Assembly: GCA_026986575.1 (NCBI GenBank)
Contig: JALSOH010000004.1
Span: 784,693 to 848,692 of the forward strand
DNA: 64,000 nt
Source: Thermoproteota archaeon
Lineage (GTDB): Archaea > Korarchaeota > Korarchaeia > Korarchaeales > Korarchaeaceae
Direction of reading: 5' to 3'
Part shown: positions 1 through 64,000 of the stretch, one piece after another
Position numbering within the stretch: the first letter of the stretch is position 1
How the letters are laid out: each line of letters starts with the position of its first letter
Program-made: the position numbers and the translations under genes
The notes under the pieces: model-generated
The model's input: only the letters and a program-made list of their open reading frames with translations
Databases searched by the model: none
What the model was told of the DNA's origin: nothing

Positions 1-772
1 TGGACAGGGAGGCCCCGTACACCCAAGCGGCGAGGTGATTGGCCACGACTAGGTGGAAATCGTTGTGCCCGTGGAACTCCAGTTGAGTGCTCTTCAACCC
101 GAGATCGTCCAGCAGGAGCCTTATCAGCCTAGGTATGCTTCTGGGAAGTGGAGCTTCAACGAAGGGCAGGCCCATACCCAAGGTGTCGGAGAGCTTGAAC
201 CCCACCTCCACACCGTACCTCTCAGCCAGCCTCAGCACCTCGTCCAAGAAGGGCAGGAGGAACCCGTACACATCACACCTCGTTATGTCCTCCATCGCCA
301 CCTTGAGCTTCAGGCCCATCTTCATACCCTCCTCCACCGCCCTGAGGTACTTGGTCTTGGCCGTCTCCCTGTCCATTCCCAGCTTGTAGGTGATATGGTA
401 GTCTGATACGGAGGTAAGGACTATCGTCTCATCCAACCCAGCCTCCTTGACCAGTCTAAGATCTTCCAGACTGGCTCTGACCCATCCTATGGGTCTGGGG
501 TAGGTGGCATAGTCCTTTATCCTTCTAATGACCTCTCTGTCCTTTCTAGTGTAGGGGAAGAGCTCTATGTCCCTGACAACGCCACTCCCATTATCTAGCT
601 TAACGAGCACCTCGTAGATGGCCATCGCCTCCTCCACAGTGAAGGGCCTGCTCCCCTGCTGCCCATCCCTCAGCGTGGTATCGGTCAGTATGAGCTCATG
701 AGTCGGAGGTCTCCTGAAAAATCTCGGAACACCCAGCTCGGGGAAGAACCAGCTTGGATCGGACGCCCCCAT
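1..772 (-). CDS. Re-citrate synthase / homocitrate-synthase-family protein (partial, C-terminus off the left edge)
   Basis: The first 257 residues are readable from ATG at 772. The signature DTTLRDGQQ lies at residues 31-39 and the metal-binding HGHND at about 234-238, which places the protein in the HMG-CoA-lyase-like TIM-barrel family that condenses acetyl-CoA with 2-oxo acids. Several further stretches (SDYHITYKL, MEDITRCDVYGF, LPRSIPRLIR, FHGHNDFH) resemble Re-citrate synthases of the Clostridium kluyveri type more than isopropylmalate synthases, by recall. If so it makes citrate from acetyl-CoA and oxaloacetate. A homocitrate or isopropylmalate synthase remains possible because the C-terminal part is missing. 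A TATA-like box precedes it at 801-820, so it is probably the first gene of its transcript. Confidence 0.8.
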   Translation of the reverse strand, partial: MGASDPSWFFPELGVPRFFRRPPTHELILTDTTLRDGQQGSRPFTVEEAMAIYEVLVKLDNGSGVVRDIELFPYTRKDREVIRRIKDYATYPRPIGWVRASLEDLRLVKEAGLDETIVLTSVSDYHITYKLGMDRETAKTKYLRAVEEGMKMGLKLKVAMEDITRCDVYGFLLPFLDEVLRLAERYGVEVGFKLSDTLGMGLPFVEAPLPRSIPRLIRLLLDDLGLKSTQLEFHGHNDFHLVVANHLAAWVYGASLS

Positions 773-800
773 CCTTTTCACCGGATTCGGACCAAGTGGT

Positions 801-820
801 CCCGTGAAATATTTATACGT
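801..820 (-). promoter_or_regulatory. TATA-type promoter of the Re-citrate-synthase-like gene
   Basis: Read on the minus strand this stretch holds ATAAATATTT about 30-40 bases before the ATG at 772. It lies in the 173-base AT-rich gap between this gene and the end of the surface-protein gene. Position and composition fit an archaeal TATA box. Confidence 0.5.
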
Positions 821-945
821 TCCTTTTATCGTCGCATATTATCCGAAAATCGAATATAACGGATGTGAAACTTGTATAGCTGTAAAACGAATGATACCAC
901 GTCTCTCGACTAAATGGAGGTTCAATATAAAAGTGATTAGGTTGG

Positions 946-2547
946 TCAGGTCGCCTCTTCGGGAGCAGGTAAGGGTCTCCTTCGGAGGAGGTAGATGGCC
1001 GAAACTATAGTGGCCGCACCCACTATTCCCAATCCTAGGATTGTTGGATCCAGCCGGGGCTTCTCCACCGTTACGGTCCTCATGGCGCTCACGGTTTGGG
1101 TCACAGTGACGGTCTCGGGCTGCTGAATCGCTTGGGTCTGCGTAACCGGGGCTTGGGCTTGGGCCTGCGCGGTCCGGGTGGTCTGGGTGGGCGGACCCTT
1201 CACTTCCACCACTATGTCCGTGGTGTTAACGCAGCCGCAGTCTTCAGCCTTCGCTATCAAGGTGGCCCTGTACTCCCCAGGTGGGGCGTTCCTCAGGGTT
1301 AGGTTAATCGATCCCAGCTCTCCAACCTTCAGTTTGGCTGGTAAGGAATATGAGATGCCGGATGGTAGCCCGACCATCATCAGGATCGCCTCATTCACAT
1401 CGGGAGAATCGAGAATCACGACAAGCTCCGACTTAGGACTGTCCCTAGTCAGAACCACATGGCTCGGCTTCACATCAACCGTTATCTCGCCCACCGTCCT
1501 CTCAACGAGTATCATTACCTGTCTGCTCTTGAGGAGCTCCTCGTCTCTGTACAGCTCAACGCTCATCCCATAGGTACCCGGGCTGGTTCCCTTGGGGACG
1601 GTGACCCAGAGACCGAGGTGAGTGGTCTTCGACAGCCTGCTGGGGTAGTGGCTCACGTACCACCCCGGAGGCGGGACGACCCTCAGAGTCAGGGGCTCCG
1701 TCGTCTCTCCCCCGGTTATCCCCACTGTGACCCTCACATGGAACGTGTCATCTGGCTTCACTTTAACCATCACGGGATACACGATGAGATTGACCTCCCT
1801 CTCCCCAACCCCTTCGACGGTGAGCGTGGAGTAAGCCCTGTCGCAGTAACCGTCATAACAGCCCTCAATCACGATGCTGTAGTTACCTGGGCTCATTCCA
1901 GACGTGTCTATGGTCAGAGTGGAGGTGTAGGTGTAGCAGGGGATGGCTAAGCAGTCACATGCCACAGAGTTAGGGCACATGGGATTGGGATCGAAGGTGT
2001 GGCTGGCGCAGGTCGGGCATATCAGGGAGAGGTATATGGGGTGATTGAATCCGTAGAGGGGAGCTGCCTTGACAGTAAAGACAGCCTTTTCTCCCATGTT
2101 CACCGCAAGTGAGCTTGGAGATATGGAGAGCTCGAACTCAGGCTCGTAAGGCGGTAGGACCTCCAAGGTCACGTCGATGTAAACGTTCTGATCCGTTAGG
2201 GGATCCCTCCCCCTCACTGTGATTGTGTATATACCGGGTGGTGTGTAGATGGAGGTCCTCACCTCCATATCTGAATCGATGTCTCCCGTGGGGTTCAGAG
2301 GGTTGTCCGAGAAGACTACTGAGACTGCAGGTGGCTCGAACAGGGCTCTGAGGTAGACATCGTTGGAGTATCCGGGGGTGACGGTGATCAGAGTCACGGT
2401 GAAGTGGGCGGTCTCACCGGCCCTCACCCTCCTGTATGTGGGACTCACATCTAGGTCGTAGTCGGCCGCCCTCACTTCGATCAGGGTGAAGGAGAGGCTC
2501 ACCACTAGCACCAGCACCAGTAAGAAGAGTGAAATACTACTTCCCAT
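946..2547 (-). CDS. Cell-surface protein with tandem Ig-like domains and a C-terminal membrane anchor
   Basis: A 533-residue exported protein. I place the start at the ATG at 2547 because a signal-peptide-like segment (MGSSISLFLLVLVLVVSLSF) begins there; an upstream ATG at 2616 would put 23 polar residues in front. The body has four to five beta-sandwich repeats with the sentence-like patterns of NEW3/Ig-like domains (for example VTVTQ-type edges and PPGxY turns). One repeat carries clustered cysteines (SLICPTCASH, CDCLAIPC) that could form disulfides. A Thr/Gln/Ala-rich linker is followed by one transmembrane helix and a basic tail (IYLLRRR). It is probably an envelope or S-layer-associated protein. 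No enzyme motif is visible. An AT-rich box at 2571-2580 fits a leaderless start at 2547. Confidence 0.7.
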   Translation of the reverse strand: MGSSISLFLLVLVLVVSLSFTLIEVRAADYDLDVSPTYRRVRAGETAHFTVTLITVTPGYSNDVYLRALFEPPAVSVVFSDNPLNPTGDIDSDMEVRTSIYTPPGIYTITVRGRDPLTDQNVYIDVTLEVLPPYEPEFELSISPSSLAVNMGEKAVFTVKAAPLYGFNHPIYLSLICPTCASHTFDPNPMCPNSVACDCLAIPCYTYTSTLTIDTSGMSPGNYSIVIEGCYDGYCDRAYSTLTVEGVGEREVNLIVYPVMVKVKPDDTFHVRVTVGITGGETTEPLTLRVVPPPGWYVSHYPSRLSKTTHLGLWVTVPKGTSPGTYGMSVELYRDEELLKSRQVMILVERTVGEITVDVKPSHVVLTRDSPKSELVVILDSPDVNEAILMMVGLPSGISYSLPAKLKVGELGSINLTLRNAPPGEYRATLIAKAEDCGCVNTTDIVVEVKGPPTQTTRTAQAQAQAPVTQTQAIQQPETVTVTQTVSAMRTVTVEKPRLDPTILGLGIVGAATIVSAIYLLRRRPLPAPEEAT

Positions 2548-2629
2548 CTCCAAATAGTTGTCCTCGGATAGAATAAAAATGTAGCCAGACAAGGGGTCAA
2601 TCCGGCCGATGATCACGTCGATTAAATGG

Positions 2630-3925
2630 TCATACGCTCAAATATGCTCTGTATTCCGCCTCGCTTGGCCAAGATCCGATCTCCGATGCCTCCTTCCTTT
2701 TGATCTCTAGGTATGCCTCCAAGGCGGAGGTGTCGAAAACGCCGCTCAGGTAGGAATTGTCGGATTCAAGCTCGTCCAAAGCCTCGTGCAGGGTTCTCGG
2801 GAGCCTCTTAGCCTCCAGTTTGTTAGTATAAGCGTTCAAACCGACCGGATCCCCGGGATCTATCTTTCTCCTTATGCCGTCCAAGCCAGCGGCGAACGTG
2901 GCGGCGAATGCAAGGTAAGGGTTGCAGCTCGGATCCGGAACGCGGAACTCTACTCTCTTAGAGTTCCTCCCTCCCTTCCTGTACACGGGAACCCTGATGG
3001 CGGCGCTCCTGTTGGCCCTTCCCCAGATGGCGTATATCGGAGCTTCAAAACCCGGAACCAAACGTTTGTAGCTGTTGACTGTCGGCGAGACGATAGCCGC
3101 GAGGGAGCCTATATGCTCCAAGATGCCTCCTACGAAGTATCTCCCTAGTTGGCTCAGCTCAGCGTATTCATCATCAGGATCATAGAAGAGGTTTCTATCG
3201 CCCTCCCAGAGGCTTAGATGGAAGTGCATTCCGCTCCCATTATCACCGGGAACGGGCTTGGGCATGAAGGTGGCGATGAGACCGAGATCCCTAGCCACCT
3301 CCTTTATCCCTCTCTTAACCCTCATCACCTTGTCCGCGGCTCTGAGAGGAGTGTCCGCCCTGACTGAGACCTCAGATTGGCCCACACCCACCTCGTGATG
3401 CGTGACCTCCGGTTGTAGGTCCAAGCCCATCAACTCGTCCATCACCTCGAGCTTGAACTCGTAAAGGGGATCGGAGGGGGAGCTCAAGTGATAGTTGAGT
3501 TTGGGGGCGTTCCCCCAAGTAGAGACGGGTTTGAGGTCTTCGTTGAGGGTCATGAACTCCATCTCCGGTCCGACCATCCCCTTGTAGCCTTGAGCGGCTA
3601 GGAGATCCTCGGCCCTCTTAGCTACATACCTAGGATCCTTGGGTGATCTACCGCCTCCGAAGGGCTCCCAGATCTCGCTAAGCATCCTGAGCACATCGTC
3701 TTTGATCACGGCAGTCTGGGGGTCTGGTATGAGTACGGCATCGCTCCACTCTATAACTGAGAGGCCCACACTGCTTGCATCGAAAGAACCACCCTTCTTT
3801 GATTTGAAGGTTTCTAATGAGAGGATCTCACTTCTTAAGGTGCCTGAAAGATCTACATACTCGAGCTCGACGAATTTGACTCCTTTAGATGATGCTTCTT
3901 TCAACACCTCTTCGAGGATAGGCAT
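2630..3925 (-). CDS. glnA: Glutamine synthetase (type I-like)
   Basis: 431 residues, close to the usual length. It ligates ammonia to glutamate using ATP in the cytoplasm. Visible motifs include the glutamate/metal segment GPEMEFMTL, HHEVGVGQSE, the GDNGSGMHFHLSLW nucleotide/metal loop, and the C-terminal NRSAAIRVP and RVEFRVPDPSCNPYLAFA active-site segments. There is no clear adenylylation site. It is monocistronic between the surface protein and a divergent DUF763 gene. GS paralogues acting on other amines (gamma-glutamyl ligases) cannot be excluded. Confidence 0.88.
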   Translation of the reverse strand: MPILEEVLKEASSKGVKFVELEYVDLSGTLRSEILSLETFKSKKGGSFDASSVGLSVIEWSDAVLIPDPQTAVIKDDVLRMLSEIWEPFGGGRSPKDPRYVAKRAEDLLAAQGYKGMVGPEMEFMTLNEDLKPVSTWGNAPKLNYHLSSPSDPLYEFKLEVMDELMGLDLQPEVTHHEVGVGQSEVSVRADTPLRAADKVMRVKRGIKEVARDLGLIATFMPKPVPGDNGSGMHFHLSLWEGDRNLFYDPDDEYAELSQLGRYFVGGILEHIGSLAAIVSPTVNSYKRLVPGFEAPIYAIWGRANRSAAIRVPVYRKGGRNSKRVEFRVPDPSCNPYLAFAATFAAGLDGIRRKIDPGDPVGLNAYTNKLEAKRLPRTLHEALDELESDNSYLSGVFDTSALEAYLEIKRKEASEIGSWPSEAEYRAYLSV

Positions 3926-3941
3926 AAGTATAGGTAACCCT

Positions 3942-3951
3942 CGGTTATAAA
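3942..3951 (-). promoter_or_regulatory. TATA box of the glutamine synthetase gene
   Basis: The minus strand reads ATTTATAACC centred about 22 bases before the ATG at 3925, which predicts a leaderless mRNA. The 273-base divergent gap 3926-4198 is AT-rich and must also hold the promoter of the plus-strand DUF763 gene. Confidence 0.55.
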
Positions 3952-4198
3952 TCCCTTACTAGCGAAAGGGTTGAAACGAGTGAAAGGGGACATGTTGAGG
4001 CTCATTTTGATGAGACTACCATTATAGCATCTCTCTTATCTAAAAATAACGGTTTTCACATCCTATAAGTTACATGAATACGATGAAAACTTCAGATATT
4101 GGTCATCAAGACATATCTGCTAAGCTTTTCACGTAAAGTCGTCTATTACCCAGCGTTCCGAAAGGTTATTTTCGCCTTACTACAATTAATATGAAGGA

Positions 4199-5227
4199 AT
4201 GAGGAGGACAGGGGAAGCCCACCTCCCTCTTCATGGAGGGAAGGCTCCAGCTTGGCTCTTCAAGCGTATGAAGGAGCTAGCCAAGCCCATACTCTCTTCC
4301 GTGATCTCCGAATATGGGAAGAGAGGTCTCCTAGAGAGATTGGCCGACCCACATTGGTTCCAGGCCTTAGGATGCGTTCTGGGGTATGACTGGCATTCCT
4401 CGGGAGTCACCACCGTGCTGACCGCAGCATTGAAGGAGGCCCTACAAGAAGAGGATCTGGGCGTCAGGGTAGCTGGAGGGAAGGGCAGGACCTCCCTGAG
4501 AACCCCCCAAGAGCTAACGTCTATAGCAGAGGAGTTCGGGCTCGATCCCTCTCCCTTAGTGAGGGCCAGCAGGCTCTCGGCCAAGGTCGATAACTCCGCA
4601 CTGCAAGACGGCTTCGACCTCTACCACCACGCCTTCGTAGTGACCGAGGAGGGGGAGTGGGTCGTGGTTCAGCAGGGTATGAATCCCTCCCTGAGGATGG
4701 CTAGGAGGTACCACTGGCTCGGGAGTCGGGTGGAGAGCTTCGTCATCGAGCCTCACCGCGGCATCGTATCCGAGGCCGGGAAGGTAAAGGTGCTCAATCT
4801 AGTGGCTAGGGAGAGCGAGGGCGTGAGGAGAGCCTCTCTCGACTTGGTCAAAGAGGGAACGGCCAGGCTCAGGAGGCTGATGAGCGAGTACAGGTTCCTC
4901 AAGATGCCGAGGAGGATAGACTGGAGCGCGCTGGAACGGGCATATCAGCTAGATCCTTCCAGCTACGAGGAACTCTTGGAGATCAGGGGGATAGGGAAGT
5001 CCGCCATCAGGGCTCTAGCCCTGCTCAGCGAGCTGGTTTATGGGGAGAAGGCAAGCGTGAGGGACCCGGCCAAGTACTCCTTCGCCTTCGGCGGGAAGGA
5101 TGGAGTACCCTTCCCAGTGGATGTTAGGCTCATGGACGAAATTATCTCATACCTGAGGGGCAGGGAGATTCCCAAAATCAGGATCGAGGTTAGGGGAGAC
5201 CTGACTGATTATCTGGATCGGGATTGA
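4199..5227 (+). CDS. DUF763 family protein
   Basis: 342 residues matching the archaeal/bacterial DUF763 family, whose function is not established. Recognisable segments are HLPLHGGKAPAWLF near the N-terminus, DLYHHAFVVTEEGEWVVVQQ (about 141-160) and a helix-hairpin-helix-like LLEIRGIGKSAIRALA (about 260-275), followed by the conserved FAFGGKDGVPFPVD. The hairpin suggests DNA contact, and the neighbour on the opposite strand is a DNA-repair glycosylase, but that is only context. The start is the first in-frame ATG, with AAGGA immediately upstream. The stop is one base from the end of the convergent UDG gene. Confidence 0.82.
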   Translation: MRRTGEAHLPLHGGKAPAWLFKRMKELAKPILSSVISEYGKRGLLERLADPHWFQALGCVLGYDWHSSGVTTVLTAALKEALQEEDLGVRVAGGKGRTSLRTPQELTSIAEEFGLDPSPLVRASRLSAKVDNSALQDGFDLYHHAFVVTEEGEWVVVQQGMNPSLRMARRYHWLGSRVESFVIEPHRGIVSEAGKVKVLNLVARESEGVRRASLDLVKEGTARLRRLMSEYRFLKMPRRIDWSALERAYQLDPSSYEELLEIRGIGKSAIRALALLSELVYGEKASVRDPAKYSFAFGGKDGVPFPVDVRLMDEIISYLRGREIPKIRIEVRGDLTDYLDRD

Positions 5228-5228
5228 G

Positions 5229-5834
5229 CTAGAACCAGGCTTCCAGACCCTTGCCCTCGTTATCCTCACCCAACAGTTCCTTCAACCTCTTAAAGTCTTC
5301 CTCCAGTAGAGGCTTCAGCTTGGGGTTGTAGAGAGCCGCTGCCGGGTGGAGGGTGGGCATCAGCGACCTCTTCCTACCGAACAGCTCCACCTCGAACACC
5401 TTCCCCCTTATCCTCATGATGGACCTCTCCTCCTCCCTCCCTGCAAGCCTCAAGAGGGTTAGGGCGCTGTGCCTGCCTAAAGCCACTATCACGTCCGGAT
5501 CTATCACTCGGAGCTGCCTCTTGAGGAAGGGGAGACACGCCTCAATCTCCTCCGGCCTCGGGTCCCTGTTGTTGGGCGGCCTGCACTTCACCACATTAGT
5601 TATGAAAACGTCCTCCCTCCTCAAACCTATCGAGGCCAGCAGTTCCGTCAGCAGCTTTCCGGCAGCTCCGACGAAGGGTCTGCCCTGCAGGTCCTCGTTC
5701 CTCCCCGGCGCCTCCCCCACGAACACCACCCTGGCTTTGGGATTCCCCTCCCCGGGCACGGCATTCGTCCTACTGGCGTGGAGGGGGCAGCGCTTACAGG
5801 ACCTTATCTCTCCAGCTATCTTCTCCAGGCTCAA
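5229..5834 (-). CDS. udg: Uracil-DNA glycosylase, family 4 (Fe-S type)
   Basis: 201 residues. It removes uracil from DNA, important for thermophiles where cytosine deaminates fast. The four cluster cysteines typical of family 4 are present at C13, C16, C84 and C100. Motif A (GEAPGRNEDLQGRPFVGAAG, about 40-59) and motif B (LHPAAALYNP) are intact. The gene overlaps the preceding nadE by 4 bases (ATGA-type junction at 5831-5834), so the two are co-transcribed and translationally coupled. Confidence 0.93.
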   Translation of the reverse strand: MSLEKIAGEIRSCKRCPLHASRTNAVPGEGNPKARVVFVGEAPGRNEDLQGRPFVGAAGKLLTELLASIGLRREDVFITNVVKCRPPNNRDPRPEEIEACLPFLKRQLRVIDPDVIVALGRHSALTLLRLAGREEERSIMRIRGKVFEVELFGRKRSLMPTLHPAAALYNPKLKPLLEEDFKRLKELLGEDNEGKGLEAWF

Positions 5835-6619
5835 AGCCTGACCCTCGCCACGGGAGGCATGGTCCTCTTATGCGCCGTCCTTGCGTGCATCTCCAGCACC
5901 CTATCGACATCGGCGCCGAACATCCTCCTGACCTCGTCGTGCCCCATCCTCAGGTCGAATATCGCATGTAAGATGAGGTCGATCCTCTCGTAGGGGATAC
6001 CCAGCTCTTCCTCAGCCCTGTGCCCTCTCCAGAGCTGGGGGCTGCTGGGCTTCCCAACTATCTTCTCAGGAACGCCGAGCCATTCTCCCAGCCACCTGAC
6101 CTGGGTCTTGTAGAGGTCGCCGATTGGCAAGAAGTCCACACCCCCGTCCCCGTACTTGGTGAAGTATCCTATCAGTATCTCGCTCCTGTCCCCGGTGCCA
6201 GCAACTAGGAGGTTCCTGCTGTTTGCCACATAGTACAGGAGGGACATCCTTATCCTAGCTCTCAGGTTACCCACAGCGACCTTATCCTCGGGATCGAAGA
6301 ACTCCGACTTGGCGAAGGCGTTCACTATATCGGCTATATCCCTCTCCCAGTATGAGATGCCCAACTCGTCAGCTACTCCTCTAGCATCCTCCACATCCTC
6401 TTGAGGGGTGACGCGGGAGTCGGGCATTATGAGGCCGAACACCCTATCAGCCCCCAAAGCCCTCACAGCGAGGTAGGCGGTCACGGTAGAATCGATCCCC
6501 CCGCTTAACCCCAAGACGACGCCGTTAGTTCTGGATCCAGCGACCATCCCCTTCACGAAGCCCGTTATCGACTCAGTCACCTTCTTCCAGTCCAGCCTGA
6601 GTTCGTCGAGCGTTAGCAT
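5831..6619 (-). CDS. nadE: NH3-dependent NAD+ synthetase
   Basis: 262 residues, normal for the ammonia-dependent form. It amidates nicotinic acid adenine dinucleotide, the last step of NAD+ synthesis. The PP-loop SGGIDSTVTAYLAVRAL starts near residue 40, and GTGDRSEILIGYFTKYGDGG and LPIGDLYKTQVR are family signatures. The usual DE(D/E)ELG tail of the substrate loop is RAEEELG here. No glutaminase domain is present. It is the first gene of a two-gene operon with udg. Confidence 0.93.
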   Translation of the reverse strand: MLTLDELRLDWKKVTESITGFVKGMVAGSRTNGVVLGLSGGIDSTVTAYLAVRALGADRVFGLIMPDSRVTPQEDVEDARGVADELGISYWERDIADIVNAFAKSEFFDPEDKVAVGNLRARIRMSLLYYVANSRNLLVAGTGDRSEILIGYFTKYGDGGVDFLPIGDLYKTQVRWLGEWLGVPEKIVGKPSSPQLWRGHRAEEELGIPYERIDLILHAIFDLRMGHDEVRRMFGADVDRVLEMHARTAHKRTMPPVARVRL

Positions 6620-6679
6620 ATTCCATCTGGGGGACTATCTTTTTTACGTTTTCCTGTAGGCTAGGGAGGTGCGGGCGAA

Positions 6680-7279
6680 TTGAACTGGCTGGGCGCGGCC
6701 TCCTTGGTGCTCCTGCTGTTCGTGATGATATCGCCGTGGTGGTGGATGGAGGGCTACCTGCCACAGCTCGGGGGCTACTTTAAGTACGAGGGAAATCCTC
6801 TCACCTTCGTCTGGTCCTCAGGCAACAGGTCCTCCCTCGGCTTCGCCCTCCAGACCTTCACGTGGCTGTCGGATCAGGGCAGGCTCCCTCCCGGCTCTAG
6901 GTATAGGACCGGTCTTACTAGGTTCTTCCTCATGCTAAGTACCTTCATACTCGCGCTGGGAGGACTAGCCTCGATATATGCCCTTGCTAGGGAATCCACC
7001 ACACCCTACTTCATCGCAGCCTTCCTAGTCTTCATGGCGGTCGTGTTCTACGAGATGGGATTCCTCGTTACGGAGGCGCCTAGGTCCCTGAGCCTCTCCT
7101 TCTTGGTGGGCGAGGAGCAGGCGTGGGTGAAGTGGGGAGAGGGCATCGGCAAGTATCTGGACATAGCGCTGGCGGTGCTGCTGATAGCCGCTGGCATAGT
7201 GAACAAGCTCTTCTTCGAGTACGAGCCGGGGCCGCCTAGGAGGCCGCCTAGGAGGAGGACCGGGAGGTACTGGTGGTGA
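6680..7279 (+). CDS. Membrane protein of unknown function
   Basis: 199 residues starting at TTG 6680, behind a good ribosome site (GGGAGGTG at 6664-6670). It has about four hydrophobic helices: residues 4-20, roughly 75-95, 105-125 and 155-172. A polar extracytoplasmic stretch follows the first helix and the C-terminus is rich in Arg/Pro (PPRRPPRRR). I do not recognise the family. It overlaps the next gene by a few bases, so the pair is an operon. Confidence 0.6.
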   Translation: MNWLGAASLVLLLFVMISPWWWMEGYLPQLGGYFKYEGNPLTFVWSSGNRSSLGFALQTFTWLSDQGRLPPGSRYRTGLTRFFLMLSTFILALGGLASIYALARESTTPYFIAAFLVFMAVVFYEMGFLVTEAPRSLSLSFLVGEEQAWVKWGEGIGKYLDIALAVLLIAAGIVNKLFFEYEPGPPRRPPRRRTGRYWW

Positions 7280-7596
7280 TCTCTAACTTGGAGGAGAAGC
7301 TGGAAAGGGCCAAGGAGCTGGCCCACAAAGATCCCGGCAACGCGCTAGCGTTGCTAAGGGAGGTTGCCGAGGAGGCGCTAAAGGTAGCGGCCCCGGACTG
7401 GGACCCCTCCAACGAGAGCTTGGCTGAGTACGCCGCGGTGAGGAGGTACCCTGACTTCTTCCAAGAGATGGCCGACAGGATAGAGGGCTCCTACAGGTTC
7501 GTCATGCAGGCTGGCGAGGGTGACATGCTGGGAGCCATATCGTCAACGGCCTTCCTCTTGGAGGTCCTGAGGAGGCTGCCCACAAATAGTAGTTGA
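7273..7596 (+). CDS. Small helical hypothetical protein
   Basis: 107 residues, mostly alpha-helical, hydrophilic. It begins at GTG 7273 (or GTG 7276) with GGGAGGT upstream and overlaps the stop of the membrane-protein gene. The mix of an N-terminal ERAKELAHKDPGNALALLREVAEEAL helix and a later YRFVMQAGEGDMLGAISSTAF segment resembles small helical bundle (HEPN-like) proteins, but the HEPN RxxxxH motif is not evident. Function unknown; operon partner of the membrane protein. Confidence 0.55.
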   Translation: MVISNLEEKLERAKELAHKDPGNALALLREVAEEALKVAAPDWDPSNESLAEYAAVRRYPDFFQEMADRIEGSYRFVMQAGEGDMLGAISSTAFLLEVLRRLPTNSS

Positions 7597-7658
7597 AGAT
7601 GCTAGCTTGGATTGGGTCGATGCGTTGGACTCGGCTCTTGACCATCAACTATTTAACC

Positions 7659-7666
7659 TATAAATT
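7659..7666 (+). promoter_or_regulatory. TATA-like box before the vapB-like gene
   Basis: TATAAATT lies about 18 bases before the ATG at 7680, in an AT-rich 80-base gap. It fits a leaderless or near-leaderless transcript for the toxin-antitoxin pair. Confidence 0.45.
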
Positions 7667-7679
7667 ATTCAATTGATTA

Positions 7680-7994
7680 ATGTCATCGACAATAACGGTA
7701 CCTGAGGAGCTGAGGAGGAGGGTGAAGAGACTCGCTTCCCTCCTAGATATACCTCAGCATAAGGTCTTGGAAATGCTTCTCGACCTCTTCGAGCAGGATC
7801 TATTGGAAGAGGATCGATCAGTAGATCGTGAGGTGGTAGAGGAGCTGGAGAAAGCTGAGGCTGAGGTTGAGGCAGTGGATCCCGATTGGGCCGAAAGATC
7901 GCGTAAGATAGAGAGGGCTATCAGGAGAGGATTGACGCCCGAGCTCTTCAGAGGGAACTGGGGGATAGAACTTGCAGACGAATATCATGCTTGA
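7680..7994 (+). CDS. vapB: VapB-like antitoxin (ribbon-helix-helix type)
   Basis: 104 residues. The N-terminal TITVPEELRRRVKRLASLLDIPQHKVLEML has the strand-helix-helix shape of RHH antitoxins, and the acidic C-terminal half would wrap the toxin. It overlaps the downstream PIN-domain gene by 23 bases, the usual antitoxin-first arrangement. It should bind its own promoter and neutralise the PIN RNase. Confidence 0.7.
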   Translation: MSSTITVPEELRRRVKRLASLLDIPQHKVLEMLLDLFEQDLLEEDRSVDREVVEELEKAEAEVEAVDPDWAERSRKIERAIRRGLTPELFRGNWGIELADEYHA

Positions 7995-8394
7995 TAGCAT
8001 GATCTTCAGGGATAGGCCCTTCATTTCTTGGCTCAGAGTGAACTTAGAGAGGTTCAGGATATATATTAGCCCGATAGTTCACGCAGAGACTGCTTTGTGG
8101 TACCTCTACATCGGTTTGGATCTGGAAGACCTCACGTCAGACTTGAGGGCGTTGAGGGTGGAGATACCGCCCATCACTAGGGAAATCACTGAAGTAGTGG
8201 CTGGAAAGGCCTTCACGAATAGAAGGGCTTTGCCGTTCAGACATCATGCTAGGGACTACCTGATAGGAGTTCAAGCGGAACATCTGGGGGCTAGGATCGT
8301 GACCCGCAATAAGAAGCACTTCAGGTGGGTGAATGTACCGGTACTAACCCCTGAAGAGCTTGTCAAGCAGTCCCAGGGCTCATCTCCTGATTAG
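7972..8394 (+). CDS. vapC: PIN-domain ribonuclease toxin (VapC-like)
   Basis: 140 residues from TTG 7972. The N-terminal IMLDSMIF carries the first catalytic Asp, HAET the conserved Glu, and the C-terminal RDYLIGVQAEHLGARIVTRNKKHF the later acidic residue (D93) and the TRNKKHF strand of PIN folds. PIN toxins cut tRNA or rRNA. Translation is coupled to the overlapping antitoxin gene. Confidence 0.75.
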   Translation: MQTNIMLDSMIFRDRPFISWLRVNLERFRIYISPIVHAETALWYLYIGLDLEDLTSDLRALRVEIPPITREITEVVAGKAFTNRRALPFRHHARDYLIGVQAEHLGARIVTRNKKHFRWVNVPVLTPEELVKQSQGSSPD

Positions 8395-8427
8395 GGTTAT
8401 CGCTAAATACTACGATAGCTCAATGGC

Positions 8428-9204
8428 TCAGATGAACCTTATCACTTCCTTCCCACCTATTATCGCGTATATTTCAACGAATCTTTCGAACTTGGTCCCC
8501 CTCAATTTCTTCATCAGGATCTCCTCTATCTGGAAGGTGCCGCTTGGGTCCTTCATGTATACCTCTATCCTCAGGGGTTTCTCCTCTCCCCTCGTTATCT
8601 CCACTTTCTGAACCGCGAGGGCGGAGTACTTGTGGATGTCGTGACCTCCGAGCCTGAACGGGAGCCTGGCCCTCTCCTGCTCCATGTCACAGCCATCGGC
8701 GGTGGCCACGACCCCTGCTTCGATGCTGGTGGGCTCGAACCTTCCCATATGGCACATTATGGCCTCGTAGATCATACTAGCGACCTTCACGGCCTTCTCC
8801 TCGTCCTCGTAGACCATGGAGGTTATCTCCTCCACGAAAGGTTTAGCTAGCATTACGCTGAGGAACTCGTGCTCCTCCCTGTGTATGGAATTCCCGATGT
8901 CGTGTAGGTAGCTGGCCACCATTACTATCAGCTTGGAGTCCTCGAAGTCCCTCCAGTCCTCAGTGACCACGATCTCCGGCCCCAGTATGTCGAGGATCTT
9001 CAGCGAATTCCTGGTCGTTATCATCGCATGGGTCACTCCATGGTCGTTGAACTTGAGCCTGTGGACCAGCACTATGTTGGACATATCCAAAAGCCCCCTT
9101 ATCCTCCTGTTGCTTCTGAGGTAGTCGTAGACCCTCAAGAGCTTCTCTGAACCGTTCAGCCTGCTTACAATTTCATGATCGAGGGTTCGCTCTAAGGTGT
9201 TCAT
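8428..9204 (-). CDS. HD-domain phosphohydrolase
   Basis: 258 residues. Metal ligands of the HD fold are visible as H55 and H59 (NDHGVTHA), H101-D102 (SYLHDIGN), H108 and H112, with a further CHMGRF segment. A ferredoxin-like C-terminal domain (IEVYMKDPSGTFQIEEILMKKLRGT) is also found in archaeal HD proteins of this type. The substrate is not known; nucleotides or phospho-compounds are typical. Monocistronic. Confidence 0.8.
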   Translation of the reverse strand: MNTLERTLDHEIVSRLNGSEKLLRVYDYLRSNRRIRGLLDMSNIVLVHRLKFNDHGVTHAMITTRNSLKILDILGPEIVVTEDWRDFEDSKLIVMVASYLHDIGNSIHREEHEFLSVMLAKPFVEEITSMVYEDEEKAVKVASMIYEAIMCHMGRFEPTSIEAGVVATADGCDMEQERARLPFRLGGHDIHKYSALAVQKVEITRGEEKPLRIEVYMKDPSGTFQIEEILMKKLRGTKFERFVEIYAIIGGKEVIRFI

Positions 9205-9235
9205 AGAAGGAGAGGGCGCGAAGGGCCTTTTAAAC

Positions 9236-9577
9236 TTACCCGGATCTGGAGAGCACCCTCCTGAGGGCCTCGACTATCATCTCCTTGGGAGGGTAGTCGT
9301 GGTACTTGCCGGCCCATTTGTAAATCCTGCTGCAGGTGGATGTGTATACCCCCTTGTCCTCGAAGGAGGGATCCACATCCACACCGTTGATCCTCACGGT
9401 GGGGACACCCAAGACCTTATGCTGCGCTGCTTCCTCATCACTTGCCAAAAGAACCTCCTCCAGCTCGTAATCCTTCAATCCAGCCTCTTCAACGGCCTTC
9501 TTTATCTCCTCAACGACTGGATCCTTGGGACACTCAGGAGTGTAATAGACCGATATCTTCACCCTGTTGACCATCAC
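9236..9577 (-). CDS. Thioredoxin-fold protein
   Basis: 113 residues. The start ISVYYTPECPKDPVVEEIKKAVEEAG has a strand-CP-helix like thioredoxins, and VLGVPTVRINGVDVDP has the cis-Pro and following strand. The usual CxxC is reduced to a single Cys (ECPKD), and a second Cys sits far downstream in STCSRIYKW, so the redox chemistry, if any, is non-standard. It starts at ATG 9577 or 9574. Confidence 0.6.
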   Translation of the reverse strand: MMVNRVKISVYYTPECPKDPVVEEIKKAVEEAGLKDYELEEVLLASDEEAAQHKVLGVPTVRINGVDVDPSFEDKGVYTSTCSRIYKWAGKYHDYPPKEMIVEALRRVLSRSG

Positions 9578-9705
9578 TAATAACCTCCTCCTCCCATATT
9601 TTTATCTTTCCTCGCTGGTGAGGGTGGGATTGAGAATTCACTTCGTGGATGGGAGGGTGATGGACTATCCTATACGGAATTAGGCCCTCTAAGCTCTCCA
9701 CCAGG

Positions 9706-11088
9706 GTGATCGCTCATCTAATAGATCTCTCCATAGTTACACTCGCGTACGTGCCCGTGGTCCTCTTTTCAGAACCCCTCACGGAGAGAGCGGGGTTCCT
9801 CGGACTGTCGCTCCTCTCCTCGGTGTTCCTCCTAGTATTCCTGGGTTACTTCACCCTCTTCGAGGGGCTCACCTCCTCGACCCCAGGCAAGAGAGCCTTG
9901 GGACTTAGGGTGATCTCACTGAACACCCTCTCCAGGATATCGATGGAGGATTCGATCGTCCGTAACTTGCTCAGGCTGGTGGATGCCCTGACCCTTTATC
10001 TGTCCGTCCTCTTTACGGATGGCATGAGGATAGGCGACTTGGCTTCAGGGACCGTCGTGGCATCCAATGACCTTCTCAACTTGGAGCTACCGTCCGGCAG
10101 ATCTGACGTGGCCGTGGACATGAGAAGGGGGATACTTGAAGCCACGTCACAGGAGCTGATGACCATGGAGGGAGGAGGAGAGCTGGTGAAGAGGCTCTCC
10201 GGTAGGGTGAAGATCGATGAGCTGCCGGAGGGGATTCCCGAAGAGGTCGCGAGCGCTGCCTTCATTCTCGCCACCAAGCCCAGACTCTCGCTCACCCTTT
10301 TAGGGCCTGAGAAAATAATGAAGATCTATGAGAGGGCCGCGGAGCTCTGTTATCACGTTGAGAGCAGAGAGATACTAAGGAACAGGGTCGAACTGATGAG
10401 GGCCCTCACGAGAGAACCTCCGCAAGGGGGCTTCGATATCAGGAGAGTGTTCTTGGAAGGACCGAGGGAGTTCAGAGGACTGGCTCCCTACTTCCTCATC
10501 TCCCTAATAATATTCACGACCTCCCTAATCGTAGCCTACAACTACAGGCCAGCGTGGCTCGAAACTCTCCTAGAGGAGCTGTTCGGAAGGGGAGAGGCGG
10601 TAAACCAGCTGAGTCCCGTGACCCTCTCACTCCTCATCATGATGAACAACATCAGGGTGGCCCTCACAGTTGTTGGCACCGCTCCAGCGATATTCCTCGC
10701 GCCCTTGGTGCTGACCGCCAACGGAGCCCTAGTCGGACTCGTGCTTGCAATATCCAAGACGGGACCCATCCCTACTTTGGGCTTAATCTTACCCCACGGA
10801 GTTCCTGAGCTCACTGCCATATTCATCTCGACATCCATAGCCCTCTCCACGGTGAGAGAACTGATTGCACCTCGATCGGGGAGCAGGTTAAGATCTGCGG
10901 GTGAGGTCATAAGGGGTAAGCTCGGGGCGCTGGCCCTTGCCCTGCTCATACTGGTGTACGCCGCGCTAGTGGAGGGGTTCGTCACCAGAGGCATAGGAAA
11001 GGACCTCAGAATGGCCCTCCTCTTCTCCTCGGTGGAGGGGTTCGTGATATACGCCTACCTCCTACTGGTGGGTCGGGGAGGACGATAG
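9706..11088 (+). CDS. RDD-domain / SpoIIM (DUF95) fusion membrane protein
   Basis: 460 residues. The N-terminal 120 residues form an RDD domain (ARVIAHLID-like start, TPGKRALGLRVIS) with three helices, a soluble middle of about 130 residues follows, and the C-terminal 200 residues are a SpoIIM-like membrane domain (NNIRVALTVVGTAPAIFLAPLVLTANG, LPHGVPELTAIF). Such fusions occur in archaea; the role is unknown. The annotated GTG start at 9706 cuts into the RDD start: reading back in frame gives IRPSKLSTR before it, down to a stop at 9658-9660, so the true start may be a non-standard codon or the upstream sequence may be shifted by one base. Confidence 0.75.
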   Translation: MIAHLIDLSIVTLAYVPVVLFSEPLTERAGFLGLSLLSSVFLLVFLGYFTLFEGLTSSTPGKRALGLRVISLNTLSRISMEDSIVRNLLRLVDALTLYLSVLFTDGMRIGDLASGTVVASNDLLNLELPSGRSDVAVDMRRGILEATSQELMTMEGGGELVKRLSGRVKIDELPEGIPEEVASAAFILATKPRLSLTLLGPEKIMKIYERAAELCYHVESREILRNRVELMRALTREPPQGGFDIRRVFLEGPREFRGLAPYFLISLIIFTTSLIVAYNYRPAWLETLLEELFGRGEAVNQLSPVTLSLLIMMNNIRVALTVVGTAPAIFLAPLVLTANGALVGLVLAISKTGPIPTLGLILPHGVPELTAIFISTSIALSTVRELIAPRSGSRLRSAGEVIRGKLGALALALLILVYAALVEGFVTRGIGKDLRMALLFSSVEGFVIYAYLLLVGRGGR

Positions 11089-11120
11089 GACTGAAGCTTT
11101 TAGCCTGTCCGATATTGGGA

Positions 11121-11675
11121 CTAGCACTCCCTCCCTAAACCCTTGAGAAGGTCGCTCTTTGTGACTATTCCCACTATCCTTCCCCTCTCCTGGATGAGGA
11201 CCGCTGGATAGAGGAAGAGCATATCCCTCAAGAGGGAGAGGGAGGCGTCAACTGGCAGGATGGGGAAGGCCTCCTCCATGACCTCCTCCACCTTCGACTC
11301 GGGGGATAGGGAGGAGAGCTTCCTCAGTAGCCCCTCCTCTGTCACGGAGCCTACCACCCTCCCGCCGGTCATCACGGGAAGCTGGGAGATTCCTCTCTTA
11401 CCCATTATGGAGATGGCCTTACTGACAGTCTCCTCCGGAGCCACATGTATCACTGGAGAGCTCATCATCTCAGCCGCCTTGGTGCATCCCCTCTTCCGCC
11501 TGGCCCTCTCCAAAGCCTCGAATATCCTCAGCGCAACCTCGTAGCTTGGAACCATCTGCCCCCTCTCGACCTTTGAGATGAGGGACTGACTCACCCCTGC
11601 CATCTTAGCGAGCTCCTTCTGGCTCAGACCCAGCGCCCTCCTTTCCCTCGCTATCGAGGAGAGGTCCCTTATCAT
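11121..11675 (-). CDS. HTH (XRE-type) transcription regulator with two CBS domains
   Basis: I start at ATG 11675 because an AT-rich box at 11700-11712 sits about 27 bases upstream; a longer TTG start at 11717 is possible. The N-terminal LGLSQKELAKMAGVSQSLISKVERG is a clear helix-turn-helix. Two CBS repeats follow (SSPVIHVAPEETVSKAISIM and AFPILPVDASLSLLRDMLF, each ending in a VxGxVT segment). CBS pairs usually sense adenosyl compounds such as SAM or AMP. It diverges from the Cys/Met PLP enzyme at 11736, which makes regulation of that gene plausible. Confidence 0.85.
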   Translation of the reverse strand: MIRDLSSIARERRALGLSQKELAKMAGVSQSLISKVERGQMVPSYEVALRIFEALERARRKRGCTKAAEMMSSPVIHVAPEETVSKAISIMGKRGISQLPVMTGGRVVGSVTEEGLLRKLSSLSPESKVEEVMEEAFPILPVDASLSLLRDMLFLYPAVLIQERGRIVGIVTKSDLLKGLGREC

Positions 11676-11735
11676 TGATTCCTTTAGGAATATCTCATTA
11701 CTTAAAATTATTACCAAGGAATTTCCCGAAGGCTC

Positions 11736-12866
11736 ATGCCAAACTTCATCCCGCTGGAGACCCCGATCTACATGACGGCCACCTTCTTCAACCCGCTTCC
11801 CACTGGTGAACCCAGCATTTCAGATAGGGGCACGGACCTGAAGTACTCCAGGGAGGAGAACCCCACGGTCCGAGAACTCGAGAGGAACCTAGCTGATCTA
11901 GACGGTTTCGAGGACGGACTTGCTTTCAATAGTGGCATGGCTGCTATCTCAACTCTCCTTATGTCTAAGGCTAGGGAGGGCATCTTGATGGGTGTTGACG
12001 CTTATCCAACCACGGTTGCACTCGCCCTTCGTCTGAGGGAGATGGGATTTCGGATTAAGCTGGTTCCCGTCAAAGAGGTAGTGGATGCCGTGTCCAATGA
12101 GTGGGGTCTCGTCTTCATCGAGACGATAACCAACCCCATATTGAGGATCCCCGACCTTCCATCTCTTTCGGACAGGTGCGGGGAGGAGGGGGTGGAGCTG
12201 GCAGTAGATAACACATTCGCCTCTCCCGTCCTGCTGAAACCCAGTAAGTTTGCTTCCTACTCGATCCAGAGCGCCACCAAGTACTTGGCGGGCCACAATG
12301 ATGTAATCGCGGGAGTCCTCACATCCGATGACGTTGGAGAGCTTTGGGAGTGGAGGAGAAGGCTGGGAACCATACTAGATCCCTTCAGGGCCTTCCTTGT
12401 CCTCAGAGGTTTGCAAACGCTGGAGCTAAGGGTGAGGAGGCACTCCCAAACTGCCTTGGAGGTAGCCAAGTTCCTAGAAGGGTGCGATCTAGTGGAGGAG
12501 GTCAGGTACCCAGGCCTGGAGTCGCACCCCGATCATCGCATCGCGAGGGAGCTCTTCCACGGGATGTACGGCGGCGTCATAACCTTCATCCCTAGGGTGG
12601 ATCCGGAGAGGATGTTCAGGCACCTCAAGGTGGTGAGGCCAGCTCCCAGCTTGGGAGCGCCTGCAAGCCTGATTAGCAGGCCCCTGACTTCAGCTTCCTC
12701 CCTACCTCCCTCCTTGGTTAAAGAGCTAGGGATAAGTGGGAGGACCGTTAGGCTCTCGGTGGGTCTCGAGGATCCTCAGCTCATAATTGATGACTTGAAG
12801 AGGGCATTAGAGCTGGCCCGCGCTCCCTCTCGGGAGGGAGAGGTCCCATCCTTTATTAGTTGGTAG
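11736..12866 (+). CDS. Cys/Met metabolism PLP-dependent enzyme (cystathionine gamma-synthase/lyase family)
   Basis: 376 residues. The PLP lysine is K182 in SATKYLAGHND, preceded by the cofactor Asp in AVDNTFASP (D158). YSREENPTVRELERNLADLDG and FNSGMAAIS are family signatures. It could be cystathionine gamma-synthase, gamma-lyase or a methionine gamma-lyase; sequence alone does not decide. It begins only 18 bases from the divergent HTH-CBS regulator's upstream region and its 3' end overlaps the DIP synthase gene. Confidence 0.85.
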   Translation: MPNFIPLETPIYMTATFFNPLPTGEPSISDRGTDLKYSREENPTVRELERNLADLDGFEDGLAFNSGMAAISTLLMSKAREGILMGVDAYPTTVALALRLREMGFRIKLVPVKEVVDAVSNEWGLVFIETITNPILRIPDLPSLSDRCGEEGVELAVDNTFASPVLLKPSKFASYSIQSATKYLAGHNDVIAGVLTSDDVGELWEWRRRLGTILDPFRAFLVLRGLQTLELRVRRHSQTALEVAKFLEGCDLVEEVRYPGLESHPDHRIARELFHGMYGGVITFIPRVDPERMFRHLKVVRPAPSLGAPASLISRPLTSASSLPPSLVKELGISGRTVRLSVGLEDPQLIIDDLKRALELARAPSREGEVPSFISW

Positions 12867-14797
12867 AGTTCATTACTAATGTGAGAAGGCCCCCCGCGAT
12901 CATACTCGCCGCAGGAAAGGCTACTCGAATGCAGCCCTACTCGCTAGAGGTGCCTAAGGCGCTCTTCGAGCTAGCGCCCAATCTCACAGTTCTGGACCTC
13001 ACCATAAGGTGGTTGAGGGAGGAAGGCATCAAGGACATCATTATAGTGACTAGGCCGAGCCTCGCGAGGTTCTTCGTCGAGAGATATGGGGACAGCGTGA
13101 AGGTGGTCACTACGGACAGGGAAGAGGGCTTTGGTAACCTCTACTCTTTCTTGACGGGTGTCCAGGCCGCTGACAGCTCCGAATATCTCGTGCTGATGTC
13201 GGATCACATATTCGAGCCCGAGATCCTTAGGAGGATGCTCAGGAAGGAAGGGAGCAGGGCCTTTACCCTCTCCCTCGACAGGAATCCGCCTTGGGACAAA
13301 CTGGAGGAGGGCCTTAAGGTGGTGCTGGAGGACGACGAGGTGAAGGAAGTCGGGAAGGACGCGGTGCCCCACTACGGGATAGATACGGGCATATTTTACT
13401 GCACCGAGAAGGCGGAGGTCATAGCCAGGGAGACCATAGAGGAGAAAGGGGAGAGAGCCACGATAGCTGATGCCTTGAGGAAGGCGATAGCCTACGGCGA
13501 GGTCTCGTATGTGGATGTTACAGGCCTCATCTGGATGGATGTGGACACTCCGGAGGAGCTGGAGGAAGCGAGGAAGATACTGCCGCTCCTCCTCAGGAGG
13601 AGCCTTATCAAGCCCGGAGACGGTCCGGTCTCCCGCTACATAAACAGGCAGATCTCCACTAGGCTCTCTGTTTCCCTCTTCTTGAGGGGCATATACGTCA
13701 GTCCAAACCTGATATCGCTGCTGGCCTTCTCCCTGATGGGGCTGGCTGCGGTCCTCATATACAGGGGGTTTCTGGTTCCTGCAGCTCTCCTCATCCAGCT
13801 CTCCTCCATAATAGATGGGATGGACGGCGAGGTGGCTAGGCTGTTCGGCACGGCCAGCAAATTTGGGGGCCTGCTAGATGCCTTCCTCGATAGGTACTCA
13901 GATCTGCTGATCGTTGCAGCGATTGGAACTGGGATCATGTTCCGGGAGCCTTGGCAGATCTTCCTCCTCGGACTGGCTGCTGGAAACGTTTTCGTTACGA
14001 GCTACGTCTCTCACTTAGCTGGTTGGAGCACCGAGAGGGTGGTAAGGCTAAGGGCTTGGAGTCCTGCCAGCAGGGATGTGAGGTTACTCGTTGCAGCCGT
14101 GATGACCGCATTGGGGATGTTCTGGCCTTTCCTCTGGTACATGGCACTGGTACCCCTCGCCTTCTCCGCCTACATGGTGATAGCATCTCGAATTCCGGGG
14201 AAGCCCATCAAACTAGAGAGGAGAACCCCTAAACCCGAAGTGAAGGTAAAGAAGGTCAGAAAGAGGGTGACCCCGCTGGAGGCGAATCTAAGGGTTCTCC
14301 TAGCCTCATCCATAAAACTGACCCTCTGGGTGATAGTCATCAGGCTCTTCTACGGACTGGTGGCCGATCTGGGTCCTCTGATGATTCTGGACCTTGCGGT
14401 CAGCCCTGTGACCGTGTTGAATATGGCCGAGTTCATAGTGGTGGTTTACTTCGGTTACAGGATCCTCCTCTCTGTAAAGTCACTCCTCGACCTCTTGAGC
14501 AAGTGGCTCGTCAGGGAGATGGGCCTCGTAACTGAGGCAGCTGTGAAGAGGGCGCTTGCCGACATCTTCTACCTCGCTCTGATATCCCTCCTGATAATGT
14601 TCGTTCCCAGCTACTTGGAGGAGGTTCCGCTAGGCAGCATAGTCTCAAAGGTAGCTCTACTGGTGCTCCTCTTCCTGTTCCTCCTGTTCTTCTATGATCT
14701 GGCGAAGCTGTTCTACAGGAGCTTCAAGGGCTTCTTCGACAGGCAGATATCCAAGATAGCTGAAAGACTCTCTGTTGCCGTGGAGGGGGAGGAATGA
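12860..14797 (+). CDS. Bifunctional inositol-phosphate cytidylyltransferase / di-myo-inositol-phosphate synthase with C-terminal membrane extension
   Basis: 645 residues from TTG 12860 (GTG 12881 is an alternative). The N-terminal nucleotidyltransferase has LAAGKATRM at 16-24 and activates inositol-1-phosphate with CTP. The following CDP-alcohol phosphotransferase domain has the exact D322-G-x2-A-R-x8-G336-x3-D340-x3-D344 catalytic motif and several helices. Together these make phosphorylated di-myo-inositol phosphate, a compatible solute known from hyperthermophiles. About 200 extra residues with four or five helices follow residue 440, beyond the usual end of the family. It overlaps the upstream PLP-enzyme gene. 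Confidence 0.85.
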   Translation: MVEFITNVRRPPAIILAAGKATRMQPYSLEVPKALFELAPNLTVLDLTIRWLREEGIKDIIIVTRPSLARFFVERYGDSVKVVTTDREEGFGNLYSFLTGVQAADSSEYLVLMSDHIFEPEILRRMLRKEGSRAFTLSLDRNPPWDKLEEGLKVVLEDDEVKEVGKDAVPHYGIDTGIFYCTEKAEVIARETIEEKGERATIADALRKAIAYGEVSYVDVTGLIWMDVDTPEELEEARKILPLLLRRSLIKPGDGPVSRYINRQISTRLSVSLFLRGIYVSPNLISLLAFSLMGLAAVLIYRGFLVPAALLIQLSSIIDGMDGEVARLFGTASKFGGLLDAFLDRYSDLLIVAAIGTGIMFREPWQIFLLGLAAGNVFVTSYVSHLAGWSTERVVRLRAWSPASRDVRLLVAAVMTALGMFWPFLWYMALVPLAFSAYMVIASRIPGKPIKLERRTPKPEVKVKKVRKRVTPLEANLRVLLASSIKLTLWVIVIRLFYGLVADLGPLMILDLAVSPVTVLNMAEFIVVVYFGYRILLSVKSLLDLLSKWLVREMGLVTEAAVKRALADIFYLALISLLIMFVPSYLEEVPLGSIVSKVALLVLLFLFLLFFYDLAKLFYRSFKGFFDRQISKIAERLSVAVEGEE

Positions 14798-14878
14798 CTC
14801 GATTCATAGGAGATGAGGGAAAGATTAACCATTAATAGCCCTCTAGGTAGAATAAAAGAAGGCCGAGGAGATGGGTGG

Positions 14879-15916
14879 ATGGAGGATCCCTTAGACGAGC
14901 TCGAGGTGGAGGTGGACATAAGGCTAGTCAAGGATGGGAAAGTTATCCTTGATGGAAGACTAGCGGAACTCCTAAAGGCAGTCTCTAGGACGGGTTCCCT
15001 TCTAGCGGCCGCGAAGCTCATTGGAATTCCTTACTCTAAGGCATGGAGAGACATTAATTCGGTCGAAAGGAAGCTAGGGATAAGCATAGTAGTCCCTAGG
15101 AGGGGAGGGAAACGAGGGGGTGGGATGACACTCACACTCTACGGTGAGGAGCTGCTTTCCATGTACGAAAAGGCTGAAGAGGATATGGGAAAGCGGAGAA
15201 AACCCATTACTGGTAAGTTTGAGAGACCGGACTTACTTGTGGCCGGGAGCCATGATCTACTGCTGGAGAGGGCCCTCAAGATGATCACCGAATACAATGT
15301 CGAGGTTCATTGGATAGGTTCATATGGCGGCCTTCTCTCCATTCTGATGGGAGATGCCGATCTTTCAGGTATTCATCTGCTAGATCCTAGAACTGGTGAG
15401 TACAACACCCATGTAATGCGCGAGATTTTCCCCAATGGAGGTGCAATCCTCATTAGGGGATATTATAGGGAAGTGGGATGGGCATTTAGGAAGGGCTACT
15501 CCTTCAAAGTAGAGGATCTGTTCATGGGAAAGGCCATCCTCGCTAACAGAAACAAGGGATCGGGCATGAGATTACTCCTAGACAGGTTACTCTCGAGAGA
15601 GGCATATGGAAATGGATTACCTAGAGAGTCGATAAAGGGTATCAAGGGATATAAGACCGAATATTCGGCCCACACGGAGGCCTGCCTCGCAGTTGTTGAG
15701 GGTAAGGCCGATGTAACCCTTACAGTACTCCCCGCGGCTGAGATGTATGGATTGGAATTTGAGAGCATAGGATGGGAGAGATACGACTTCATAGTGAGAG
15801 AAGGGGTTAACAGCGATATCATAGAGGATGTACTCGAAGTCATCAAGAGGGGAACTCCGCCCAGAGGCTACAGGATTCCATCGAACTTCGGCTCCCCTGT
15901 CAATTTCGTACAATAA
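14879..15916 (+). CDS. ModE-type HTH regulator fused to a periplasmic-binding-like (COG1910) ligand domain
   Basis: 345 residues from ATG 14879, chosen for GAGGAG ending 8 bases upstream; a start at 14813 would add 22 residues. The N-terminal domain (DGRLAELLKAVSRTGSLLAAA, YSKAWRDINSVERKLG, RGGKRGGGMTLTLYGEEL) is a LysR/ModE-like winged helix. The C-terminal domain (VAGSHDLLLERAL, VHWIGSYGGLLSILMGDADL, NKGSGMRLLLDRLL) resembles molybdate/tungstate-binding proteins. It probably senses oxyanion and controls Mo/W genes. Its neighbour, tail to tail, is the Mo-oxidoreductase operon. Confidence 0.85.
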   Translation: MEDPLDELEVEVDIRLVKDGKVILDGRLAELLKAVSRTGSLLAAAKLIGIPYSKAWRDINSVERKLGISIVVPRRGGKRGGGMTLTLYGEELLSMYEKAEEDMGKRRKPITGKFERPDLLVAGSHDLLLERALKMITEYNVEVHWIGSYGGLLSILMGDADLSGIHLLDPRTGEYNTHVMREIFPNGGAILIRGYYREVGWAFRKGYSFKVEDLFMGKAILANRNKGSGMRLLLDRLLSREAYGNGLPRESIKGIKGYKTEYSAHTEACLAVVEGKADVTLTVLPAAEMYGLEFESIGWERYDFIVREGVNSDIIEDVLEVIKRGTPPRGYRIPSNFGSPVNFVQ

Positions 15917-15934
15917 AAAGGGGAAGGTGTGGGT

Positions 15935-16880
15935 TCATGGAGGTAAGAACACCGTCATCACACCTGCCTCCAAGATGGTCACTCTAAGTAGGAACCCTCC
16001 GACTAGTATGAGTGCTGATCCAATCAATGGTAAGATGCAACTTCTAGCGATGTTTTTAATGGCTCCCTCCTTGGCATACTTCGTTCTTAGATAGAACACT
16101 AGCATGAGGAAAGCTGCACCTACTATAGCCAGATCTAGATAGGCCCAGAAAGTACGTGATACTTCCCCAAAGAGCATCATATTTACCTGCAGCTGCTGCC
16201 TCGTTGGGCCCGTAAGAGTATATGTAGTAGTAAACTACAACTATCGAGAGCTCTATTGCAGTTGCTATAGCACCTCACTTGGCCATCTTGGTGCAGTGAT
16301 CCCTATACCTAGCCCTCTCCTCCTCTGGTACCCTCAATCCCTCTGCTATGTTAACTACGGCAACGAGAGCAATTCCAGTAGCTAAGGCACTGGCAACGAA
16401 GAGCGCCGGGAGCCCAGGAGAGTGCCAGAACGGAACGGCCTTTGCCACGCCCAGTAGTATGCCCGTGTAGGTCGCTACCCCCAACCCGAGTATTGAGGCT
16501 ATCCATCCTAGGAGCCACATCCCTGATTCGCTTTCGGCCCAAGGAAGCCATTTGAATGGTTTGAAGAAGGCAGCCGTGTAGAGAAGCCCAAATGCTATGA
16601 AGAGCATTATCAACACACTGCCCTTAAAGATCCAGGAATCGACCTTGAAGGAGGTTATGGTGAGGTAGAAGAGCTCTGGCTTCTCCAGATCCATTATTAA
16701 GAACAGAACGCCAATGACAACTGAAACCAGCGATAGCACTGCCGATACTGCCGCCACGCCCTCCTCCTTCCTATAGGTGTGGAAGTAATGGGCGAAGAGC
16801 ATGGAAGCACCGCCCATTCCACCCAAAAAGAGGTAAGCAGCTATAAGCGGCCCCCAAACCTGCTGCACCAGAGGATCCAT
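15935..16880 (-). pseudogene. NrfD/PsrC-type quinone-interacting membrane subunit, broken
   Basis: Residues 1-201 (16880-16278) form five to six helices and start MDPLVQQVWGPLIAAYLFLGGMGG, typical of NrfD. The frame then meets TGA at 16275-16277. The same frame continues sensibly after it (GAIATAIELSIVVVYYYIYSYG), and near 16165-16182 the coding shifts to another frame that carries two more helices (FWAYLDLAIVGAAFLMLVFYLR) to a stop at 15935. So one nonsense codon and one frameshift interrupt a gene of about 315 codons. An excellent ribosome site (AGGAGGTG, 16886-16893) precedes the ATG. It would have passed electrons from the quinone pool to the Fe-S subunit. Confidence 0.85.
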
Positions 16881-16891
16881 ACAAACACCTC

Positions 16892-17439
16892 CTAAACTTG
16901 GATGGATCTCCTTATATAGAACACCTTGGGCTTGGTCCCTAGATCAGGTCTGAGCGGTACAGCAGTCCCTGATGCCACTAGCTTGTATACCTCGCTGTCA
17001 GGATCGTCTAGGTCGCCGAATATCCTTACATGGCCAACACAAGTCTCAACGCAGGCTGTTCCAGACCTTTAACTACCCTGTTATCGAAGCAGAAGGTGCA
17101 CTTATCTACGGATCTGATTCTATGGTCCACGTACCTCGCGTTGTACGGGCAGGCGACTATGCAGTACTTGCAGCCAATACATAGCTCGTGATTCACTAGC
17201 ACGACTCCATCCTCGTTTACATAGCTCGCGCCAGTTGGGCAGACAGAGACACAAGGGGGATTTTCGCAGTGCATGCACAGTCTAGGAATGAACATCCTAG
17301 CAACATTTGGAAATTCGCCAAAGAAGAACTCTGGAACATGAGTTCTCCTCTTCCCTTCCCTCCAAGCGGTATCATTCTCTAGGTCACAGGCGGCGATACA
17401 AGCCCCACAACCTATACAGCTTCGGGTATCTATCACCAT
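16892..17439 (-). pseudogene. Four-cluster ferredoxin-like (PsrB/DmsB/TtrB-type) electron-transfer subunit, frameshifted
   Basis: The N-terminal frame holds CIGCGACIAACD, CMHCENPPCVSVCP, CIGCKYCIVACP and a CTFC segment. Near 17049-17058 a single-base loss moves the remainder into another frame, where [20 protein letters not shown] supplies the missing last cysteines, and translation continues to TAG at 16892-16894. Unshifted, the frame ends prematurely at 17026. Upstream in-frame residues YGRY before the ATG at 17439 look native, so the true start may be a non-ATG codon just behind AAGGTGAT. It lies between the catalytic and membrane subunits. Confidence 0.85.
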
Positions 17440-17463
17440 GCCGTATCTACCATAAATATCACC

Positions 17464-19972
17464 TTATACTCTCTCAACCTTAACTAAGATTTCCTGAGTC
17501 AGAGCATTTGGTAACAGCTTGAATGGTTTATCAAACTGAGCCCACAATTTGTTTAAAGCCACACCCCTCACTTTCCTAGCAAAGGCAAGCTTGTTGCTCT
17601 CCTGGCCCCACCCTGACACAGTGAATATTGTATCAGGCCTAATCGCCTCAGTTACAAAGGCCACGGCCACGGTGCTATTTCCCGACTGTAAGCTGGTTAG
17701 TCTCACTAGATCGCCCTCCTCTATCCCTAACTCTTTGGCCTTTTTGGCGTTTATCCAAACTCCGAAATGCGCTTTTCTTCCTATGGAGAGTAGCAACTCG
17801 TTGTCGGATGTGTGGGTATGACTCGTTATTGGACTCCTGCCGTAAGTTAGGTAGAAGACATCGCCTCCGGCCCTATTGTGAACTCTTGGGGGTACCCACT
17901 CAGGTAACGGGCTCCATATAGGGTCTTTACCAGCCTTAGCGGTTATGGCAGCTAGCTTGAAGCTGTATATCTCGACCTTCCCTGAGGGGATGTTCAAAGG
18001 CTTCTTATAAGGCATAGTACCCACCAATTTCTCCCTAGGTACCTTAACTACGACTCCTTTGCTCTCTAGGTCGCTCAGTGAAATGCCCTTCGCCTCGGCA
18101 AGGACCTTTCTGAGTCCAGCAATGCCTTCACTCTCATAACCCTCCATAAGCTTCTTGTAATCCTTGAATCCCATTATGGCGGCGACAGCCTTGAAGTAGG
18201 CCTCCCTCATACCCAACTTGTCTGCTATGCCCACTAGAATGTCGATCATTGGTCTACTATCATAGAGGGGCTCAACAGCCTTGTATGCAGTGTACACAGC
18301 CGCATCCGGAGTGAAGCCAATTCCGAATAGTGGATCGTCCCTCTCTAGGTAGGTGGTATCAGGCAGTATGACATCCGCATACATGGCTGTGTCCGTGGGC
18401 ATGTTGTCAATTACAATGACGTCTTCTAGCTTGAGGAATATTTCCTTGACCTTCTTATCATCGGGCAGTGTTCTGACCCAATTACCTCCACCCAAGAGCA
18501 GCGACTTTATGGGATAGGGATCTCCATGTACAACTGCATCATATAATGCGAGCACGTTTGCTTGTGCGTTGTTCACGATTATACCCTTCTTCTTGGACCA
18601 TTGAACATCAAATCTTGCATCTGGAAGCGGTTTCGACTTTACAGATCTACCAGCTGCGTTGAATACTAATCCACCTGGCTTATCGATGTTACCGACCAGC
18701 GCATTTAAGATAGCAACCATCCTCCAAGTCTGGACCGAGTTTTCGTACTTGGGGTCATGCCACCCCGGATCAATGACGGATGGCCTGTAAGTCCCAAACT
18801 CAACGGCAACCTTCTCAATGAGATCAGCGGGAATGTCGCATATCTTGGCAGCCCAATCTGGTGAGTAGCTCTCCAGTTTCTCCATCATAACTTGGAACAC
18901 TGGCTTTGCTTTGACTGAGGAACCGTCCTCTAGAACCAATGTCGAACTCGCCAGTTAGAGCCGGATCGGCCGCGCTGTCATGAGGTGAGACCCTATCCTG
19001 CTGGGCATCGTAGACCAAGTATCTCTTCTTACCTGTATTCTCATCGGTCCATACCTTCACCGGTGTTCCAGTATTGGTGTCTAGTAGCATCGGGGCATTA
19101 GTGTACTTCTTCAGGAAGTAGTCGTCGTAAAGCCCCCTCTTTATCAGTACATGCCCTATCGCCAAGAGGAATGCCAAATCTGTCCCGGGTTTCAATGGGA
19201 CCAATATATCAGCAATGGCAGCACTCTCACTCAGTCTTGGATCCAGTACCACGATCTTCGCTCCTCTCTTCTTAGCCAAGGCTAACGTTGTAGCTTAGGG
19301 AACTCCCAAACTGCCCGCCAGGTTTCTCCTCAGTAGGATTATGTATCTGGCATTCTGGTGATCCGCCCTTATATGCGGGTGGCCTCCAGCGCCTATAGTT
19401 ACCGTCCAAGCGAAGGCCTTTGGGAAGAAGCACATGGATGGTGGGCTCCCTAGGCCATTGGGAGAACCTATCATCTTCCCAATCCCGACTACGAAGGGCT
19501 TACACAGGGCGCAAGGAAGCCAGCCACCTCCACAGGCGAATGTTTTCGGATCCTCTTCCTTTCTCTTCTTCAGGATGTTGGCCACGTATTCGAGGGCTTC
19601 GTTCCAGCTTACCTCTTCGAATCCCTCCCAGCTGCCTCTCTTTCCCTTATCGGTTCTTATCATGGGAGACTTTATTCTATGGGGATTGTACAACCTCTCT
19701 ATCCCTGACTGGCCTCTGGCGCATATCTTGCCCAGGCTGTGGGGATCGTTTGGATTCCCATAGATCTTGACCGCTCTGCCATCGACGACCTTGACCTTTA
19801 TAGCGCAGCGGTTTACACACATCGTGCAGATGGAGTGGACATATCTCTCCTCCCTGCTTTGGGTAGCGGCTTTCAACGCCCTGAATGCATACTCAGTAGT
19901 CCCGTAAACTGAAGCTAGTGCTCCAGTTACCGCTGCTAACTTTAGGAATTCCCTCCTACTAATTGGTATCAT
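17464..19972 (-). pseudogene. Molybdopterin (bis-MGD) oxidoreductase catalytic subunit, polysulfide/thiosulfate/tetrathionate-reductase-like, broken
   Basis: Conceptually about 836 residues. I use ATG 19972 with GGTGAGG upstream. A twin-arginine signal (ISRREFLKLAAVTG) shows export. The Fe-S motif is CTMCVNRCAIKV...GKICARG, and a Cys in PPSMCFFPKAFAW is the probable Mo ligand, as in Psr/Phs/Ttr enzymes. An in-frame TAA at 19295-19297 breaks it (LGVP-stop-ATTLALAKKRGAK), and a one-base shift near 18935-18950 breaks it again (ALTGEF versus STLVLEDGSS). The C-terminal 491 codons are otherwise clean. It heads the operon with the Fe-S and NrfD genes. Confidence 0.88.
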
Positions 19973-20176
19973 GTGCCTCACCTGGGGAAGCCCCATAAGG
20001 TACCACTATGAAATTTTTAAAAATTTACAAATATTCATATGTTATTCTGGCTATGACAACGCTTTATTTGACGCATTATCCTGTATGGAGAATAATAAAA
20101 TTGCATTATGCTGCTATAGATAAACGATTAAAAATAAGGATATAACAATACTTTTTTAAAAAGAAGGGGAGGGAAA

Positions 20177-20611
20177 TCACTCGCCACACTCGGAAGCGCA
20201 GCTTCCTATAGCTTTGAGCGAATTGAATACTATTGCCAGCCCTCTCTGAATATCGGGATCCCTCAGCCTACTCAGCATACCAGTTAATGTCACCCTGTCC
20301 TCCTTTTCAACGGCTTCCGCAATCTTCTCTAGGCATTCAGGGGCTCCCAGAAATGAAGCTGACCCCATCAGTTCCGCTATAGCCCTCACAGTCTCCTCCT
20401 TGAGGAACCCTCTCTGGAGTGCCACTAGGGAGAACAGTACTCCATACAGGTCATCGAGCATACCTGCCTCGGAGAACAACTCCAACTTACTCAGCAGCGC
20501 ATCCATCCTATCTAGGTATTTTTCCAACTTATCCGCATTATCAAGCAGCTTCTCCAGCTTCTTTACCTTATCTGGATCGGATAGTATCTCACTCAGCTTG
20601 TCCTCAGCCAT
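20177..20611 (-). CDS. DUF1641 family protein
   Basis: 144 residues from ATG 20611 behind a strong AGGAGGTG. Helical, starting LSEILSDPDKVKKLEKLLDN, and with the DUF1641-like middle LFSLVALQRGFLKEETVRAIAELMGSA; a C-terminal CASEC pair could bind metal or be redox-active. DUF1641 proteins commonly sit next to sulfide:quinone-reductase-like flavoproteins in archaea, as here, where the SQR-like gene ends 12 bases upstream. Exact role unknown; probably an accessory to the flavoprotein. Confidence 0.75.
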   Translation of the reverse strand: MAEDKLSEILSDPDKVKKLEKLLDNADKLEKYLDRMDALLSKLELFSEAGMLDDLYGVLFSLVALQRGFLKEETVRAIAELMGSASFLGAPECLEKIAEAVEKEDRVTLTGMLSRLRDPDIQRGLAIVFNSLKAIGSCASECGE

Positions 20612-20623
20612 AATCAACACCTC

Positions 20624-21763
20624 CTAGATCATCCCGCTCAATATGCACCTCCAATACATCTTGTTCATAGCTAGCTTCATAGCGTGAAGCAGCCAGTTAG
20701 GTATCAAACCGGGAGGGACGTCGTAGAAGTAGTTAGATACTTGAGCTGATGCCTTGCCCATTCCAGTCTCTATAACACAGAAGCTCTGTCCATCAAAGAG
20801 CTCCTTGGTACCCTCCCCAGTTATCTCAACTGCTAAGTTGTTAGCCAGTGTGGCGGCTTGGAAGTGCGCTATGACACCGGTCTTGGGTGTCGGAAGTGCA
20901 GTGGCGTCTCCTACTGCGAAGGCATCATCGTATCCCTCTACATTAAGGAAATACTTGTCAACGGGGATCCAACCCTCATCATCGCCTATCCCAGAATCCC
21001 TAACTACCTTTGCGCCTTGCTGGGGAGGTGTGAGTATCAATAGGTCGTATTCGAGTGAATCTCCTTCGAGTGAGTTGACCACCTTCTTCTCAGGATCTAC
21101 CGTATCGACAGAGAAGAATGTTATCACATCAATGCCCCTCTTCTTCATCTCGTCCTCTATTACCTTATTGAGGAGGTGTGGCGCATAAGCCCTGTCTATT
21201 GGGGAGACATACTTAATCTCTATCTTATCTCTCACGCCCCTCCTTCTGAATATCTCCTCAGCTAAGAACACTATCTCCAGAGGAGCTACGGGGCACTTGT
21301 AAAGCAAGCCACCTATTCCAACGATAACCTTGCCCTCCTTTATTGAGAAGAGCTTCTTCCTGAGCTTCATAGCTGCATCGTAGTTCCAGAAGTGATCAAC
21401 GCCTTCAGTAAATCCGGGTATCTCATCCGGATTTAGGCTCGAACCAGTGGCGATCACCAAGTAGTCATAAGTTTTCTTTGTTCCATCGGATATCTCAACA
21501 CTTCTATTGTCTAAATCTATTTTCTTAGCCTCCCCTTTAGTGAATTTCACTCCTTTCCTGAAAAGTTTAGGTCTTCTTCTGGAAATATCCTCCTTTTCCG
21601 CTTCCCCCGTAGCGACGAAAAGGAATCCTGGTTGGTACCAGTGAATATCGCTCTTGTCCACGACTTCTACCTCAACTTGGTCGGGGGATAGCTTCTTCAC
21701 CAGCCTATTTGCAAGAATAGTACCCCCATCTCCTCCGCCTAGAATCAGCACTTTCTTGGCCAT
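20624..21763 (-). CDS. Sulfide:quinone oxidoreductase-like FAD flavoprotein
   Basis: 379 residues from ATG 21763. N-terminal FAD motif VLILGGGDGGTILANRL, the ATG motif LVIATGSSLNP, and the second FAD contact FAVGDATALP are present. C157 (LLYKCPVAPLE) and C329 (SFCVIETG) match the redox-active pair of SQRs, and an amphipathic C-terminal end could touch the membrane. It would oxidise sulfide to sulfur/polysulfide and reduce quinone, or act in the reverse sulfur cycle with the neighbouring genes. Followed at 12 bases by DUF1641. Confidence 0.85.
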   Translation of the reverse strand: MAKKVLILGGGDGGTILANRLVKKLSPDQVEVEVVDKSDIHWYQPGFLFVATGEAEKEDISRRRPKLFRKGVKFTKGEAKKIDLDNRSVEISDGTKKTYDYLVIATGSSLNPDEIPGFTEGVDHFWNYDAAMKLRKKLFSIKEGKVIVGIGGLLYKCPVAPLEIVFLAEEIFRRRGVRDKIEIKYVSPIDRAYAPHLLNKVIEDEMKKRGIDVITFFSVDTVDPEKKVVNSLEGDSLEYDLLILTPPQQGAKVVRDSGIGDDEGWIPVDKYFLNVEGYDDAFAVGDATALPTPKTGVIAHFQAATLANNLAVEITGEGTKELFDGQSFCVIETGMGKASAQVSNYFYDVPPGLIPNWLLHAMKLAMNKMYWRCILSGMI

Positions 21764-21913
21764 CGCTAACACCCATATATTCCCATCTGAGGAACTTCTG
21801 CTTCCCTCTAGTGTATAATTAAAATCTTCTTGAATGAACGTATAAACATAAGAAACTACAATAAAATTAGGGATGAATCCAGTGAATGAAAAAGTAGTGG
21901 TTGATGTGTGGGG

Positions 21914-22156
21914 TCATCTTGCAGTTACTTTTATTAGTGCCCTGATGACCCCACCCTCTTCCGTCAAGCTAAGGAGCTCATTGCCAGTTCTCTTGACCCA
22001 AGCCTCCACATCCGCCTTGAAGCCCGCATCAGTAGCGAGTACCTCTATTATATCCCCATTCTTGGCCTTCCTGTATGCTTTGATTAGACTCGTGAGGGGT
22101 CCGGGGCAGGCAACACCCCTGGCATCAACGGTTACAGTCGGCTGAACATCTGACAT
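21914..22156 (-). CDS. tusA: TusA-like sulfur-carrier protein
   Basis: 80 residues from ATG 22156 with AGGTGAT just ahead. The N-terminal DARGVACPGPL with C17 is the TusA/SirA sulfur-binding motif (CPGP here, CPxP in the family). It carries persulfide sulfur to other proteins. It starts about 10 bases after the stop of the dsrE-like gene, so both form one transcript. Confidence 0.9.
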   Translation of the reverse strand: MSDVQPTVTVDARGVACPGPLTSLIKAYRKAKNGDIIEVLATDAGFKADVEAWVKRTGNELLSLTEEGGVIRALIKVTAR

Positions 22157-22165
22157 ACCGATCAC

Positions 22166-22606
22166 CTACACGAATATTACCTCGTAGTCCGACATCTCTG
22201 CTAAAAATGTTGCGGCCCCCACAACGTCATCTACGATTGGGTCTACATGGTCTTTGGAGAAGCCCAGAGCTTCCATAGTCATGGAGCAGACCATGATCTT
22301 CACGTCACCCAGCTCCTTAGCATCCTTGAGCATGTCGTACCAAGAGGGAGCTTTCATCTTGGCCATGCCCTCGAACATTTTCTGTCCCCACTCCATGAAC
22401 TCTTGGGGTAACTTAGGCTCAGGTTTCTCCTTCATGAAGTAGGGTGTCGCAAAGCTGGTGACGAAGATCCTTACAGGCATGTCGTAATTGGCCGCAGTCT
22501 GGGCCAAGACACCAGCCAAAACGAGGGTATCTGCTCTACCAGAGTACAGGACGATACCTAGACCCCTGGCCACTAAGATCACCGCCTCAAGGCTTCTCGT
22601 CAACAA
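22166..22606 (-). CDS. DsrE-family sulfur-transfer protein
   Basis: 146 residues from TTG 22606; shorter starts (GTG) near residue 9-12 are possible because the conserved fold begins at LGIVLYSGRADTLVLA. The single conserved cysteine C107 in KIMVCSMTMEALG matches the DsrE2-type proteins that exchange persulfide with TusA. First gene of the leftward sulfur block; an inverted repeat overlaps its promoter. A TATA-like AAATATTT at 22630-22637 fits a leaderless start at 22606. Confidence 0.82.
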   Translation of the reverse strand: MLTRSLEAVILVARGLGIVLYSGRADTLVLAGVLAQTAANYDMPVRIFVTSFATPYFMKEKPEPKLPQEFMEWGQKMFEGMAKMKAPSWYDMLKDAKELGDVKIMVCSMTMEALGFSKDHVDPIVDDVVGAATFLAEMSDYEVIFV

Positions 22607-22613
22607 TTTTAAG

Positions 22614-22632
22614 TTTGCGGTGGATCCGCAAA
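22614..22632. promoter_or_regulatory. Inverted repeat at the dsrE-tusA promoter (operator candidate)
   Basis: TTTGCGG and CCGCAAA form perfect 7-bp arms around TGGAT, between the TATA-like box (22630-22637) and the start at 22606. A second short palindrome, CAAATATTTG (22629-22638), overlaps it. The position covers the expected transcription start, typical of an archaeal repressor site. Confidence 0.5.
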
Positions 22633-22754
22633 TATTTGTGATCTAATCTATGGTCACCAGTTGGCCGAATCGCATGCCATCTAGATTATTGGAATCTTTG
22701 GGTTGGGATGAAAAAGGAAATATTAAACACGTAAGAGATGTCCTCTGATGGAGA

Positions 22755-23711
22755 ATGGATCTAAAGGCAGTTAAATCTCTACTGGAGGAGAATGCTACGA
22801 GGACTTGGAACCCTCTGGGAGTGAGGGAATCCTACTGTAGTAAATGGGCCGAGGGACTGAATCTACCTAAAAAGGGAGATACTCTACTATACACTGGATG
22901 CCTCTATCAGATGATCCCCTATATCCAAACGTTCTCGGGCCTACTCAAGAGGCTCGAGGGGTTGGGTCCCTTCATATCCAATCTAGCGCTGACTATGGGA
23001 AGGCTCCTCAACTCTTTAGGGGTAAACATCACCTCAATAATGGGAATAGTCACATCCAGGGGAGAGAGGGAGAGGTATTTCTCCATCCTAAGGAGGATAG
23101 CAAATGCCCTAAAGACTGCTGGAGTTGACTTCGCCTATATGAAGGAGGAACCCTATAATGGAGTCCTCTATCACGATCTAGGGATGGACGAACTATTCAG
23201 GGAGCATGTCGTTAGATTGGCCAAGAAGATAAGGGAGACAGGTGCGAAGAAGGTGATCACGGTAGATCCCCATACCACCTACATGCTGAACTACCTGATC
23301 AAGGAGTTCGTGGATGACTTCGATGTCGAGGTTGTCCACTACATGGATGTACTGTTGGAGAGGGGATACACCCCGAAGGTCAGGGGGCCCAAGGAAGTGG
23401 TGATACACGACCCCTGCTACTTGGCTAGGTGGAACGGAGTGATAGATCAGCCCCGCGCCCTGCTTACCAAGGCTGGTGTCAGGGTGAGGGAGCCGGAATT
23501 CTCGAGGAAGTTCACGGGCTGTTGTGGTGGTCCAATAGAATCCCTCTTCCCCTCACTGTCATCGAAGCTGGCTAGGAAGAGAATGGAGGAACTGAAGGCG
23601 AGCGGATCCCCCTGTTTCACTGTAATGTGCCCGATATGCCTCACCAACTTCCAGAGGGAGGCTAGGGAACTCGGGGTGAGGGTTTTCGATATCATGGAGG
23701 TGATCGAATGA
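22755..23711 (+). CDS. CCG-domain Fe-S protein (LutA / HdrB-like)
   Basis: 318 residues. It has two cysteine-rich CCG-type modules: a first YTGCLYQM segment, and a C-terminal HDPCYLARW...FTGCCGGPIES...CPICLTNF module. Such domains hold a [4Fe-4S] or non-cubane cluster in HdrB, GlpC and LutA. It overlaps the following LutB-like gene by 4 bases, so the two proteins should form a complex. The substrate could be lactate or another 2-hydroxy acid, or the complex could pass electrons to the sulfur system next door. Confidence 0.8.
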   Translation: MDLKAVKSLLEENATRTWNPLGVRESYCSKWAEGLNLPKKGDTLLYTGCLYQMIPYIQTFSGLLKRLEGLGPFISNLALTMGRLLNSLGVNITSIMGIVTSRGERERYFSILRRIANALKTAGVDFAYMKEEPYNGVLYHDLGMDELFREHVVRLAKKIRETGAKKVITVDPHTTYMLNYLIKEFVDDFDVEVVHYMDVLLERGYTPKVRGPKEVVIHDPCYLARWNGVIDQPRALLTKAGVRVREPEFSRKFTGCCGGPIESLFPSLSSKLARKRMEELKASGSPCFTVMCPICLTNFQREARELGVRVFDIMEVIE

Positions 23712-24886
23712 CCGACCTGACGGAGGTTAGCCAGCTGCTCAACAAGGTATCCGAGGATCCTGTCCTGAGGACGGCCTTGGATAGGGCCATAGCCTCTTAC
23801 TGGAACAAAAGGAAGCAGGTTATGGAGAGGTATTCGTACATAAAGGAGCTCGCCGATGAGGTGAGGAGGATAAAGGAGTGGTCCATCGATCACATGGAGG
23901 AGCTGCTCGGTAGAGCCATAGAGGCCGTGGAGGCCAAGGGCGGGAGGGCTTACGTCGCCGAGACGGCTGAGGAGGCCCGGAAGATAATAGGAAAGCTGGT
24001 GGGAACCGGCAAGGTGGTGACCAAGGCCAAGAGTATGACCACGGAGGAGCTTAAACTTAGAGAGTTCCTGATTGAGAGGGGTAATGAGGTCTACGAGACC
24101 GATCTAGGAGAGTTCCTAGTTCAGTTCCTAGGTCCCAAGCCGATGCACTTCATATCCCCCTCGATCCACCTGACGAGGGAAAAGGTGGCGGAGTTCCTCA
24201 AGGACTTCATGGGGGTCGAGGTGGATAAGGACGATGTGGAGGGGATGGTCGCCCTCGTCAGGAAGTTCCTCAGGGATAAGTACTTCAGCGCTGACGTGGG
24301 AATAAGCGGGGCCAATGCCTTCGCCGCCGACGAGGGAGCGGTCTTCCTCATAGAGAACGAGTCGAACATCAGGTTGTCCATCTCCCTACCTCCCAAGTAC
24401 ATCGCTGTTGTGGGTATGGAGAAGGTGGTGCCCACGATGAGCGATGCTTGGAAGGTAGTGGAGGTGATAAGCAGGTACGGCGGCTACAAGGTAACCTCAT
24501 ACATCAACACCGTGATGGGGCCCGCTAGGAGGGGGAGAGGGGATATCGGCCCCGAGGAATACCATGTCATATTCCTAGATAATGGGAGGAGGGAGGCATC
24601 TAAGGATCCCATATTGAAGCAGACCCTCTACTGCCTCAGGTGCGGGGCCTGCCAGTATCTCTGCCCCGTCTTCGGTGTGGTGGGTGGTTACTGGGCTGGA
24701 CTCGAGTCGGCCTACTCCGGCGGGATAGGTGTAATGTGGGAGTACGTGACTGGAGACAAGGAGACCGCGACGCAGCACGCGTTCGTCTGCCTCCTCTGTG
24801 GGAGGTGCATAGAAGCCTGCCCCATGAGGATAAACCAGCCTGAAGTCCTGAGGGAAATAAGAAGGAGGCTCATGGAGAAGATTTGA
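23708..24886 (+). CDS. LutB-like LUD-domain protein with two [4Fe-4S] motifs
   Basis: 392 residues. The LUD domain covers about residues 60-300 (KSMTTEELKLREFLIERG, ISGANAFAADEGAVFLIENE). Two ferredoxin motifs follow: C309-x2-C312-x2-C315-x3-C319-P and C361-x2-C364-x2-C367-x3-C371-P. This is the LutB layout for oxidation of lactate-like acids. It is coupled to the upstream CCG protein by an ATGA-type overlap. Confidence 0.88.
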   Translation: MTDLTEVSQLLNKVSEDPVLRTALDRAIASYWNKRKQVMERYSYIKELADEVRRIKEWSIDHMEELLGRAIEAVEAKGGRAYVAETAEEARKIIGKLVGTGKVVTKAKSMTTEELKLREFLIERGNEVYETDLGEFLVQFLGPKPMHFISPSIHLTREKVAEFLKDFMGVEVDKDDVEGMVALVRKFLRDKYFSADVGISGANAFAADEGAVFLIENESNIRLSISLPPKYIAVVGMEKVVPTMSDAWKVVEVISRYGGYKVTSYINTVMGPARRGRGDIGPEEYHVIFLDNGRREASKDPILKQTLYCLRCGACQYLCPVFGVVGGYWAGLESAYSGGIGVMWEYVTGDKETATQHAFVCLLCGRCIEACPMRINQPEVLREIRRRLMEKI

Positions 24887-24911
24887 GGATTCATTTGCAC
24901 CTCCCATCTTT

Positions 24912-25958
24912 TCATAAGAGTGGGCAGCTACCTTCTCCACTCACCTCGCCGCGAACCTCCCCATCCAGCCCAACTATTTCCCTCCAGAGTCTCCAAGTGT
25001 CGAAGCAGGGTAGTTTCGACACCCTGATGCAGCTGAGAGCGACCCTCATCTTACTGTCGAGGGCTGCCGACCTGCCGTCGTCGAGTAATATCACATGGAA
25101 CTCCCTAGGGCCGTGGGCCCCATATGTCACCCTTTTTTCTATATCTCCCGTCTTGCTCGGACCCGCGACTATTCCAAGGAATGAGAAGTCCATCTTTCCG
25201 AACCTAGAGGCAAACTCAGTGACTAAGAAGGCATCCATATATTTGCTGACCACCTCCTCAATACCCGCCACTATGATGTGAATCTCCGGAGTCATGGTTA
25301 CTAGCCTGTCGATGCCGCTATCGGGGAGGAAAGTCATCGCACCGGGATCGGCGGCCACGGCCCTGACCCCAGTTATCCCCACATCGGCTTTATAGAGGGC
25401 TTCCCTGTAGAGGGCCTCCAAGCCACCCAGAACATCTCCTTCCCCTATTCCAATCCCCATATCTTTGAGGAACCTCCTGACGGAATCGCCATCCAAATTC
25501 AAATGGGCTAGAGCGGGAGGTACCGCTGTGTCGAGCACATCATTCAATTCCCTGAGCCTCTCGCCCAGCTTGGATTCCTCGACGGCCCAGCTGAATGATT
25601 TGATGACGGTCTTACCCTCGCCCACTATATCACCAACTATTCTAGCGACCTCGTCGCCATTAGACGCCCTGTAACAGTGACCCTTGTTCTCCTCTATGTT
25701 CTCACAGGCCTCTTCAAGCAGAGAGCCATCTCTCAGTAGATCTAAGGCCCTCTCCCTTATCTTTCTGACCTCCTCCAGCATCTCCTGATCCACTTCACCG
25801 TAGCAGCAGGCCATTCTCCTGACGATGAAATCTGCCAGAGGGCCCCTAGCCCGGCCAGTGAGGGACAGGTCTATAAGATCCAAGTTAGACCTAGGTCGTT
25901 CTCCATCAAGTGCTCCGCTCAATCTAGCCAAGTCGTACAGCATTAATGAGATGCCCAT
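24912..25958 (-). CDS. LUD-domain protein with degenerate Fe-S tail
   Basis: 348 residues from ATG 25958 (a TATA-like CTTTTATGG lies about 25 bases upstream). The LUD core matches that of the LutB-like neighbour (KSFSWAVEESKLGERLREL, ITGVRAVAADPGAMTFLPDS, HGPREFHVILLDDGRSAA). Where LutB has CxxCxxCxxxCP, this protein reads SCIRVSKLPCFDTWRLW and then ends without a second cluster. It is convergent with the lutB-like gene, so it looks like a duplicated copy that lost electron transfer and may keep only binding or a LutC-like role. Confidence 0.8.
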   Translation of the reverse strand: MGISLMLYDLARLSGALDGERPRSNLDLIDLSLTGRARGPLADFIVRRMACCYGEVDQEMLEEVRKIRERALDLLRDGSLLEEACENIEENKGHCYRASNGDEVARIVGDIVGEGKTVIKSFSWAVEESKLGERLRELNDVLDTAVPPALAHLNLDGDSVRRFLKDMGIGIGEGDVLGGLEALYREALYKADVGITGVRAVAADPGAMTFLPDSGIDRLVTMTPEIHIIVAGIEEVVSKYMDAFLVTEFASRFGKMDFSFLGIVAGPSKTGDIEKRVTYGAHGPREFHVILLDDGRSAALDSKMRVALSCIRVSKLPCFDTWRLWREIVGLDGEVRGEVSGEGSCPLL

Positions 25959-26149
25959 CACCCCCGACCCCCCCGGTCCATAAAAGATAGATTTTTCGAA
26001 TCACCCAACTCCTTGGGGAGAAGACAAGGCGTTCCACGGGTTGCCAAGGCATGCCAAGACATGAGCACCGGACCCGCGCTGTGAAAGGTTTCACGCTGTT
26101 CGTACCATTTCAATACGCTTAAAGTCCAGTGACAGTCCATCCACCGTGT

Positions 26150-28363
26150 ATGACCTCGAGATTACGGAAATTTCTCATTACAATAGTTCTGGCTGCAGTG
26201 ATCTTCTTGATCGTGGGATCTCCGAAGAGCCCGACGCCTCCCTCCCCCTCAGCAACCTCTAAAGGTAATACATCCGCACATCCACTGACCACGGGTTGGA
26301 TGATGGGTAATTGGAAGCTTGGATCGATACCCAGCTCAGGGAAGTTCCCTAGAGCAGGAAAGATGGAGCTGGTATGGGAACCCGCCAACTGGAGTGGTCC
26401 TCCAAAGGGGAGAGACGATCTCATAAATCCACAGATAATAGATGAACTGGGAGTCAATGAGAAGATCCTCTTCGACAGGGGATTCGCCCTGATTAAATGG
26501 GGCGAGACTGGAGATTTTTCCATCGCCTACTCTAGGCTCAAGAGGTTCCCCATCTATGTGACGGTGGACACCTTCCTCCACGCCTATCACGTGCAGTTCG
26601 ATTCAATACTGGCTGAGATAGAGGAGGACTACCTCTTCGACGATCTCTTGAACCTAACCAACCGGATGCTGGAGCATAGCAGCACGGACGTACTGAAGGT
26701 CGGAGATCCGGCTCTCATGAACTTAGCCTACTTTTCTGTCGGCAGGAAGCTCTTGGATCCGGACTTCAATCCACCGGAGGAGGTGGCTAACTTAGTGGAG
26801 GAGGAGTTGGGTCTCATCAAAAGGGGGAAAATAGGGATGAGCCCAATTTTCGGATACAGGGAGGATTACAGTCAATACAGGCCTAGAGGACACTACACCA
26901 GATCGGAGAAGCTGAAGAGGTACTTCAGGGCTATGATGTGGTATGGGAGGATGGCATTCCTCCTCAGGAAGGGGTTGGTTGATGAAGAACGATCCAGAGA
27001 GCTGACAGTTCGCGCATCACTAATCGCCGCTGACCTCTCTTCAGATAGAAAAGATTCCGATATCTGGAGCAGGATCTACACAGTTACCTCTTTTTTCGTG
27101 GGGCTCGCGGATGATTATACCCCTTACGATTACTTGGAGGCGCTCAAGTCATTGTTCGACGGTACCCTCACCTTGGAACAGCTGAACTCCCTCAGAGAGG
27201 ACGGACCCATCGGGAAACTCAGGGAAGAGCTGATGAAGAGAGGGAAACCGAGGATATACGGAGGGACTGGAGTCTGCGAGGTGAGGCCCCCCATAACAGA
27301 GGAGATGCTGGAGAAATGCTTGGCTAGATCGGCGGGCATGAGATTCATGGGGAGGAGATTCGTGCCCGACTCTTACGCCTTCCAGAGGCTGGTAGCTCCG
27401 TCAGTGGGCCTCTATACTGGCCGGGATAAGCCCTTCACCTTGGTGATAACACAGATCGGCCCAGCGAGGGGTTTCCCACGTGGACTGGATTGGTTAGCTG
27501 TTATGGGGAGTGATAGGGCCTTAGAGATAGTGAAGGAGGAGGGAGATGCGAGCTACGATGGGTACGAGGAAAGGTTGAAGGAGCTCAGGGAGGAGTTCTC
27601 CTCCGTCGACTGGTCTAGGAATCTCTACTGGTCGTGGTTGGACACTCTCCGACTTCTAATCGAGGAGAGGGGTGAGGGATATCCACCGTACATGAGGTCC
27701 AAGGCTTGGTTGGACAGGCAGCTGCAAACAGCACTGGCATCGTGGGCTGAGCTGAGGCATGACACCATACTCTACGCCAAGCAGAGCTACACGCCGAAGC
27801 TCACTGCAGCGCCTCCTCCTGCCGAACTTGGCGCAGTGGAGCCGCTTCCCCATGTATACGGGAGGCTCGAGTCCTTGGTCAATCAGACGATAGAAGGCCT
27901 CGAGGAGATGGGCTATCTGAGCCAAGAAGCGAGGATCAGACTTGAGATCCTCGCGCAGGCGCTCAAGACTGCTAGGGAAATTTCGATGAAGGAACTAAGT
28001 GGAGAACCGCTGAACGCGAGCGACCTCTACTTCATAGGGAATTTTGCGGATGTGATGGACTCCATCATGATGGGACTGGATGAGAGGGCAAAGAGTACGG
28101 TGCTCGTGGCTGATGTGCACACCGATCTGAACAGCGGTGAGGTGTTGGAGGAGGCTGTGGGCAAACTGGACCTGATAGTCGTCGCTTTCCCAACCCCGAA
28201 CGGGACGGCTTTGATGGTGGGACCGATCCTCTCCTACTACGAGTTCAGGCACCCCATGACCGACAGGCTCACCGACGAGAAGTGGTCGGAGATGCTAGAT
28301 AACCCGCCCAAGCAATTCCCTTGGCAAGAGAGGCTGTATCATGGGAGACCTGCCCTACCTTAG
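26150..28363 (+). CDS. Secreted DUF3160 protein
   Basis: 737 residues from ATG 26150; a GTG at 26129 would add seven residues before the basic start. An uncleaved anchor or signal peptide (RKFLITIVLAAVIFLIVG) is followed by a Ser/Pro-rich linker. The body begins with the DUF3160 hallmark YVTVDTFLHAYHVQFDSILAEIE and is rich in Trp/Tyr, with late DVHTDLNSGEVLEEAVG and HPMTDRLTDEKW segments. The family is widespread and unassigned; Tyr/Trp richness and secretion suggest carbohydrate or surface-polymer binding. No TM helix near the C-terminus. Confidence 0.8.
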   Translation: MTSRLRKFLITIVLAAVIFLIVGSPKSPTPPSPSATSKGNTSAHPLTTGWMMGNWKLGSIPSSGKFPRAGKMELVWEPANWSGPPKGRDDLINPQIIDELGVNEKILFDRGFALIKWGETGDFSIAYSRLKRFPIYVTVDTFLHAYHVQFDSILAEIEEDYLFDDLLNLTNRMLEHSSTDVLKVGDPALMNLAYFSVGRKLLDPDFNPPEEVANLVEEELGLIKRGKIGMSPIFGYREDYSQYRPRGHYTRSEKLKRYFRAMMWYGRMAFLLRKGLVDEERSRELTVRASLIAADLSSDRKDSDIWSRIYTVTSFFVGLADDYTPYDYLEALKSLFDGTLTLEQLNSLREDGPIGKLREELMKRGKPRIYGGTGVCEVRPPITEEMLEKCLARSAGMRFMGRRFVPDSYAFQRLVAPSVGLYTGRDKPFTLVITQIGPARGFPRGLDWLAVMGSDRALEIVKEEGDASYDGYEERLKELREEFSSVDWSRNLYWSWLDTLRLLIEERGEGYPPYMRSKAWLDRQLQTALASWAELRHDTILYAKQSYTPKLTAAPPPAELGAVEPLPHVYGRLESLVNQTIEGLEEMGYLSQEARIRLEILAQALKTAREISMKELSGEPLNASDLYFIGNFADVMDSIMMGLDERAKSTVLVADVHTDLNSGEVLEEAVGKLDLIVVAFPTPNGTALMVGPILSYYEFRHPMTDRLTDEKWSEMLDNPPKQFPWQERLYHGRPALP

Positions 28364-28417
28364 GCTCCTACCTTGTCAACCTGTAGTGGATAAATTAATC
28401 GCCGAGGTGGTCACAAG

Positions 28418-29215
28418 GTGAGCAACTTGGTCAGGGAGGCCAAGAGAGAGGATCGCCCCCATGTGGAGGAGATAGCGAGGCTCACGTGGGAGGGTCACGA
28501 TTACCTACCTCGGGTTTTCGACTCGTGGCTCGAGGACGGCCATTTCTACGTGATCGAGGAGGACGGCAAGGTCGTGGCCACTGCCAAGCTAACCCTGCTC
28601 CCTTGCGGCGTGGGGTGGATGGAGGGCCTCAGGGTTCACCCGTCTTACAGGGGAAGGGGGCTTGCTAGAGCCCTTCACGAGTTCCTGATATCGGTAGGAA
28701 GGGAGATGTCCTCCAGAGGAGAACTTAGAAGCCTCATGTACGCCACTTACGTGAAGAACGAGGCGAGCATACATCTGGGAGAGGTTACCGGCTTCAGGGT
28801 GGTTAAGAGGTTCTATCACCTCTCCAAGGAGCCCGAGAGACCGGGAGTCGAGATAAGGGAGGTGGAGCCCAGACTACCTCAGCTGTACCTAGTGCCCGTT
28901 GGCTGGAGGTTCGTGAGGAGGTGCGGTGACACGCTGGACTGGTTGAAGGAACGCGTTAGGGCTTACGAGGACGGCTCCGGGTTCTTCGTACCTAAGGAGC
29001 CCACCACGTCCTTCACGCCCTTCGATTACGGTGAAGTGATCGAGGCATTGAAGGGTATGGAGGAGCTGGCATCGCGGGAGCGGAGGAAGGTCAACATAAT
29101 GGTCCCTGAGGAGAGGTCTGAGGTAGTTAGCAAGCTAAGAGAGGCCGGATTCTCGCAATGGGAGCTTGAGGAACCGGATATACTCGTCTTTGAGCTGGAT
29201 CTCCTGATGACATGA
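28418..29215 (+). CDS. GNAT-family N-acetyltransferase
   Basis: 265 residues from GTG 28418 with GAGGTGG just upstream. The acetyl-CoA loop is in GLRVHPSYRGRGLARALHEF (about 70-89), preceded by the V/AxxxL strand VVATAKLTLLP. About 120 residues beyond the GNAT core form a second, divergent domain. The acceptor substrate is unknown. Confidence 0.85.
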   Translation: MSNLVREAKREDRPHVEEIARLTWEGHDYLPRVFDSWLEDGHFYVIEEDGKVVATAKLTLLPCGVGWMEGLRVHPSYRGRGLARALHEFLISVGREMSSRGELRSLMYATYVKNEASIHLGEVTGFRVVKRFYHLSKEPERPGVEIREVEPRLPQLYLVPVGWRFVRRCGDTLDWLKERVRAYEDGSGFFVPKEPTTSFTPFDYGEVIEALKGMEELASRERRKVNIMVPEERSEVVSKLREAGFSQWELEEPDILVFELDLLMT

Positions 29216-29454
29216 GGGGAAACCTCTCAGCGATACTGGAGCCGTCTTATAAATGTAAAATCTATATTACCGAGATCTGAGGAAGATTAGGATTATGTTA
29301 AAGGATAGTACAGAGAACGAAGCCAGCGCAACTATTATATGAACTAATATTTAGGGAGAACAGTTCACTACGGTACGGATGCCAACTCTTCGAACGGAGA
29401 GTACTACATAGCTGAGGATGCTCTTAAGGATGTGACGCAGGGGGATCCGAATTC

Positions 29455-29985
29455 CTACTTTATCCCTAGCCTCTCCTTTATTAGAGCCACATCCCTCTCT
29501 AAAGTCGCCAACCTCTCATCTAAGATGGACTTCAGGTCCCTCCTCACTCCCTTAATCTCCTTCAGCGTCTCATCCTGCTTCTGGACCATGATTCCTTGAT
29601 TCCGAATCATCGTCTGCTGGTTCTGCTTGCTCTCCTCCCTAAAGGCCCTCAGCTCCTGTATCATGGCCAGCCCTACCTCGATCATCTTCCCAAGCTGGAG
29701 GGTCGTGAAGTAAGATCTGAACATCTCTATGTCCTTCACGGGACCCTCATAATCCTCGAAGGTTACTCTTTAGACTTGGGCCCCCTCAGAAGCTATTAAC
29801 CTGACATCAGATTCGAAAGCCTTGACTGCCTCCTCATCTCCCTCGTACAGGGCCTCCACTACGTTCTTCCCAACGTTTCGAGCCTGGAAACCAGTCAGAT
29901 CATGCTCACTTGCCAGGTTGAGGAGGAACATGCGGTAGCCTATGTCTTGGACCCTCTCCCCCTCGATGATAAGCCTCCTCTTCAT
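29455..29985 (-). pseudogene. Acylphosphatase-like domain + C-terminal coiled coil, split by an in-frame stop
   Basis: The ATG at 29985 opens an acylphosphatase-like frame (RLIIEGERVQDIGYRMFLL, TGFQARNVGKNVVEALYEG), and TAA at 29770-29772 ends it. The same frame continues after the stop as RVTFEDYEGPVKDIEMFRSYF and then a long coiled coil (QELRAFREESKQNQQTM ... DVALIKERLGIK) to 29455. A single gene of about 176 codons with one nonsense codon explains both halves. The typical catalytic Arg of acylphosphatases sits in the YRMF segment; the fold may be used for binding. Alternatively the two halves are separately translated. A decayed copy lies at 49804-50123. Confidence 0.75.
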
Positions 29986-30490
29986 CGATTTAGGTATCTA
30001 CGGGAGCTTATTTAAGGGTTCCCAGTCGTTCGACATATTCAGGATGGTTAATGAAAGTTTTGGTGGGCAAGGGAGATGGGGCTAGGTAGGTGCGATGTCA
30101 GCTGCTGCTTAAGGCCGCCAAATGCCATCGTGCCGTTCCAATAGCATGATCCTCGATCAATCGCCTGCGTGAGCATGACGCACGCATGCTTAAATATCTA
30201 AACTAAGTTGATGAGGAATCTCGGGTCAGAATTCAAATATTTTTAAAATTAATGGGTTCAATAGTTGTATACGTGTCGTGACAACCTGTCTCCTAGCGAG
30301 GATTTCAATGTCATCCCCCCGGACTCTATGCCACCGAGAACGTTACCCTAAAGACGATGAGAGTTGCGAGATCTGAGAGATAGGACCTATGAAACGGATT
30401 AAGACCTTAAATGGGGGCGGATAGTCCCCCCTCAGCTCACTAAGTGCACACACCAGCACTAATTCTAAGACTATGATCTCTGGGATAGCA
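29986..30490. other. 505-base stretch without a recognisable gene
   Basis: I see no ORF of note, tRNA or CRISPR repeat. It holds an AT-rich promoter-like segment (TTTAAAATTAA around 30240-30255), TGCGTGAGCATGACGCACGCA-like symmetry near 30165-30187 next to a second AT box, and a small GC hairpin (GGGGG...CCCCC, 30413-30430) before the aminotransferase stop. An unannotated small RNA is possible but not shown. Confidence 0.4.
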
Positions 30491-31630
30491 TCACCTCACT
30501 AGATCAATGCCTTGCTCCAGTTCCCTCAGTAGGTCGCTGAACCTCCTGAGTCCCTCCCTCAACTCCTCTCCACTCCCTCCGAAGCCGATTCTGAAATGCC
30601 CTTCCATCTCGAAGCAGCATCCTGGAACGATGAAGACGCCCTTCTCCCTGATGAGGCGCAGGGCCAGCTCCTCAGAGGGCACATTCAGGTGATAGCGGGG
30701 GAAGGCCACGGTCCCGGCCCGAGGAGGAACCCAGTCCACCAAGAGTTCGGACTCGACCCACTCCCTCAGAACCTCGAAGTTCTCCCTCACTATACTCAGA
30801 TTCCTCTCGTATATCCTCTCCACGTTCTCCAAGGCCAGAAGGGCTAGGTGCTCCAGCAGGATGCTGGCGCTTATGGTGGTGTAGTCCCTGTGCCCCAGTA
30901 GCTCCTCCATGACCTCTTCCCTCTTTGTAGCTATCCATCCCAGCCTGAGGCCCGTGAGGGAAAGTGACTTGGAGAACGACCTGGTCACCACCGCCCTGTC
31001 GCATAGATCGAGCATCGAAGGGACTCTCTCCCCAGAGATCTCCAGACCGTAGTAGGATTCGTCAGCCAGAACGTAGGCACCGGCCTCCTCCGCCAAATTG
31101 CAAATCTCCTCGAGCGCGCGCCCATCCAAGAGGGCCCCAGTAGGGTTGTGCGGGTTGTTCACTACCATCATCTTCGCACCCTTCCCCACCAGCCTGGAGA
31201 GCTCGTCTAGGTCGGGCAGCCACCCATCAGCTTCCCTGAGATGGAGCAGCCTCACCTCGGCGCCAAAGGTCTTAGGCAGGCTGTAAAGCTGCTGATAAGC
31301 TGGGAAGATCGATACGACCCTGTCACCCGGCTCGATCAAGCTGAAGAAGACGAGGAAATTGGCATCTATGGCCCCTCTCGTGATCAGCACGCCCTCCGGA
31401 GGTAGGTCCCTGTAAAGCTTAGCCACCCTCTCCCTGAGCTCGGGCAGCCCCTCCACGTACCCATAGGTGAGGGGGAGGTCCTTCAACTCCTCGAGGTAGT
31501 CTTCCCTCCCCACGAGCCTGAGGAACTCCCCCAGCGTGAAGGGCTTCACGCATGTCTCCGCGAGGTTCAGCTCGACATCATGCTCGTACTTACCCATGAA
31601 CCTCTCGACCAGAAAGGGATCTACCTTCAT
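30491..31630 (-). CDS. Class I/II PLP aminotransferase
   Basis: 379 residues. The PLP lysine is in TRSFSKSLSLTGLRLGW, with NNPHNPTGALLDG and LADESYYGLE as the substrate and cofactor loops (N-P and D-x-x-Y). It is an aspartate-aminotransferase-fold enzyme; the amino donor cannot be assigned. An uncommon Cys pair (VPGCCFEMEG) precedes the conserved substrate Arg in HFRIGFG. Monocistronic. Confidence 0.9.
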   Translation of the reverse strand: MKVDPFLVERFMGKYEHDVELNLAETCVKPFTLGEFLRLVGREDYLEELKDLPLTYGYVEGLPELRERVAKLYRDLPPEGVLITRGAIDANFLVFFSLIEPGDRVVSIFPAYQQLYSLPKTFGAEVRLLHLREADGWLPDLDELSRLVGKGAKMMVVNNPHNPTGALLDGRALEEICNLAEEAGAYVLADESYYGLEISGERVPSMLDLCDRAVVTRSFSKSLSLTGLRLGWIATKREEVMEELLGHRDYTTISASILLEHLALLALENVERIYERNLSIVRENFEVLREWVESELLVDWVPPRAGTVAFPRYHLNVPSEELALRLIREKGVFIVPGCCFEMEGHFRIGFGGSGEELREGLRRFSDLLRELEQGIDLVR

Positions 31631-31755
31631 CCCGATGCTCGACGGGGGATGCTAAAAAAAGGCGCGCGAGCTATCCCCTACTGATGGATCCCACCCGCTG
31701 ATGAGGATCACGATCAAGTGAGGAGCACACTGTCCAGTCCTTCTCGAGTGACACC

Positions 31756-32019
31756 TCATGGAGCCTCTGAGCCTCTCATCCGTCTGATTAATTCGCTCAC
31801 GATTCCTTTGGCCTTCACCGGCTAGAAATTTAGTTCTATCTCCTTCTCATCATCTTTCTCATCTATCTAGCTCAAGATGTCTTCTATCTCAGTGTTAAGC
31901 TCCTCCCTTACGATCTCCCCAAGGAGCCTCGACGTCTAGATCCCTCTACTCTTCGCATGCGCCTTAAACCTCTCCCACAGCTCCCCATCTATATAGATGT
32001 CCGTCCTAACCCTCTTCAT
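31756..32019 (-). pseudogene. Relic of a VapB-type antitoxin gene
   Basis: From ATG 32019 the minus strand reads MKRVRTDIYIDGELWERF, KAHAKSRGI, then TAG, then TSRLLGEIVREELNTEIEDILS, then TAG, IDEKDDEKEIELNF, TAG and PVKAKGIVSELIRRMRG in the same frame, with the final TGA at 31756. Between the stops the protein is a good ribbon-helix-helix antitoxin, so three nonsense mutations sit in an otherwise intact frame. No convincing PIN toxin remains downstream. This explains most of the 500-base gap 31631-32133. Confidence 0.7.
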
Positions 32020-32133
32020 GAGTCCCGTTACCAAGTCGATCTTACCGAATTAAGTAGTTTAGGTTTGATCTCAGGCATCAGCCGGCATACCCGATCCCAA
32101 CCTTGAGGCGGAGATATCGATCCTCCATTGAGA

Positions 32134-32556
32134 TCAAACCTCCCCGTGAGCCACGCTAACTATGAGAAGCTCCACGAATCCCTCCCCACGATGCCAGATG
32201 AAGGCCCTAACCCTCACCTTGGGCACCGACACTATAACGTAGAGGAAGCCGGGATGGGCCCTCTCCTCATCCATCCTTGAGGGAACAGCTTGGCCGAGGG
32301 GATGGCTGTGGTACGCACCGAGGATCTCAAGCCCCCTACTCTCAGCATCCATGAGGGCGTGATACATGTCGTCTGGATTTATCTCGTACCTAATAGGTGA
32401 CTCCGCCGAGTTCCTCGTTGGATATGCTGCCCTAATGTTGAAAGACCCGTCACGGTCTCTCACACCAGCTAGGAGCCCGCATGCCTCGTTGGGGTACTCC
32501 CTGAGGGCATGCTCGATCACGCGTCTCCTGACGCCCTCTGGTAGGAAGACCCGCAT
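32134..32556 (-). CDS. JAMM/MPN+ metalloprotease (Rpn11/CSN5-like)
   Basis: 140 residues. The zinc motif is complete: E24 (NEACGLLAG) and H83-x-H85-x7-S93-x2-D96 (HSHPLGQAVPSRMD). Archaeal JAMM proteins remove ubiquitin-like SAMP tags or cut small sulfur-carrier precursors. No SAMP gene lies in the window, so its partner is elsewhere. Start at ATG 32556 with GGGGAAGAG upstream. Confidence 0.9.
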   Translation of the reverse strand: MRVFLPEGVRRRVIEHALREYPNEACGLLAGVRDRDGSFNIRAAYPTRNSAESPIRYEINPDDMYHALMDAESRGLEILGAYHSHPLGQAVPSRMDEERAHPGFLYVIVSVPKVRVRAFIWHRGEGFVELLIVSVAHGEV

Positions 32557-32661
32557 CCCATCTCTTCCCCGCCGTCCAACTTTAATATCCCCTTAACGAT
32601 CTTCCATCACGGGGCGATGAGGCTGGAGGGGACATCTGATAACGGGGTGATGAGACACCCC

Positions 32662-33231
32662 TCAGGCTGAGCCCCCCTGACTGGGCGTAGAAGGGGAAGG
32701 GTATTGGATGGTCTCCTTTCCTCGGACAAACCCGTAGAGGACTTTAAGGAGACCGTATAAGGAGGTCAAGTGGACCGCGATCACTACGGAGGTCAAGACG
32801 AGGGAGGAGACGAAGAAGAGGGGATCAATGGGTACCGCTGGAAGGGAGGGAATCCCCGGAGCGATGGAAGAGATGACGACGAGCGACTTCCCTACCCTCC
32901 CCAGTCCCCTCCAGACGCGCACGAACCAAGATGCCTCCAGATATATCACGGCTAGTGGGAGGATCGTCGAAAGACCCTTTATTCCGCAGACGCCTGCAAA
33001 ACAGAGGATCGTTCCTATCATGCTCCAAGGAAGTGCGAGGATAACCATAGCTGGCCATATGGACAGGGGTTTGAGCAGATCGTAGAGGGGAGGGGGCTCA
33101 GTCCCGGGAACGTCGTCCACGAAAGCGTAAGCCTGTATCTGGCCTCCTACAAGGATGAACGCGAGGATAAGGGTGAGGACAATCGAGGAGGGGTCGGGGA
33201 GGACCCACTCGAACCTCGGACTCATGCGCAT
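32662..33231 (-). CDS. Membrane protein of unknown function
   Basis: About 189 residues with four hydrophobic helices (LTLILAFILVGG; MVILALPWSMIGTILCFAGVCG; LSTILPLAVIYLEASWFV; VSSLVLTSVVIAVHLTSLYG) and a Ser/Pro-rich tail. I choose ATG 33231 because a TATA box (CTTATAAG, 33255-33262) sits about 27 bases upstream and an inverted repeat covers the start. A start at 33276 lies before the TATA box and is unlikely. Not recognised. Confidence 0.65.
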   Translation of the reverse strand: MRMSPRFEWVLPDPSSIVLTLILAFILVGGQIQAYAFVDDVPGTEPPPLYDLLKPLSIWPAMVILALPWSMIGTILCFAGVCGIKGLSTILPLAVIYLEASWFVRVWRGLGRVGKSLVVISSIAPGIPSLPAVPIDPLFFVSSLVLTSVVIAVHLTSLYGLLKVLYGFVRGKETIQYPSPSTPSQGGSA

Positions 33232-33251
33232 GCCCGTTGACACGGGCATGC
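33228..33251. promoter_or_regulatory. Inverted repeat over the start codon (operator candidate, TGCCCG-N6-CGGGCA type)
   Basis: GCATGCCCGT and ACGGGCATGC form perfect 10-bp arms around four bases. On the minus strand the second arm contains the start codon at 33231. The same core, TGCCCG-N6-CGGGCA, recurs at 34840-34857 in the same position of another minus-strand gene. Confidence 0.6.
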
Positions 33252-33335
33252 ATCCCTTATAAGCTCGGCGGGACATCCGAGTGGGGGTCAGCCTCTTTAC
33301 ACAAAAGGTAATATAGGGGGTCCGTTGGATCCCCC

Positions 33336-33701
33336 GTGCGAGGCAGGGTCAAGGTCACGATATACGGTCTCTTCCCCACAGTCTACTTCACCGCAGCGCC
33401 CTGCTGCCGCTTCACCACCCCTGAGGAGGAGAGGTACGGCGCTGAGCAGCTGCAAGAGTACCCTTGGTGGATGGTGCACGACCTGAGGCAAGCCGCTGCC
33501 CTAGTCGAGAGGCTCTCCAAGTACGGGGGGTCCGTGAGGGTGGAGCTTGTGAGCGCGGACTCCCTCAAGGGGGTGTGGCTTTCACTGAGGTACGGGCTCG
33601 GGGGCGAGCCGGCCGTATTGGTGAACGGCTGGGTGTTCAAGGGCCCGGCCCTGGATCCGGACACTATTGAAGACTTCGTGAGACGCCTGCTGGGCTACTG
33701 A
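33336..33701 (+). CDS. Thioredoxin-like small protein
   Basis: 121 residues from GTG 33336. KVTIYGLFPTVYFTAAPCC has a strand followed by an adjacent Cys pair, and GLGGEPAVLVNGWVFKGPALDPDTIEDFVRRLL resembles the C-terminal half of thioredoxin-fold or glutaredoxin-like proteins. The adjacent cysteines replace CxxC, so this is a weak fold assignment. It is followed by a convergent ferredoxin gene three bases away. Confidence 0.5.
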   Translation: MRGRVKVTIYGLFPTVYFTAAPCCRFTTPEEERYGAEQLQEYPWWMVHDLRQAAALVERLSKYGGSVRVELVSADSLKGVWLSLRYGLGGEPAVLVNGWVFKGPALDPDTIEDFVRRLLGY

Positions 33702-33703
33702 AC

Positions 33704-33934
33704 TCATATCTCCTCTATTTTGATGGCCTCCACCGGACAGGACATGGCCGCATTCTCAACGCATTCCTTCAGCTCATCGGGGACCTCTCCCACGGATAGA
33801 CTGTCCGACAGTTCCTTGCTATACTTGTCGACGACTCTGTTCTTACCTTCGAGCACGAAAACCTCTGAGCAGAGGGTGGGAGCCACTCCGCATGCTATAC
33901 AGGATTCCCTATCCACTACGACTCTCAGGGTCAT
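33704..33934 (-). CDS. Single-cluster ferredoxin
   Basis: 76 residues. SCIACGVAPTLCSEVF and AAMSCPVEAIKI give the C-x2-C-x5-C ... C-P pattern of monocluster [4Fe-4S] (or 3Fe) ferredoxins; the spacing and lack of the third Cys position suggest a [3Fe-4S]/[4Fe-4S] type as in Thermotoga and Pyrococcus. It probably serves as soluble electron carrier. Upstream lies a 1-kb stretch of relics. Confidence 0.88.
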   Translation of the reverse strand: MTLRVVVDRESCIACGVAPTLCSEVFVLEGKNRVVDKYSKELSDSLSVGEVPDELKECVENAAMSCPVEAIKIEEI

Positions 33935-34064
33935 ACTCGTATAAGTCCGTTATACATAATAAAGGTGAGCTTCCAGATAGATGTCGGAAAGATCGCCATC
34001 TGTTAGATCCTAACCCCCACGAGTTAGGCTCTAACAGAACGTTTCGAGTGCGCTGGGAAACGGT

Positions 34065-34360
34065 AAAGGGGGATTCTTCTCTGGATCAGAGGTGATAGGG
34101 TCAGGGCTTTCCACCACACGGTGGATGCCTCGGCGGAGCTCTCTAAGAGGTTCCCAGTGGATCTGCATTTGCTGAATGAGGCACCCGCACTCTTCCTGTA
34201 TCATGTCTTCACCGAGGGGAGGTCCCTTATTATCGAGGGGTGAGAGAGTGAGATCGGAGGTCTATACAGGGCCCTCAAGATGTACTTGGACTTTAAGGAG
34301 GGAATCAAGTCCTTGGGTAGAATTCGCTCGCATCGCGAGGCGGAGAAAAGCCTTCTACCT
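34065..34360 (+). pseudogene. Relic of an MNT-type nucleotidyltransferase
   Basis: In one frame the plus strand reads VRAFHHTVDASAELSKRF, PVDLHLLNEAPALFLYHVFTEGRSLIIEG, then TGA, then ESEIGGLYRALKMYLDFKEGIK. The VDLHLLNEAP and YLDFKE parts match the C-terminal end of minimal nucleotidyltransferases (antitoxins of HEPN toxins). The catalytic GSx10DxD half is missing or unrecognisable. It has no good start codon. Confidence 0.55.
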
Positions 34361-34388
34361 GCAAACGAAGAAGTTAGACTTCATGGAA

Positions 34389-34838
34389 TCAGAAGGGTTC
34401 GCAGCCTATCCTCACTAGATCGCGTGGACTTAACCTCACACAGATGTACTCGCTGCCAGCGGATCCCACAACCCAGTCGAGGGAGATGAGGGCCCTGTCG
34501 ATGTAGCACGGCATGATACCGTGGAAGGCGAAGGAAGAGATGCTTCCCAGTTCGTATCCAAGGACGGAGAGGATCTCATCATGTCTCGCCAACCTTGGCC
34601 TCTTCAGCCCGGAGGCGGACCTCAATCTCCTCAGGTCAACCCTCCTGTCCCCCCGAGGTGATGACGAAGACGAAGTTCCCCCTCTCCACGAAGACTAGGG
34701 TCTTCAGGACTCTATTGAGCGGAATGCCCGGGACTTGGCTGCCTCCTCCGAGGTCCTCCCGCTCACTCCATGCTAGATTATCTCTCCACCAATTCTTAGG
34801 GCCTCCATCGTACGTAAGGCCCTCTTCACGGGATCCAC
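34389..34838 (-). pseudogene. Relic of a YbaK/ProX-type aminoacyl-tRNA editing deacylase
   Basis: From GTG 34838 the readable pieces in order are MDPVKRALRTMEALRIGGEII, TAG, HGVSGRTSEEAAKS, (shift) PGIPLNRVLKTLVFVERGNFVFVITSG, (shift in a run of six G) RVDLRRLRSASGLKRPR and GYELGSISSFAFHGIMPCYIDRAL. Together these match a whole YbaK protein, with at least one nonsense codon and two frameshifts. Intact YbaK proteins clear mischarged Cys- or Ala-tRNA(Pro). A palindrome and a TATA box still sit at the front. Confidence 0.7.
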
Positions 34839-34839
34839 A

Positions 34840-34857
34840 TGCCCGAGCGTTCGGGCA
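34840..34857. promoter_or_regulatory. Second TGCCCG-N6-CGGGCA palindrome, before the ybaK relic
   Basis: TGCCCGA and TCGGGCA flank GCGT, directly next to the relic's start codon. An AT-rich box (TTAATTATATTA on the minus strand, 34858-34870) follows on the promoter side. Order TATA-palindrome-start equals that at 33228-33262. Confidence 0.55.
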
Positions 34858-34987
34858 TAATATAATTAACCTAAGGAGACCGCGGACCATAGCATCGGCT
34901 GTTCCGCCCACCGGAGTTGTTCAACTCAAGATACTCACATCCGTAGACGGGCCCCATCTTTATTAGCCGGAACGGGCCTACTCACCG

Positions 34988-35302
34988 ATGCTCCCGATAG
35001 TAGTAGAGGCCTCCGCCTCTGAGTCGTGGCTGGACTCGGTGATAAAGTTCTCCCAGGAGCTCAGGTCCCACTTCGGCAGGAGGCTCCTCAGGGTCATAGC
35101 CCTTCCCAGCCCCGATCAGGAGGTCCACGACTCCAACGTCCTCGTGGTCCTCGACAGGTATGACCTGAGCGATGTGGATGCCGTTGTAGAGATCGCCTCC
35201 CGCGTCGATGAGAGGATAAACCCCTTGGTCGCCAGTGCCGACGAGGAGGACGAGGTGGAGGCCTTCCTTCAAGCCGGTGGTAGGGATGTCCAAGCTGGTT
35301 AA
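34988..35302 (+). CDS. MNT-like nucleotidyltransferase (antitoxin of HEPN/MNT pair), atypical
   Basis: 104 residues. The fold is suggested by SNVLVVLDRYDLSDVDAVVEIASRV and by its overlap with a HEPN gene, but the canonical GSx10DxD is altered (LPSPDQEVHDSNVLVVLD, with P-S in place of G-S). It may therefore be a non-catalytic antitoxin. An AT-rich box at 34959-34968 fits a leaderless start. It ends 17 bases inside the HEPN gene. Confidence 0.6.
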   Translation: MLPIVVEASASESWLDSVIKFSQELRSHFGRRLLRVIALPSPDQEVHDSNVLVVLDRYDLSDVDAVVEIASRVDERINPLVASADEEDEVEAFLQAGGRDVQAG

Positions 35303-35648
35303 GTCTAGAGTCCTAATGGAGGAGGCAGAGAAGGACTTGGAGCACGGTTCTTACAACAAGGCCGTGTCCGCTTCCTACTTCGCCACTAGGTTACTGGTAG
35401 AGCATCTGATAAGGGGTTTGAAGACCTCAAAGGACGACAAGATAGCTAATGCCCTCCAAAGGCGATTGGAGGAGAGGATAGGGGAGGAGAGAGCTCGAGA
35501 TATAAAGGAGAGGTACCTCAAGCTCTTCATGAGGAGGAAGATCGCTGATCACAAACCCTATCTCTTCTCGAAGGACGAGGCGGAATGGACGGTGTTGGAA
35601 GCTAAGAGGCTGATGGAGGAGATAATGGAGGCCCTCTCCCCGAGGTGA
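35286..35648 (+). CDS. HEPN-domain protein (toxin-type)
   Basis: 120 residues from ATG 35286 (17 codons shorter than the longest frame, which would overlap the MNT gene more). MEEAEKDLEHGSYNKAVSASYFATRLLVEHLIRG is a HEPN helix pair and RRKIADHKPY supplies the RxxxxH ribonuclease motif near the C-terminal helix. HEPN proteins cut RNA and are restrained by their MNT partner, here directly upstream. The Mo-enzyme gene starts at the next base after its stop. Confidence 0.78.
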   Translation: MSKLVKSRVLMEEAEKDLEHGSYNKAVSASYFATRLLVEHLIRGLKTSKDDKIANALQRRLEERIGEERARDIKERYLKLFMRRKIADHKPYLFSKDEAEWTVLEAKRLMEEIMEALSPR

Positions 35649-37616
35649 ATGCTTAAGTCCTGTTGGAACCTCCCAACCCAGATGAAAGTCGCTTGCCAGA
35701 GGGACTGCCTTGACGGCTGCGTTCTAATCTTGGAGGGCGAGGGTTCTGAGGCCTCGGTGCGGGGCGATCCCGATCATCAGGTCACTAGGGGGTTCACATG
35801 TCCTAAGGCCCTGAACTTTCCCCGCTACTATTCTAGCGGAAGGAGAGTCCTCTACCCACATATCAGGACCGTAAATGGGTTCAAGAGGGTGAGCTGGGAC
35901 CAAGCTCTGGATTTAATCGCCTCCAAGCTCAAGGAGGTGGTGAGGGAACATGGCCCACAGGAGATCCTCGTATTCAACTACTCTGGCAACACGGGACTAA
36001 TAAACTTCAACTATCCGCTCAGGCTTGCCTACGCCCTCAACGCCTATCGGGTGCATTACACGATATGTGACGAGGCTGGTGAACTTGCGCTGGAGCTTCA
36101 CTACGGCATGCGCTACGGGGCCTTTCCGGAAGACCTTGAAAGGGCCGAGATGGTCGTGGTGTGGGGTGCAAACCCGGCCTCGTCCAGCGTGCACGCCTAT
36201 CGCATCTTGGTAGACCTGAAGGTCAGGGGAGTGCCCATCTGGGTGATCGATCCTAGAAGGACGAGAACATCTCTGCTGGGGAATTACGTCAGGATAAAAC
36301 CGGGAACTGATTCCTTACTGGCTGCAGGCATCTCTTGGTATCTGATAAATGAGATCGGCGTGGACGAGGACTTCATATCGAAATACACGGTGGGCTTCGA
36401 GGAGTACTCGCGACATATCTCCAAGTACACTCCCGAACTCGTGGAGAAGGTTACCGGAGTTCCCAAGCGGATAGTAAGGGAACTGGCAGAAGAATACGCT
36501 GAGCTTAAGCCCAGCGTCACGTATATCGGTGTGGGAATGCAGAAGACCAAGTATGGAGCTGAAGCTGTCCGCATCATCTCCCTAATACCTGCGCTGGTGG
36601 GAGTTCACAGAGGTTTCTTCTTCTGCAACTCCTCTCGGGACTTCGACACCGCTTACCTGCAGGCCAGGCATCTGGGGGAGGACAGGAGGGTCAACATGCT
36701 GGACGTTCCCTCCATGCTCTCCTCAGGTCGCTTCAAGTTCCTCTACATCTACAACTCAAATCCCGCAGTTACCCTACCTAGGTCAGACCTCTTCCGAAAG
36801 GGCATGAGGAGGGAGGACTTGTTCTCCGTAGTGCACGATGTGATGTGGACTGAAACGGCGGAGCTGGCTGATGTAGTACTCCCAGCCACTGGGATGTTCG
36901 AACAGGAGGATTTCGTCGCCAGCTGGTGGCACCCCTATCTCGCTTACTCCCCCAAGGTCTGGGAGCCACTTGGGGAAAGCAGGCCTAATTGGTGGGTTGT
37001 CCAGGAACTGTCCAAGAAGCTTGGGATAGAGACGCCTGAATTCAAGGAGGATCCCATCCGAGCTTTCGAAGGGGCTGTGAAGGGAAGTATGATGCTCAGG
37101 GTTCCCGTTGAGGAGGTGATGAGGAGGGGTTATGTGAGGCTGGAATACCCGCCGAAGCACGAGTACCAAACCCCCTCCGGCAGGATAGAATTCTACAGCA
37201 GCACAGCGGAGAGGCTTGGCTATTCTCCCCTTCCGGTCTTAGAGTGGGAGGAGGTCGATCTCGACTACCCATACGTCCTCATCACTAGTTCGGTTCCGAA
37301 GAGGACATCCTCGCAGGATGCCATGCCGAGGGATCTCCCGGTGAGGGATCACGTTCACATCAGTTGTGAAGATGCCAGCAAACTGGGACTGAAATCAGGG
37401 GATCTGGTCCTCATTCGCTCCCCGTGGTCCGAAGCTATCTCAACGGTCGAGATCGACGATTCCCTCCCTAGCGGAGTATTATGGGCTAGGAGATCAGCCA
37501 AATTCATCAAGGGCACGGTCAACGATCTCCTGCAGGATGAAAAGCAAGTCATAGCCGGTGGAAACTCGCTCAACAGCAGCAGGGTATCGATTGAGGTGCT
37601 GGTCAGTGGGAGTTAA
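35649..37616 (+). CDS. Cytoplasmic molybdopterin oxidoreductase (DMSO-reductase superfamily)
   Basis: 655 residues. A [4Fe-4S] motif C16-x3-C20-x3-C24-x26-C51 starts the protein and there is no twin-arginine signal, so it is cytoplasmic. TICDEAGELALELHYG contains the likely Mo ligand Cys, VVVWGANPASSSVHAYR and IWVIDPRRTRTS bind the cofactor, and YVLITSSVPKRTSSQDAMPR starts the C-terminal molydopterin-binding domain. Substrate unknown. ATG 35649 abuts the HEPN stop; ATG 35682 is a shorter alternative just before the first Cys. Unlike the exported enzyme at 17.5-20 kb, this gene is intact. Confidence 0.88.
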   Translation: MLKSCWNLPTQMKVACQRDCLDGCVLILEGEGSEASVRGDPDHQVTRGFTCPKALNFPRYYSSGRRVLYPHIRTVNGFKRVSWDQALDLIASKLKEVVREHGPQEILVFNYSGNTGLINFNYPLRLAYALNAYRVHYTICDEAGELALELHYGMRYGAFPEDLERAEMVVVWGANPASSSVHAYRILVDLKVRGVPIWVIDPRRTRTSLLGNYVRIKPGTDSLLAAGISWYLINEIGVDEDFISKYTVGFEEYSRHISKYTPELVEKVTGVPKRIVRELAEEYAELKPSVTYIGVGMQKTKYGAEAVRIISLIPALVGVHRGFFFCNSSRDFDTAYLQARHLGEDRRVNMLDVPSMLSSGRFKFLYIYNSNPAVTLPRSDLFRKGMRREDLFSVVHDVMWTETAELADVVLPATGMFEQEDFVASWWHPYLAYSPKVWEPLGESRPNWWVVQELSKKLGIETPEFKEDPIRAFEGAVKGSMMLRVPVEEVMRRGYVRLEYPPKHEYQTPSGRIEFYSSTAERLGYSPLPVLEWEEVDLDYPYVLITSSVPKRTSSQDAMPRDLPVRDHVHISCEDASKLGLKSGDLVLIRSPWSEAISTVEIDDSLPSGVLWARRSAKFIKGTVNDLLQDEKQVIAGGNSLNSSRVSIEVLVSGS

Positions 37617-37680
37617 CGAATTTCCCGCAAGAATCCTAGGAAGGATTATCATATTCCTCCCCCTCATTTTTGGGATTATC

Positions 37681-38937
37681 ATGAAGGTAAGCGATTTACT
37701 TAAGGGAGAAGTACCCGTTGGGAGAGCAGTCGAGCTCGAGGGAACTATAATTGAGATACTTCCGTCCTTCTCGCTCGGAGACATAGTTTATGAGAGGTTC
37801 TCATTGGAGGACGGTACGGGACAGCTCACTGTGATCCTACCCGCATCACCCAAGTACTTCCTCCCCGACGACAAGGTGAAGGTGAGGGGAAGGGTCAGAC
37901 CCTGCCCGTACGCCCCGTCAGTGACCTGTTTGGAGACATCGGGGGACGACATCGACATCTTGGAGTGGAAGTGGATAGAACCCAGATTCAGGGAAGGAGC
38001 TGCAAAGAGAGGAGCATTCGACGTAAATGCCCTCCTCCAAGTCACCAAGTTCGACCGAGAGCTCATCAGAGGGGTGGTCGAGACCGGTCTGGACCCGCTC
38101 AGGATGAGGGAGAGATTCGAGGAGAATATTTCCTCCGGAAAAGATGTGAGGTACCTAGTAGATGCGATAGCGGCCATGACCATGTACGCCATATTCCTCA
38201 GGGATCTACCGGCGGCGAAGAGCGTTAAGACAACCCTCTACTTGCTGAGAGATTTGAAGCTCCCTGAGAGCGAGCGCAGGGTCTTGGAGCTCCTAGGGGA
38301 GATGATCGACGCCTTGGTGAGCAGAGAAGGTCTGGCCCCCTACATATCACCGCCCGAAGCCATTCAGGGGGTAGTGGAGAGGTACCCGGTGGCGGAGGAG
38401 GACGAGATAGAGGGTCTCCCGAGGCTTGGCTTTCTGGCTAAGAGGATAATAGAGGATCTCAGGGAGGGAAAGAAGGAGTTCCTGATAGTGGAGATATCCG
38501 ATGGCTCCCAAGTTATGGAGGCGAGGAAGATGGCCGAGGTAGCTGCGGGGGTCGCGAAAGCGAAGCTCTACTACATGCCAATCTCCTCACTCAGTTCGGT
38601 CGAGGGGATGGGTCAGGTGATATCGGACCTCAAGAGCATCGTGGAGGGAATCAAGCCGGATGAAAAGGTGGTTTTCTACATGGAGGGGCTTGAGCTCCTC
38701 GTTCCCAGCGAGAGGATGATGGAGATGATGAAACTCACCCCTCAAGGGGTATCAGCGGCCAAGGCGTTCAAGGCCGACCTCATGAAGACGCTGGAATCCT
38801 TATTGGATAAGGCCATCGTGGTGTCTGTGACTAGCTCAAAGGTCCTCATAGACGACGAGCTGGCCTCTAGGGCAGCCCAGATAGTCTCAGGCGAGACGGG
38901 GATGGGAATAAGTGGGGGAGGATACCCTCCCTACTGA
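37681..38937 (+). CDS. OB-fold nucleic-acid-binding protein with degenerate AAA-like C-terminal domain
   Basis: 418 residues from ATG 37681; the longer frame from 37558 would overlap the Mo-enzyme gene. Residues 12-90 look like an OB fold (GRAVELEGTIIEIL, DGTGQLTVILP, DDKVKVRGRVRPCP). The C-terminal 200 residues look like an AAA core: a hydrophobic strand FLIVEISDGSQVMEARKMAE where a Walker A would sit but without GxxxxGK(S/T), then EKVVFYMEGLELLVPSER in the Walker B place with E for the D-E pair, and a TSSKV sensor strand. I do not recognise a named family. Confidence 0.6.
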   Translation: MKVSDLLKGEVPVGRAVELEGTIIEILPSFSLGDIVYERFSLEDGTGQLTVILPASPKYFLPDDKVKVRGRVRPCPYAPSVTCLETSGDDIDILEWKWIEPRFREGAAKRGAFDVNALLQVTKFDRELIRGVVETGLDPLRMRERFEENISSGKDVRYLVDAIAAMTMYAIFLRDLPAAKSVKTTLYLLRDLKLPESERRVLELLGEMIDALVSREGLAPYISPPEAIQGVVERYPVAEEDEIEGLPRLGFLAKRIIEDLREGKKEFLIVEISDGSQVMEARKMAEVAAGVAKAKLYYMPISSLSSVEGMGQVISDLKSIVEGIKPDEKVVFYMEGLELLVPSERMMEMMKLTPQGVSAAKAFKADLMKTLESLLDKAIVVSVTSSKVLIDDELASRAAQIVSGETGMGISGGGYPPY

Positions 38938-39339
38938 TCACTCCCTCAATATGGTCATCACGGGCCTCCTAGTTGCCTTGGCCACTCTCTCCGAGATGCT
39001 CCTCCCCACGACCTTTCCCAAACCCTTTCTTCTTCTCTTGAACATGATAATCAGGTCATACTTCCCTTCCTCAGCCTCCTCGACTATGGCATCGGCCACA
39101 TCCCTCGCCTCGGCCACGACCACTCTAGTGGGGATACCCATGCTCCTCAGCTCTTGAGCTAGATCCCTCAACCACTCGGGGGTGTTCACTTCAACGTCGA
39201 GAGGCGTGGTTATGGGGACCTTCACCACGTGAAAGATGGTCAGTTCGCTCCCCCCTTCTAGTTGGGAGAGTGCCGCCACTATTTCCCTCGCATCCACCCT
39301 ATCTTTGAGGGGGAGCAGCACCTTTCTCAGCTTAACCAC
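38938..39339 (-). CDS. Universal stress protein (UspA family)
   Basis: 133 residues. VLLPLKDRVDAREIVAAL begins the fold; the last strands carry KYDLIIMFKRRRKGLGKVVGRSISERVAKATRRPVMTIL, where GKVVGRSISERV corresponds to the GSVS-type ATP-binding loop and is partly altered. It is convergent with the OB-fold gene, the stop codons overlapping by no more than a base. Confidence 0.85.
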   Translation of the reverse strand: MVKLRKVLLPLKDRVDAREIVAALSQLEGGSELTIFHVVKVPITTPLDVEVNTPEWLRDLAQELRSMGIPTRVVVAEARDVADAIVEEAEEGKYDLIIMFKRRRKGLGKVVGRSISERVAKATRRPVMTILRE

Positions 39340-39398
39340 CTCTTTTTATTCTCAGCAACCGTTTTAAGCTCTTTCTACTCCTTGAGCTCCCGGTGGAA

Positions 39399-39740
39399 AT
39401 GAGGGTTCGGGAGGATCCAACCACTTCATTCGTGAGAGGGAGCTACCGTCTCCTCATCTTAGCGTTGCTAGAAAGCTCTGTAATGCACGGTTATCAGATT
39501 TTAAAGAATTTAGAAGGGCTGACGGGACAGAAACCAAAGATAAGCACCCTCTACTCTATACTGAAGGACATGGAGAGGAGCGGACTCCTCCGCTCGAGGG
39601 TGGAGGATGCTAGGAGGATATACCAGCTCACGGAGAGGGGAAGGCAGGTTTTGGATGAGTTCAGGTCTAAGCTGGGCGAGGGGGCGCTGAGGATACTGGA
39701 GTTCATAATGAGACCTAGGACCCTCTCGTCTAATCGTTAG
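39399..39740 (+). CDS. PadR-family transcription regulator
   Basis: 113 residues from ATG 39399 (GTG 39393 possible). SYRLLILALLESSVMHGYQILKNLEG, LYSILKDMERSGLLRSRV and YQLTERGRQVLDEFRSKLGE are the PadR winged helix and dimer helix. It ends at a palindrome 39737-39755 that lies before AAA ATPase 1, so it may regulate itself or that gene. Confidence 0.88.
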   Translation: MRVREDPTTSFVRGSYRLLILALLESSVMHGYQILKNLEGLTGQKPKISTLYSILKDMERSGLLRSRVEDARRIYQLTERGRQVLDEFRSKLGEGALRILEFIMRPRTLSSNR

Positions 39741-39791
39741 AAGCGTTACTTCTAATAATTTATATATTTATCAGAACAGCAACTTCTAATG
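39737..39791 (+). promoter_or_regulatory. Operator array of AAA ATPase 1
   Basis: TTAGAAG and CTTCTAA form a perfect 7-bp inverted repeat around CGTTA (39737-39755). A TATA box follows (ATTTATATATTTA, 39758-39770). A third half-site, CTTCTAA at 39783-39789, runs into the start codon ATG at 39789. The arrangement predicts strong self-repression at the start of transcription and translation. Confidence 0.6.
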
Positions 39792-40997
39792 AGTATGCTC
39801 GAGTGGCAGAACCCTTGGTGGGGGGGGAAGAAGAGCAAGGTAGTCCTTAAATGGGAGGAAAGAAAGTACAAGTGGGTCCCCTCGTGGTTAAACGAGATAT
39901 CTCTTGAGCCGTTCTCTCTCAACTTCGTGATGGGCCCCAGGCAGGTGGGAAAGACCACGGGCCTTCACCTTCTCATAGACAGGCTTATTAAGGGCGGGGT
40001 GGAGCCACAAAGGATATTCTTCCTCGATCTGGACCTCGTATGGGATCTGGATTCCTTCAAGAGGGCTCTGGACGACTACCTGAGGATGAGAGCTTATGAG
40101 GGTCACGACTCGTCCTACATAATCTTGGACGAGGTGACTAGCTTGGAAGGGTGGTGGAGGCTTGTCAAGGGCTACATTGACCTGGGGATCTTTGACAACG
40201 ATGTGCTGATTCTCACAGGATCCTCCTCCCTGAGGGTGAAGGGGAACGCAGAGCTCTTTCCTGGCAGGATGGGTAAGGGAGTCGAGGTGGAAGCTTTGCC
40301 CCTTTCCTTTCGGGAGTTCCTCCAAGTGAAGGGGATCGAGGTGAAGAGGACCGGGAATCTAGAGAAGGATATGGTCTCACTTCTTCCGGTTAGGGAGAGG
40401 GTTAGAGGACTGTTTCGAGAGTACATGAGATTCGGGGGATATCCCCTCTCCGTAAATGAAGATCCAGCGGCCGAGGAATCCTTCATAAGATCCGTCATCG
40501 GCGAGCTGCTGAGATTGGGGAGGAACCCCTCCCTGGCCTCGGCCGTAGTGGGATCCCTGCTCAGGAAGGCTCCCTCTCCCCTGTCTTACAGCTCCATAGG
40601 CTCAGATGTGGGAATATCATACAAGACCGTCAGGGACTACTTGGAGGTGCTTAAGGGATTGATGATGATTGGGGAAGCTCCATTCATGGAGTCGGGCTCG
40701 GTAAAATGGAGAAAGGAGAGGAAATATTTCATGAGAGATCCCTTCCTCGTAAGGTCCTTGGCTGGCTGGGTGGGAGTGGATCCCTTACCCAGTGCCATGC
40801 ACGAGTGGGTCGTGCAAGAGCACCTCCTCAGGAGGTTCGGAAGAGTCTATTACTGGAGAGACGGATATGAAGTTGACGCCGTTGCCAACGGGCTCAAGGT
40901 CGAGGTCAAGGCCGGAAAGCCCCACAGAAGATATCCTAGGGATGTCCTGATCTTAGATGAGGATAACATAGCCGACTTCCTAGCGGTAATCGTCTGA
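39789..40997 (+). CDS. Archaeal AAA ATPase 1 with C-terminal DUF4143/PD-(D/E)xK-like domain
   Basis: 402 residues. Walker A GPRQVGKTT (49-57), Walker B SYIILDEV, sensor-1 ILTGSSS, a winged helix (YSSIGSDVGISYKTVRDYLEVLKGL) and a C-terminal nuclease-like part where GYEVDAVANGLKVEVKAG has the D...ExK pattern. Proteins of this layout are common and poorly studied in archaea, perhaps a mobile or defence ATPase-nuclease. It carries its own palindromic operator; two relatives of the same architecture lie at 46.7 and 56.2 kb. Confidence 0.85.
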   Translation: MSMLEWQNPWWGGKKSKVVLKWEERKYKWVPSWLNEISLEPFSLNFVMGPRQVGKTTGLHLLIDRLIKGGVEPQRIFFLDLDLVWDLDSFKRALDDYLRMRAYEGHDSSYIILDEVTSLEGWWRLVKGYIDLGIFDNDVLILTGSSSLRVKGNAELFPGRMGKGVEVEALPLSFREFLQVKGIEVKRTGNLEKDMVSLLPVRERVRGLFREYMRFGGYPLSVNEDPAAEESFIRSVIGELLRLGRNPSLASAVVGSLLRKAPSPLSYSSIGSDVGISYKTVRDYLEVLKGLMMIGEAPFMESGSVKWRKERKYFMRDPFLVRSLAGWVGVDPLPSAMHEWVVQEHLLRRFGRVYYWRDGYEVDAVANGLKVEVKAGKPHRRYPRDVLILDEDNIADFLAVIV

Positions 40998-40999
40998 TC

Positions 41000-41710
41000 C
41001 TAAGGTCTTCTGGCCTTGATGGCCACAAAAGTTCCTAAGAGAGCCCTCTTCACCTTGATAATCTCGAACTTCTCCCCAATTATGCTGGTGAATTCGGAGG
41101 TCGTTAACATGCTTCTAAAGGTTGGGTAGAGAGCCTTCCATGGCGTATCAAAGCTCCCGTATATGGGTATGGAGATAAGGGGGACCAAAGTCCTGAGGTA
41201 GAGGCCCACCAGCCAAGCGAAAGCCCTGTTGTCCGGTCTGACTAGGTCCAAGACTAGGAGCTGGCCGCCCGGCTTGAGCACCCTCCTGAACTCACTTAAA
41301 GCTCCGTAAAGGTCCCTTGCATCCCTCAAAGCATAAGCTGTTACGATGACATCTACGGAGCTGTTGGGTAGAGGTACGGATTCGAAGGTGGCCTCCAAGA
41401 AGTTTAGCTCAACGTCGCCAGCGATGCCTCTCAGATTATCGAAGGCCGCCTTCAGCATCGACGGCAGCGGATCCAAGCAGTAGAGCTTACCCTCTCTCAT
41501 CCTCTTCAGTATGTGGACTGACATGTTCCCTGGTCCACAGCCAGCGTCCAGCACTGTCATGCCATCATCCAGCGCTGCCATGCCGGCGAGGACTTTCCTC
41601 ATCCTCTCGCTGTAACCTAGAGTGATCACCCTGTTCACAGCCTCGTACTTCCTGACCGTCCTGTCCAGAGCGCTGACTATCTCCTTCCAAGTGCCGTCCT
41701 CCAAGCCCAC
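41000..41710 (-). CDS. UbiE/MenG-like SAM-dependent methyltransferase
   Basis: 236 residues. VLDAGCGPGNMSVHIL is motif I, LYCLDPLPSMLKAA the acidic post-I strand, and VIVTAYALRDARDLYGALSEFRRVLKPGGQLLVLDL the UbiE family signature. It may methylate a quinone or a lipid. Convergent with AAA ATPase 1 (2 bases apart). Confidence 0.85.
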   Translation of the reverse strand: MGLEDGTWKEIVSALDRTVRKYEAVNRVITLGYSERMRKVLAGMAALDDGMTVLDAGCGPGNMSVHILKRMREGKLYCLDPLPSMLKAAFDNLRGIAGDVELNFLEATFESVPLPNSSVDVIVTAYALRDARDLYGALSEFRRVLKPGGQLLVLDLVRPDNRAFAWLVGLYLRTLVPLISIPIYGSFDTPWKALYPTFRSMLTTSEFTSIIGEKFEIIKVKRALLGTFVAIKARRP

Positions 41711-41790
41711 GCGCCGAGCTGCCTTGAAGAGGTTAAAAGGTTATCACTGAGGAGGCCTCAAGTTTTTCTCCTCTCCGCTCGCGATCCCGT

Positions 41791-42755
41791 ATGGAGCTGC
41801 TGTACCTCTCCTACCAAGATATATCTTCCTTGAGTATCCCCCTGTCCGATATAATAAGGGTCGTGGAGAATGCGTTCCGTCAGAAGGGAGAGGGTCTGGC
41901 TGAGATGCCCCCCAAGCCGGAATTCATCCTCGACCGGACTCATTTATTCATGCGATGCCGGCTTACCTCAAGGGTAGCGATGCTGCTGGCTTGAAGTGGG
42001 TATCTGGCTATCCGGAAAATCCCAAGAGGGGTCTCCCCTACATAACTGGCCTATTCATTCTCAATGACCCTAATACTGGGGTGCCGGTAGCCGTGATGGA
42101 TGCCATGTGGATAACCGCCTATAGAACGGCTGCAGCCACGGCCGTTGCAGCCAAGTACCTAGCTAGGGAGGATAGCGAGGTCCTAGCGGTGCTGGGTTGC
42201 GGGACTCAAGGTAAGACCAATACCTTGATGCTTAGGGAGTTGCTCCCCATAAAGACCGTCTGGGCATATGACATCGATCCGAAGGCCCTCGACAGGTATG
42301 AGGAGTTCGTTAAGGAGAGGATCGATGTGGAGATCATCAGGGCCTCCTCACCCAAGGAAGCGGTGGAGCACGCCGACATTATAGTTACAGCAGGCCCGAT
42401 CCTCAAGAACCCGAATCCAGTTATAGAGGCGGACTGGGTGAGGGAGGGTGCCACCGCTGTACCGCTGGACTTCGACTCCTACTGGAAATCCTCGGCCATA
42501 GCCTCGATGGACAAGTTCTACACGGATGATGTGGATCAACTGAAGTACTACATAGAAGAAGGATGGATTCGTCCCATAGAGAGGATAGATGGAGATTTGG
42601 GTGAGGTCGTTGCCGGGAAGAAGCCCGGCAGGGAGGGAGACCACGAGAGGATAATGTCCATGAATCTGGGGCTAGCTATAGAGGATGTCGCAACGGGGAA
42701 GCTAATCTACGATCTAGCCAAGAAAAAGAGAGTTGGGAGGAAGCTTCCCCTTTGA
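41791..42755 (+). pseudogene. Ornithine cyclodeaminase / mu-crystallin family gene, frameshifted
   Basis: From ATG 41791 the N-terminal YLSYQDISSLSIPLSDIIRVVENAF (lobe 1) reads to about 41945, where a one-base shift moves the family sequence to another frame (HAMPAYLKGSDAAGLKWVSGYP from about 41950). The rest is intact to 42755: AVMDAMWITAYRTAAATAVAAKYLA, the NAD loop VLAVLGCGTQGKTNT and the end LIYDLAKK. The full length, about 321 codons, is normal. It could be an ornithine cyclodeaminase, an alanine dehydrogenase or a 1-pyrroline reductase. A sequencing error would also explain one shift. Confidence 0.8.
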
Positions 42756-43237
42756 TGCTCGGGTTAGGGGTGCCCGTCGCTAGAGTGGTCTTAGGGGTGG
42801 AGGCCTCCACCTACGGGGAGGTAGGCCTCTGCCTTGACCTCTTCTTCTCCAAGTGGGCTTCCTCCCTCGACGAGTTCGTACCCCTCTTAATACCCGAGCA
42901 GAGGTTTATGGGGGCTGTAGATAGCTCTTACCTCGAGCTCGAACCTCTTGTATCTCCTGAAGAGTTCGTTGAGAGGTTTTCGATCGCATACAGGAGGTAT
43001 GCCGAGCGAGTGAACGATCTCAGGGAGAAGCTGCTTCAGGTAAGGAGATCCTATCGATTCAATCTCCTGATTCCTCCCTCGCCGTCGCAGCTTCATGCTG
43101 AGGACATACTAGTGAAGGAGATAGGGCTGATCGAGGGTTCCGTAAGGGGGGTTAATCTAATACTTGGACTTAACGAGTGGGATAAAATCGAGGAGGTGAG
43201 CTTGACAGCGTGGCAGGATAATTCGATGCTGGCTTGA
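42755..43237 (+). CDS. Hypothetical protein
   Basis: 160 residues from ATG 42755, overlapping the TGA of the preceding gene (TGATG junction), hence translationally coupled to the ornithine-cyclodeaminase-like gene. It is soluble, with LNDLREKLLQVRRSYRFNLL-type helices and a hydrophobic beta-rich start. I do not recognise it. After its stop, another frame (RIIRCWLDVFSPRGYFRFGE) reads on for about 40 codons, so its own 3' end may be shifted too. Confidence 0.5.
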   Translation: MLGLGVPVARVVLGVEASTYGEVGLCLDLFFSKWASSLDEFVPLLIPEQRFMGAVDSSYLELEPLVSPEEFVERFSIAYRRYAERVNDLREKLLQVRRSYRFNLLIPPSPSQLHAEDILVKEIGLIEGSVRGVNLILGLNEWDKIEEVSLTAWQDNSMLA

Positions 43238-43567
43238 CGTGTTCTCTCCGAGGGGTTACTTCAGGTTTGGGGAGAGGTCTAACCTCTTAGCTACGCTGAT
43301 AAGATCAAATCCCCAGCTACGAGATTTTCTATCGTCATTGACCAATGGATAGTGCTTCTCTATTGGAGAGAGTGGCTAAATTGGAGTTATTGATCCACAT
43401 ATCAGGCAGATTTCTACAACCACGCGCCTTAATTCGATAAGATACCAGCCCACGATACTTGGCCTATGACCTCGGGAAATTTGTTAGGACATGGTGGAAA
43501 ACCCGAAGCGCGGGATCCTAAATCAAATCCAATTCATGAAGTGCCATTAAGAACAAAAGCAACGATA
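43238..43567. other. 330-base intergenic stretch
   Basis: The first 120 bases can be read as a possible continuation of the preceding protein in another frame (GYFRFGERSNLLATLIRSNPQ, ending TAG). The rest has no ORF, RNA gene or repeat that I can support and is moderately AT-rich. It lies between genes on opposite strands. Confidence 0.35.
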
Positions 43568-44242
43568 TCACTTCTCAGTTAGCCTCCTATAGATCTTCCT
43601 ACCGGTATCATTTCTCACGTATCCGCTCTCCAGAGCTGGTATCACTAGATCTGGTCGATCTGTGGTAATGGCGTCCACGCCTATTTTAGCTAGGGCGAGG
43701 GCCTGCTCCGCATCGTTCACCGTCCACACGTATGTGAGGCCACCCACCTCCTTCATCTCGCTCAGAAGGGCCTCGTCCACATAGGAGAGCTCGACTGACA
43801 GCCCGTCAGCCATCGCGTCGGCCATGACCCTAGCGGGTCTGGCTGGCCTGTCCTGTATAGACGCCAGCATCAAGTAGTTGCCCTCTAGCTCCGGTCTGAG
43901 CTTCCTGAGGATGTTGTGGTATTTAGAGCTGATCGCGACACTCCCGTCCCCGGGCAGGGAGCTGAAGATCTTGGGATCCACCTCTGGGGTCTTGAGGTCT
44001 AAGACTAGGGAGACATCCCTCTCTACGACCTCCCTCACGATCCTGTCCAGCGATTCGCCCCTAGGTTCTGGGAAAAAGATCCTCCTCAACAGGGCCTCCC
44101 TCAAGGTAGCGGGCTTTATGCCAGCTACATGCCTGACCTCGCTCCCCGTTATGTCCACCTCTACCGCATCGACTCCCAGCTGTAGGTAGAGCCTGAGCTT
44201 GGTAAGGGTGTTCGCCCTATGTCCCACTATGAGCGGACGCAT
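43568..44242 (-). CDS. Glycerophosphodiester phosphodiesterase
   Basis: 224 residues from ATG 44242, which lies about 25 bases after a TTTAAATT box (44263-44270); the upstream ATG at 44257 would be too close to it. GHRANTLTKLRLYLQLGVDAVEVDI supplies the catalytic His, Arg, Glu and Asp, LVLDLKTPE the third metal ligand, and YVWTVNDAEQALALAKIGVDAITTDRPDL ends the TIM barrel. It hydrolyses glycerophosphodiesters of lipids. No signal peptide, so cytoplasmic. Confidence 0.88.
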   Translation of the reverse strand: MRPLIVGHRANTLTKLRLYLQLGVDAVEVDITGSEVRHVAGIKPATLREALLRRIFFPEPRGESLDRIVREVVERDVSLVLDLKTPEVDPKIFSSLPGDGSVAISSKYHNILRKLRPELEGNYLMLASIQDRPARPARVMADAMADGLSVELSYVDEALLSEMKEVGGLTYVWTVNDAEQALALAKIGVDAITTDRPDLVIPALESGYVRNDTGRKIYRRLTEK

Positions 44243-44327
44243 CCAAGGGGCGTGCATCCTAACAATTTAAACGTGCCTGAGCCAGCCAGAACTGGGCCGG
44301 GAAATCACATGGGAAGAGAAAAACTAT

Positions 44328-46103
44328 CTAACCTGATTCACGCAGTGTCTCCCTAGCGAGCCTCACTAGATTGACCATGACCAATAAGAGACCCCCGTCA
44401 TCTCCCAAGGCGACGGCTGCCCACAAGGGGATATACCCAATCACTCCAAGCAGGGCTGCTACAGCCTTGAAGGTACCCACAAAGGCCATATTCGACCAGA
44501 AGGTGGATACCACGGACCTGGAAGCCCTGAACAGCCATGGCAGTGACGAGATGCCTGACACAAGGGCCACATCGCCTGCCTCGATTGAGGCCTCCAAACT
44601 ACCAACGGCCACACCTAAATCGGCCGCAGCGAGGGCCGGGGCATCATTTATCCCGTCACCGACCATCGCGACATATCCGAACTCCTTCAGCCTCTTGACT
44701 ATCTCAACCTTCCCTTCTGGGGAGAGGTCCGCGTAGAGCTCGTGGATCCCCAAGCCCACGGCTACCGGTCTGGCGTTCTCCTCCCTGTCACCGGTGAGCA
44801 TGGCAACGCGGAGACCCATCTCCTTCAGTCGCCCGATCACCTCCTTAGCTAAGGGATTCACCTCGTCCCCAAGCGACACGTACCCGTGTCTCCCTCCAAC
44901 CGAGGCATGAACAACGACACCCCCGCTCGTAACCTCCTCAACCCCTACGAAGGACGCCTTTCCCGCGACCACCTCCGCCCCGTCTACTAACCCCCTTATC
45001 CCCTCACCCGGTACCTCTTCTACTTCCTCGGGTATCGAGAGCTTCAGACCCCTCCTCTTGGCTTCCTCCACAAGAGCTCTGGCCACGGGATGCTGCGAAG
45101 CCAGCTCTAGAGAAGCTAACAGCCTGAAGTCCTCTACATCCATGTGTAGCTCCCTCACCACCAGTCTCCCCAATGTGAGGGTACCGGTCTTGTCGATGGC
45201 TACGGCCCTTACCTTGGCAGCCATCTCTACAGGGGCGGATCCCTTGAACAGCACTCCTCTCCTCGCAGCCACAGCCAACGATGTGAGGGTCGTGGCCGGA
45301 GCGGCAACAAGGAAGGCACTCGGACAGGCGACGGCCACCAGAACTATGGATGCTCTCACTCCTAGGAGGGCCCATGCCAGCGCGGAGAGGGCGAGCATCG
45401 ACGGGAGGTAGTACTTGCTGAACCTCTGGACCAGCCTCTCTCCGGAGGACTTCCTTCCCTTGAACTCCTCCACCATGGCGAGTATGCGCGAGATGAATGC
45501 CTCCTTCCCAACCCTCAGGGCTCTTATGACTAGGCTTCCCTCGACTAGGAGGGAGCCGGAGTGGACGTAGCTGCCCATCTCCACCCTCACAGGGAGAGGT
45601 TCGCCGGTCACCACCGACTGATCCAAGTGCCCCTTACCTCTGACCACCAGCCCGTCCACGGGGACCCTCTCGCCCCTAGCCACCACCACTAGGTCCCCCT
45701 TCCTTATGGAATCGAATCCCACCTCCAAGAGGGAGCCGTCCCTCTCCACTTTGGCCTTCCTCGGGAGGTACTCCATCAACTCCTTCAACCCAGACTCAGC
45801 CCTCTCCATGGCCACATGCTCCAGTATCTCGGCCAGTCCGAACATTCCGAGGAGGAGGGTACCCTCAAGGTGGAGGTCTAGCCAGTAGGTTAGGCCACCA
45901 ACCCCGACCATCAGCAGGTTAATCACATGCTCTAGCTCCGCCTTCCTCTCGTGGAGCACCTCCCAAGCCGTGTAGGAGGAGATCATGACTATCAGTAAGA
46001 GGAGTAGAAGCGAATCCAAGCCCTCTATACCGGTTACGTGCAAGATCACTGATATCAGCGATGCGATCAGCACTGAAGCCCAGAAGAGATCCTCCAGCTC
46101 CAA
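44328..46103 (-). CDS. P1B-type heavy-metal ATPase (CPS motif, no N-terminal metal-binding domain)
   Basis: 591 residues. TGEP at 166-169, the transmembrane metal motif C260-P-S262, the phosphorylated Asp304 in DKTGTLT, the SQHP motif at 337-339 (P1B-specific) and MVGDGINDAPAL are all present. CPS differs from the usual CPC, SPC or CPH, so the metal cannot be assigned. No Cys-rich domain precedes the first helix. It should export a transition metal across the membrane. Divergent from a methyltransferase gene. Confidence 0.88.
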   Translation of the reverse strand: MELEDLFWASVLIASLISVILHVTGIEGLDSLLLLLLIVMISSYTAWEVLHERKAELEHVINLLMVGVGGLTYWLDLHLEGTLLLGMFGLAEILEHVAMERAESGLKELMEYLPRKAKVERDGSLLEVGFDSIRKGDLVVVARGERVPVDGLVVRGKGHLDQSVVTGEPLPVRVEMGSYVHSGSLLVEGSLVIRALRVGKEAFISRILAMVEEFKGRKSSGERLVQRFSKYYLPSMLALSALAWALLGVRASIVLVAVACPSAFLVAAPATTLTSLAVAARRGVLFKGSAPVEMAAKVRAVAIDKTGTLTLGRLVVRELHMDVEDFRLLASLELASQHPVARALVEEAKRRGLKLSIPEEVEEVPGEGIRGLVDGAEVVAGKASFVGVEEVTSGGVVVHASVGGRHGYVSLGDEVNPLAKEVIGRLKEMGLRVAMLTGDREENARPVAVGLGIHELYADLSPEGKVEIVKRLKEFGYVAMVGDGINDAPALAAADLGVAVGSLEASIEAGDVALVSGISSLPWLFRASRSVVSTFWSNMAFVGTFKAVAALLGVIGYIPLWAAVALGDDGGLLLVMVNLVRLARETLRESG

Positions 46104-46156
46104 GTTTCTCCCCTTGAGCTAGAGGGTCCCTTAAATAATATGCTCCCCCCACCTCA

Positions 46157-46654
46157 ATGATGGAGATGGATTGGAAGGACCTCCTGATAGATCTGTACAT
46201 GAGGAGAGCGGAAAAGAACGTCTTAGAGGTAGGTACAGGTTTCGGAGCTAACTTATCTCTCCTCTTGGAGGTCTTCCCAGATTCTACGATAGTGACAGTT
46301 GATCCCGAACTCTCCGCATCGAACAGGGTTCCTCAGGGGGTTCACTTCGTCCAATCAAGCGCCGAAAGCCTACCCTTCCGGGACGAATCCTTCGATCTGC
46401 TCTCGACCGTTGCCACGATTCACCACCTCACCGACGTTCAGGCAGCGCTTGGCGAGTTCAGGAGGGTACTCAGATGCACCGGCAGGCTGGTCATAATGGA
46501 CTGGACCCCCGACTCTAGGTACAATCCACATGGGAGGGAGAGGGTGGCGAGGAGCATGGAAGAGGTAATGTCCTCCGTGGACCACTATGTACAGGTCATC
46601 CACATGGAGGAGGAAGAGGATTACTACGTGATATGCGGGGCCAAGCTCTGCTGA
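46157..46654 (+). CDS. Class I SAM-dependent methyltransferase
   Basis: 165 residues. VLEVGTGFGANLSLLLEVFP is motif I, VTVDPELSA the acidic strand, AESLPFRDESFDLLSTVATIHHLTD motifs II-III. Short for the family and without a substrate domain. An AT-rich box at 46132-46142 sits about 20 bases before ATG 46157. The substrate is not predictable; the neighbour P1B ATPase suggests nothing firm. Confidence 0.8.
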   Translation: MMEMDWKDLLIDLYMRRAEKNVLEVGTGFGANLSLLLEVFPDSTIVTVDPELSASNRVPQGVHFVQSSAESLPFRDESFDLLSTVATIHHLTDVQAALGEFRRVLRCTGRLVIMDWTPDSRYNPHGRERVARSMEEVMSSVDHYVQVIHMEEEEDYYVICGAKLC

Positions 46655-46673
46655 GCTGGCGATAAACCTAAAT

Positions 46674-46709
46674 ATGATAATATTAATTATCATAATGAGA
46701 ATTATCATG
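46674..46709 (+). promoter_or_regulatory. Operator array of AAA ATPase 2
   Basis: ATGATAAT and ATTATCAT form perfect 8-bp arms around ATTA (46674-46693). The half-site ATTATCAT recurs at 46701-46708 and its AT overlaps the ATG start codon at 46707. An AT-rich TATA-like segment (CTAAATATG, 46668-46676) overlaps the first arm. Same layout as at 39737-39791, with a different sequence. Confidence 0.6.
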
Positions 46710-48035
46710 TTTGTGGACAGGAAGGAGGAGCTGGAAGCCCTGAAAGAGAGGCTGGAATCTGACTCGTTCGAGTTCATAGTGGTGATGGGGAGGAGGAGAA
46801 TAGGGAAGACCCGTCTCATCTTGGAAGCTGTCAAGGGAAAGGATTACATCTATTATCTGGCGGTTGAGGGAGGTAACTTAAGGTACTTCAAGCTGACGGC
46901 ATCCCGCCTCGTTCCTCAGGCTAGGTACGCGATGGAGGATTGGGAATCTATATTCACTTTCCTGAAGGACAGGATAGTGGTTATAGACGAATTCCCTAAC
47001 ATGGTGAAGGAAGATCCTAGTGTCGTCTCGGTCTTCCAGAGGATAGTTGACTTACACCTGCGCGGTACTAGGACGAAGCTGATTCTGTGCGGTTCCTCAG
47101 TCTCCATGATGAAGGATAAGGTCCTCTCCTACAAGAGCCCATTGTACGGCAGGAGGACCTCCACCCTCAGGCTGGGTCCCCTGAGGTTCCCCGACCTCAA
47201 GGGATTCTTCCCCTCCTCAAGTTGGGAGGAGCTTGTAGAGATCTACGGCTTTGCTGACGGGGTCCCCTACTACCTGAGCAAGGTCAGGACACCCTTCTGG
47301 TCTTGGTTGGAGAGCGAGCTAAAGTCACCAGACACGTTCCTCAAGGAGGAGGTGGACTTCCTGCTTAAATACGAGTTCACCGAGCTATCCACCTACAGGA
47401 AGATACTGGAGGCCATAGCCCACGGGAAGAACACTCCCAAGGAGATAAGGGACTATACAGGGTTGAGTCACTCGGACCTAACTCCCTACCTGAGAAACCT
47501 GATGGATGTGGAGCTCGTGGTCAGGGAGGTCCCGGTCACCGACAGGTGGAACTCCAAGAGGGGACGCTACTACTTAGCGGACAACTTCCTCACCTTCTGG
47601 TTCAGGTTCGTGGCGCCAAACCTCTCCCTCATAGAGGAGGGACTTCTAGACGTGGAAACTGTGAGAGCGAGTTACCCGCAGTATTTAGGAATTATCTTCG
47701 AGAAGGTGGCGAGGGAGGTCGTGATAAGCCTCATCAGAAGTGGGAGACTCGGCATGAGGGTTACAAGGCTCGGCAGGTGGTGGGGGAGAGGTGAGGAGAT
47801 AGATCTGGTGTTGGTAGACGATGAGAAGAGAAAGGCGCTACTCATGGAGGCCAAGTGGTCTGATTTAAGCGCTAAGGATGTGAGAAGGGTTGTCAGGGAG
47901 CTGATGCGCAAGGGACAGCTCCTATTAGAGGGATACGATAAGGAATACCTGATTGTAGCTAGGAGGGCCGAGGAAGTTGAGGGGGTAAGGGTACTGGACC
48001 TCAGATCGTTCGGTGAGGTCTTCGGAGGAGCTTGA
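46707..48035 (+). CDS. Archaeal AAA ATPase 2 with DUF234-type C-terminal domain
   Basis: 442 residues from ATG 46707 (longer start 46674 unlikely, as it lies in the operator). Starts MFVDRKEELEAL as such ATPases usually do, Walker A GRRRIGKTR (28-36), Walker B IVVIDEFP, sensor ILCGSS, then a winged helix (GKNTPKEIRDYTGLSHSDLTPYL) and a nuclease-like end in which GEEIDLVLVDDEKRKALLMEAKW carries the D...ExK pattern. Partner unknown. Carries its own private palindrome; see AAA ATPases 1 and 3. Confidence 0.86.
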   Translation: MFVDRKEELEALKERLESDSFEFIVVMGRRRIGKTRLILEAVKGKDYIYYLAVEGGNLRYFKLTASRLVPQARYAMEDWESIFTFLKDRIVVIDEFPNMVKEDPSVVSVFQRIVDLHLRGTRTKLILCGSSVSMMKDKVLSYKSPLYGRRTSTLRLGPLRFPDLKGFFPSSSWEELVEIYGFADGVPYYLSKVRTPFWSWLESELKSPDTFLKEEVDFLLKYEFTELSTYRKILEAIAHGKNTPKEIRDYTGLSHSDLTPYLRNLMDVELVVREVPVTDRWNSKRGRYYLADNFLTFWFRFVAPNLSLIEEGLLDVETVRASYPQYLGIIFEKVAREVVISLIRSGRLGMRVTRLGRWWGRGEEIDLVLVDDEKRKALLMEAKWSDLSAKDVRRVVRELMRKGQLLLEGYDKEYLIVARRAEEVEGVRVLDLRSFGEVFGGA

Positions 48036-48055
48036 TTAATTCCCCCGTGGGATTG

Positions 48056-49495
48056 CTATTCCAATCCTAGATGATGGAGCATGTGATGGTAGTGATCTAC
48101 GGGCATGAGGTGCCAGAAGGCCCTCTCCACCACCTCTGACAGGGCCGGATGGATGTGCATCCCCGTGGATATGGCCATGTATGTGGGGTCCCTCGAGTAC
48201 ATTAGGGTCACGATCTCCTGTATCAGGATCGAGGCGTGGGGCCCTATTATGTGAGCGCCAACTATGACGCCGCTCTCCGCATCGACTATCACCTTAACGA
48301 AGTAGTCTCTGACGCCCATTGCCTCTCCTTTGGCCGTGTCCTCGTATCTGTGGAACCCTATGAGCACTCTGTCCTTCCCTAGCTTCTCTACGGCTTCAGC
48401 CTCTCTCATCCCCACGGAGGCCACCTCCGGGTAGGTGAAGACAGCATGAGGAACTGCGTGGTAGCTCATCTTGACCTTGTGACCCATTATGTTGTAGAAG
48501 ATGACCTTGGACTCGTAGTTGGCCACATGCTTAAACAGGTACTTGCCGTTCGCGTCACCGCATACCCATACTCCCGGCTGGGAGGCCTCCAGATACTCAT
48601 TCACCTTTATCCAACCCTGCTCATCTGTCTCTATGCCAGCCCTCTCCGGATGGAGTATGTCCGTGTTGGGCGCCCTGCCGGCCGCCATCAAGATCTCGTC
48701 AGCGACGAAGGTGACCTCCTCATCCGTCTCCCTGTTTATTGCGATGAGCTCCTTCTTACCGTCGGGCGTCTTCTTGGCCTTAACGACCTCGTGATTCGTG
48801 TATATGTCAACGAACCTCCCCAGCTCCCTCTTGGCCAGCTTGGAGACCTCAGGTTCCTCTTGAGGTAGGAACTGGGGGTTTCTCCCTATGATAGTTACCT
48901 TAGTGCCCATCGCTGAGAAGAAGTGGCCGAATTCAGCCGCTATATAGCCTCCCCCAATTATCGCAAGGGAGTCGGGCCTCTCAAAGAGGTGGAAGACCGT
49001 CTTGTTGGTGTGATAGCCTACCTCCTCCAGCCCCTCTATCGGGGGGATGTAGGGCTTAGATCCCGAACAGAGGAGGATTAGGTTCGACTTGATCAGCTTG
49101 TCCCCCACCTTAAGCGTGTAGGGGGCGACGAACTCCGCCACCTCCTGATAATAGTCTATGTTCGGATGCTGGCTCAATCCCCTCCTTATCATCTCTATCT
49201 CCGGATCTATCAGGCTACGCATCCTCCTCATTACCCTCTCATAGTCTACCTTCCTTATCTCAACATCTATGCCGAAGCGACGGGCGTCCTCCACTATCCT
49301 GAGGACATCGGCGGAGTGTATGAGGATCTTGGAGGGTATACATCCCCTGGTGAGGCAGATGCCTCCAGGCTCGTCTTTGTCTATCACGGCCACCTTCATA
49401 TCAGGATTGTGGTGGAGGAGGCCATCAACTATGTTCATCGCGGTTCCAGTACCTATGGCTATGGCGTCATACTCCACGGGCTCTGGCATGCTCAT
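48056..49495 (-). CDS. Dihydrolipoamide dehydrogenase-like / mercuric-reductase-like flavoprotein
   Basis: 479 residues. GGICLTRGCIPSK holds the redox CxxxxC disulfide, IAIGTGTAMN the first FAD loop, AIIGGGYIAAEFGHFFSAMG the NAD(P)H loop, GVWVCGDANGKYLF the second FAD contact, and HIHPALSEVVERAF the catalytic His-Glu of the C-terminal dimer domain. No 2-oxoacid dehydrogenase genes lie nearby, so its partner is uncertain. A CTTTAAAG box at 49515-49522 precedes ATG 49495. Confidence 0.85.
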   Translation of the reverse strand: MSMPEPVEYDAIAIGTGTAMNIVDGLLHHNPDMKVAVIDKDEPGGICLTRGCIPSKILIHSADVLRIVEDARRFGIDVEIRKVDYERVMRRMRSLIDPEIEMIRRGLSQHPNIDYYQEVAEFVAPYTLKVGDKLIKSNLILLCSGSKPYIPPIEGLEEVGYHTNKTVFHLFERPDSLAIIGGGYIAAEFGHFFSAMGTKVTIIGRNPQFLPQEEPEVSKLAKRELGRFVDIYTNHEVVKAKKTPDGKKELIAINRETDEEVTFVADEILMAAGRAPNTDILHPERAGIETDEQGWIKVNEYLEASQPGVWVCGDANGKYLFKHVANYESKVIFYNIMGHKVKMSYHAVPHAVFTYPEVASVGMREAEAVEKLGKDRVLIGFHRYEDTAKGEAMGVRDYFVKVIVDAESGVIVGAHIIGPHASILIQEIVTLMYSRDPTYMAISTGMHIHPALSEVVERAFWHLMPVDHYHHMLHHLGLE

Positions 49496-49803
49496 CCCGG
49501 CCTAGGAGAGGGTGTCTTTAAAGTACTTGACTCTTGCAGAGGCCCGCGCAAATGAACTGACGGAGGTAGGTCCCAGATCTGAAGTAGTTCCTCCGGAGAG
49601 AGAATCCAGAAGGGCTAAAACTGGCCCAACTTGAGCCTGCTAAGTAGTTTCCAGCTGGACAGACAAGGCACAGCACATTATAACTGCCCGAGCTCCCATG
49701 ACTGTTGAGTACTTTGAGGCGTAATGGCTCTAAAACCTTCGGAACTTTTTTAGCTGTGTCATGTGTCCGATAACTCTTAAATATGATCCCGGCGATCCTT
49801 TAA
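49496..49803. other. 308-base stretch without a recognisable gene
   Basis: Holds the promoter of the flavoprotein gene on its left side and an AT-rich box (CTTAAATATG, 49785-49795) before the acylphosphatase relic on its right. I see no other ORF, RNA gene or repeat. Confidence 0.35.
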
Positions 49804-50123
49804 ATGGTGAAGGGAAGGCTTCTTATCGAGAGAGAAAGTTTAGGACATAGGTTACCGCATGTTCGTACTAAATTTAGCTAATGAGCATGGCTTGACTGGT
49901 TTTCAAGCTCGTAATGTGGGAAAGAAGGCAGTAGAGGCTCTATACTAGGGGGGCGATGAAGCGGGAGATCTTTCGAGGACGGGATCAATTGGTTAGTGCC
50001 TGAGGTGCTCGAGTGGATAGGATTCATTTCGAGGACTACGAAGGGCCGGTCAAGGACGTAGAGAGGTTCAGGGCCCTGAAGAGGGACGTGGCGCTGATAA
50101 AGGGGAGGTCGGGGGTAGAGTAG
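49804..50123 (+). pseudogene. Decayed second copy of the acylphosphatase-like gene
   Basis: After ATG 49804 the strand reads VKGRLLIE, then (shifted) TAG in place of Gln in ERV-x-DIGYRMF, GYRMFVLNLANEHGLTGFQ, ARNVGKKAVEALY, TAG, GGDEAG and, further on, FEDYEGPVKDVERFRALKRD and VALIKGRSGVE-TAG. The same words occur in the 29455-29985 gene (GYRMFLLNLASEHDLTGFQ, ARNVGKNVVEALYEG, FEDYEGPVKDIEMF, DVALIKERLGIK). The coiled-coil middle is missing here. At least two nonsense codons and two frameshifts, so inactive. Confidence 0.75.
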
Positions 50124-50270
50124 TGGTCTCTAATAACATTCCTAATTAACTCGTAAGCTAATAGCAAAAGCCCGGAATAACTCTTGGCTACCTTCAGGCT
50201 TCTATCTTCCCAGCCGGTCATCGACAGCTCGCTTTAAAACCCCCGTCGATTGGGATCTCTCGGGATTTCT

Positions 50271-51185
50271 ATGAGGTATGAGCAGTTGGGGAGGACAGGT
50301 ATAAAGGTCTCCAAAATAGGACTGGGGACATGGCAGTTCGGCGCCAGCTATTGGGGTTGGGGGAAGGAAATAGGTGAAGAGGAGGCCATCTCCATAATAA
50401 GGAGGGCCTTGGAACTCGGAATCAACTTCATAGATACTGCGGAGATATACGGATGGGGGAGGTCCGAGAGGGTAATAGGGAAGGCGCTGAGCCGGTTGGA
50501 CAGGGAGGAAGTGGTGATAGCCACCAAGGTCTTTCCCTACAGGGTCACCGTCTCAGGAGTACTGAAGGCGCTGAGAAACAGTCTGAGGAGGCTGAACACC
50601 AGTTACGTGGACTTATACCAGATCCACTGGCCCAGCCCCATATTCCCCCTGAAGGGGGCGATGAGGGCGCTGGAGAGGGAGCTGGAAGAGGGGAGGATAA
50701 GGGCCATAGGGGTGAGCAACTTCTCCTTAAAGCAGATGGAGGAGGCCAGGAGCTACCTCCAGAGGCACGACCTAGCCAGTGACCAGATCGAGTACAATCT
50801 CCTCAAGAGGGATCCAGAGAGAGATCTAATCCCTCATTGCCAGAGGGAAGGTATCACGATAATAGCGTATAGCCCTCTAGCACAGGGACTGCTTACCGGG
50901 AAGTACGGGCCGGGGAGGATGCCTAAGGGACTGCAGAGGAGGCTGAACATATGGCACCTTTACGGGAGGATCGATTGGTCGGTGGTTGAGAGGCTGAAGG
51001 AACTAGCGGACAGGAAGGGAGGAGAACCGAGTCCTGCCCAGCTCGCTCTGGCGTGGGTGATAAGAGATGAGGGAGTGGACGCAATCCCCGGGGCTAAGAG
51101 CCTGGATCAACTCAGGAGCAATGCTAAAGCTGCGGAGATAGAACTTAGTGATGAAGACATCTCCTTCCTTGAAGTTCCCGAATGA
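50271..51185 (+). CDS. Aldo-keto reductase
   Basis: 304 residues from ATG 50271 (seven codons shorter than the longest frame). MRYEQLGRTGIKVSKIGLGTWQFG, the catalytic NFIDTAEIYGWGRSE (Asp, Tyr), ATKVFP (Lys), VDLYQIHWP (His) and GVSNFSLKQME are intact, with the NADPH site IPGAKSLDQL near the end. A TATA-like box at 50232-50240 lies 30 bases upstream. Substrate unknown. Confidence 0.9.
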   Translation: MRYEQLGRTGIKVSKIGLGTWQFGASYWGWGKEIGEEEAISIIRRALELGINFIDTAEIYGWGRSERVIGKALSRLDREEVVIATKVFPYRVTVSGVLKALRNSLRRLNTSYVDLYQIHWPSPIFPLKGAMRALERELEEGRIRAIGVSNFSLKQMEEARSYLQRHDLASDQIEYNLLKRDPERDLIPHCQREGITIIAYSPLAQGLLTGKYGPGRMPKGLQRRLNIWHLYGRIDWSVVERLKELADRKGGEPSPAQLALAWVIRDEGVDAIPGAKSLDQLRSNAKAAEIELSDEDISFLEVPE

Positions 51186-51361
51186 CCCTTCCGTGACGAT
51201 CGATCCAAACGCAACTGCAATCTGACATCGATCTGTGGGTACGATGACTTGCATGAGAAGTTCCCGATGACTCGAGAGCCATCTTGTCCATCAGCTCGTC
51301 TTCACCTTCATCGCGCCCACTCAGGAGGGGATCTTTATTACTCTCCCTCCCCGTAGGGCAT

Positions 51362-52036
51362 GTGGATAGATCCTACATATACTACCCGCTCGCCATGATG
51401 CTGATAATGCTCCTCTTCCTCTTCCTACTCCCCATAATGCTCCTGCTCTTCTTGGGCATGGTGGGGAGGGCCTTCACCAAGATAGGTTTGGCTCCTTGGC
51501 AGACATGGATTCTCCTTCTCTCCACTCTGGTAGGCAGTGCGGTGAACATCCCTGTGTGGGAGAAGAGGACTTACGAGGTCGTGGACGAAGTCGAAGTACT
51601 TTTCCTCAGGGTGAAACTCCCTCCAGTCAGGATAGAGAGGAGAATCGTGATAGCGGTTAACTTGGGAGGGGCGCTCATCCCCACTGCATTCTCCCTCTTC
51701 CTCCTATCTAAGATTGGTCTCAGGCCGGGGATCATAGCCTCGCTGGCCATCGTGACTCTTGTTAGTTATGCCTTCAGCAGGCCAGTCAGAGGTGTGGGCA
51801 TTGTGATGCCCTTTTACATGGCCCCGATAACAGCAGCTCTCTCCTCACTGATACTAGCTCCCCAATATACTGGGGTCAGCGCCTACGTGTCAGGGACTCT
51901 CGGAACCCTGATAGGGGCTGATCTGCTCAGACTTAGGGAAGTGGAGAAGATAGGCAGCGGCCTAGTGAGCATAGGTGGAGCAGGTGTGTTCGACGGCATA
52001 TTCCTCTCTGGGGTGCTGGCTGTCCTCCTCAGTTGA
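51362..52036 (+). CDS. DUF1614 membrane protein
   Basis: 224 residues from GTG 51362, chosen because a CTTTATTA box sits about 28 bases upstream (51327-51334) and the longer frame from 51284 adds a polar, unlikely N-terminus. Six or more helices; GADLLRLREVEKIGSGLVSIGGAGVFDGIFLSG is the DUF1614 signature at the C-terminus. Function unknown. Confidence 0.82.
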   Translation: MDRSYIYYPLAMMLIMLLFLFLLPIMLLLFLGMVGRAFTKIGLAPWQTWILLLSTLVGSAVNIPVWEKRTYEVVDEVEVLFLRVKLPPVRIERRIVIAVNLGGALIPTAFSLFLLSKIGLRPGIIASLAIVTLVSYAFSRPVRGVGIVMPFYMAPITAALSSLILAPQYTGVSAYVSGTLGTLIGADLLRLREVEKIGSGLVSIGGAGVFDGIFLSGVLAVLLS

Positions 52037-52148
52037 CGACCTCGCATCATACGATGCGCTCCAAAAACGTTGTTCTGGGGGAGTGCAAACGGTTAACGCT
52101 AAAGTGTTAAAAAGTAGAAAGTTGTGGGGGTTAATGCTCTTAGTCAGA

Positions 52149-52781
52149 TCATCCCCCTAAGCTGAGCTCTCCAGATCCCTTGGCTACATTGTGCTTCTTC
52201 GTGAACATGTCCTCATCCGCCATGGCGAAGATGAACGCGATCTTGGTCCTTAGCTTCAGGTCCTTGTCGTACTTATCACCCGTTGATAACTTTCTCTTGA
52301 ACTCTATAGTGGTCACACCGCTCTTCTCCGATCCTCCATAAGATAGGATGTCGTTCCTGCCTCCCAGCTTCTCATCCGGTGGATGGGGTCCTGTTTCTCC
52401 TGTGGAATAGGCATCAATGACCGTAGCCTTGCCGTCCTTCACCCATCCTATCACCATGTCCGCGTCTTTCATCCTCTTCGTTGGCTCAAATCCTATCGCA
52501 ACCCATCCCTTGGTCTTTCCTACCAAGGCCATGTAGAGGTACTCTCCGTCAGTTTTCCAGTAGACCTTGAATCTTCCCTCCGCCAGTTCCAGTTCTTGAT
52601 CATACTCTCCCTTTGACACAACCCCATCGGGCTTCCACACCACTTCCTCCTTGATAGCTGTCTGTTTGGAAGTCACAGGCACAATAGGAGTTTTCTGGGC
52701 TGACTTCAACGTCATATAGAGCAGGACCGCGATGAGGATTACAAGAACGGCGATCACTCCTAGCAGAACTGACTTGTTCAT
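52149..52781 (-). CDS. Membrane-anchored DOMON-domain protein
   Basis: 210 residues. One N-terminal helix (VLLGVIAVLVILIAVLLYMTL) anchors it, followed by a DOMON sandwich (VSKGEYDQELELAEGRFKVYWKTDGEYLYMALVGKTKGWVAIGFEP). The heme-ligand Met is plausibly in the KRMKDADMVIGWV loop and GPHPPDEKLGGRND is a typical turn. DOMON domains bind heme or sugars outside the cell. A role in extracellular electron transfer would be a guess. Confidence 0.8.
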   Translation of the reverse strand: MNKSVLLGVIAVLVILIAVLLYMTLKSAQKTPIVPVTSKQTAIKEEVVWKPDGVVSKGEYDQELELAEGRFKVYWKTDGEYLYMALVGKTKGWVAIGFEPTKRMKDADMVIGWVKDGKATVIDAYSTGETGPHPPDEKLGGRNDILSYGGSEKSGVTTIEFKRKLSTGDKYDKDLKLRTKIAFIFAMADEDMFTKKHNVAKGSGELSLGG

Positions 52782-52977
52782 ATGGAGCTTGGAGTCTCAG
52801 AGTGATAAATGTGAGACCAAATTTACCCCCTAATCATGCACAAATTTATCATGAATTAGTAAAAAATTCCGAGAGATGTCAATAGTACCAATCTAAATTA
52901 ACGTTTTTATGAGTGACGTTTGGGATACCGTATGTCAAGGGATTTAAGGTTCACAGCACCACCTCCTGAGGTAGTAA

Positions 52978-53259
52978 ATGGAGACCTTGAGGCTCAGGAA
53001 GATACTCGTATGGTTGTTGAACGGTTCGAGAGGAGGGCCCACAAGGCTGAAAATATTGAAAGCTCTCAAAGAAAGACCCATGAACCCGAATCAACTCGCA
53101 AAAGCACTCGACCTGAACTACAAGACTGTGATACACCACTTAACGGTACTGGAAAGGCATGGTCTGATCGTGAGACTGGGGAGCGGCTACGGCGTTCCCT
53201 ACTTTCTCTCCGACGTATTGGAGAGGAACTGGGAGATTGTACAATCCCTCACTGGGTGA
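52978..53259 (+). CDS. ArsR-type winged-helix regulator
   Basis: 93 residues from ATG 52978 with GAGGTAG upstream. GGPTRLKILKALKERPMNPNQLAKALDLNYKTVIHHLTVLERHGLI is the whole HTH-wing unit. Its stop lies 5 bases before a small membrane-protein gene, an operon layout typical of regulator-plus-membrane-partner pairs. It may bind the AT-rich 200-base region 52782-52977 between it and the DOMON gene. Confidence 0.85.
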   Translation: METLRLRKILVWLLNGSRGGPTRLKILKALKERPMNPNQLAKALDLNYKTVIHHLTVLERHGLIVRLGSGYGVPYFLSDVLERNWEIVQSLTG

Positions 53260-53263
53260 TTCA

Positions 53264-53545
53264 ATGATCGGCATTTACTGGATCTTCAACTTGGTTCTTG
53301 TCTTCGTGGAGGCAGTCTTCTTGACACTCACCCTCAGAAACTACTCCCTCCTCCGGAATACTACCGTGGGCAAGCTTCTAGTGGCAGTATCAGCTATATT
53401 CCTAGTCCAATCGATATCGATGTTCGTGTCCTTCCTCATATGGGCGGAAATGGGATACACAGTCAATGTGGCGGGACCGCTCCTAATGATCTCGGGATTG
53501 GGCGCGTTGGGATCGGCCATTCTTTACCGAATCTCCAGCATGTAA
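53264..53545 (+). CDS. Small three-helix membrane protein
   Basis: 93 residues from ATG 53264. Three hydrophobic helices (IYWIFNLVLVFVEAVFLTLTL; LLVAVSAIFLVQSISMFVSFLIW; PLLMISGLGALGSAILYRI). It follows the ArsR-like gene by 4 bases. Such ArsR-membrane pairs are frequent in archaea; function unknown. An AGTAGAA-TAC-TTCTACT hairpin starts immediately after its stop. Confidence 0.65.
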   Translation: MIGIYWIFNLVLVFVEAVFLTLTLRNYSLLRNTTVGKLLVAVSAIFLVQSISMFVSFLIWAEMGYTVNVAGPLLMISGLGALGSAILYRISSM

Positions 53546-53546
53546 G

Positions 53547-53563
53547 TAGAATACTTCTACTCC
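53547..53563 (+). terminator. Hairpin after the ArsR-membrane operon
   Basis: AGTAGAA and TTCTACT form 7-bp arms around TAC directly behind the stop codon. No T run follows, so it could equally be an operator or an mRNA-stability element. Confidence 0.3.
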
Positions 53564-53868
53564 AAACCAGTTTCGGATCTATACGCCTGTCCTTTTCCTA
53601 TTTACTCCGAGACAGGAATGCTCAGCGTATTGATACCCTCCCTGATAACCTATGGCTTTTTCCCACGTTACTAACTAGGGATTCAAATAGTTCCCCAGAC
53701 TCGGACTTGTTTACGATTGCCGCTTCCGTTTACCTTAACGACTTATCCTGTTCTCACAATCACTCCCCACGCGGAGGAGGTTGATAATATGGCTAATAGG
53801 TACTCCCCGCCTCAGGTGAATTATGCTCACTGAAACCTTAAAGATCTTATCAATTAACCGTCAACTCG
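53564..53868. other. 305-base intergenic stretch
   Basis: No ORF, RNA gene or repeat that I can support. It is moderately AT-rich and ends in the promoter region of the methyltransferase-like membrane gene (ACCTTAAAGATC near 53830). Confidence 0.35.
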
Positions 53869-54372
53869 GTGATCACAGTGGAGAAGGTGAAGAAGAGACT
53901 CTTCATTTGGCTGTTCGTAATATTAGCCTCATTGGTACTGGGATACGCACTGGACTCCATATATGGTCTGATTTTACCCCCGTGGGCGAGGGTCCTCGGG
54001 CTACTAGGTATGATGGTGGCGGCGCTGATCTTGAGGACCTCGGGCAGGATGCTCAGGAAGTTTGGAAAGCCGGAGGAGTGGGGATGGACCACGAAGCTCG
54101 TTACACACGGCATATACTCCTGCGTCAGGCACCCTCATCATTTCGGCATCGGACTCTTCGTGACCTCCTTGGGCCTAATCCTCAGCGGCCTGTTCACATT
54201 CCTCTTGCTCACTTTCACCATCTGGGTGAGCGTGATCCTCTTTCTGATAAGGGTGGAGGAGCCAGAGGCCATGGAGAAGTTCGGGGAGGAGTACGAGGAT
54301 TACAGGAGAAGAGTACCCATGATCCTGCCTAATCCCCTATGCCTGCTGAGAGAGATCTTAAAGCCAATATGA
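53869..54372 (+). CDS. Isoprenylcysteine methyltransferase (ICMT/PEMT)-like membrane protein
   Basis: 167 residues from GTG 53869. Four helices and the family signature THGIYSCVRHPHHFGIGLF with, at the C-terminus, EEPEAMEKFGEEYEDYRRRVPMILP. These membrane enzymes methylate a lipid or a prenyl group with SAM. Substrate unknown. Confidence 0.85.
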   Translation: MITVEKVKKRLFIWLFVILASLVLGYALDSIYGLILPPWARVLGLLGMMVAALILRTSGRMLRKFGKPEEWGWTTKLVTHGIYSCVRHPHHFGIGLFVTSLGLILSGLFTFLLLTFTIWVSVILFLIRVEEPEAMEKFGEEYEDYRRRVPMILPNPLCLLREILKPI

Positions 54373-54458
54373 TCGCACCTCCTCGCCTCACGGTTTTCGG
54401 GGCGGCCGCTGATTCGGGATCTTAATAAGCCACTCCTGATCACAATTTCTGAGGAGCC

Positions 54459-55169
54459 ATGAAGTACCAGATCTTAGGGGATAATCTCCAAGTCCTCGTT
54501 ATAGAACTGTCTCCCGGTGAGAGGATATACGCCGAGGCCGGGGCCCTCAACCACATGTCGGGCAACATCAAGATGGATGTGAAGGCCCGCGGCGGGTTCA
54601 TGGCCAGCCTGAAGAGGGCCATAGCTGGAGAAACATTCTTCGTAACGGAGTTCTCCGCCGAAGGAGGGCCAGGAGTCGTGTCCTTCGCTGGCACAGCCCC
54701 TGGTAAGATAGCGGTGCTGGAACTGGATGGCACTAAGGAGTACCTTATCCAGAGGGGCGGCTTTTTGGCAGCTGAGGACGGGGTGGAGGTCACCGCCGGT
54801 ATGGCTAGGAAGCTGGGAGCTGCTCTCTTCGGTGGGGAGGGGCTCATAATGGAGAGGGTGCGAGGTGTGGGGAAGGTGTTCATCCACGCGGCCGGGGACT
54901 TCATAGAGTACGATCTGAAGCCAGATCAGGTCCTTAAAGTGGACACCGGGCACTTGGTGGCCTTGGAGGACTCGGTGGACTTCGACATAGAGAGGGTCGG
55001 CGGTGTGAAGTCCATACTGTTCAGTGGGGAGGGCCTCTTCTTCGCGGTGCTGAGGGGCCCGGGCAGGGTGATACTCCAGTCTCTGAACATATCTGCCCTA
55101 GCTAAGGAGATAGCGAGGCACATACCCCAATCTGGGAATAGGGGATTCACTATAACACTGGGTGATTGA
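54459..55169 (+). CDS. AIM24/TIGR00266 family protein
   Basis: 236 residues. YAEAGALNHMSGNIKMD at the start, GPGVVSFAGTAPGKIAVLELD in the middle and GGVKSILFSGEGLFFAVLRGPGRVILQS late are the family's repeating beta-helix-like signatures. Function in bacteria and archaea is unknown; the yeast relative is mitochondrial. Its last bases overlap the next membrane-protein gene (GTG 55162), so the two are an operon. Confidence 0.88.
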   Translation: MKYQILGDNLQVLVIELSPGERIYAEAGALNHMSGNIKMDVKARGGFMASLKRAIAGETFFVTEFSAEGGPGVVSFAGTAPGKIAVLELDGTKEYLIQRGGFLAAEDGVEVTAGMARKLGAALFGGEGLIMERVRGVGKVFIHAAGDFIEYDLKPDQVLKVDTGHLVALEDSVDFDIERVGGVKSILFSGEGLFFAVLRGPGRVILQSLNISALAKEIARHIPQSGNRGFTITLGD

Positions 55170-55470
55170 TTTGAGAGGGAGGGACGTTGCGGCTCTCCTG
55201 CTCCTCACCCTAATAGGGCTGCTGGCTGGAGGTATAGTGTTCTGGCTGATCCTCAAATATCTCCCGTTAATCGCTGCCCTCATACTGGCCATCCTCGTTG
55301 CCTTAATAATGTTAGGTGTACTCGTCTCAGTGGTAGGCTTCTTCTCCGCTGCGGTGGGGGCCCTCTACTACGCGGTTGTGAAGAGACCAAGTACGGGCGG
55401 GAGGCCGGTTACCTTGAGGGATGCCAAGAAGCTGGACAAGGAGGAAGGGAAGTTCGAGGAGGCCGAGTGA
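55162..55470 (+). CDS. Small two-helix membrane protein
   Basis: 102 residues from GTG 55162 (TTG 55171 possible). Two long helices (VAALLLLTLIGLLAGGIVFWLILKYL; LIAALILAILVALIMLGVLVSVVGF) followed by a charged tail. Operon partner of the AIM24-like protein; probably its membrane anchor. Confidence 0.6.
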   Translation: MIDLRGRDVAALLLLTLIGLLAGGIVFWLILKYLPLIAALILAILVALIMLGVLVSVVGFFSAAVGALYYAVVKRPSTGGRPVTLRDAKKLDKEEGKFEEAE

Positions 55471-55471
55471 A

Positions 55472-55870
55472 TTGAGCCATAGGGAGTCAGAGAGCCTGAA
55501 GAGGAGGCAGGGCGTTCCTAGAGCTAGCTGAGTACAGCCTATCCAGAGGCTTCCACGACATGGCTGTGTTTCACGCCCATCAGGCCATCGAGTATTCGTC
55601 AAGGGGGTACTGCTTGAGGTGGTGGGCACATACCCGAGGACTCACGATCTGATGGAGCTCTTGGGTGACTGGCTCTCCGAGAAGTGCGATCTCATATCTA
55701 AACTCTTGAATGAGAGGGGTGAGAAGATAGAGCATCTCACAGATGCCTACTTCAGCTCTAGGTACGGTGAAAGGAACTTCAGGCGCGAGCTAGCCATCTC
55801 ATTTGTCGAACTGGCTCGGGAGGTGATTAGAGTTGCGAGCCTATGTGAGGAAGAGGATAGAGAGAGCTGA
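55472..55870 (+). pseudogene. HEPN-domain gene with two frameshifts
   Basis: TTG 55472 opens MSHRESESLKRR; an extra base at the GGCAGGGCG stretch (about 55509-55516) shifts the true frame, AFLELAEYSLSRGFHDMAVFHAHQAIEY, and a missing T near 55594-55600 moves the rest back into FVKGVLLEVVGTYPRTHDLMELLG. The joined protein is a good HEPN domain ending at 55870. The canonical RxxxxH is in SSRYGERNFRRE or nearby and uncertain. It overlaps or abuts the intact MNT gene. Confidence 0.72.
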
Positions 55871-56186
55871 AATGGTAAAGAGGTGGAGGGAGCACGTGAG
55901 AGAGATCGCCCGATCAGCGAGGAGAGTCTTGGGAGATGTGGAGATATACGTGTTCGGTAGCGCTGTGGAAGAGAGGCTCACCGCCTCTTCCGACGTCGAT
56001 CTGCTCATTGTGTGCGAGAAAGCCCCTAGGGACTTTGAGGAGTACGAGGATCTCAAGGAGAGGATACTGAGGGGAGCTGGCTTGGAAACTAGGTCTCCCT
56101 TCCAGCTGCACATAGTGGACAGGGACGGAGCTAGGTTCTACTTGGAGAACCTCATGGTGAGGGCTGAGAGGGTCCCTCATCCTTAG
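55833..56186 (+). CDS. MNT-type minimal nucleotidyltransferase
   Basis: 117 residues from TTG 55833, or 104 from ATG 55872 directly after the HEPN stop. The catalytic motif is canonical: VFGSAVEERLTASSDVDLLIV (G-S then D-x-D). QLHIVDRDGARFYLENL follows. As antitoxin it would AMPylate or bind the HEPN toxin, whose gene upstream is broken. Its last 35 bases overlap, tail to tail, AAA ATPase 3. Confidence 0.85.
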   Translation: MRAYVRKRIERAEMVKRWREHVREIARSARRVLGDVEIYVFGSAVEERLTASSDVDLLIVCEKAPRDFEEYEDLKERILRGAGLETRSPFQLHIVDRDGARFYLENLMVRAERVPHP

Positions 56187-57399
56187 GAGTAGACCTGATC
56201 CTTTCCGCTAGGGAAACGAGATCATCCGGGCCTAGAGACTCGTCTCCTATGTCAGGCGGCCTCTCAGTCAAGCTGACAAGGTCTGTGTAGGGTATACCAA
56301 GTTCCCTCATCCTCATCACTGATTTCTCAGCCTCTTTCTCAGGTATCGGTCCCAGCTTGATCTCGTATCCAGCTATGACTCTCTTTCTCCTCAGGAGGAT
56401 TGCATCCACATCGCCCTCGGGCGACACGTGGTAGGCTAGCCTCGCCCCCTCCCGCCTGGCCAGCATCTCCCCCACCGAAAGCTGGATCTCCCTACCCAAG
56501 ACGCTCCTGATCGCATCCTCCTCAGGCGGGTAACCGTCGTTCACCCCGAACTTGGCCTCCATGTAGTAGAGGACTGACAACAGGGGAGATCTGTGCCGGT
56601 AAAGGTATTTGGTCCTTCCACTCTTCCACAGAGGTATCTTAGTCGCTAATCCCATGGATTCAAGCCTCGAGAGGATTCCGGTGACTGCGGCAATCCCTCC
56701 AGACAGTAATCCCCTGGAGCTTAGGATTCCCGCCATTTCCTTGGCGCTCCAGACCCCCTCCCCCATTAGGAGGAGGATCGAGTCGTAGAGGGATGTGAGT
56801 ACCCTCTCCTCCTCGCTGAAGACTTCACCCACAAGTCCTTGAGCGGACATGAAGAGCCCGAATGATCTATCCACCAAGAAGCGGACCGGGTCCTCTAGGT
56901 TAGCGAGCGGTATCACCCAAGGGTCCCTCATGAGAGCGGCCCACACGAAGCCCTCCCTATCCTTCGGCCTGAGATTCGCCAGCATGTCCGAGTAGGATAT
57001 TATGTCGAGTCTTAAGGGTTCAACAAGCCCCAGAAGGGGGTTTCTCCTGTCGAACACCTTCCTCACTATCCCCGAGCTAGATCCCGCTAGGTAGAGTCTT
57101 CCGCTCGGGTGTATCTCGGCTAGTCTCTCCCAATGCACATCATCGAGCCTCTGAAACTCGTCTATCACGGCCTTTCCATCAGAGGAGAGGGTCTCCACGA
57201 CGAGGCGGATCGCTTCCTCTATGGTCCTCAGTTCCCCGTCCACAAGCGCAGCCCTTGATCTTGTGATCGTCACGTAAGCATCCCATCTCGTGAGACGACG
57301 TAGCAGGAAGGATTTGCCTACCTTCCTCCTGCCGTAGAGGAGGAGCCAGCCCTTCCTCCTCTTTATCTCCTCGCCTTCCCACCTATCTATCACTAACAA
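56152..57399 (-). CDS. Archaeal AAA ATPase 3 with PD-(D/E)xK-like end
   Basis: About 415 residues from TTG 57399 (GTG 57393 also in frame). Walker A YGRRKVGKSF, Walker B AVIDEFQRLDD, sensor LAGSSSG, a winged helix (SAKEMAGILSSRGLLSGGIAAVTGILSRLESMGL) and a nuclease-like end with GDVDAILLRRKRVIAGYEIKLG. Its relatives start MFVxR; here an out-of-frame ATG at 57403 reads MFVSDR-stop, so the true start may be lost to a one-base shift. The operator array precedes it. Lies 50 bases downstream of elp3. Confidence 0.82.
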   Translation of the reverse strand: MLVIDRWEGEEIKRRKGWLLLYGRRKVGKSFLLRRLTRWDAYVTITRSRAALVDGELRTIEEAIRLVVETLSSDGKAVIDEFQRLDDVHWERLAEIHPSGRLYLAGSSSGIVRKVFDRRNPLLGLVEPLRLDIISYSDMLANLRPKDREGFVWAALMRDPWVIPLANLEDPVRFLVDRSFGLFMSAQGLVGEVFSEEERVLTSLYDSILLLMGEGVWSAKEMAGILSSRGLLSGGIAAVTGILSRLESMGLATKIPLWKSGRTKYLYRHRSPLLSVLYYMEAKFGVNDGYPPEEDAIRSVLGREIQLSVGEMLARREGARLAYHVSPEGDVDAILLRRKRVIAGYEIKLGPIPEKEAEKSVMRMRELGIPYTDLVSLTERPPDIGDESLGPDDLVSLAERIRSTPKDEGPSQPSP

Positions 57400-57403
57400 A
57401 CAT

Positions 57404-57437
57404 AATATTCCTAATAGAATATTCCCACAAGAATATA
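57404..57437 (-). promoter_or_regulatory. Operator array of AAA ATPase 3
   Basis: On the plus strand AATATTC (57404-57410), six bases, GAATATTC (57417-57424), six bases and GAATATA (57431-57437) follow at even 13-14-base steps, forming two back-to-back inverted repeats. The first half-site abuts the ATG at 57403, and a TATA box (ATTTATA on the minus strand, 57434-57440) overlaps the last. Same logic as at AAA ATPases 1 and 2. Confidence 0.58.
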
Positions 57438-57448
57438 AATTGTTCGAA

Positions 57449-58882
57449 TCAGGAGAGGTCCTTTGCCACGTAGAAGGAGCCCCTGATGAGCTCATACCCC
57501 AGCTTCCTGAAGTAGTTCCTCGCCCCCACACCCGATATGACCAGCATCCTCCTCGCATCCAGCTCCTCCACCGCTATTCTCTCAGCCTCCGACATGAGCC
57601 ACCTCCCGAACCCCCTGTGCTGGGCCCCCTCTCTAGGCGGCTCTCCCACCGGAACCAGAGGACCGTAAACGTGGATCTCCCTCACTATGGCCGTCCTCTC
57701 ATTCACCTCCCAGCGATGGGCTAAGACCGAGGGCTTCCTCAGTCTGAGCACCCCCATCAACGCGTCATTGTCATCCACCAAGGATAGGAACACCTCATAC
57801 CCGCTGCTGGCCTCGTAGTCTATGCGTTCCATCCGGACTGAGTCGTAATCTGGCTCGATTCCCCTAGCCATGGCGTGGCCGACTTCCCTGTACCTTATCT
57901 CGTTTATCCTCTCTCCCCTCTCTTGGAAGTAGTGCTCCACCATTTGCCTGAGGTTCCTCCTCCTCGGTCCAGCCGCTATGTACTCCTCCGGTATGTCTCT
58001 CTGAACGTGTTGAATCCTCACCCACCTAGGAAGGAGCCGGTACACTTTAATCAGGTACTCCAACGTCTCCTCCTCAGTCAGTCCCCTGTACTCCCCCTTC
58101 CTCCACATCTCGTAGAGAGGAGTACCGGGGAGGACTAGCGTGGGGTATATCTTCAGCATGTCGGGCCTGAAATCAGGATCCTCGAATATGAGCCTGAAGG
58201 CTTCGACATCTCTGTCCAGATCGCTTCCCGGGAGCCCAGGCATGAGGTGATAGCAGACCTTGTAGCCGGCGTCCTTTAGAATACGGGTAGACTCTATGAC
58301 GTCTCGGACGGTATGCCCCCTCCTCACCCTCTCCAGCACGTCGTCGAAGGGGCTCTGCACCCCTATCTCAACCCTAGTAGCGCCTAGGTAGAGCATCCTG
58401 TCGACGTGCTCCTCTTTCGCCCAGTCCGGCCTTGTCTCAATGGTGAGGGCCACGCACCTCGCTTTAGCTGACTCATTCAGGGCATGGGCCTCCAGCAGGC
58501 TATTGGATCTGACCTCATCGCCGGGAAAGGAGTTGAGGGCATCGAAGGCTCTCCTCACGAACCATTCTTGGTAGGAGAAGGGCATGGCCGTGAAGGTGCC
58601 CCCCATCAAGATCATCTCCACCTTAGAGGGGAAGAAGCCGGCCATGAGGTGCTGATGCAGCCTCATCCAAACCTGTTTGAATGGATCGTAGTTCACCCTA
58701 GCCGCCCTCATCACGGTGGGGCTCCTGTCAACATAGCTCTGAGGTGTCTGCCCGCCTCCAGGGCAGTAGATGCATCTGCCGTGTGGGCAAGGGTACGGCC
58801 TAGCCATCACCGGAACTATCGCTACTCCCGAGGCCACCCTGGCTCTCCTGACGGGCCTTAGCTTCAACCCCTCCATAACCAT
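57449..58882 (-). CDS. elp3: Elp3 tRNA U34 carboxymethyl-forming acetyltransferase
   Basis: 477 residues. Radical-SAM cysteines C32-x4-C37-x2-C40 (CPHGRCIYC), YCPGGGQTPQSY, LTIETRPDW and GVQSPFDDVLERVRRGH in the SAM domain, then the GNAT acetyltransferase at about 350-477 (HRGFGRWLMSEAERIA). Archaeal Elp3 works alone on wobble uridine 34. It begins 2 bases after the stop of a Trm9-like methyltransferase gene, which would act next on the same base. Confidence 0.95.
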   Translation of the reverse strand: MVMEGLKLRPVRRARVASGVAIVPVMARPYPCPHGRCIYCPGGGQTPQSYVDRSPTVMRAARVNYDPFKQVWMRLHQHLMAGFFPSKVEMILMGGTFTAMPFSYQEWFVRRAFDALNSFPGDEVRSNSLLEAHALNESAKARCVALTIETRPDWAKEEHVDRMLYLGATRVEIGVQSPFDDVLERVRRGHTVRDVIESTRILKDAGYKVCYHLMPGLPGSDLDRDVEAFRLIFEDPDFRPDMLKIYPTLVLPGTPLYEMWRKGEYRGLTEEETLEYLIKVYRLLPRWVRIQHVQRDIPEEYIAAGPRRRNLRQMVEHYFQERGERINEIRYREVGHAMARGIEPDYDSVRMERIDYEASSGYEVFLSLVDDNDALMGVLRLRKPSVLAHRWEVNERTAIVREIHVYGPLVPVGEPPREGAQHRGFGRWLMSEAERIAVEELDARRMLVISGVGARNYFRKLGYELIRGSFYVAKDLS

Positions 58883-58883
58883 T

Positions 58884-59552
58884 TCAGACCTTCTCCGCCA
58901 CCACTACGTGATTTTCAGCGAACCAGCGATATTTAAAGCTCCTTCCGTAGGAGCGGATAATTCTCAGGCCAGCCTCCTCCACTAATGACTCGAGCTCCCT
59001 CTTGGTGAAGAGGTGATAGTAGCGCTGGTAAACTCGGCCCTTCGTGTGCCACGGGACAGTGAGATCCCCGAACTCTCTCCCCTTCAGGGGATTAAGCAGC
59101 ATCCTAGGTATTTTCTTGAAGAAGCGAGGCTGGAAGAGGGCCCATGCTGAGACTATCAGCCTCCCACCCGGCTCGAGCACCCTCTTGACCTCTCTCAAGG
59201 AGCGCAAGCGGTCCTCTCTAGGCAAGTGATGTATCGTTGCCAAGTATAGGACCGTGCCGAAGGAGGAGTCGCGGAAGGGAAGGGTGGAGGCATCGCACTG
59301 CACCAGATCCCTAACCCTCCTCCTAGCCACCATGAGCATGCCCCAAGAGATGTCGGCGCAAACGACCCTGTACCCTTTACCCTCTAGGTAGCTCGCGTGC
59401 CTCCCGTTACCGCATCCCAAGTCCAGGATGGGATCCCTGTCGACGAGATCCACCTCCGGCCAGGGCCTCCCTCGGGTGTGATCGAACCCTTCCGCTATCT
59501 CGTCATACACCCTCATGACATCGCGCTTCACATTCAGGACGAGCACCCCCAC
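58884..59552 (-). CDS. Trm9-like tRNA wobble-uridine methyltransferase
   Basis: 222 residues from GTG 59552. The start RVYDEIAEGFDHTRGRPWPEV is a Trm9/ABH8 signature, LDLGCGNGRHASYL the SAM loop, and ATIHHLPREDRLRSLREVKRV the family helix. Trm9 methylates cm5U34 to mcm5U34. Upstream of and co-transcribed with elp3, whose product makes the substrate. Its partner Trm112 is not visible here. A generic SAM methyltransferase is the alternative. Confidence 0.8.
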   Translation of the reverse strand: MGVLVLNVKRDVMRVYDEIAEGFDHTRGRPWPEVDLVDRDPILDLGCGNGRHASYLEGKGYRVVCADISWGMLMVARRRVRDLVQCDASTLPFRDSSFGTVLYLATIHHLPREDRLRSLREVKRVLEPGGRLIVSAWALFQPRFFKKIPRMLLNPLKGREFGDLTVPWHTKGRVYQRYYHLFTKRELESLVEEAGLRIIRSYGRSFKYRWFAENHVVVAEKV

Positions 59553-59611
59553 AGCTCTCCAGATCCTTTGTCAACGCTTATCTCCACACGTCCGGTTAGA
59601 TCCCACGGTTA

Positions 59612-60079
59612 TTAGATTGAGTCTAAGAACAAAACCCCCAGCTCCTCCAGCTTGTCGAGTACCGGTTCCATCTCCCTCTCAACCCCTCTGAACAGCGGGG
59701 ATCCCCCCATGAGCTCCGCACTGGCTATGACGTAGCAATCCGGTAGGGCTATGCGCAGTTCCTTCTTCAGCTCACCGGCCCTCTTCGCAGTTTCCTCCGT
59801 AATTCTCGCCACAGATATCCTTACCTTTAACCATTCAACGTATTTTAGTGCTTCTTCATTCGGATTAAGGACGGATGAAGCCTCGTAGATCCTTGAAGCT
59901 ACGTACAAGGTCTCGCTTAACGTAATAGGGCTCATAAACAGCCTAACGTTTCCCCCGTCTGCATCACTGAATAGCTTCACGACCTTGTGCCTGTACGGAG
60001 CCCTTTTCACGATGTACTCGACTAGGACACCGGTATCTAACACAATCCTCTCGGGTCTAGCTCTTGGAGATTCTTCCAT
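59612..60079 (-). CDS. vapC: PIN-domain ribonuclease toxin (VapC)
   Basis: 155 residues. IVLDTGVLVEYI holds the first Asp, MSPITLSETLYVASRIYE the Glu, and ALPDCYVIASAELMGGSPLF the later Asp of the PIN active site. Overlaps the upstream AbrB-type antitoxin by 23 bases. A second VapBC pair lies at 7.7-8.4 kb with a different antitoxin type. Confidence 0.88.
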   Translation of the reverse strand: MEESPRARPERIVLDTGVLVEYIVKRAPYRHKVVKLFSDADGGNVRLFMSPITLSETLYVASRIYEASSVLNPNEEALKYVEWLKVRISVARITEETAKRAGELKKELRIALPDCYVIASAELMGGSPLFRGVEREMEPVLDKLEELGVLFLDSI

Positions 60080-60293
60080 GCTTCCTACCCTCTAAGGCGT
60101 GCTCCTCTCTGAGCAGCTCCTCTATGATCTTCGGATCGACATCCACGACCTTTGGTTTAAGAGGCCTCAGTATGATAATACCATCGCCCACTTCGACGAG
60201 TACCTCACCCCCTTCCCTGATACCAGCCATCTCTCTCAGTCTCTTAGGTAGAATGATCACCCCCTTCTTCCTAACCTTCAGAACCGATTTCAT
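60057..60293 (-). CDS. vapB: AbrB-type antitoxin (VapB)
   Basis: 78 residues with KSVLKVRKKGVIILPKRLREMAGIREGGEVLVEVGDGIIIL, a complete AbrB swapped-hairpin DNA-binding fold. Start ATG 60293 behind AGAGGTGA. It overlaps vapC and should repress the pair's promoter, whose TTTTTATTAA box is about 30-40 bases upstream. Confidence 0.88.
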   Translation of the reverse strand: MKSVLKVRKKGVIILPKRLREMAGIREGGEVLVEVGDGIIILRPLKPKVVDVDPKIIEELLREEHALEGRKHGRISKS

Positions 60294-60425
60294 AGGTTCA
60301 CCTCTGATAATGAGTTTAACTTAATAAAAAGGTGAACTAATAGCCAAAGTGGAACCAATTGAGCTGTGGTGGACCTACCGGATTCGGATCGACCTAGCGG
60401 CCCTCCTGACGTCGTGGGACCCCAA

Positions 60426-60683
60426 TCAGATGGAGGGAAGTACCTCCTCCAGCCTCTCGTATATGCCCAACCACTCGTATCCCCTGGGAGTTATCTTATA
60501 CCTCTTCCTCCCCCCCTCTTGCAGTTCTATCAGCAACCCATACCTGAGAAGCTGGTTCACTATCCTCCTTCCCCTGTCCACTGGAAGGCCGGCCCTCCTG
60601 CATATCTCCGTTACACACATCTCCTCTCTGCAAGCCTCGAGCATCGACTTCACTATATCGTGCCTGCACCTGTTCTTGTACAC
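60426..60683 (-). CDS. Winged-helix transcription regulator
   Basis: About 85 residues from GTG 60683, chosen because a TTTTATTCC box (60702-60711) sits about 25 bases upstream; the longest frame starts in improbable Arg/Ser-rich sequence. RHDIVKSMLEACREEMCVTEICRRAGLPVDRGRRIVNQLLRYGLLIELQEGGRKRYKITPRGYEWL is a PadR/ArsR-like wHTH. Three cysteines near the start could sense metals or redox state. Confidence 0.72.
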   Translation of the reverse strand: MYKNRCRHDIVKSMLEACREEMCVTEICRRAGLPVDRGRRIVNQLLRYGLLIELQEGGRKRYKITPRGYEWLGIYERLEEVLPSI

Positions 60684-60966
60684 AATCAAGGCCGTGATGC
60701 TTGGAATAAAAGATTGGGTGCTGGCGTTAGAAGGATTGTACTCACTAATGGGGACTCGTCGGCGCTCTCCAGAACTCCGATGGCTAAGTGATCTCCCACA
60801 GCGGTGACCTCCTATCGTTCTTTCCATCAGAGAACTACCTTAGGGACTGACTGACCCATAGAATTGCCGATCTGAATGGAGAACCCATCGCCTTCCGGGG
60901 ATTGAACGGCGGGACCTGCCGATCCGCGTAAGTACTTGGGCTGTGCAACGTTCCCGCCGGTTGCTA

Positions 60967-60987
60967 TAACTCACAATTTGTGAGTTA
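60967..60987. promoter_or_regulatory. 21-bp perfect palindrome before the bactofilin-like gene
   Basis: Arms TAACTCACAA and TTGTGAGTTA flank a single T. An AT-rich TATA-like box (GAATAAA, 60988-60994) follows directly, and the ATG is at 61029. A dimeric regulator bound here would cover the BRE/TATA region. The wHTH gene on the opposite side is a candidate. Confidence 0.55.
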
Positions 60988-61028
60988 GAATAAAGGGCGG
61001 GAGAACCGGAGGGTCTCGGGGTGCGTGC

Positions 61029-61667
61029 ATGCAGGAGATAGACGAGCTCTCCGTGGGTGGATCCGTCAGCCTCAAGGGACCGGTGAAATTCGGAGTGGTG
61101 AGGGTGAGCGGTTCCTTGAAGATCGAGGGTGACGCTGAAGGTGAGGAAATGAGGATAAGTGGCTCCAGCACGATAGTAGGTAGTGTCAGAGCTGAGGAGA
61201 TCAAGGTGGCAGGGAGCATGAAGGTCTCGGGCAGTATAGAGGCATCAGAACTTGAGATCGCCGGTAGTCTGGAGTCGGACGGGGAGATCAGGGGAGGAGA
61301 TGTGGAGATCGCCGGTAGCGTGAGGGCAAAGAGGATCACTGGGGATGAGGTTAAGGTTCACGGCTCAGCCAAGGCCGAGGAGATAGCGGGAAGTGAGATC
61401 GAGGTGGGCAAGAGATCCAAGGTGAGGGGACTCATAGTGGGCAGGGAGGTCAGGATCGGCAAGGACGCTGAGGTCCAGGATGTGATCGGAGGGGAGGTCT
61501 ACATCGGGAGGGGCGCGGAGGCTAGGACGGTCGAGGGGGTCGAGGTACATGTGGATAGTGGCGCGGAGGTTGAGGTGCTGAGATACGTGGAAGAAGCCAT
61601 AGTACACGAGAAGGCATCAGTTGGGAGAATGGATAAGGTAGACAAGCTTTCTAGGGAGCTTCCATGA
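61029..61667 (+). CDS. Bactofilin-like / polymer-forming beta-helix protein
   Basis: 212 residues built from short repeats (SGSLKIEGDAEGEEMRISGS, AGSMKVSGSIEASELEIAGS, and so on) of about 20 residues, typical of the right-handed beta-helix of bactofilins/polymer-forming cytoskeletal proteins. The usual short proline-rich ends are missing. It may form filaments on the membrane. A 21-bp palindrome precedes it. Confidence 0.75.
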   Translation: MQEIDELSVGGSVSLKGPVKFGVVRVSGSLKIEGDAEGEEMRISGSSTIVGSVRAEEIKVAGSMKVSGSIEASELEIAGSLESDGEIRGGDVEIAGSVRAKRITGDEVKVHGSAKAEEIAGSEIEVGKRSKVRGLIVGREVRIGKDAEVQDVIGGEVYIGRGAEARTVEGVEVHVDSGAEVEVLRYVEEAIVHEKASVGRMDKVDKLSRELP

Positions 61668-61698
61668 TCTGCACGACCGATCGCCCAACGAAATCGAA

Positions 61699-62136
61699 TC
61701 AGCCACCTGACCTCTTGAGGAAGTACTCCACGAAGGGTAGCACCACGCCCGGCAGTGTGAAGAACAGGAAGACCTCCATCAGGATGGGAGAGAGGTCGAG
61801 GGTGACGGAGATGGGTCCACCGTAATCGAGGCTCACGCTGACTATACCTCCATCCAAGAAGTACACTACTACCGCGAAGCCGAGTATGGACTCGAGTGCT
61901 CCGATCAGCGGTGAGTATATGGTCCCCCTCAAGGCCGTCGCGGCCAGCGAGAGGCCCATGAACAGGAATATGAGGCCAGTAAGCTCTCCCGTCTCTGGAA
62001 CAATCACTTCGCTCGCTATCTCTCCCAGCAACCTGTTCACCATGAGGGGAATGATCACCGCGAAGAGGAGCCAGTAATACACGCCCCAGAGGATGCCCTC
62101 AGCCAGCACATCCGTAAGCCTCTCCTTCCAGCTCAA
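61699..62136 (-). CDS. Membrane protein, last gene of a three-gene operon
   Basis: 145 residues with about four helices (WGVYYWLLFAVIIPLMV; LTGLIFLFMGLSLAATAL; PLIGALESILGFAVVVYFL; PILMEVFLFFTLPGVVLPFV). Overlaps the gene upstream by 4 bases. Not recognised; a membrane complex with the next two proteins is likely. Confidence 0.6.
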   Translation of the reverse strand: MSWKERLTDVLAEGILWGVYYWLLFAVIIPLMVNRLLGEIASEVIVPETGELTGLIFLFMGLSLAATALRGTIYSPLIGALESILGFAVVVYFLDGGIVSVSLDYGGPISVTLDLSPILMEVFLFFTLPGVVLPFVEYFLKRSGG

Positions 62137-62519
62137 GATCCCACCTCCACCTCCCTGCTGATGGACAGGGGGAAGATTCCTCCTATCTCGGCGTACAGCT
62201 TCATCCTGACCCTCTTCAGATGGGAGGGTAGCTCGTTCACCGGTAGCCTAATGGTCAGGTGGCTCCCCTCCACCATCTCATCAGCCTTGGCCTCTCTGGA
62301 CACCTGCTTTGAACCTATCAAGGTGATCTCCAGCCTCACGTTCCTCAGCTTTACCCTCCCACGGTAATCGAAGTCCACCAGTATACTCTGTCCCTCCTGC
62401 CTCAGGTAGACTCCCGAACTGGAGTTCATCAGATCGACAACGAAGGTCACGAGGGGGTAGCTCACTCCCAAGAGGAAGAGCAGGCCCACTACGGTGATGG
62501 CGGCCTGAAGGCCCCTCAA
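62133..62519 (-). CDS. Membrane-anchored beta protein, middle gene of the operon
   Basis: 128 residues; one N-terminal helix (AAITVVGLLFLLGVSYPLV) followed by an extracytoplasmic all-beta domain (QSILVDFDYRGRVKLRNVRLEITLIGS). 4-base overlaps with both neighbours. Function unknown. Confidence 0.6.
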   Translation of the reverse strand: MRGLQAAITVVGLLFLLGVSYPLVTFVVDLMNSSSGVYLRQEGQSILVDFDYRGRVKLRNVRLEITLIGSKQVSREAKADEMVEGSHLTIRLPVNELPSHLKRVRMKLYAEIGGIFPLSISREVEVGS

Positions 62520-62812
62520 ATCCCCTCTCCCTCTTCGCTCCTCCGTATCCTCTCCTCTCTGATCAAGGAGACCGCATGCCTCACTAGAGTGCCCCCAGCG
62601 GCTAGCGCTATTCCCAAAAAGGCGACCTTGAATAGGAGCTCGATGAGGAGCCCGCTGCTCTTGGTGAGCGCATCCATTATGTTCTCACCGGCCACGCGCA
62701 CCCTGACCTTGGTGTACTCCATCAGGGAGAACACGAATACTATAGAGATCATGACAATGCCTAGAGCCATGAGAAGAGCACCGCTCCTCCTAGGATCGCT
62801 GAGCGCTCCCAT
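62516..62812 (-). CDS. Two-helix membrane protein, first gene of the operon
   Basis: 98 residues from ATG 62812: LLMALGIVMISIVFVFSL and LIELLFKVAFLGIALAAGGTLV are helices and the C-terminus is charged (REERIRRSEEGEG). ATGA-type overlap with the next gene. Function unknown. Confidence 0.58.
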   Translation of the reverse strand: MGALSDPRRSGALLMALGIVMISIVFVFSLMEYTKVRVRVAGENIMDALTKSSGLLIELLFKVAFLGIALAAGGTLVRHAVSLIREERIRRSEEGEGI

Positions 62813-62879
62813 GCAATCCCCTAACTGCTGAGAGTGAGAGAAAGAAAAATGTGAGGGTGTTCGGGTTGGGCGCCCGCGC

Positions 62880-64000
62880 TCAGGACCTCCTCAACCTCTT
62901 GGCTCCCAGCGCGAGGATGATGACTAGTAAGAGTGCAACTACTCCGTAGATCCAGGTCTCCCCGCCAGTGCCCACGGGTCGTGCCTGCTCTCCAGTGACC
63001 TCAGGCTTGTACTGACCGTACTCTACCGCTTTGTTGCCGACGGCATCGTATGCCTCGATCCTATAGTAGAAGCTCTGGTTGGCTGGCATCTTGAATGTGG
63101 GCCAGCCCGTCTCTATCACAGGCTTCAACGGGTTCCAGCTCTTGTTGTCGGTGGAGGTGTAAGCCTTGACCTCCCTCACACCGGTACCCCTGTCGTAGGC
63201 CCTGTAAAAGAGGAGGACTTCCTCCCCGCTCTCCTTGATCTTCACGCTAAGCTCAGGGGGTTCCTTATCGGGCTCCGCTTGGAGGATCACGAGCTTCCTC
63301 TGGTCCGGTGAGACCTTTACCGAGAGAAGGTAGTAACCGTGGCCCCCGACCTCCTTGGCCTCCACTATCTGAGCGCCACTGACCTGCGGCTCCGGATTGA
63401 ACTTGCTCAGGATAATGGGTACCTTCAACTCAGCGGGAGACTTGCCAGATACGGTGAACGCTATGCTTCCAGAGGAGGCGTCAGGCACCCTGAGGAAGGT
63501 GACGTTAAGCTTCCAGAGCGTCGTGGTTGGCTCGTACCTGTAGGATCCGTCCTGCGCCAGGGTGAGGAGCCTGTAATGACCGTAGTCCTCAGCGGGTCCT
63601 CCATAACTTGTTCCGTGATCGTACTGGCCAGCATCGGTGAGTAGGACCTCCACATCTCCATACTTCCAGTCCCCATCGCTGTGCCAGTGGCCCACGAGCC
63701 AGAGCCTAATTCCGTGCTCGTGGGAGAAGTCTAAGAGATATTTGATGGTGTCGTTGTAGTCGACTATCTTCGTCTCGTTCCCCTCCTTCAGCCACAGTCT
63801 TATGTCCTTATCGTCGAATGGGTAGTGTATGAGGCCCACCCCCGCCTTGCTCCTAGCGGTCTTCAGGAAATCGAACTGGTCGCCGAATATCTTGCCCGTG
63901 TCGGAGTCGGTTGCGAAGAAGGTCAGGTCCCCAAACGAAGTGTAGCCTGCGAGGGGAGCGAAGTACTTCTCCCAGTAATACGCATTCTTCTCTATCGCCG
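62880..64000 (-). CDS. Metallophosphoesterase with Ig-like domain and C-terminal membrane anchor (partial, N-terminus off the right edge)
   Basis: At least 373 residues. The C-terminal half of a calcineurin-like phosphoesterase is visible, with LVGHWHSDG as the GHxH metal motif, TDAGQYDHGTSYGG and GHYRLLTL. The frame continues unbroken to the window edge (YYWEKYFAPLAGYTSFG, DQFDFLKTARSKAGVGL). An Ig-like domain (PPELSVKIKESGEEVLLFYRAYDRGTG) and a single helix with a basic tail (WIYGVVALLLVIILALGAKRLRR) end it, so the enzyme faces outside. Confidence 0.82.
   Translation of the reverse strand, partial: AIEKNAYYWEKYFAPLAGYTSFGDLTFFATDSDTGKIFGDQFDFLKTARSKAGVGLIHYPFDDKDIRLWLKEGNETKIVDYNDTIKYLLDFSHEHGIRLWLVGHWHSDGDWKYGDVEVLLTDAGQYDHGTSYGGPAEDYGHYRLLTLAQDGSYRYEPTTTLWKLNVTFLRVPDASSGSIAFTVSGKSPAELKVPIILSKFNPEPQVSGAQIVEAKEVGGHGYYLLSVKVSPDQRKLVILQAEPDKEPPELSVKIKESGEEVLLFYRAYDRGTGVREVKAYTSTDNKSWNPLKPVIETGWPTFKMPANQSFYYRIEAYDAVGNKAVEYGQYKPEVTGEQARPVGTGGETWIYGVVALLLVIILALGAKRLRRS

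What the first reader, a model, noticed from the sequence alone, without database searches (positions are those of the whole stretch)
39737..57440. Three AAA ATPase-nuclease genes, each with a private start-codon-embedded operator
Genes at 39789, 46707 and 57399 share architecture (Walker ATPase, winged helix, PD-(D/E)xK-like end) but little sequence. Each has a perfect inverted repeat of its own sequence at the promoter, plus one further half-site that overlaps or abuts the start ATG: CTTCTAA|TG, ATTATC|ATG, GAATATT|ATG. Three independent repeats of the same layout in one window suggest a general, self-regulated system in which each ATPase, by its own wHTH, recognises its own operator. To my knowledge this layout has not been described; that is inference.
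Basis: partly seen in the sequence, partly recalled or inferred. Interest (0 to 1): 0.85.

Follow-up and report, generated by a model that had tools for sequence, protein, structure and literature searches.

The report
Self-recognising operators of ATPase-nuclease genes
A very common but unstudied family of microbial ATPase-nucleases, suspected of antiviral defence, carries at each gene's promoter a private pair of DNA palindromes that matches the DNA-reading helix inside that same protein, so each gene very probably switches itself off until triggered.

Summary
Nearly all ATPase_2/DUF234 (PDC-S27) and AAA_14/DUF4143 (PDC-S01) genes of this archaeon, and most relatives in other archaea and in bacteria, carry a private repeated dyad at the core promoter. 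The layout is more exact than 'dyad plus half-site': two tandem dyads at a subfamily-fixed spacing (15 bp in the g2 class, in archaea and bacteria alike; 14 bp in the g3 class; 34 bp with the TATA box between in the g1 class). In archaea the pair runs from just below the TATA box to about the start codon; in bacteria it lies ~25-50 bp upstream, around the -10. It follows the promoter, not the start codon. In own-genome scans each operator occurred only at its own gene. Sliding a window along the protein, operator similarity tracks the recognition helix of the internal winged helix best, independently in two subfamilies. A named homologue, M. jannaschii MJ_RS08955 (57% identical, same helix), has 35/40 identical operator bases. 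The adjacent PadR gene is not needed. Best reading: autorepression of single-gene candidate defence ATPase-nucleases by their own winged helix. Binding and repression are untested; the defence role is only a database prediction. g3's ATG is out of frame.

The parts
39789..40997 (+). g1: AAA_14 ATPase + internal winged helix (recognition helix ~SYKTVRDYLEV, residue 277 on) + DUF4143 / PD-(D/E)xK-type end (EVDAVANGLKVEVKAG); PDC-S01 class, 402 aa
   Evidence: Pfam AAA_14 8.4e-23, DUF4143 9.9e-13; PADLOC PDC-S01 5e-36; helix located by alignment and co-variation
39737..39755 (+). g1 operator dyad 1, TTAGAAG-n5-CTTCTAA, upstream of the TATA box
   Evidence: only occurrence in the ~1.66 Mb of the own genome scanned, even with one mismatch
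39759..39769 (+). TATA box of g1 (TTTATATATTT), about 26 bp upstream of the ATG, implying a leaderless transcript
   Evidence: sequence; inference for function
39771..39789 (+). g1 operator dyad 2 (degraded left arm TCAGAAC-n5-CTTCTAA), ending in the A of the ATG; 34 bp from dyad 1
   Evidence: full dyad in the G014 orthologue; class-wide lag 34 bp z 6.9
46707..48035 (+). g2: ATPase_2 + internal winged helix (recognition helix 254-266, LSHSDLTPYLRNLMD) + DUF234 / PD-(D/E)xK-type end (EEID...MEAK); PDC-S27 class, 442 aa
   Evidence: Pfam, PADLOC PDC-S27 1.7e-42, AlphaFold2 pLDDT 94, alignment A1
46674..46693 (+). g2 operator dyad 1, ATGATAAT-ATTA-ATTATCAT
   Evidence: present in M. jannaschii MJ_RS08955 as ATGATAAT-TTCA-ATTATCAT
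46692..46706 (+). g2 operator dyad 2, ATAAT-GAGA-ATTATC, 15 bp from dyad 1, abutting ATG 46707
   Evidence: class-wide lag 15 bp
56152..57399 (-). g3: diverged AAA_14 ATPase with PD-(D/E)xK-type end (DVDAILLRRKRVIAGYEIK); frame opens at TTG 57399
   Evidence: Pfam AAA_14 1.2e-6; weak PDC-S01; orthologues in relatives
57405..57422 (-). g3 operator dyad 2 (ATATTC-n6-GAATAT), the one next to the start
57419..57436 (-). g3 operator dyad 1 (ATATTC-n6-GAATAT), 14 bp upstream of dyad 2, sharing the middle GAATATTC
   Evidence: class lag 14 bp z 7.7
39393..39740 (+). PadR-family regulator upstream of g1; its stop codon lies in g1 dyad 1; rival binder, not required
   Evidence: Pfam PadR 6.9e-16; no PadR hit within 1452 bp upstream of the G001 homologue, which keeps the g1-type half-sites

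Best explanation
Each gene encodes a one-chain ATPase - winged helix - PD-(D/E)xK-type protein that binds, through its own winged helix, two tandem palindromes at its own core promoter and so represses its own transcription (autorepression). The protein subfamily fixes the geometry (two dyads 14, 15 or 34 bp apart); the recognition helix fixes the letters, so each paralogue has a private operator. In archaea the pair lies directly below or around the TATA box over the transcription start, and overlaps the start codon where the message has little or no leader; in bacteria it lies ~25-50 bp upstream of the start, around the -10 element. Nucleotide state or a trigger (for candidate defence genes, presumably infection) would release the protein from DNA, both derepressing the gene and freeing the nuclease. 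Shown by sequence: the dyads, their fixed spacing, privacy in the own genome, promoter overlap, and helix-operator co-variation. Inferred: direct binding, repression rather than activation, the trigger, the nuclease target, the defence role.
For: Dyads enriched over control genes in the own genome, archaeal and bacterial relatives and S01 relatives. Spacing: autocorrelation peak at exactly 15 bp, z 15.8 (67 archaeal genes) and 15.3 (52 bacterial); 14 bp (g3 class, z 7.7), 34 bp (g1 class, z 6.9). Position: where the tandem unit is clear, archaeal units run from median -27 to 0 of the start with a TATA-like box starting ~7 nt upstream of the unit; bacterial units from median -53 to -26. Privacy: every operator pattern that scored in the own genome matched only at its own promoter. 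Co-variation: partial Mantel p = 0.001; pairs with recognition-helix identity >= 0.65 share an operator in 88% of cases at mean identity 0.50 elsewhere; sliding-window peak at the recognition helix in two subfamilies (helix from AlphaFold). Helix swap in the g1 class: SYKTV goes with TTAGAA, SHRTV/SHVTV with TTGATA, although SHRTV members L297/L312/L313 are closer to g1 (58%) than SYKTV members L300/L301 (51-53%). New prediction met: M. jannaschii MJ_RS08955, 57% identical, helix KHSDLTPYLKNL, shares 35/40 operator bases (score 30 against a maximum of 21 in 2000 shuffles).
Against: No binding or expression data. Co-variation statistics are not corrected for phylogeny; secondary peaks exist at residues 101-117 and 161-177 and among archaea alone the partial correlation with the rest of the protein (0.19) exceeds that with the helix (0.13). 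Not every member shows a clear repeat: about 40% of S27-class genes do not exceed the null 95th percentile for the 15-bp tandem score, and Halorubrum L321 shows none by eye. Operators over a promoter are typical of repression, but activation cannot be excluded.
Confidence: 0.8

Rival explanations
1. The dyads are operators of separate, unlinked or neighbouring regulators (for g1, the PadR protein encoded immediately upstream).
For: A PadR gene ends inside g1 dyad 1 and is conserved with g1 in the closest relatives.
Against: The 65% identical homologue in G001 keeps the g1-type half-sites with no PadR hit in 1452 bp upstream; all other g1-class loci with enough upstream DNA lack PadR yet have dyads. 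A separate private regulator per paralogue would have to co-vary with the ATPase's own recognition helix.
Confidence: 0.08
2. The ATPase binds the sites, but as an activator or as a switch (activator in one nucleotide state), as in MalT/STAND regulators.
For: The model resembles ORC/Cdc6 and NLR/STAND ATPases; mycobacterial IniR, with an SSO1545-like ATPase domain, activates transcription (PMC5760070).
Against: The sites cover the TSS/start in archaea and surround the -10 in bacteria, positions that normally block initiation.
Confidence: 0.2
3. The repeats act as RNA elements (hairpins masking the start codon).
For: They overlap the start codon in many archaeal members.
Against: g1 dyad 1 lies upstream of the TATA box; bacterial copies overlap the promoter and are largely untranscribed; tandem copies are conserved as direct repeats at fixed spacing and half-sites track a protein helix.
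Confidence: 0.02
4. The repeats are DNA-processing or replication sites (nuclease self-target, ORB/iteron-like initiator sites) rather than operators.
For: ORC/Cdc6 is among the closest folds, and archaeal Orc1/Cdc6 genes can lie next to their own ORB repeats (own knowledge).
Against: Sites are only at the core promoter with promoter-tied positions in two domains of life; each was found only at its own gene in the genome scanned.
Confidence: 0.04

Closest known systems
PDC-S01 and PDC-S27, PADLOC 'phage defence candidate' single-gene systems (AAA_14/DUF4143 and ATPase_2/DUF234)
   Same: g1 and g2 match these models strongly; ATPase fused to a PD-(D/E)xK-superfamily domain (PMC12988326); very widespread (S01 fourth commonest system in prokaryotes there).
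   Different: No palindrome, winged helix or autoregulation is mentioned in the main text of that paper, and validation was stated to be pending for most PDCs; our finding adds a regulatory layer.
SSO1545 (2FNA) and PABY2304 (2QEN), archaeal AAA+ ATPases
   Same: Closest solved structures by sequence and fold; same ATPase plus winged helix.
   Different: About 350 residues, apparently without the nuclease end; the papers describing them are not held here, so any report of DNA binding could not be checked. The nuclease-less class in this genome (L004-L006) also has tandem repeats at its starts.
IniR of mycobacteria (SSO1545-like ATPase, MalT-like domain, HTH)
   Same: An ATPase-regulator with a related ATPase domain that controls transcription (PMC5760070).
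   Different: Separate C-terminal HTH, activates other genes, no nuclease.
Separate regulators of defence operons (BrxR/CapW type; restriction C proteins) - own knowledge
   Same: Winged-helix or HTH proteins that bind palindromes at defence promoters and hold expression low.

Membership tests
PDC-S27 (ATPase_2 + DUF234) | ATPase_2 and DUF234 domains; match to the PADLOC model | tested here: met
   g2: ATPase_2 2.9e-29, DUF234 3.1e-26, PDC-S27 1.7e-42
PDC-S01 (AAA_14 + DUF4143) | AAA_14 and DUF4143 domains; match to the PADLOC model | tested here: met
   g1: AAA_14 8.4e-23, DUF4143 9.9e-13, PDC-S01 5.3e-36
PDC-S01 (AAA_14 + DUF4143) | same features in g3 | tested here: inconclusive
   g3: AAA_14 just over cut-off, DUF4143 not found; PADLOC 2.4e-6, partial
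PDC systems | antiviral activity | not testable with these tools
   candidate status only; [quoted passage not shown]
PD-(D/E)xK nuclease superfamily | acidic residue ... (D/E)-x-K motif in the C-terminal domain | tested here: met
   E363, E380 and K382 invariant in 24 g2-class proteins; E361, D363, E372, K374 invariant in the g1 class; motif read in g3. Activity not tested
Autoregulated winged-helix repressors | winged helix in the protein | tested here: met
   g2 model: helices 226-237, 243-250, 254-266 and strands 270-273, 286-289, mean pLDDT 94. g1 model did not finish
Autoregulated winged-helix repressors | dyad operator overlapping own promoter | tested here: met
Autoregulated winged-helix repressors | recognition helix determines operator | tested here: met
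   comparative only:
Autoregulated winged-helix repressors | binds and represses in the laboratory | not testable with these tools
   needs EMSA and reporter assays
STAND / NB-ARC ATPases | ATPase followed by helical and winged-helix domains in NLR-like order | tested here: inconclusive
   Foldseek finds NLR, CED-4, ORC and STAND chains with E about 1e-8 but TM only about 0.3-0.46

The most novel reading that the evidence does not exclude
A general design principle for one of the commonest uncharacterised gene families of prokaryotes: single-gene ATPase-nuclease candidate defence proteins that are their own repressors, with a strict two-dyad geometry shared by archaea and bacteria and a helix-to-operator code that lets paralogues diversify into mutually blind, independent switches within one genome; release from the operator would couple infection sensing, induction and nuclease activation in a single molecule.
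Probability: 0.45. Interest if true: 0.9.

Novelty: new variant of a known kind. Interest (0 to 1): 0.82.

Why it matters
PDC-S01 and PDC-S27 number about 40,000 and 8,000 detected copies in one survey (PMC12988326) and have no established mechanism that I could find. A private operator read by the same polypeptide gives an immediate handle: it says the protein binds specific DNA, shows where, predicts the sequence from the helix, explains how a dozen or more paralogues coexist in one genome without cross-talk, and offers reporters with which the trigger could be screened.

Tried and rejected
PadR as the regulator of g1: rejected, since the G001 homologue keeps the g1-type half-sites without PadR in 1452 bp. 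RNA hairpins: disfavoured by g1 dyad 1 lying above the TATA box and by bacterial copies at the promoter. Shared regulon: scans of the own genome found no second copies of the operators elsewhere (two patterns, L010 and L011, returned no site at all because of how I wrote them, so they say nothing). Single-repeat statistic for g3 was not significant (p 0.52); only the two-dyad statistic is. Literature: searches for DUF4143, DUF234, PF01637, PDC names and combinations with palindrome/autoregulation found no description of these operators, in an open-access library only; the SSO1545 structure paper is not held. NCBIfam gave no family. AlphaFold of the g1 class had not finished, so the g1 winged helix rests on sequence and co-variation.
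Full report
1. What was claimed and what is there. Three genes of an archaeal window (g1 39789, g2 46707, g3 57399 on the minus strand) were said to share an ATPase - winged helix - nuclease plan and each to have a perfect private dyad plus a half-site at the start codon. The dyads are exactly there. g1 is AAA_14 + DUF4143 (PDC-S01), g2 is ATPase_2 + DUF234 (PDC-S27), g3 a diverged AAA_14 protein. All three end in PD-(D/E)xK-type motifs: EVD...EVK in g1, EEID...EAK in g2, DVD...EIK in g3 (sequence; invariance). AlphaFold2 of g2 (pLDDT 94) shows the winged helix between the ATPase and the nuclease, with recognition helix 254-266; closest solved structures are PABY2304 and SSO1545. The g1 model did not finish.

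2. Corrections. The half-site is the right arm of a second dyad: g2 has two at 15 bp, g3 two at 14 bp sharing their middle arm, g1 two at 34 bp, the second degraded in this species but whole in the G014 orthologue. The ATG touching the g3 site is out of frame (MFVSDR*); relatives have it in frame.

3. Chance. Individually the sites are modest. As a family they are not: 10 of 14 scored paralogues in this genome reach a repeat score that 4.2% of 1548 other genes reach; the Cdc6- and RFC-type AAA genes that were scored are ordinary (6-7). In other organisms the inverted-repeat excess is mean z 2.2 against 0.4 (archaea) and 5.3 against 0.75 (bacteria) for the S27 class, and the repeat excess is 3.4 against 0.27 for S01 relatives.

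4. Geometry. Upstream autocorrelation of the S27 class has one dominant peak, at 15 bp, in 67 archaeal (z 15.8) and 52 bacterial genes (z 15.3) separately. The g3 class peaks at 14 bp and the g1 class at 34 bp, with the TATA box in between. Related genes may share inherited operators, so z is against shuffles, not against phylogeny. Where the tandem unit is clear, it spans about -27 to 0 of the start in archaea, with a TATA-like box beginning about 7 nt upstream of it, and about -53 to -26 in bacteria, where TATAAT-like sequences often lie between the dyads. In M. jannaschii it ends 14 bp upstream of the annotated start. Hence the site is tied to the promoter; the start-codon overlap follows from short or absent leaders. 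This part is inference from positions, since no TSS data were available.

5. Who reads it. Operators are private in this genome. Across 118 S27-class proteins operator similarity correlates with recognition-helix identity after allowing for the rest of the protein (permutation p 0.001), and in a scan of 17-residue windows the best window is the recognition helix. In the g1 class, a separate set of 18, the four best of 130 windows are again the recognition helix. Helix SYKTV goes with TTAGAA (or TTAGAG) and SHRTV/SHVTV with TTGATA, and this cuts across overall relatedness: 58%-identical proteins with the other helix have the other operator, 51-53%-identical ones with the same helix have the same operator. 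As a fresh prediction, M. jannaschii MJ_RS08955, found only afterwards, has the g2 helix and 35 of 40 operator bases. Caveats: the statistics are not phylogeny-corrected, secondary peaks exist, and within archaea alone the rest of the protein correlates at least as well as the helix does.

6. Mechanism and rivals. The best reading is autorepression through the protein's own winged helix, with cooperative binding of two dimers set by the fixed spacing (inference). Activation or a two-state switch remains possible. PadR, RNA structure and replication-site readings are disfavoured. The trigger, nuclease target and defence role are unknown; PDC-S01/S27 are prediction-based classes (PMC12988326).

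7. Novelty. Autorepression by a winged helix is a known kind of control, and the protein families are known by name. I found no description of these operators, of the fixed spacing or of the helix code in the open-access library; subscription papers could not be searched. I therefore call it a new variant of a known kind, of high interest because of the abundance of the families.

Noticed in passing
window 57399-57403 (-): g3's ATG next to the operator is out of frame (MFVSDR*); the coding start is 4 nt longer than in relatives L270 and L272, so the gene may start at TTG 57399 or be newly damaged. The G015 copy (L271) has an in-frame TAG near its start and lacks the third half-site.
   Followed up: partly
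window 55619-56186 (+): A HEPN gene and a nucleotidyltransferase (MNT) gene in tandem, a likely HEPN-MNT toxin-antitoxin pair; the MNT gene overlaps the 3' end of g3 convergently by 35 bp.
   Followed up: no
window 59612-60079 (-): A PIN-domain protein, possibly a VapC-type toxin.
   Followed up: no
L004, L005, L006 (G000:C4 near 576.0 kb and 736.2 kb; G000:C9 near 190.7 kb): Nuclease-less SSO1545-like ATPases with near-perfect tandem repeats at their starts (period 18-19 bp in two); the first two operators resemble each other, as do the proteins.
   Followed up: partly
G000:C4 minus strand and G000:C9:66365 (top controls): Non-family genes with strong dyads at their starts: a small protein with an AbrB-like end (ATCCTATATAGG...CCTATATAGGAT) and an ABC transporter ATPase (ACCTACTACAT-ATGTAGTAGGT).
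   Followed up: no
L254, L259: In two related paralogues an outer pair of arms (AGTTCAC...GTGAACT) extends the dyad into the first codons, so the protein's N-terminus is constrained by its operator.
   Followed up: no
L251, L255 (G055:C1:1459246-1462929): Two DUF234 genes lie within 1.4 kb; the stretch fetched for the second gave only the first one's promoter, and the second was dropped from the analysis.
   Followed up: no

Follow-up and report, generated by a model that had tools for sequence, protein, structure and literature searches.

A trm9-like gene directly upstream of elp3 in Korarchaeota points to a two-gene wobble-uridine modification operon

When two genes whose relatives act on the same tRNA position lie end to end in a korarchaeal genome (1.91 Mb, 99.7% complete), it has to be asked whether they belong to one modification pathway or are merely neighbours. 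In the window analysed here, a contiguous stretch of 64,000 nucleotides, both genes are read from the minus strand. The upstream one, at 58884-59552 (-), starts with GTG and encodes a class I SAM methyltransferase of 222 aa matching Trm9; the downstream one, at 57449-58882 (-), starts with ATG and encodes Elp3, a radical SAM and GNAT enzyme of 477 aa of the TIGR01211 type. The junction reads ...GGAGAAGGTCTGAAATGG..., with a single base, at position 58883 (-), between the TGA of the methyltransferase and the ATG of elp3 (TGA-A-ATG). A few bases ahead of this ATG, within the 3' end of the trm9-like gene, lies GGAGAAGG (58889-58896, minus strand), which may serve as the ribosome-binding site of elp3. 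The first-pass annotation had described a Trm9-type methyltransferase gene directly followed by elp3, and the open reading frames lie exactly where it had placed them. Such an arrangement suggests that the two genes are co-transcribed. We also considered a wider operon including the upstream PIN gene (59612-60079) or the downstream AAA ATPase gene; since the PIN gene is split in one relative (G015), and neither gene was found beside the pair at the loci of other relatives (L089, L090, L093), both were left outside the unit.

Our main reading, to which we give a probability of roughly 85%, is that the pair forms a two-gene operon whose products would make cm5U34 and then, with Trm112, mcm5U34. 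According to this proposal Elp3 would carboxymethylate U34 at C5 by radical SAM chemistry with acetyl-CoA, giving cm5U, and the Trm9-like enzyme, bound to a Trm112 encoded elsewhere in the genome, would transfer a methyl group from SAM to the cm5U carboxylate, esterifying it to mcm5U34. An NcsA-type enzyme would probably 2-thiolate tRNA-Lys, -Glu and -Gln, so that mcm5s2U would be formed in these tRNAs. The reactions, the complex with Trm112, the substrate tRNAs and the final nucleoside are predictions; they rest on the conserved gene pair, on the signature of catalytic residues, on the genes for Trm112 and thiolases, and on the joint presence or absence of the two enzymes among relatives. The active-site signature, the encoded Trm112, the co-occurrence and the repeated linkage agree in coupling a Trm9-type enzyme to Elp3 in the modification of wobble uridine, as had been suggested when the locus was first annotated.

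Concerning the methyltransferase, Pfam Methyltransf_11 matches it at 4e-24, and the closest solved structure by sequence (phmmer) is Yarrowia lipolytica Trm9, 5cm2, at 1.9e-15 and 28-31% identity. The same structure is the top match when a profile built from the family is run against the PDB (98 bits, with positions 22-201 of the 222 in the profile aligned) and when an AlphaFold2 model of the protein (mean pLDDT 92.8) is submitted to Foldseek (E 5.3e-15). In VIA-align, Trm9 (Z 20.0, 2.2 A, 31% identity) stands at rank 37 among many class I methyltransferases; as this search finds the fold across the whole superfamily, the fold by itself is not specific for Trm9. It could then be argued that the protein is another Trm112-dependent or stand-alone class I enzyme (Bud23-, UbiE/MenG- or CmoA/CmoM-like) that lies beside elp3 by chance, and many generic class I models, UbiE among them, do match it, as does Bud23 with 25 bits in the phmmer search of the PDB. 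However, the generic matches are weak and all far under the NCBIfam cut-offs, and for such enzymes neither the five-residue signature of Trm9 nor a presence and absence shared with Elp3 would be expected; we therefore consider this explanation very improbable.

The signature in question comes from yeast Trm9, which loses its activity and its binding to tRNA in the mutants R29A, H115A, R241A, Y243A and N271A (PMC5372719). The korarchaeal R27, H108/H109, R177, Y179 and N214 correspond to these residues, in the same order; the columns of R27, HH, R177 and Y179 were read against 5cm2, while N214 lies past the aligned 5cm2 fragment and was assigned from its order and invariance. The R, the HH, W137, W168, the R, the Y and H180 are identical between the protein and 5cm2. 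Among 21 archaeal homologues outside the family (133-268 bits) the five-residue set is complete in 17, and the remaining 4 keep four of the five residues. Other class I methyltransferases retrieved in the searches (54-105 bits) carry from none to two of them, with the exception of one protein (G166, 102 bits) that has all five and lies near an elp3. In the tree Yarrowia Trm9 falls inside a group of 38 rows, although this fork has weak support (81/3) and the branch leading to Yarrowia Trm9 is long. It is the active site, unlike the fold, that appears to single out this methyltransferase as a Trm9 relative. With the Trm9-Trm112 enzymes (yeast, Yarrowia 5cm2, and the methyltransferase domain of ALKBH8) the protein shares the class I fold, an N-terminal motif of the RxKPWP type, the HH, W, RYYH and N signature, an encoded Trm112 partner and a predicted cm5U34 substrate; it differs from them in its length of 222 aa, in the position of its gene beside elp3 and in having no AlkB or RRM domains.

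To evaluate the linkage, the pair was followed through 24 genomes of the family. Among the relatives that have names, those with the gene are Thermoproteota MAGs and Candidatus Methanodesulfokora; together with the tRNA features described below, they indicate a korarchaeal source. In nine genomes, that of the present study included (G000, G001, G003, G015, G017, G019, G021, G022 and G023), the trm9-like gene and elp3 are adjacent, with methyltransferase identities from 90% down to 43%, while the genes on either side vary from one relative to another. Since the pair is kept while its flanks change, its adjacency is not a matter of chance, and the neighbourhood conservation proposed as a check in the first-pass annotation is borne out. 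Both genes are present yet unlinked in G009, G011 and G012, and they lie on separate contigs in G002, G010 and G014. That the genes are far apart in part of the same genus could suggest an accidental adjacency of two proteins acting in unrelated processes, but their joint presence and absence holds even where they are unlinked, and the linkage recurs in other archaeal families and in other orientations, so that we regard an accident as extremely unlikely.

Taken over the family, both genes occur in 16 of the 24 genomes and in none of the 24 was Trm9 found without Elp3. One genome (G004, 63% complete) has Elp3 alone, and neither gene was found in G007, G013, G016, G018 and G020. Where the assembly is good, both genes are there or both are missing, whether linked or not. 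Two further apparent losses (G005 and G008) were not accepted as such and were removed from the counts, because the contigs end inside the syntenic block, within the AIM24 gene in G005 and within elp3 in G008. Without these two genomes the co-occurrence gives a Fisher p of 2e-4, and of 1e-3 at a completeness of at least 90%, values that take no account of phylogeny and depend on about three independent absences. The family genomes that do not possess the pair retain Trm112 and, in those searched, a thiolase. As a separate observation, four genomes of the same genus or family that are more than 90% complete (G007, G016, G018 and G020) have no Elp3 and are also missing TiaS and MnmG; the loss of Elp3 in archaea was known to a 2008 survey only for N. 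equitans (PMC2584109).

Going farther from the family, a search of 296 genomes showed that 3 of the 22 non-family genomes with a strong Trm9 match have the two genes linked within about 1.1 kb, where by our own estimate about 0.1 would be expected by chance at genome sizes near 1.2 Mb. Divergent trm9 and elp3 neighbours were found in G032, in G183 and in an Aenigmatarchaeote. In G094 (L127:597-3960) the genes for Trm9, an NcsA/TtuA-type thiolase and Elp3 are consecutive on one strand, and this trio would place in a row the enzymes expected for mcm5s2U.

A search for a Trm112-like partner had been suggested together with the original description of the locus, and the genome does encode one, a homologue of 97 aa with CPxC and CxxC motifs (L001:1456-1749, minus strand). 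It matches PF03966 with 45 bits (cut-off 22) and lies under the archaeal Trm112 cut-off of NCBIfam NF038101 (55 vs 77 bits). The genome also carries two thiolase genes of the TIGR00269 type (NcsA/TtuA), and all 11 family genomes searched for bacterial MnmG lack it.

The end product deserves a separate discussion, because mcm5U could be a mere intermediate and an amidating or dehydrating enzyme could lead to ncm5U, or to the archaeal cnm5U, as the main korarchaeal product. Both nucleosides are found in archaea (PMC7694415, PMC6313347), and the decoding of isoleucine codons lends this idea some weight. TiaS was found in none of 14 korarchaeal genomes, that of the present study included, while all four archaeal controls were positive. 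In the same genome there is an intron-containing tRNA with the anticodon-loop sequence CUUAUA (C4:126484-126591; L186:85-192 in G000), which we read as a probable tRNA-Ile(UAU). ARAGORN calls it Leu(TAG) with a different intron placement, a call that we rejected, the short variable arm being unlike that of tRNA-Leu; an intron-containing tRNA-Ile-UAU is known in Ca. Korarchaeum cryptofilum (PMC6000648). With a UAU anticodon in a genome that has no TiaS, a modification of U34 of some kind is expected that restrains it from reading AUG. However, no candidate downstream enzyme is linked to the pair, and G016, G018 and G020, which possess neither Elp3 nor Trm9, are also without TiaS. As these Elp3-less relatives likewise have no TiaS, Elp3 and Trm9 cannot be the sole solution. 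We hold a further conversion of mcm5U to be rather unlikely, and mcm5U34 is our preferred product of the pair.

The assignment of Elp3 is supported by a match to TIGR01211 of 641 bits (cut-off 350, E 1e-192), by the Pfam domains Radical_SAM, Radical_SAM_C and Acetyltransf_1 (GNAT), and by the radical SAM cluster motif CX4CX2C at C32, C37 and C40. These features, namely the radical SAM motif, the GNAT domain and the TIGR01211 type, are shared with the structurally solved, cm5U-forming Elp3 of Methanocaldococcus infernus. In that enzyme a basic N-terminal extension of about 75 residues binds tRNA, and most archaeal and eukaryotic Elp3s have such an extension (PMC6367351); the korarchaeal Elp3, unlike it, does not, its match to TIGR01211 beginning at model position 54 in one search and 47 in another. 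At most 38 residues precede its first cluster cysteine, versus mostly 69-110 in the other archaea compared; in relatives the open frame upstream of this cysteine extends for 23-56 residues. Three zinc-site cysteines, present in M. infernus Elp3 (PMC6367351) and in 22 of the 38 aligned sequences, are missing as well. The bacterial DmcElp3 also lacks the N-terminal extension, so that the extension is not strictly Elp3-defining. Both the truncation and the loss of the zinc-site cysteines are family-wide, and the truncation occurs in a few other lineages, some of them without Trm9. We considered whether the loss of the N-terminus depends on Trm9, but no such dependence emerged, because G025, G042, G046 and G054 have an extension-free Elp3 and no strong Trm9 match. 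One could imagine that an Elp3 deprived of its tRNA-binding N-terminus reaches tRNA through a complex with the co-encoded Trm9-Trm112, the steps from U34 to mcm5U34 being channelled in one minimal complex; we consider this quite doubtful.

The pathway itself is not new to archaea. The clustering of elp3 and trm9 in S. solfataricus was already described by Grosjean et al. in 2008, who also put forward an mcm5s2U-like U34 for archaea (PMC2584109). A 2017 review repeats this proposal and places high-similarity putative archaeal Trm9 orthologues only in Sulfolobales and Halobacteriales (PMC5372719). In addition, 2018 work, a reported biochemical confirmation, is cited in two later papers for the formation of mcm5U by Trm9-Trm112 in archaea (PMC7694415) and for (m)cm5U34 in H. 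volcanii (PMC6367351). Consequently, the functional reading of the first-pass annotation is supported, but its statement that an archaeal mcm5U pathway is not widely reported is out of date. By description, the S. solfataricus cluster has the same two genes and the same proposed mcm5(s2)U, while the korarchaeal pair belongs to a different lineage, is spaced by one base and has the order trm9-elp3; the archaeal Trm9 of Haloferax is likewise, by description, a close known system. What is added here is modest: the Elp3-Trm9 pathway, no new kind of system, is extended to Korarchaeota by linkage, signature and shared presence and absence, with a pattern of co-loss and an Elp3 naturally devoid of the N-terminal extension and the zinc cysteines. 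From the homologues retrieved, the distribution of Trm9 in archaea also appears wider than the 2017 review gave. The korarchaeal enzyme is also an archaeal Elp3 that naturally lacks the N-terminus, and in its lineage the absence of TiaS and the tRNA with a UAU anticodon loop make the chemistry of U34 especially relevant to the distinction of AUA from AUG.

Concerning the rest of the window, overlapping HEPN and nucleotidyltransferase (MNT) genes, typical of a toxin-antitoxin-like pair, lie at 55619-56186, and a gene for an archaeal bactofilin-domain (polymer-forming cytoskeletal) protein lies at 61029-61667.
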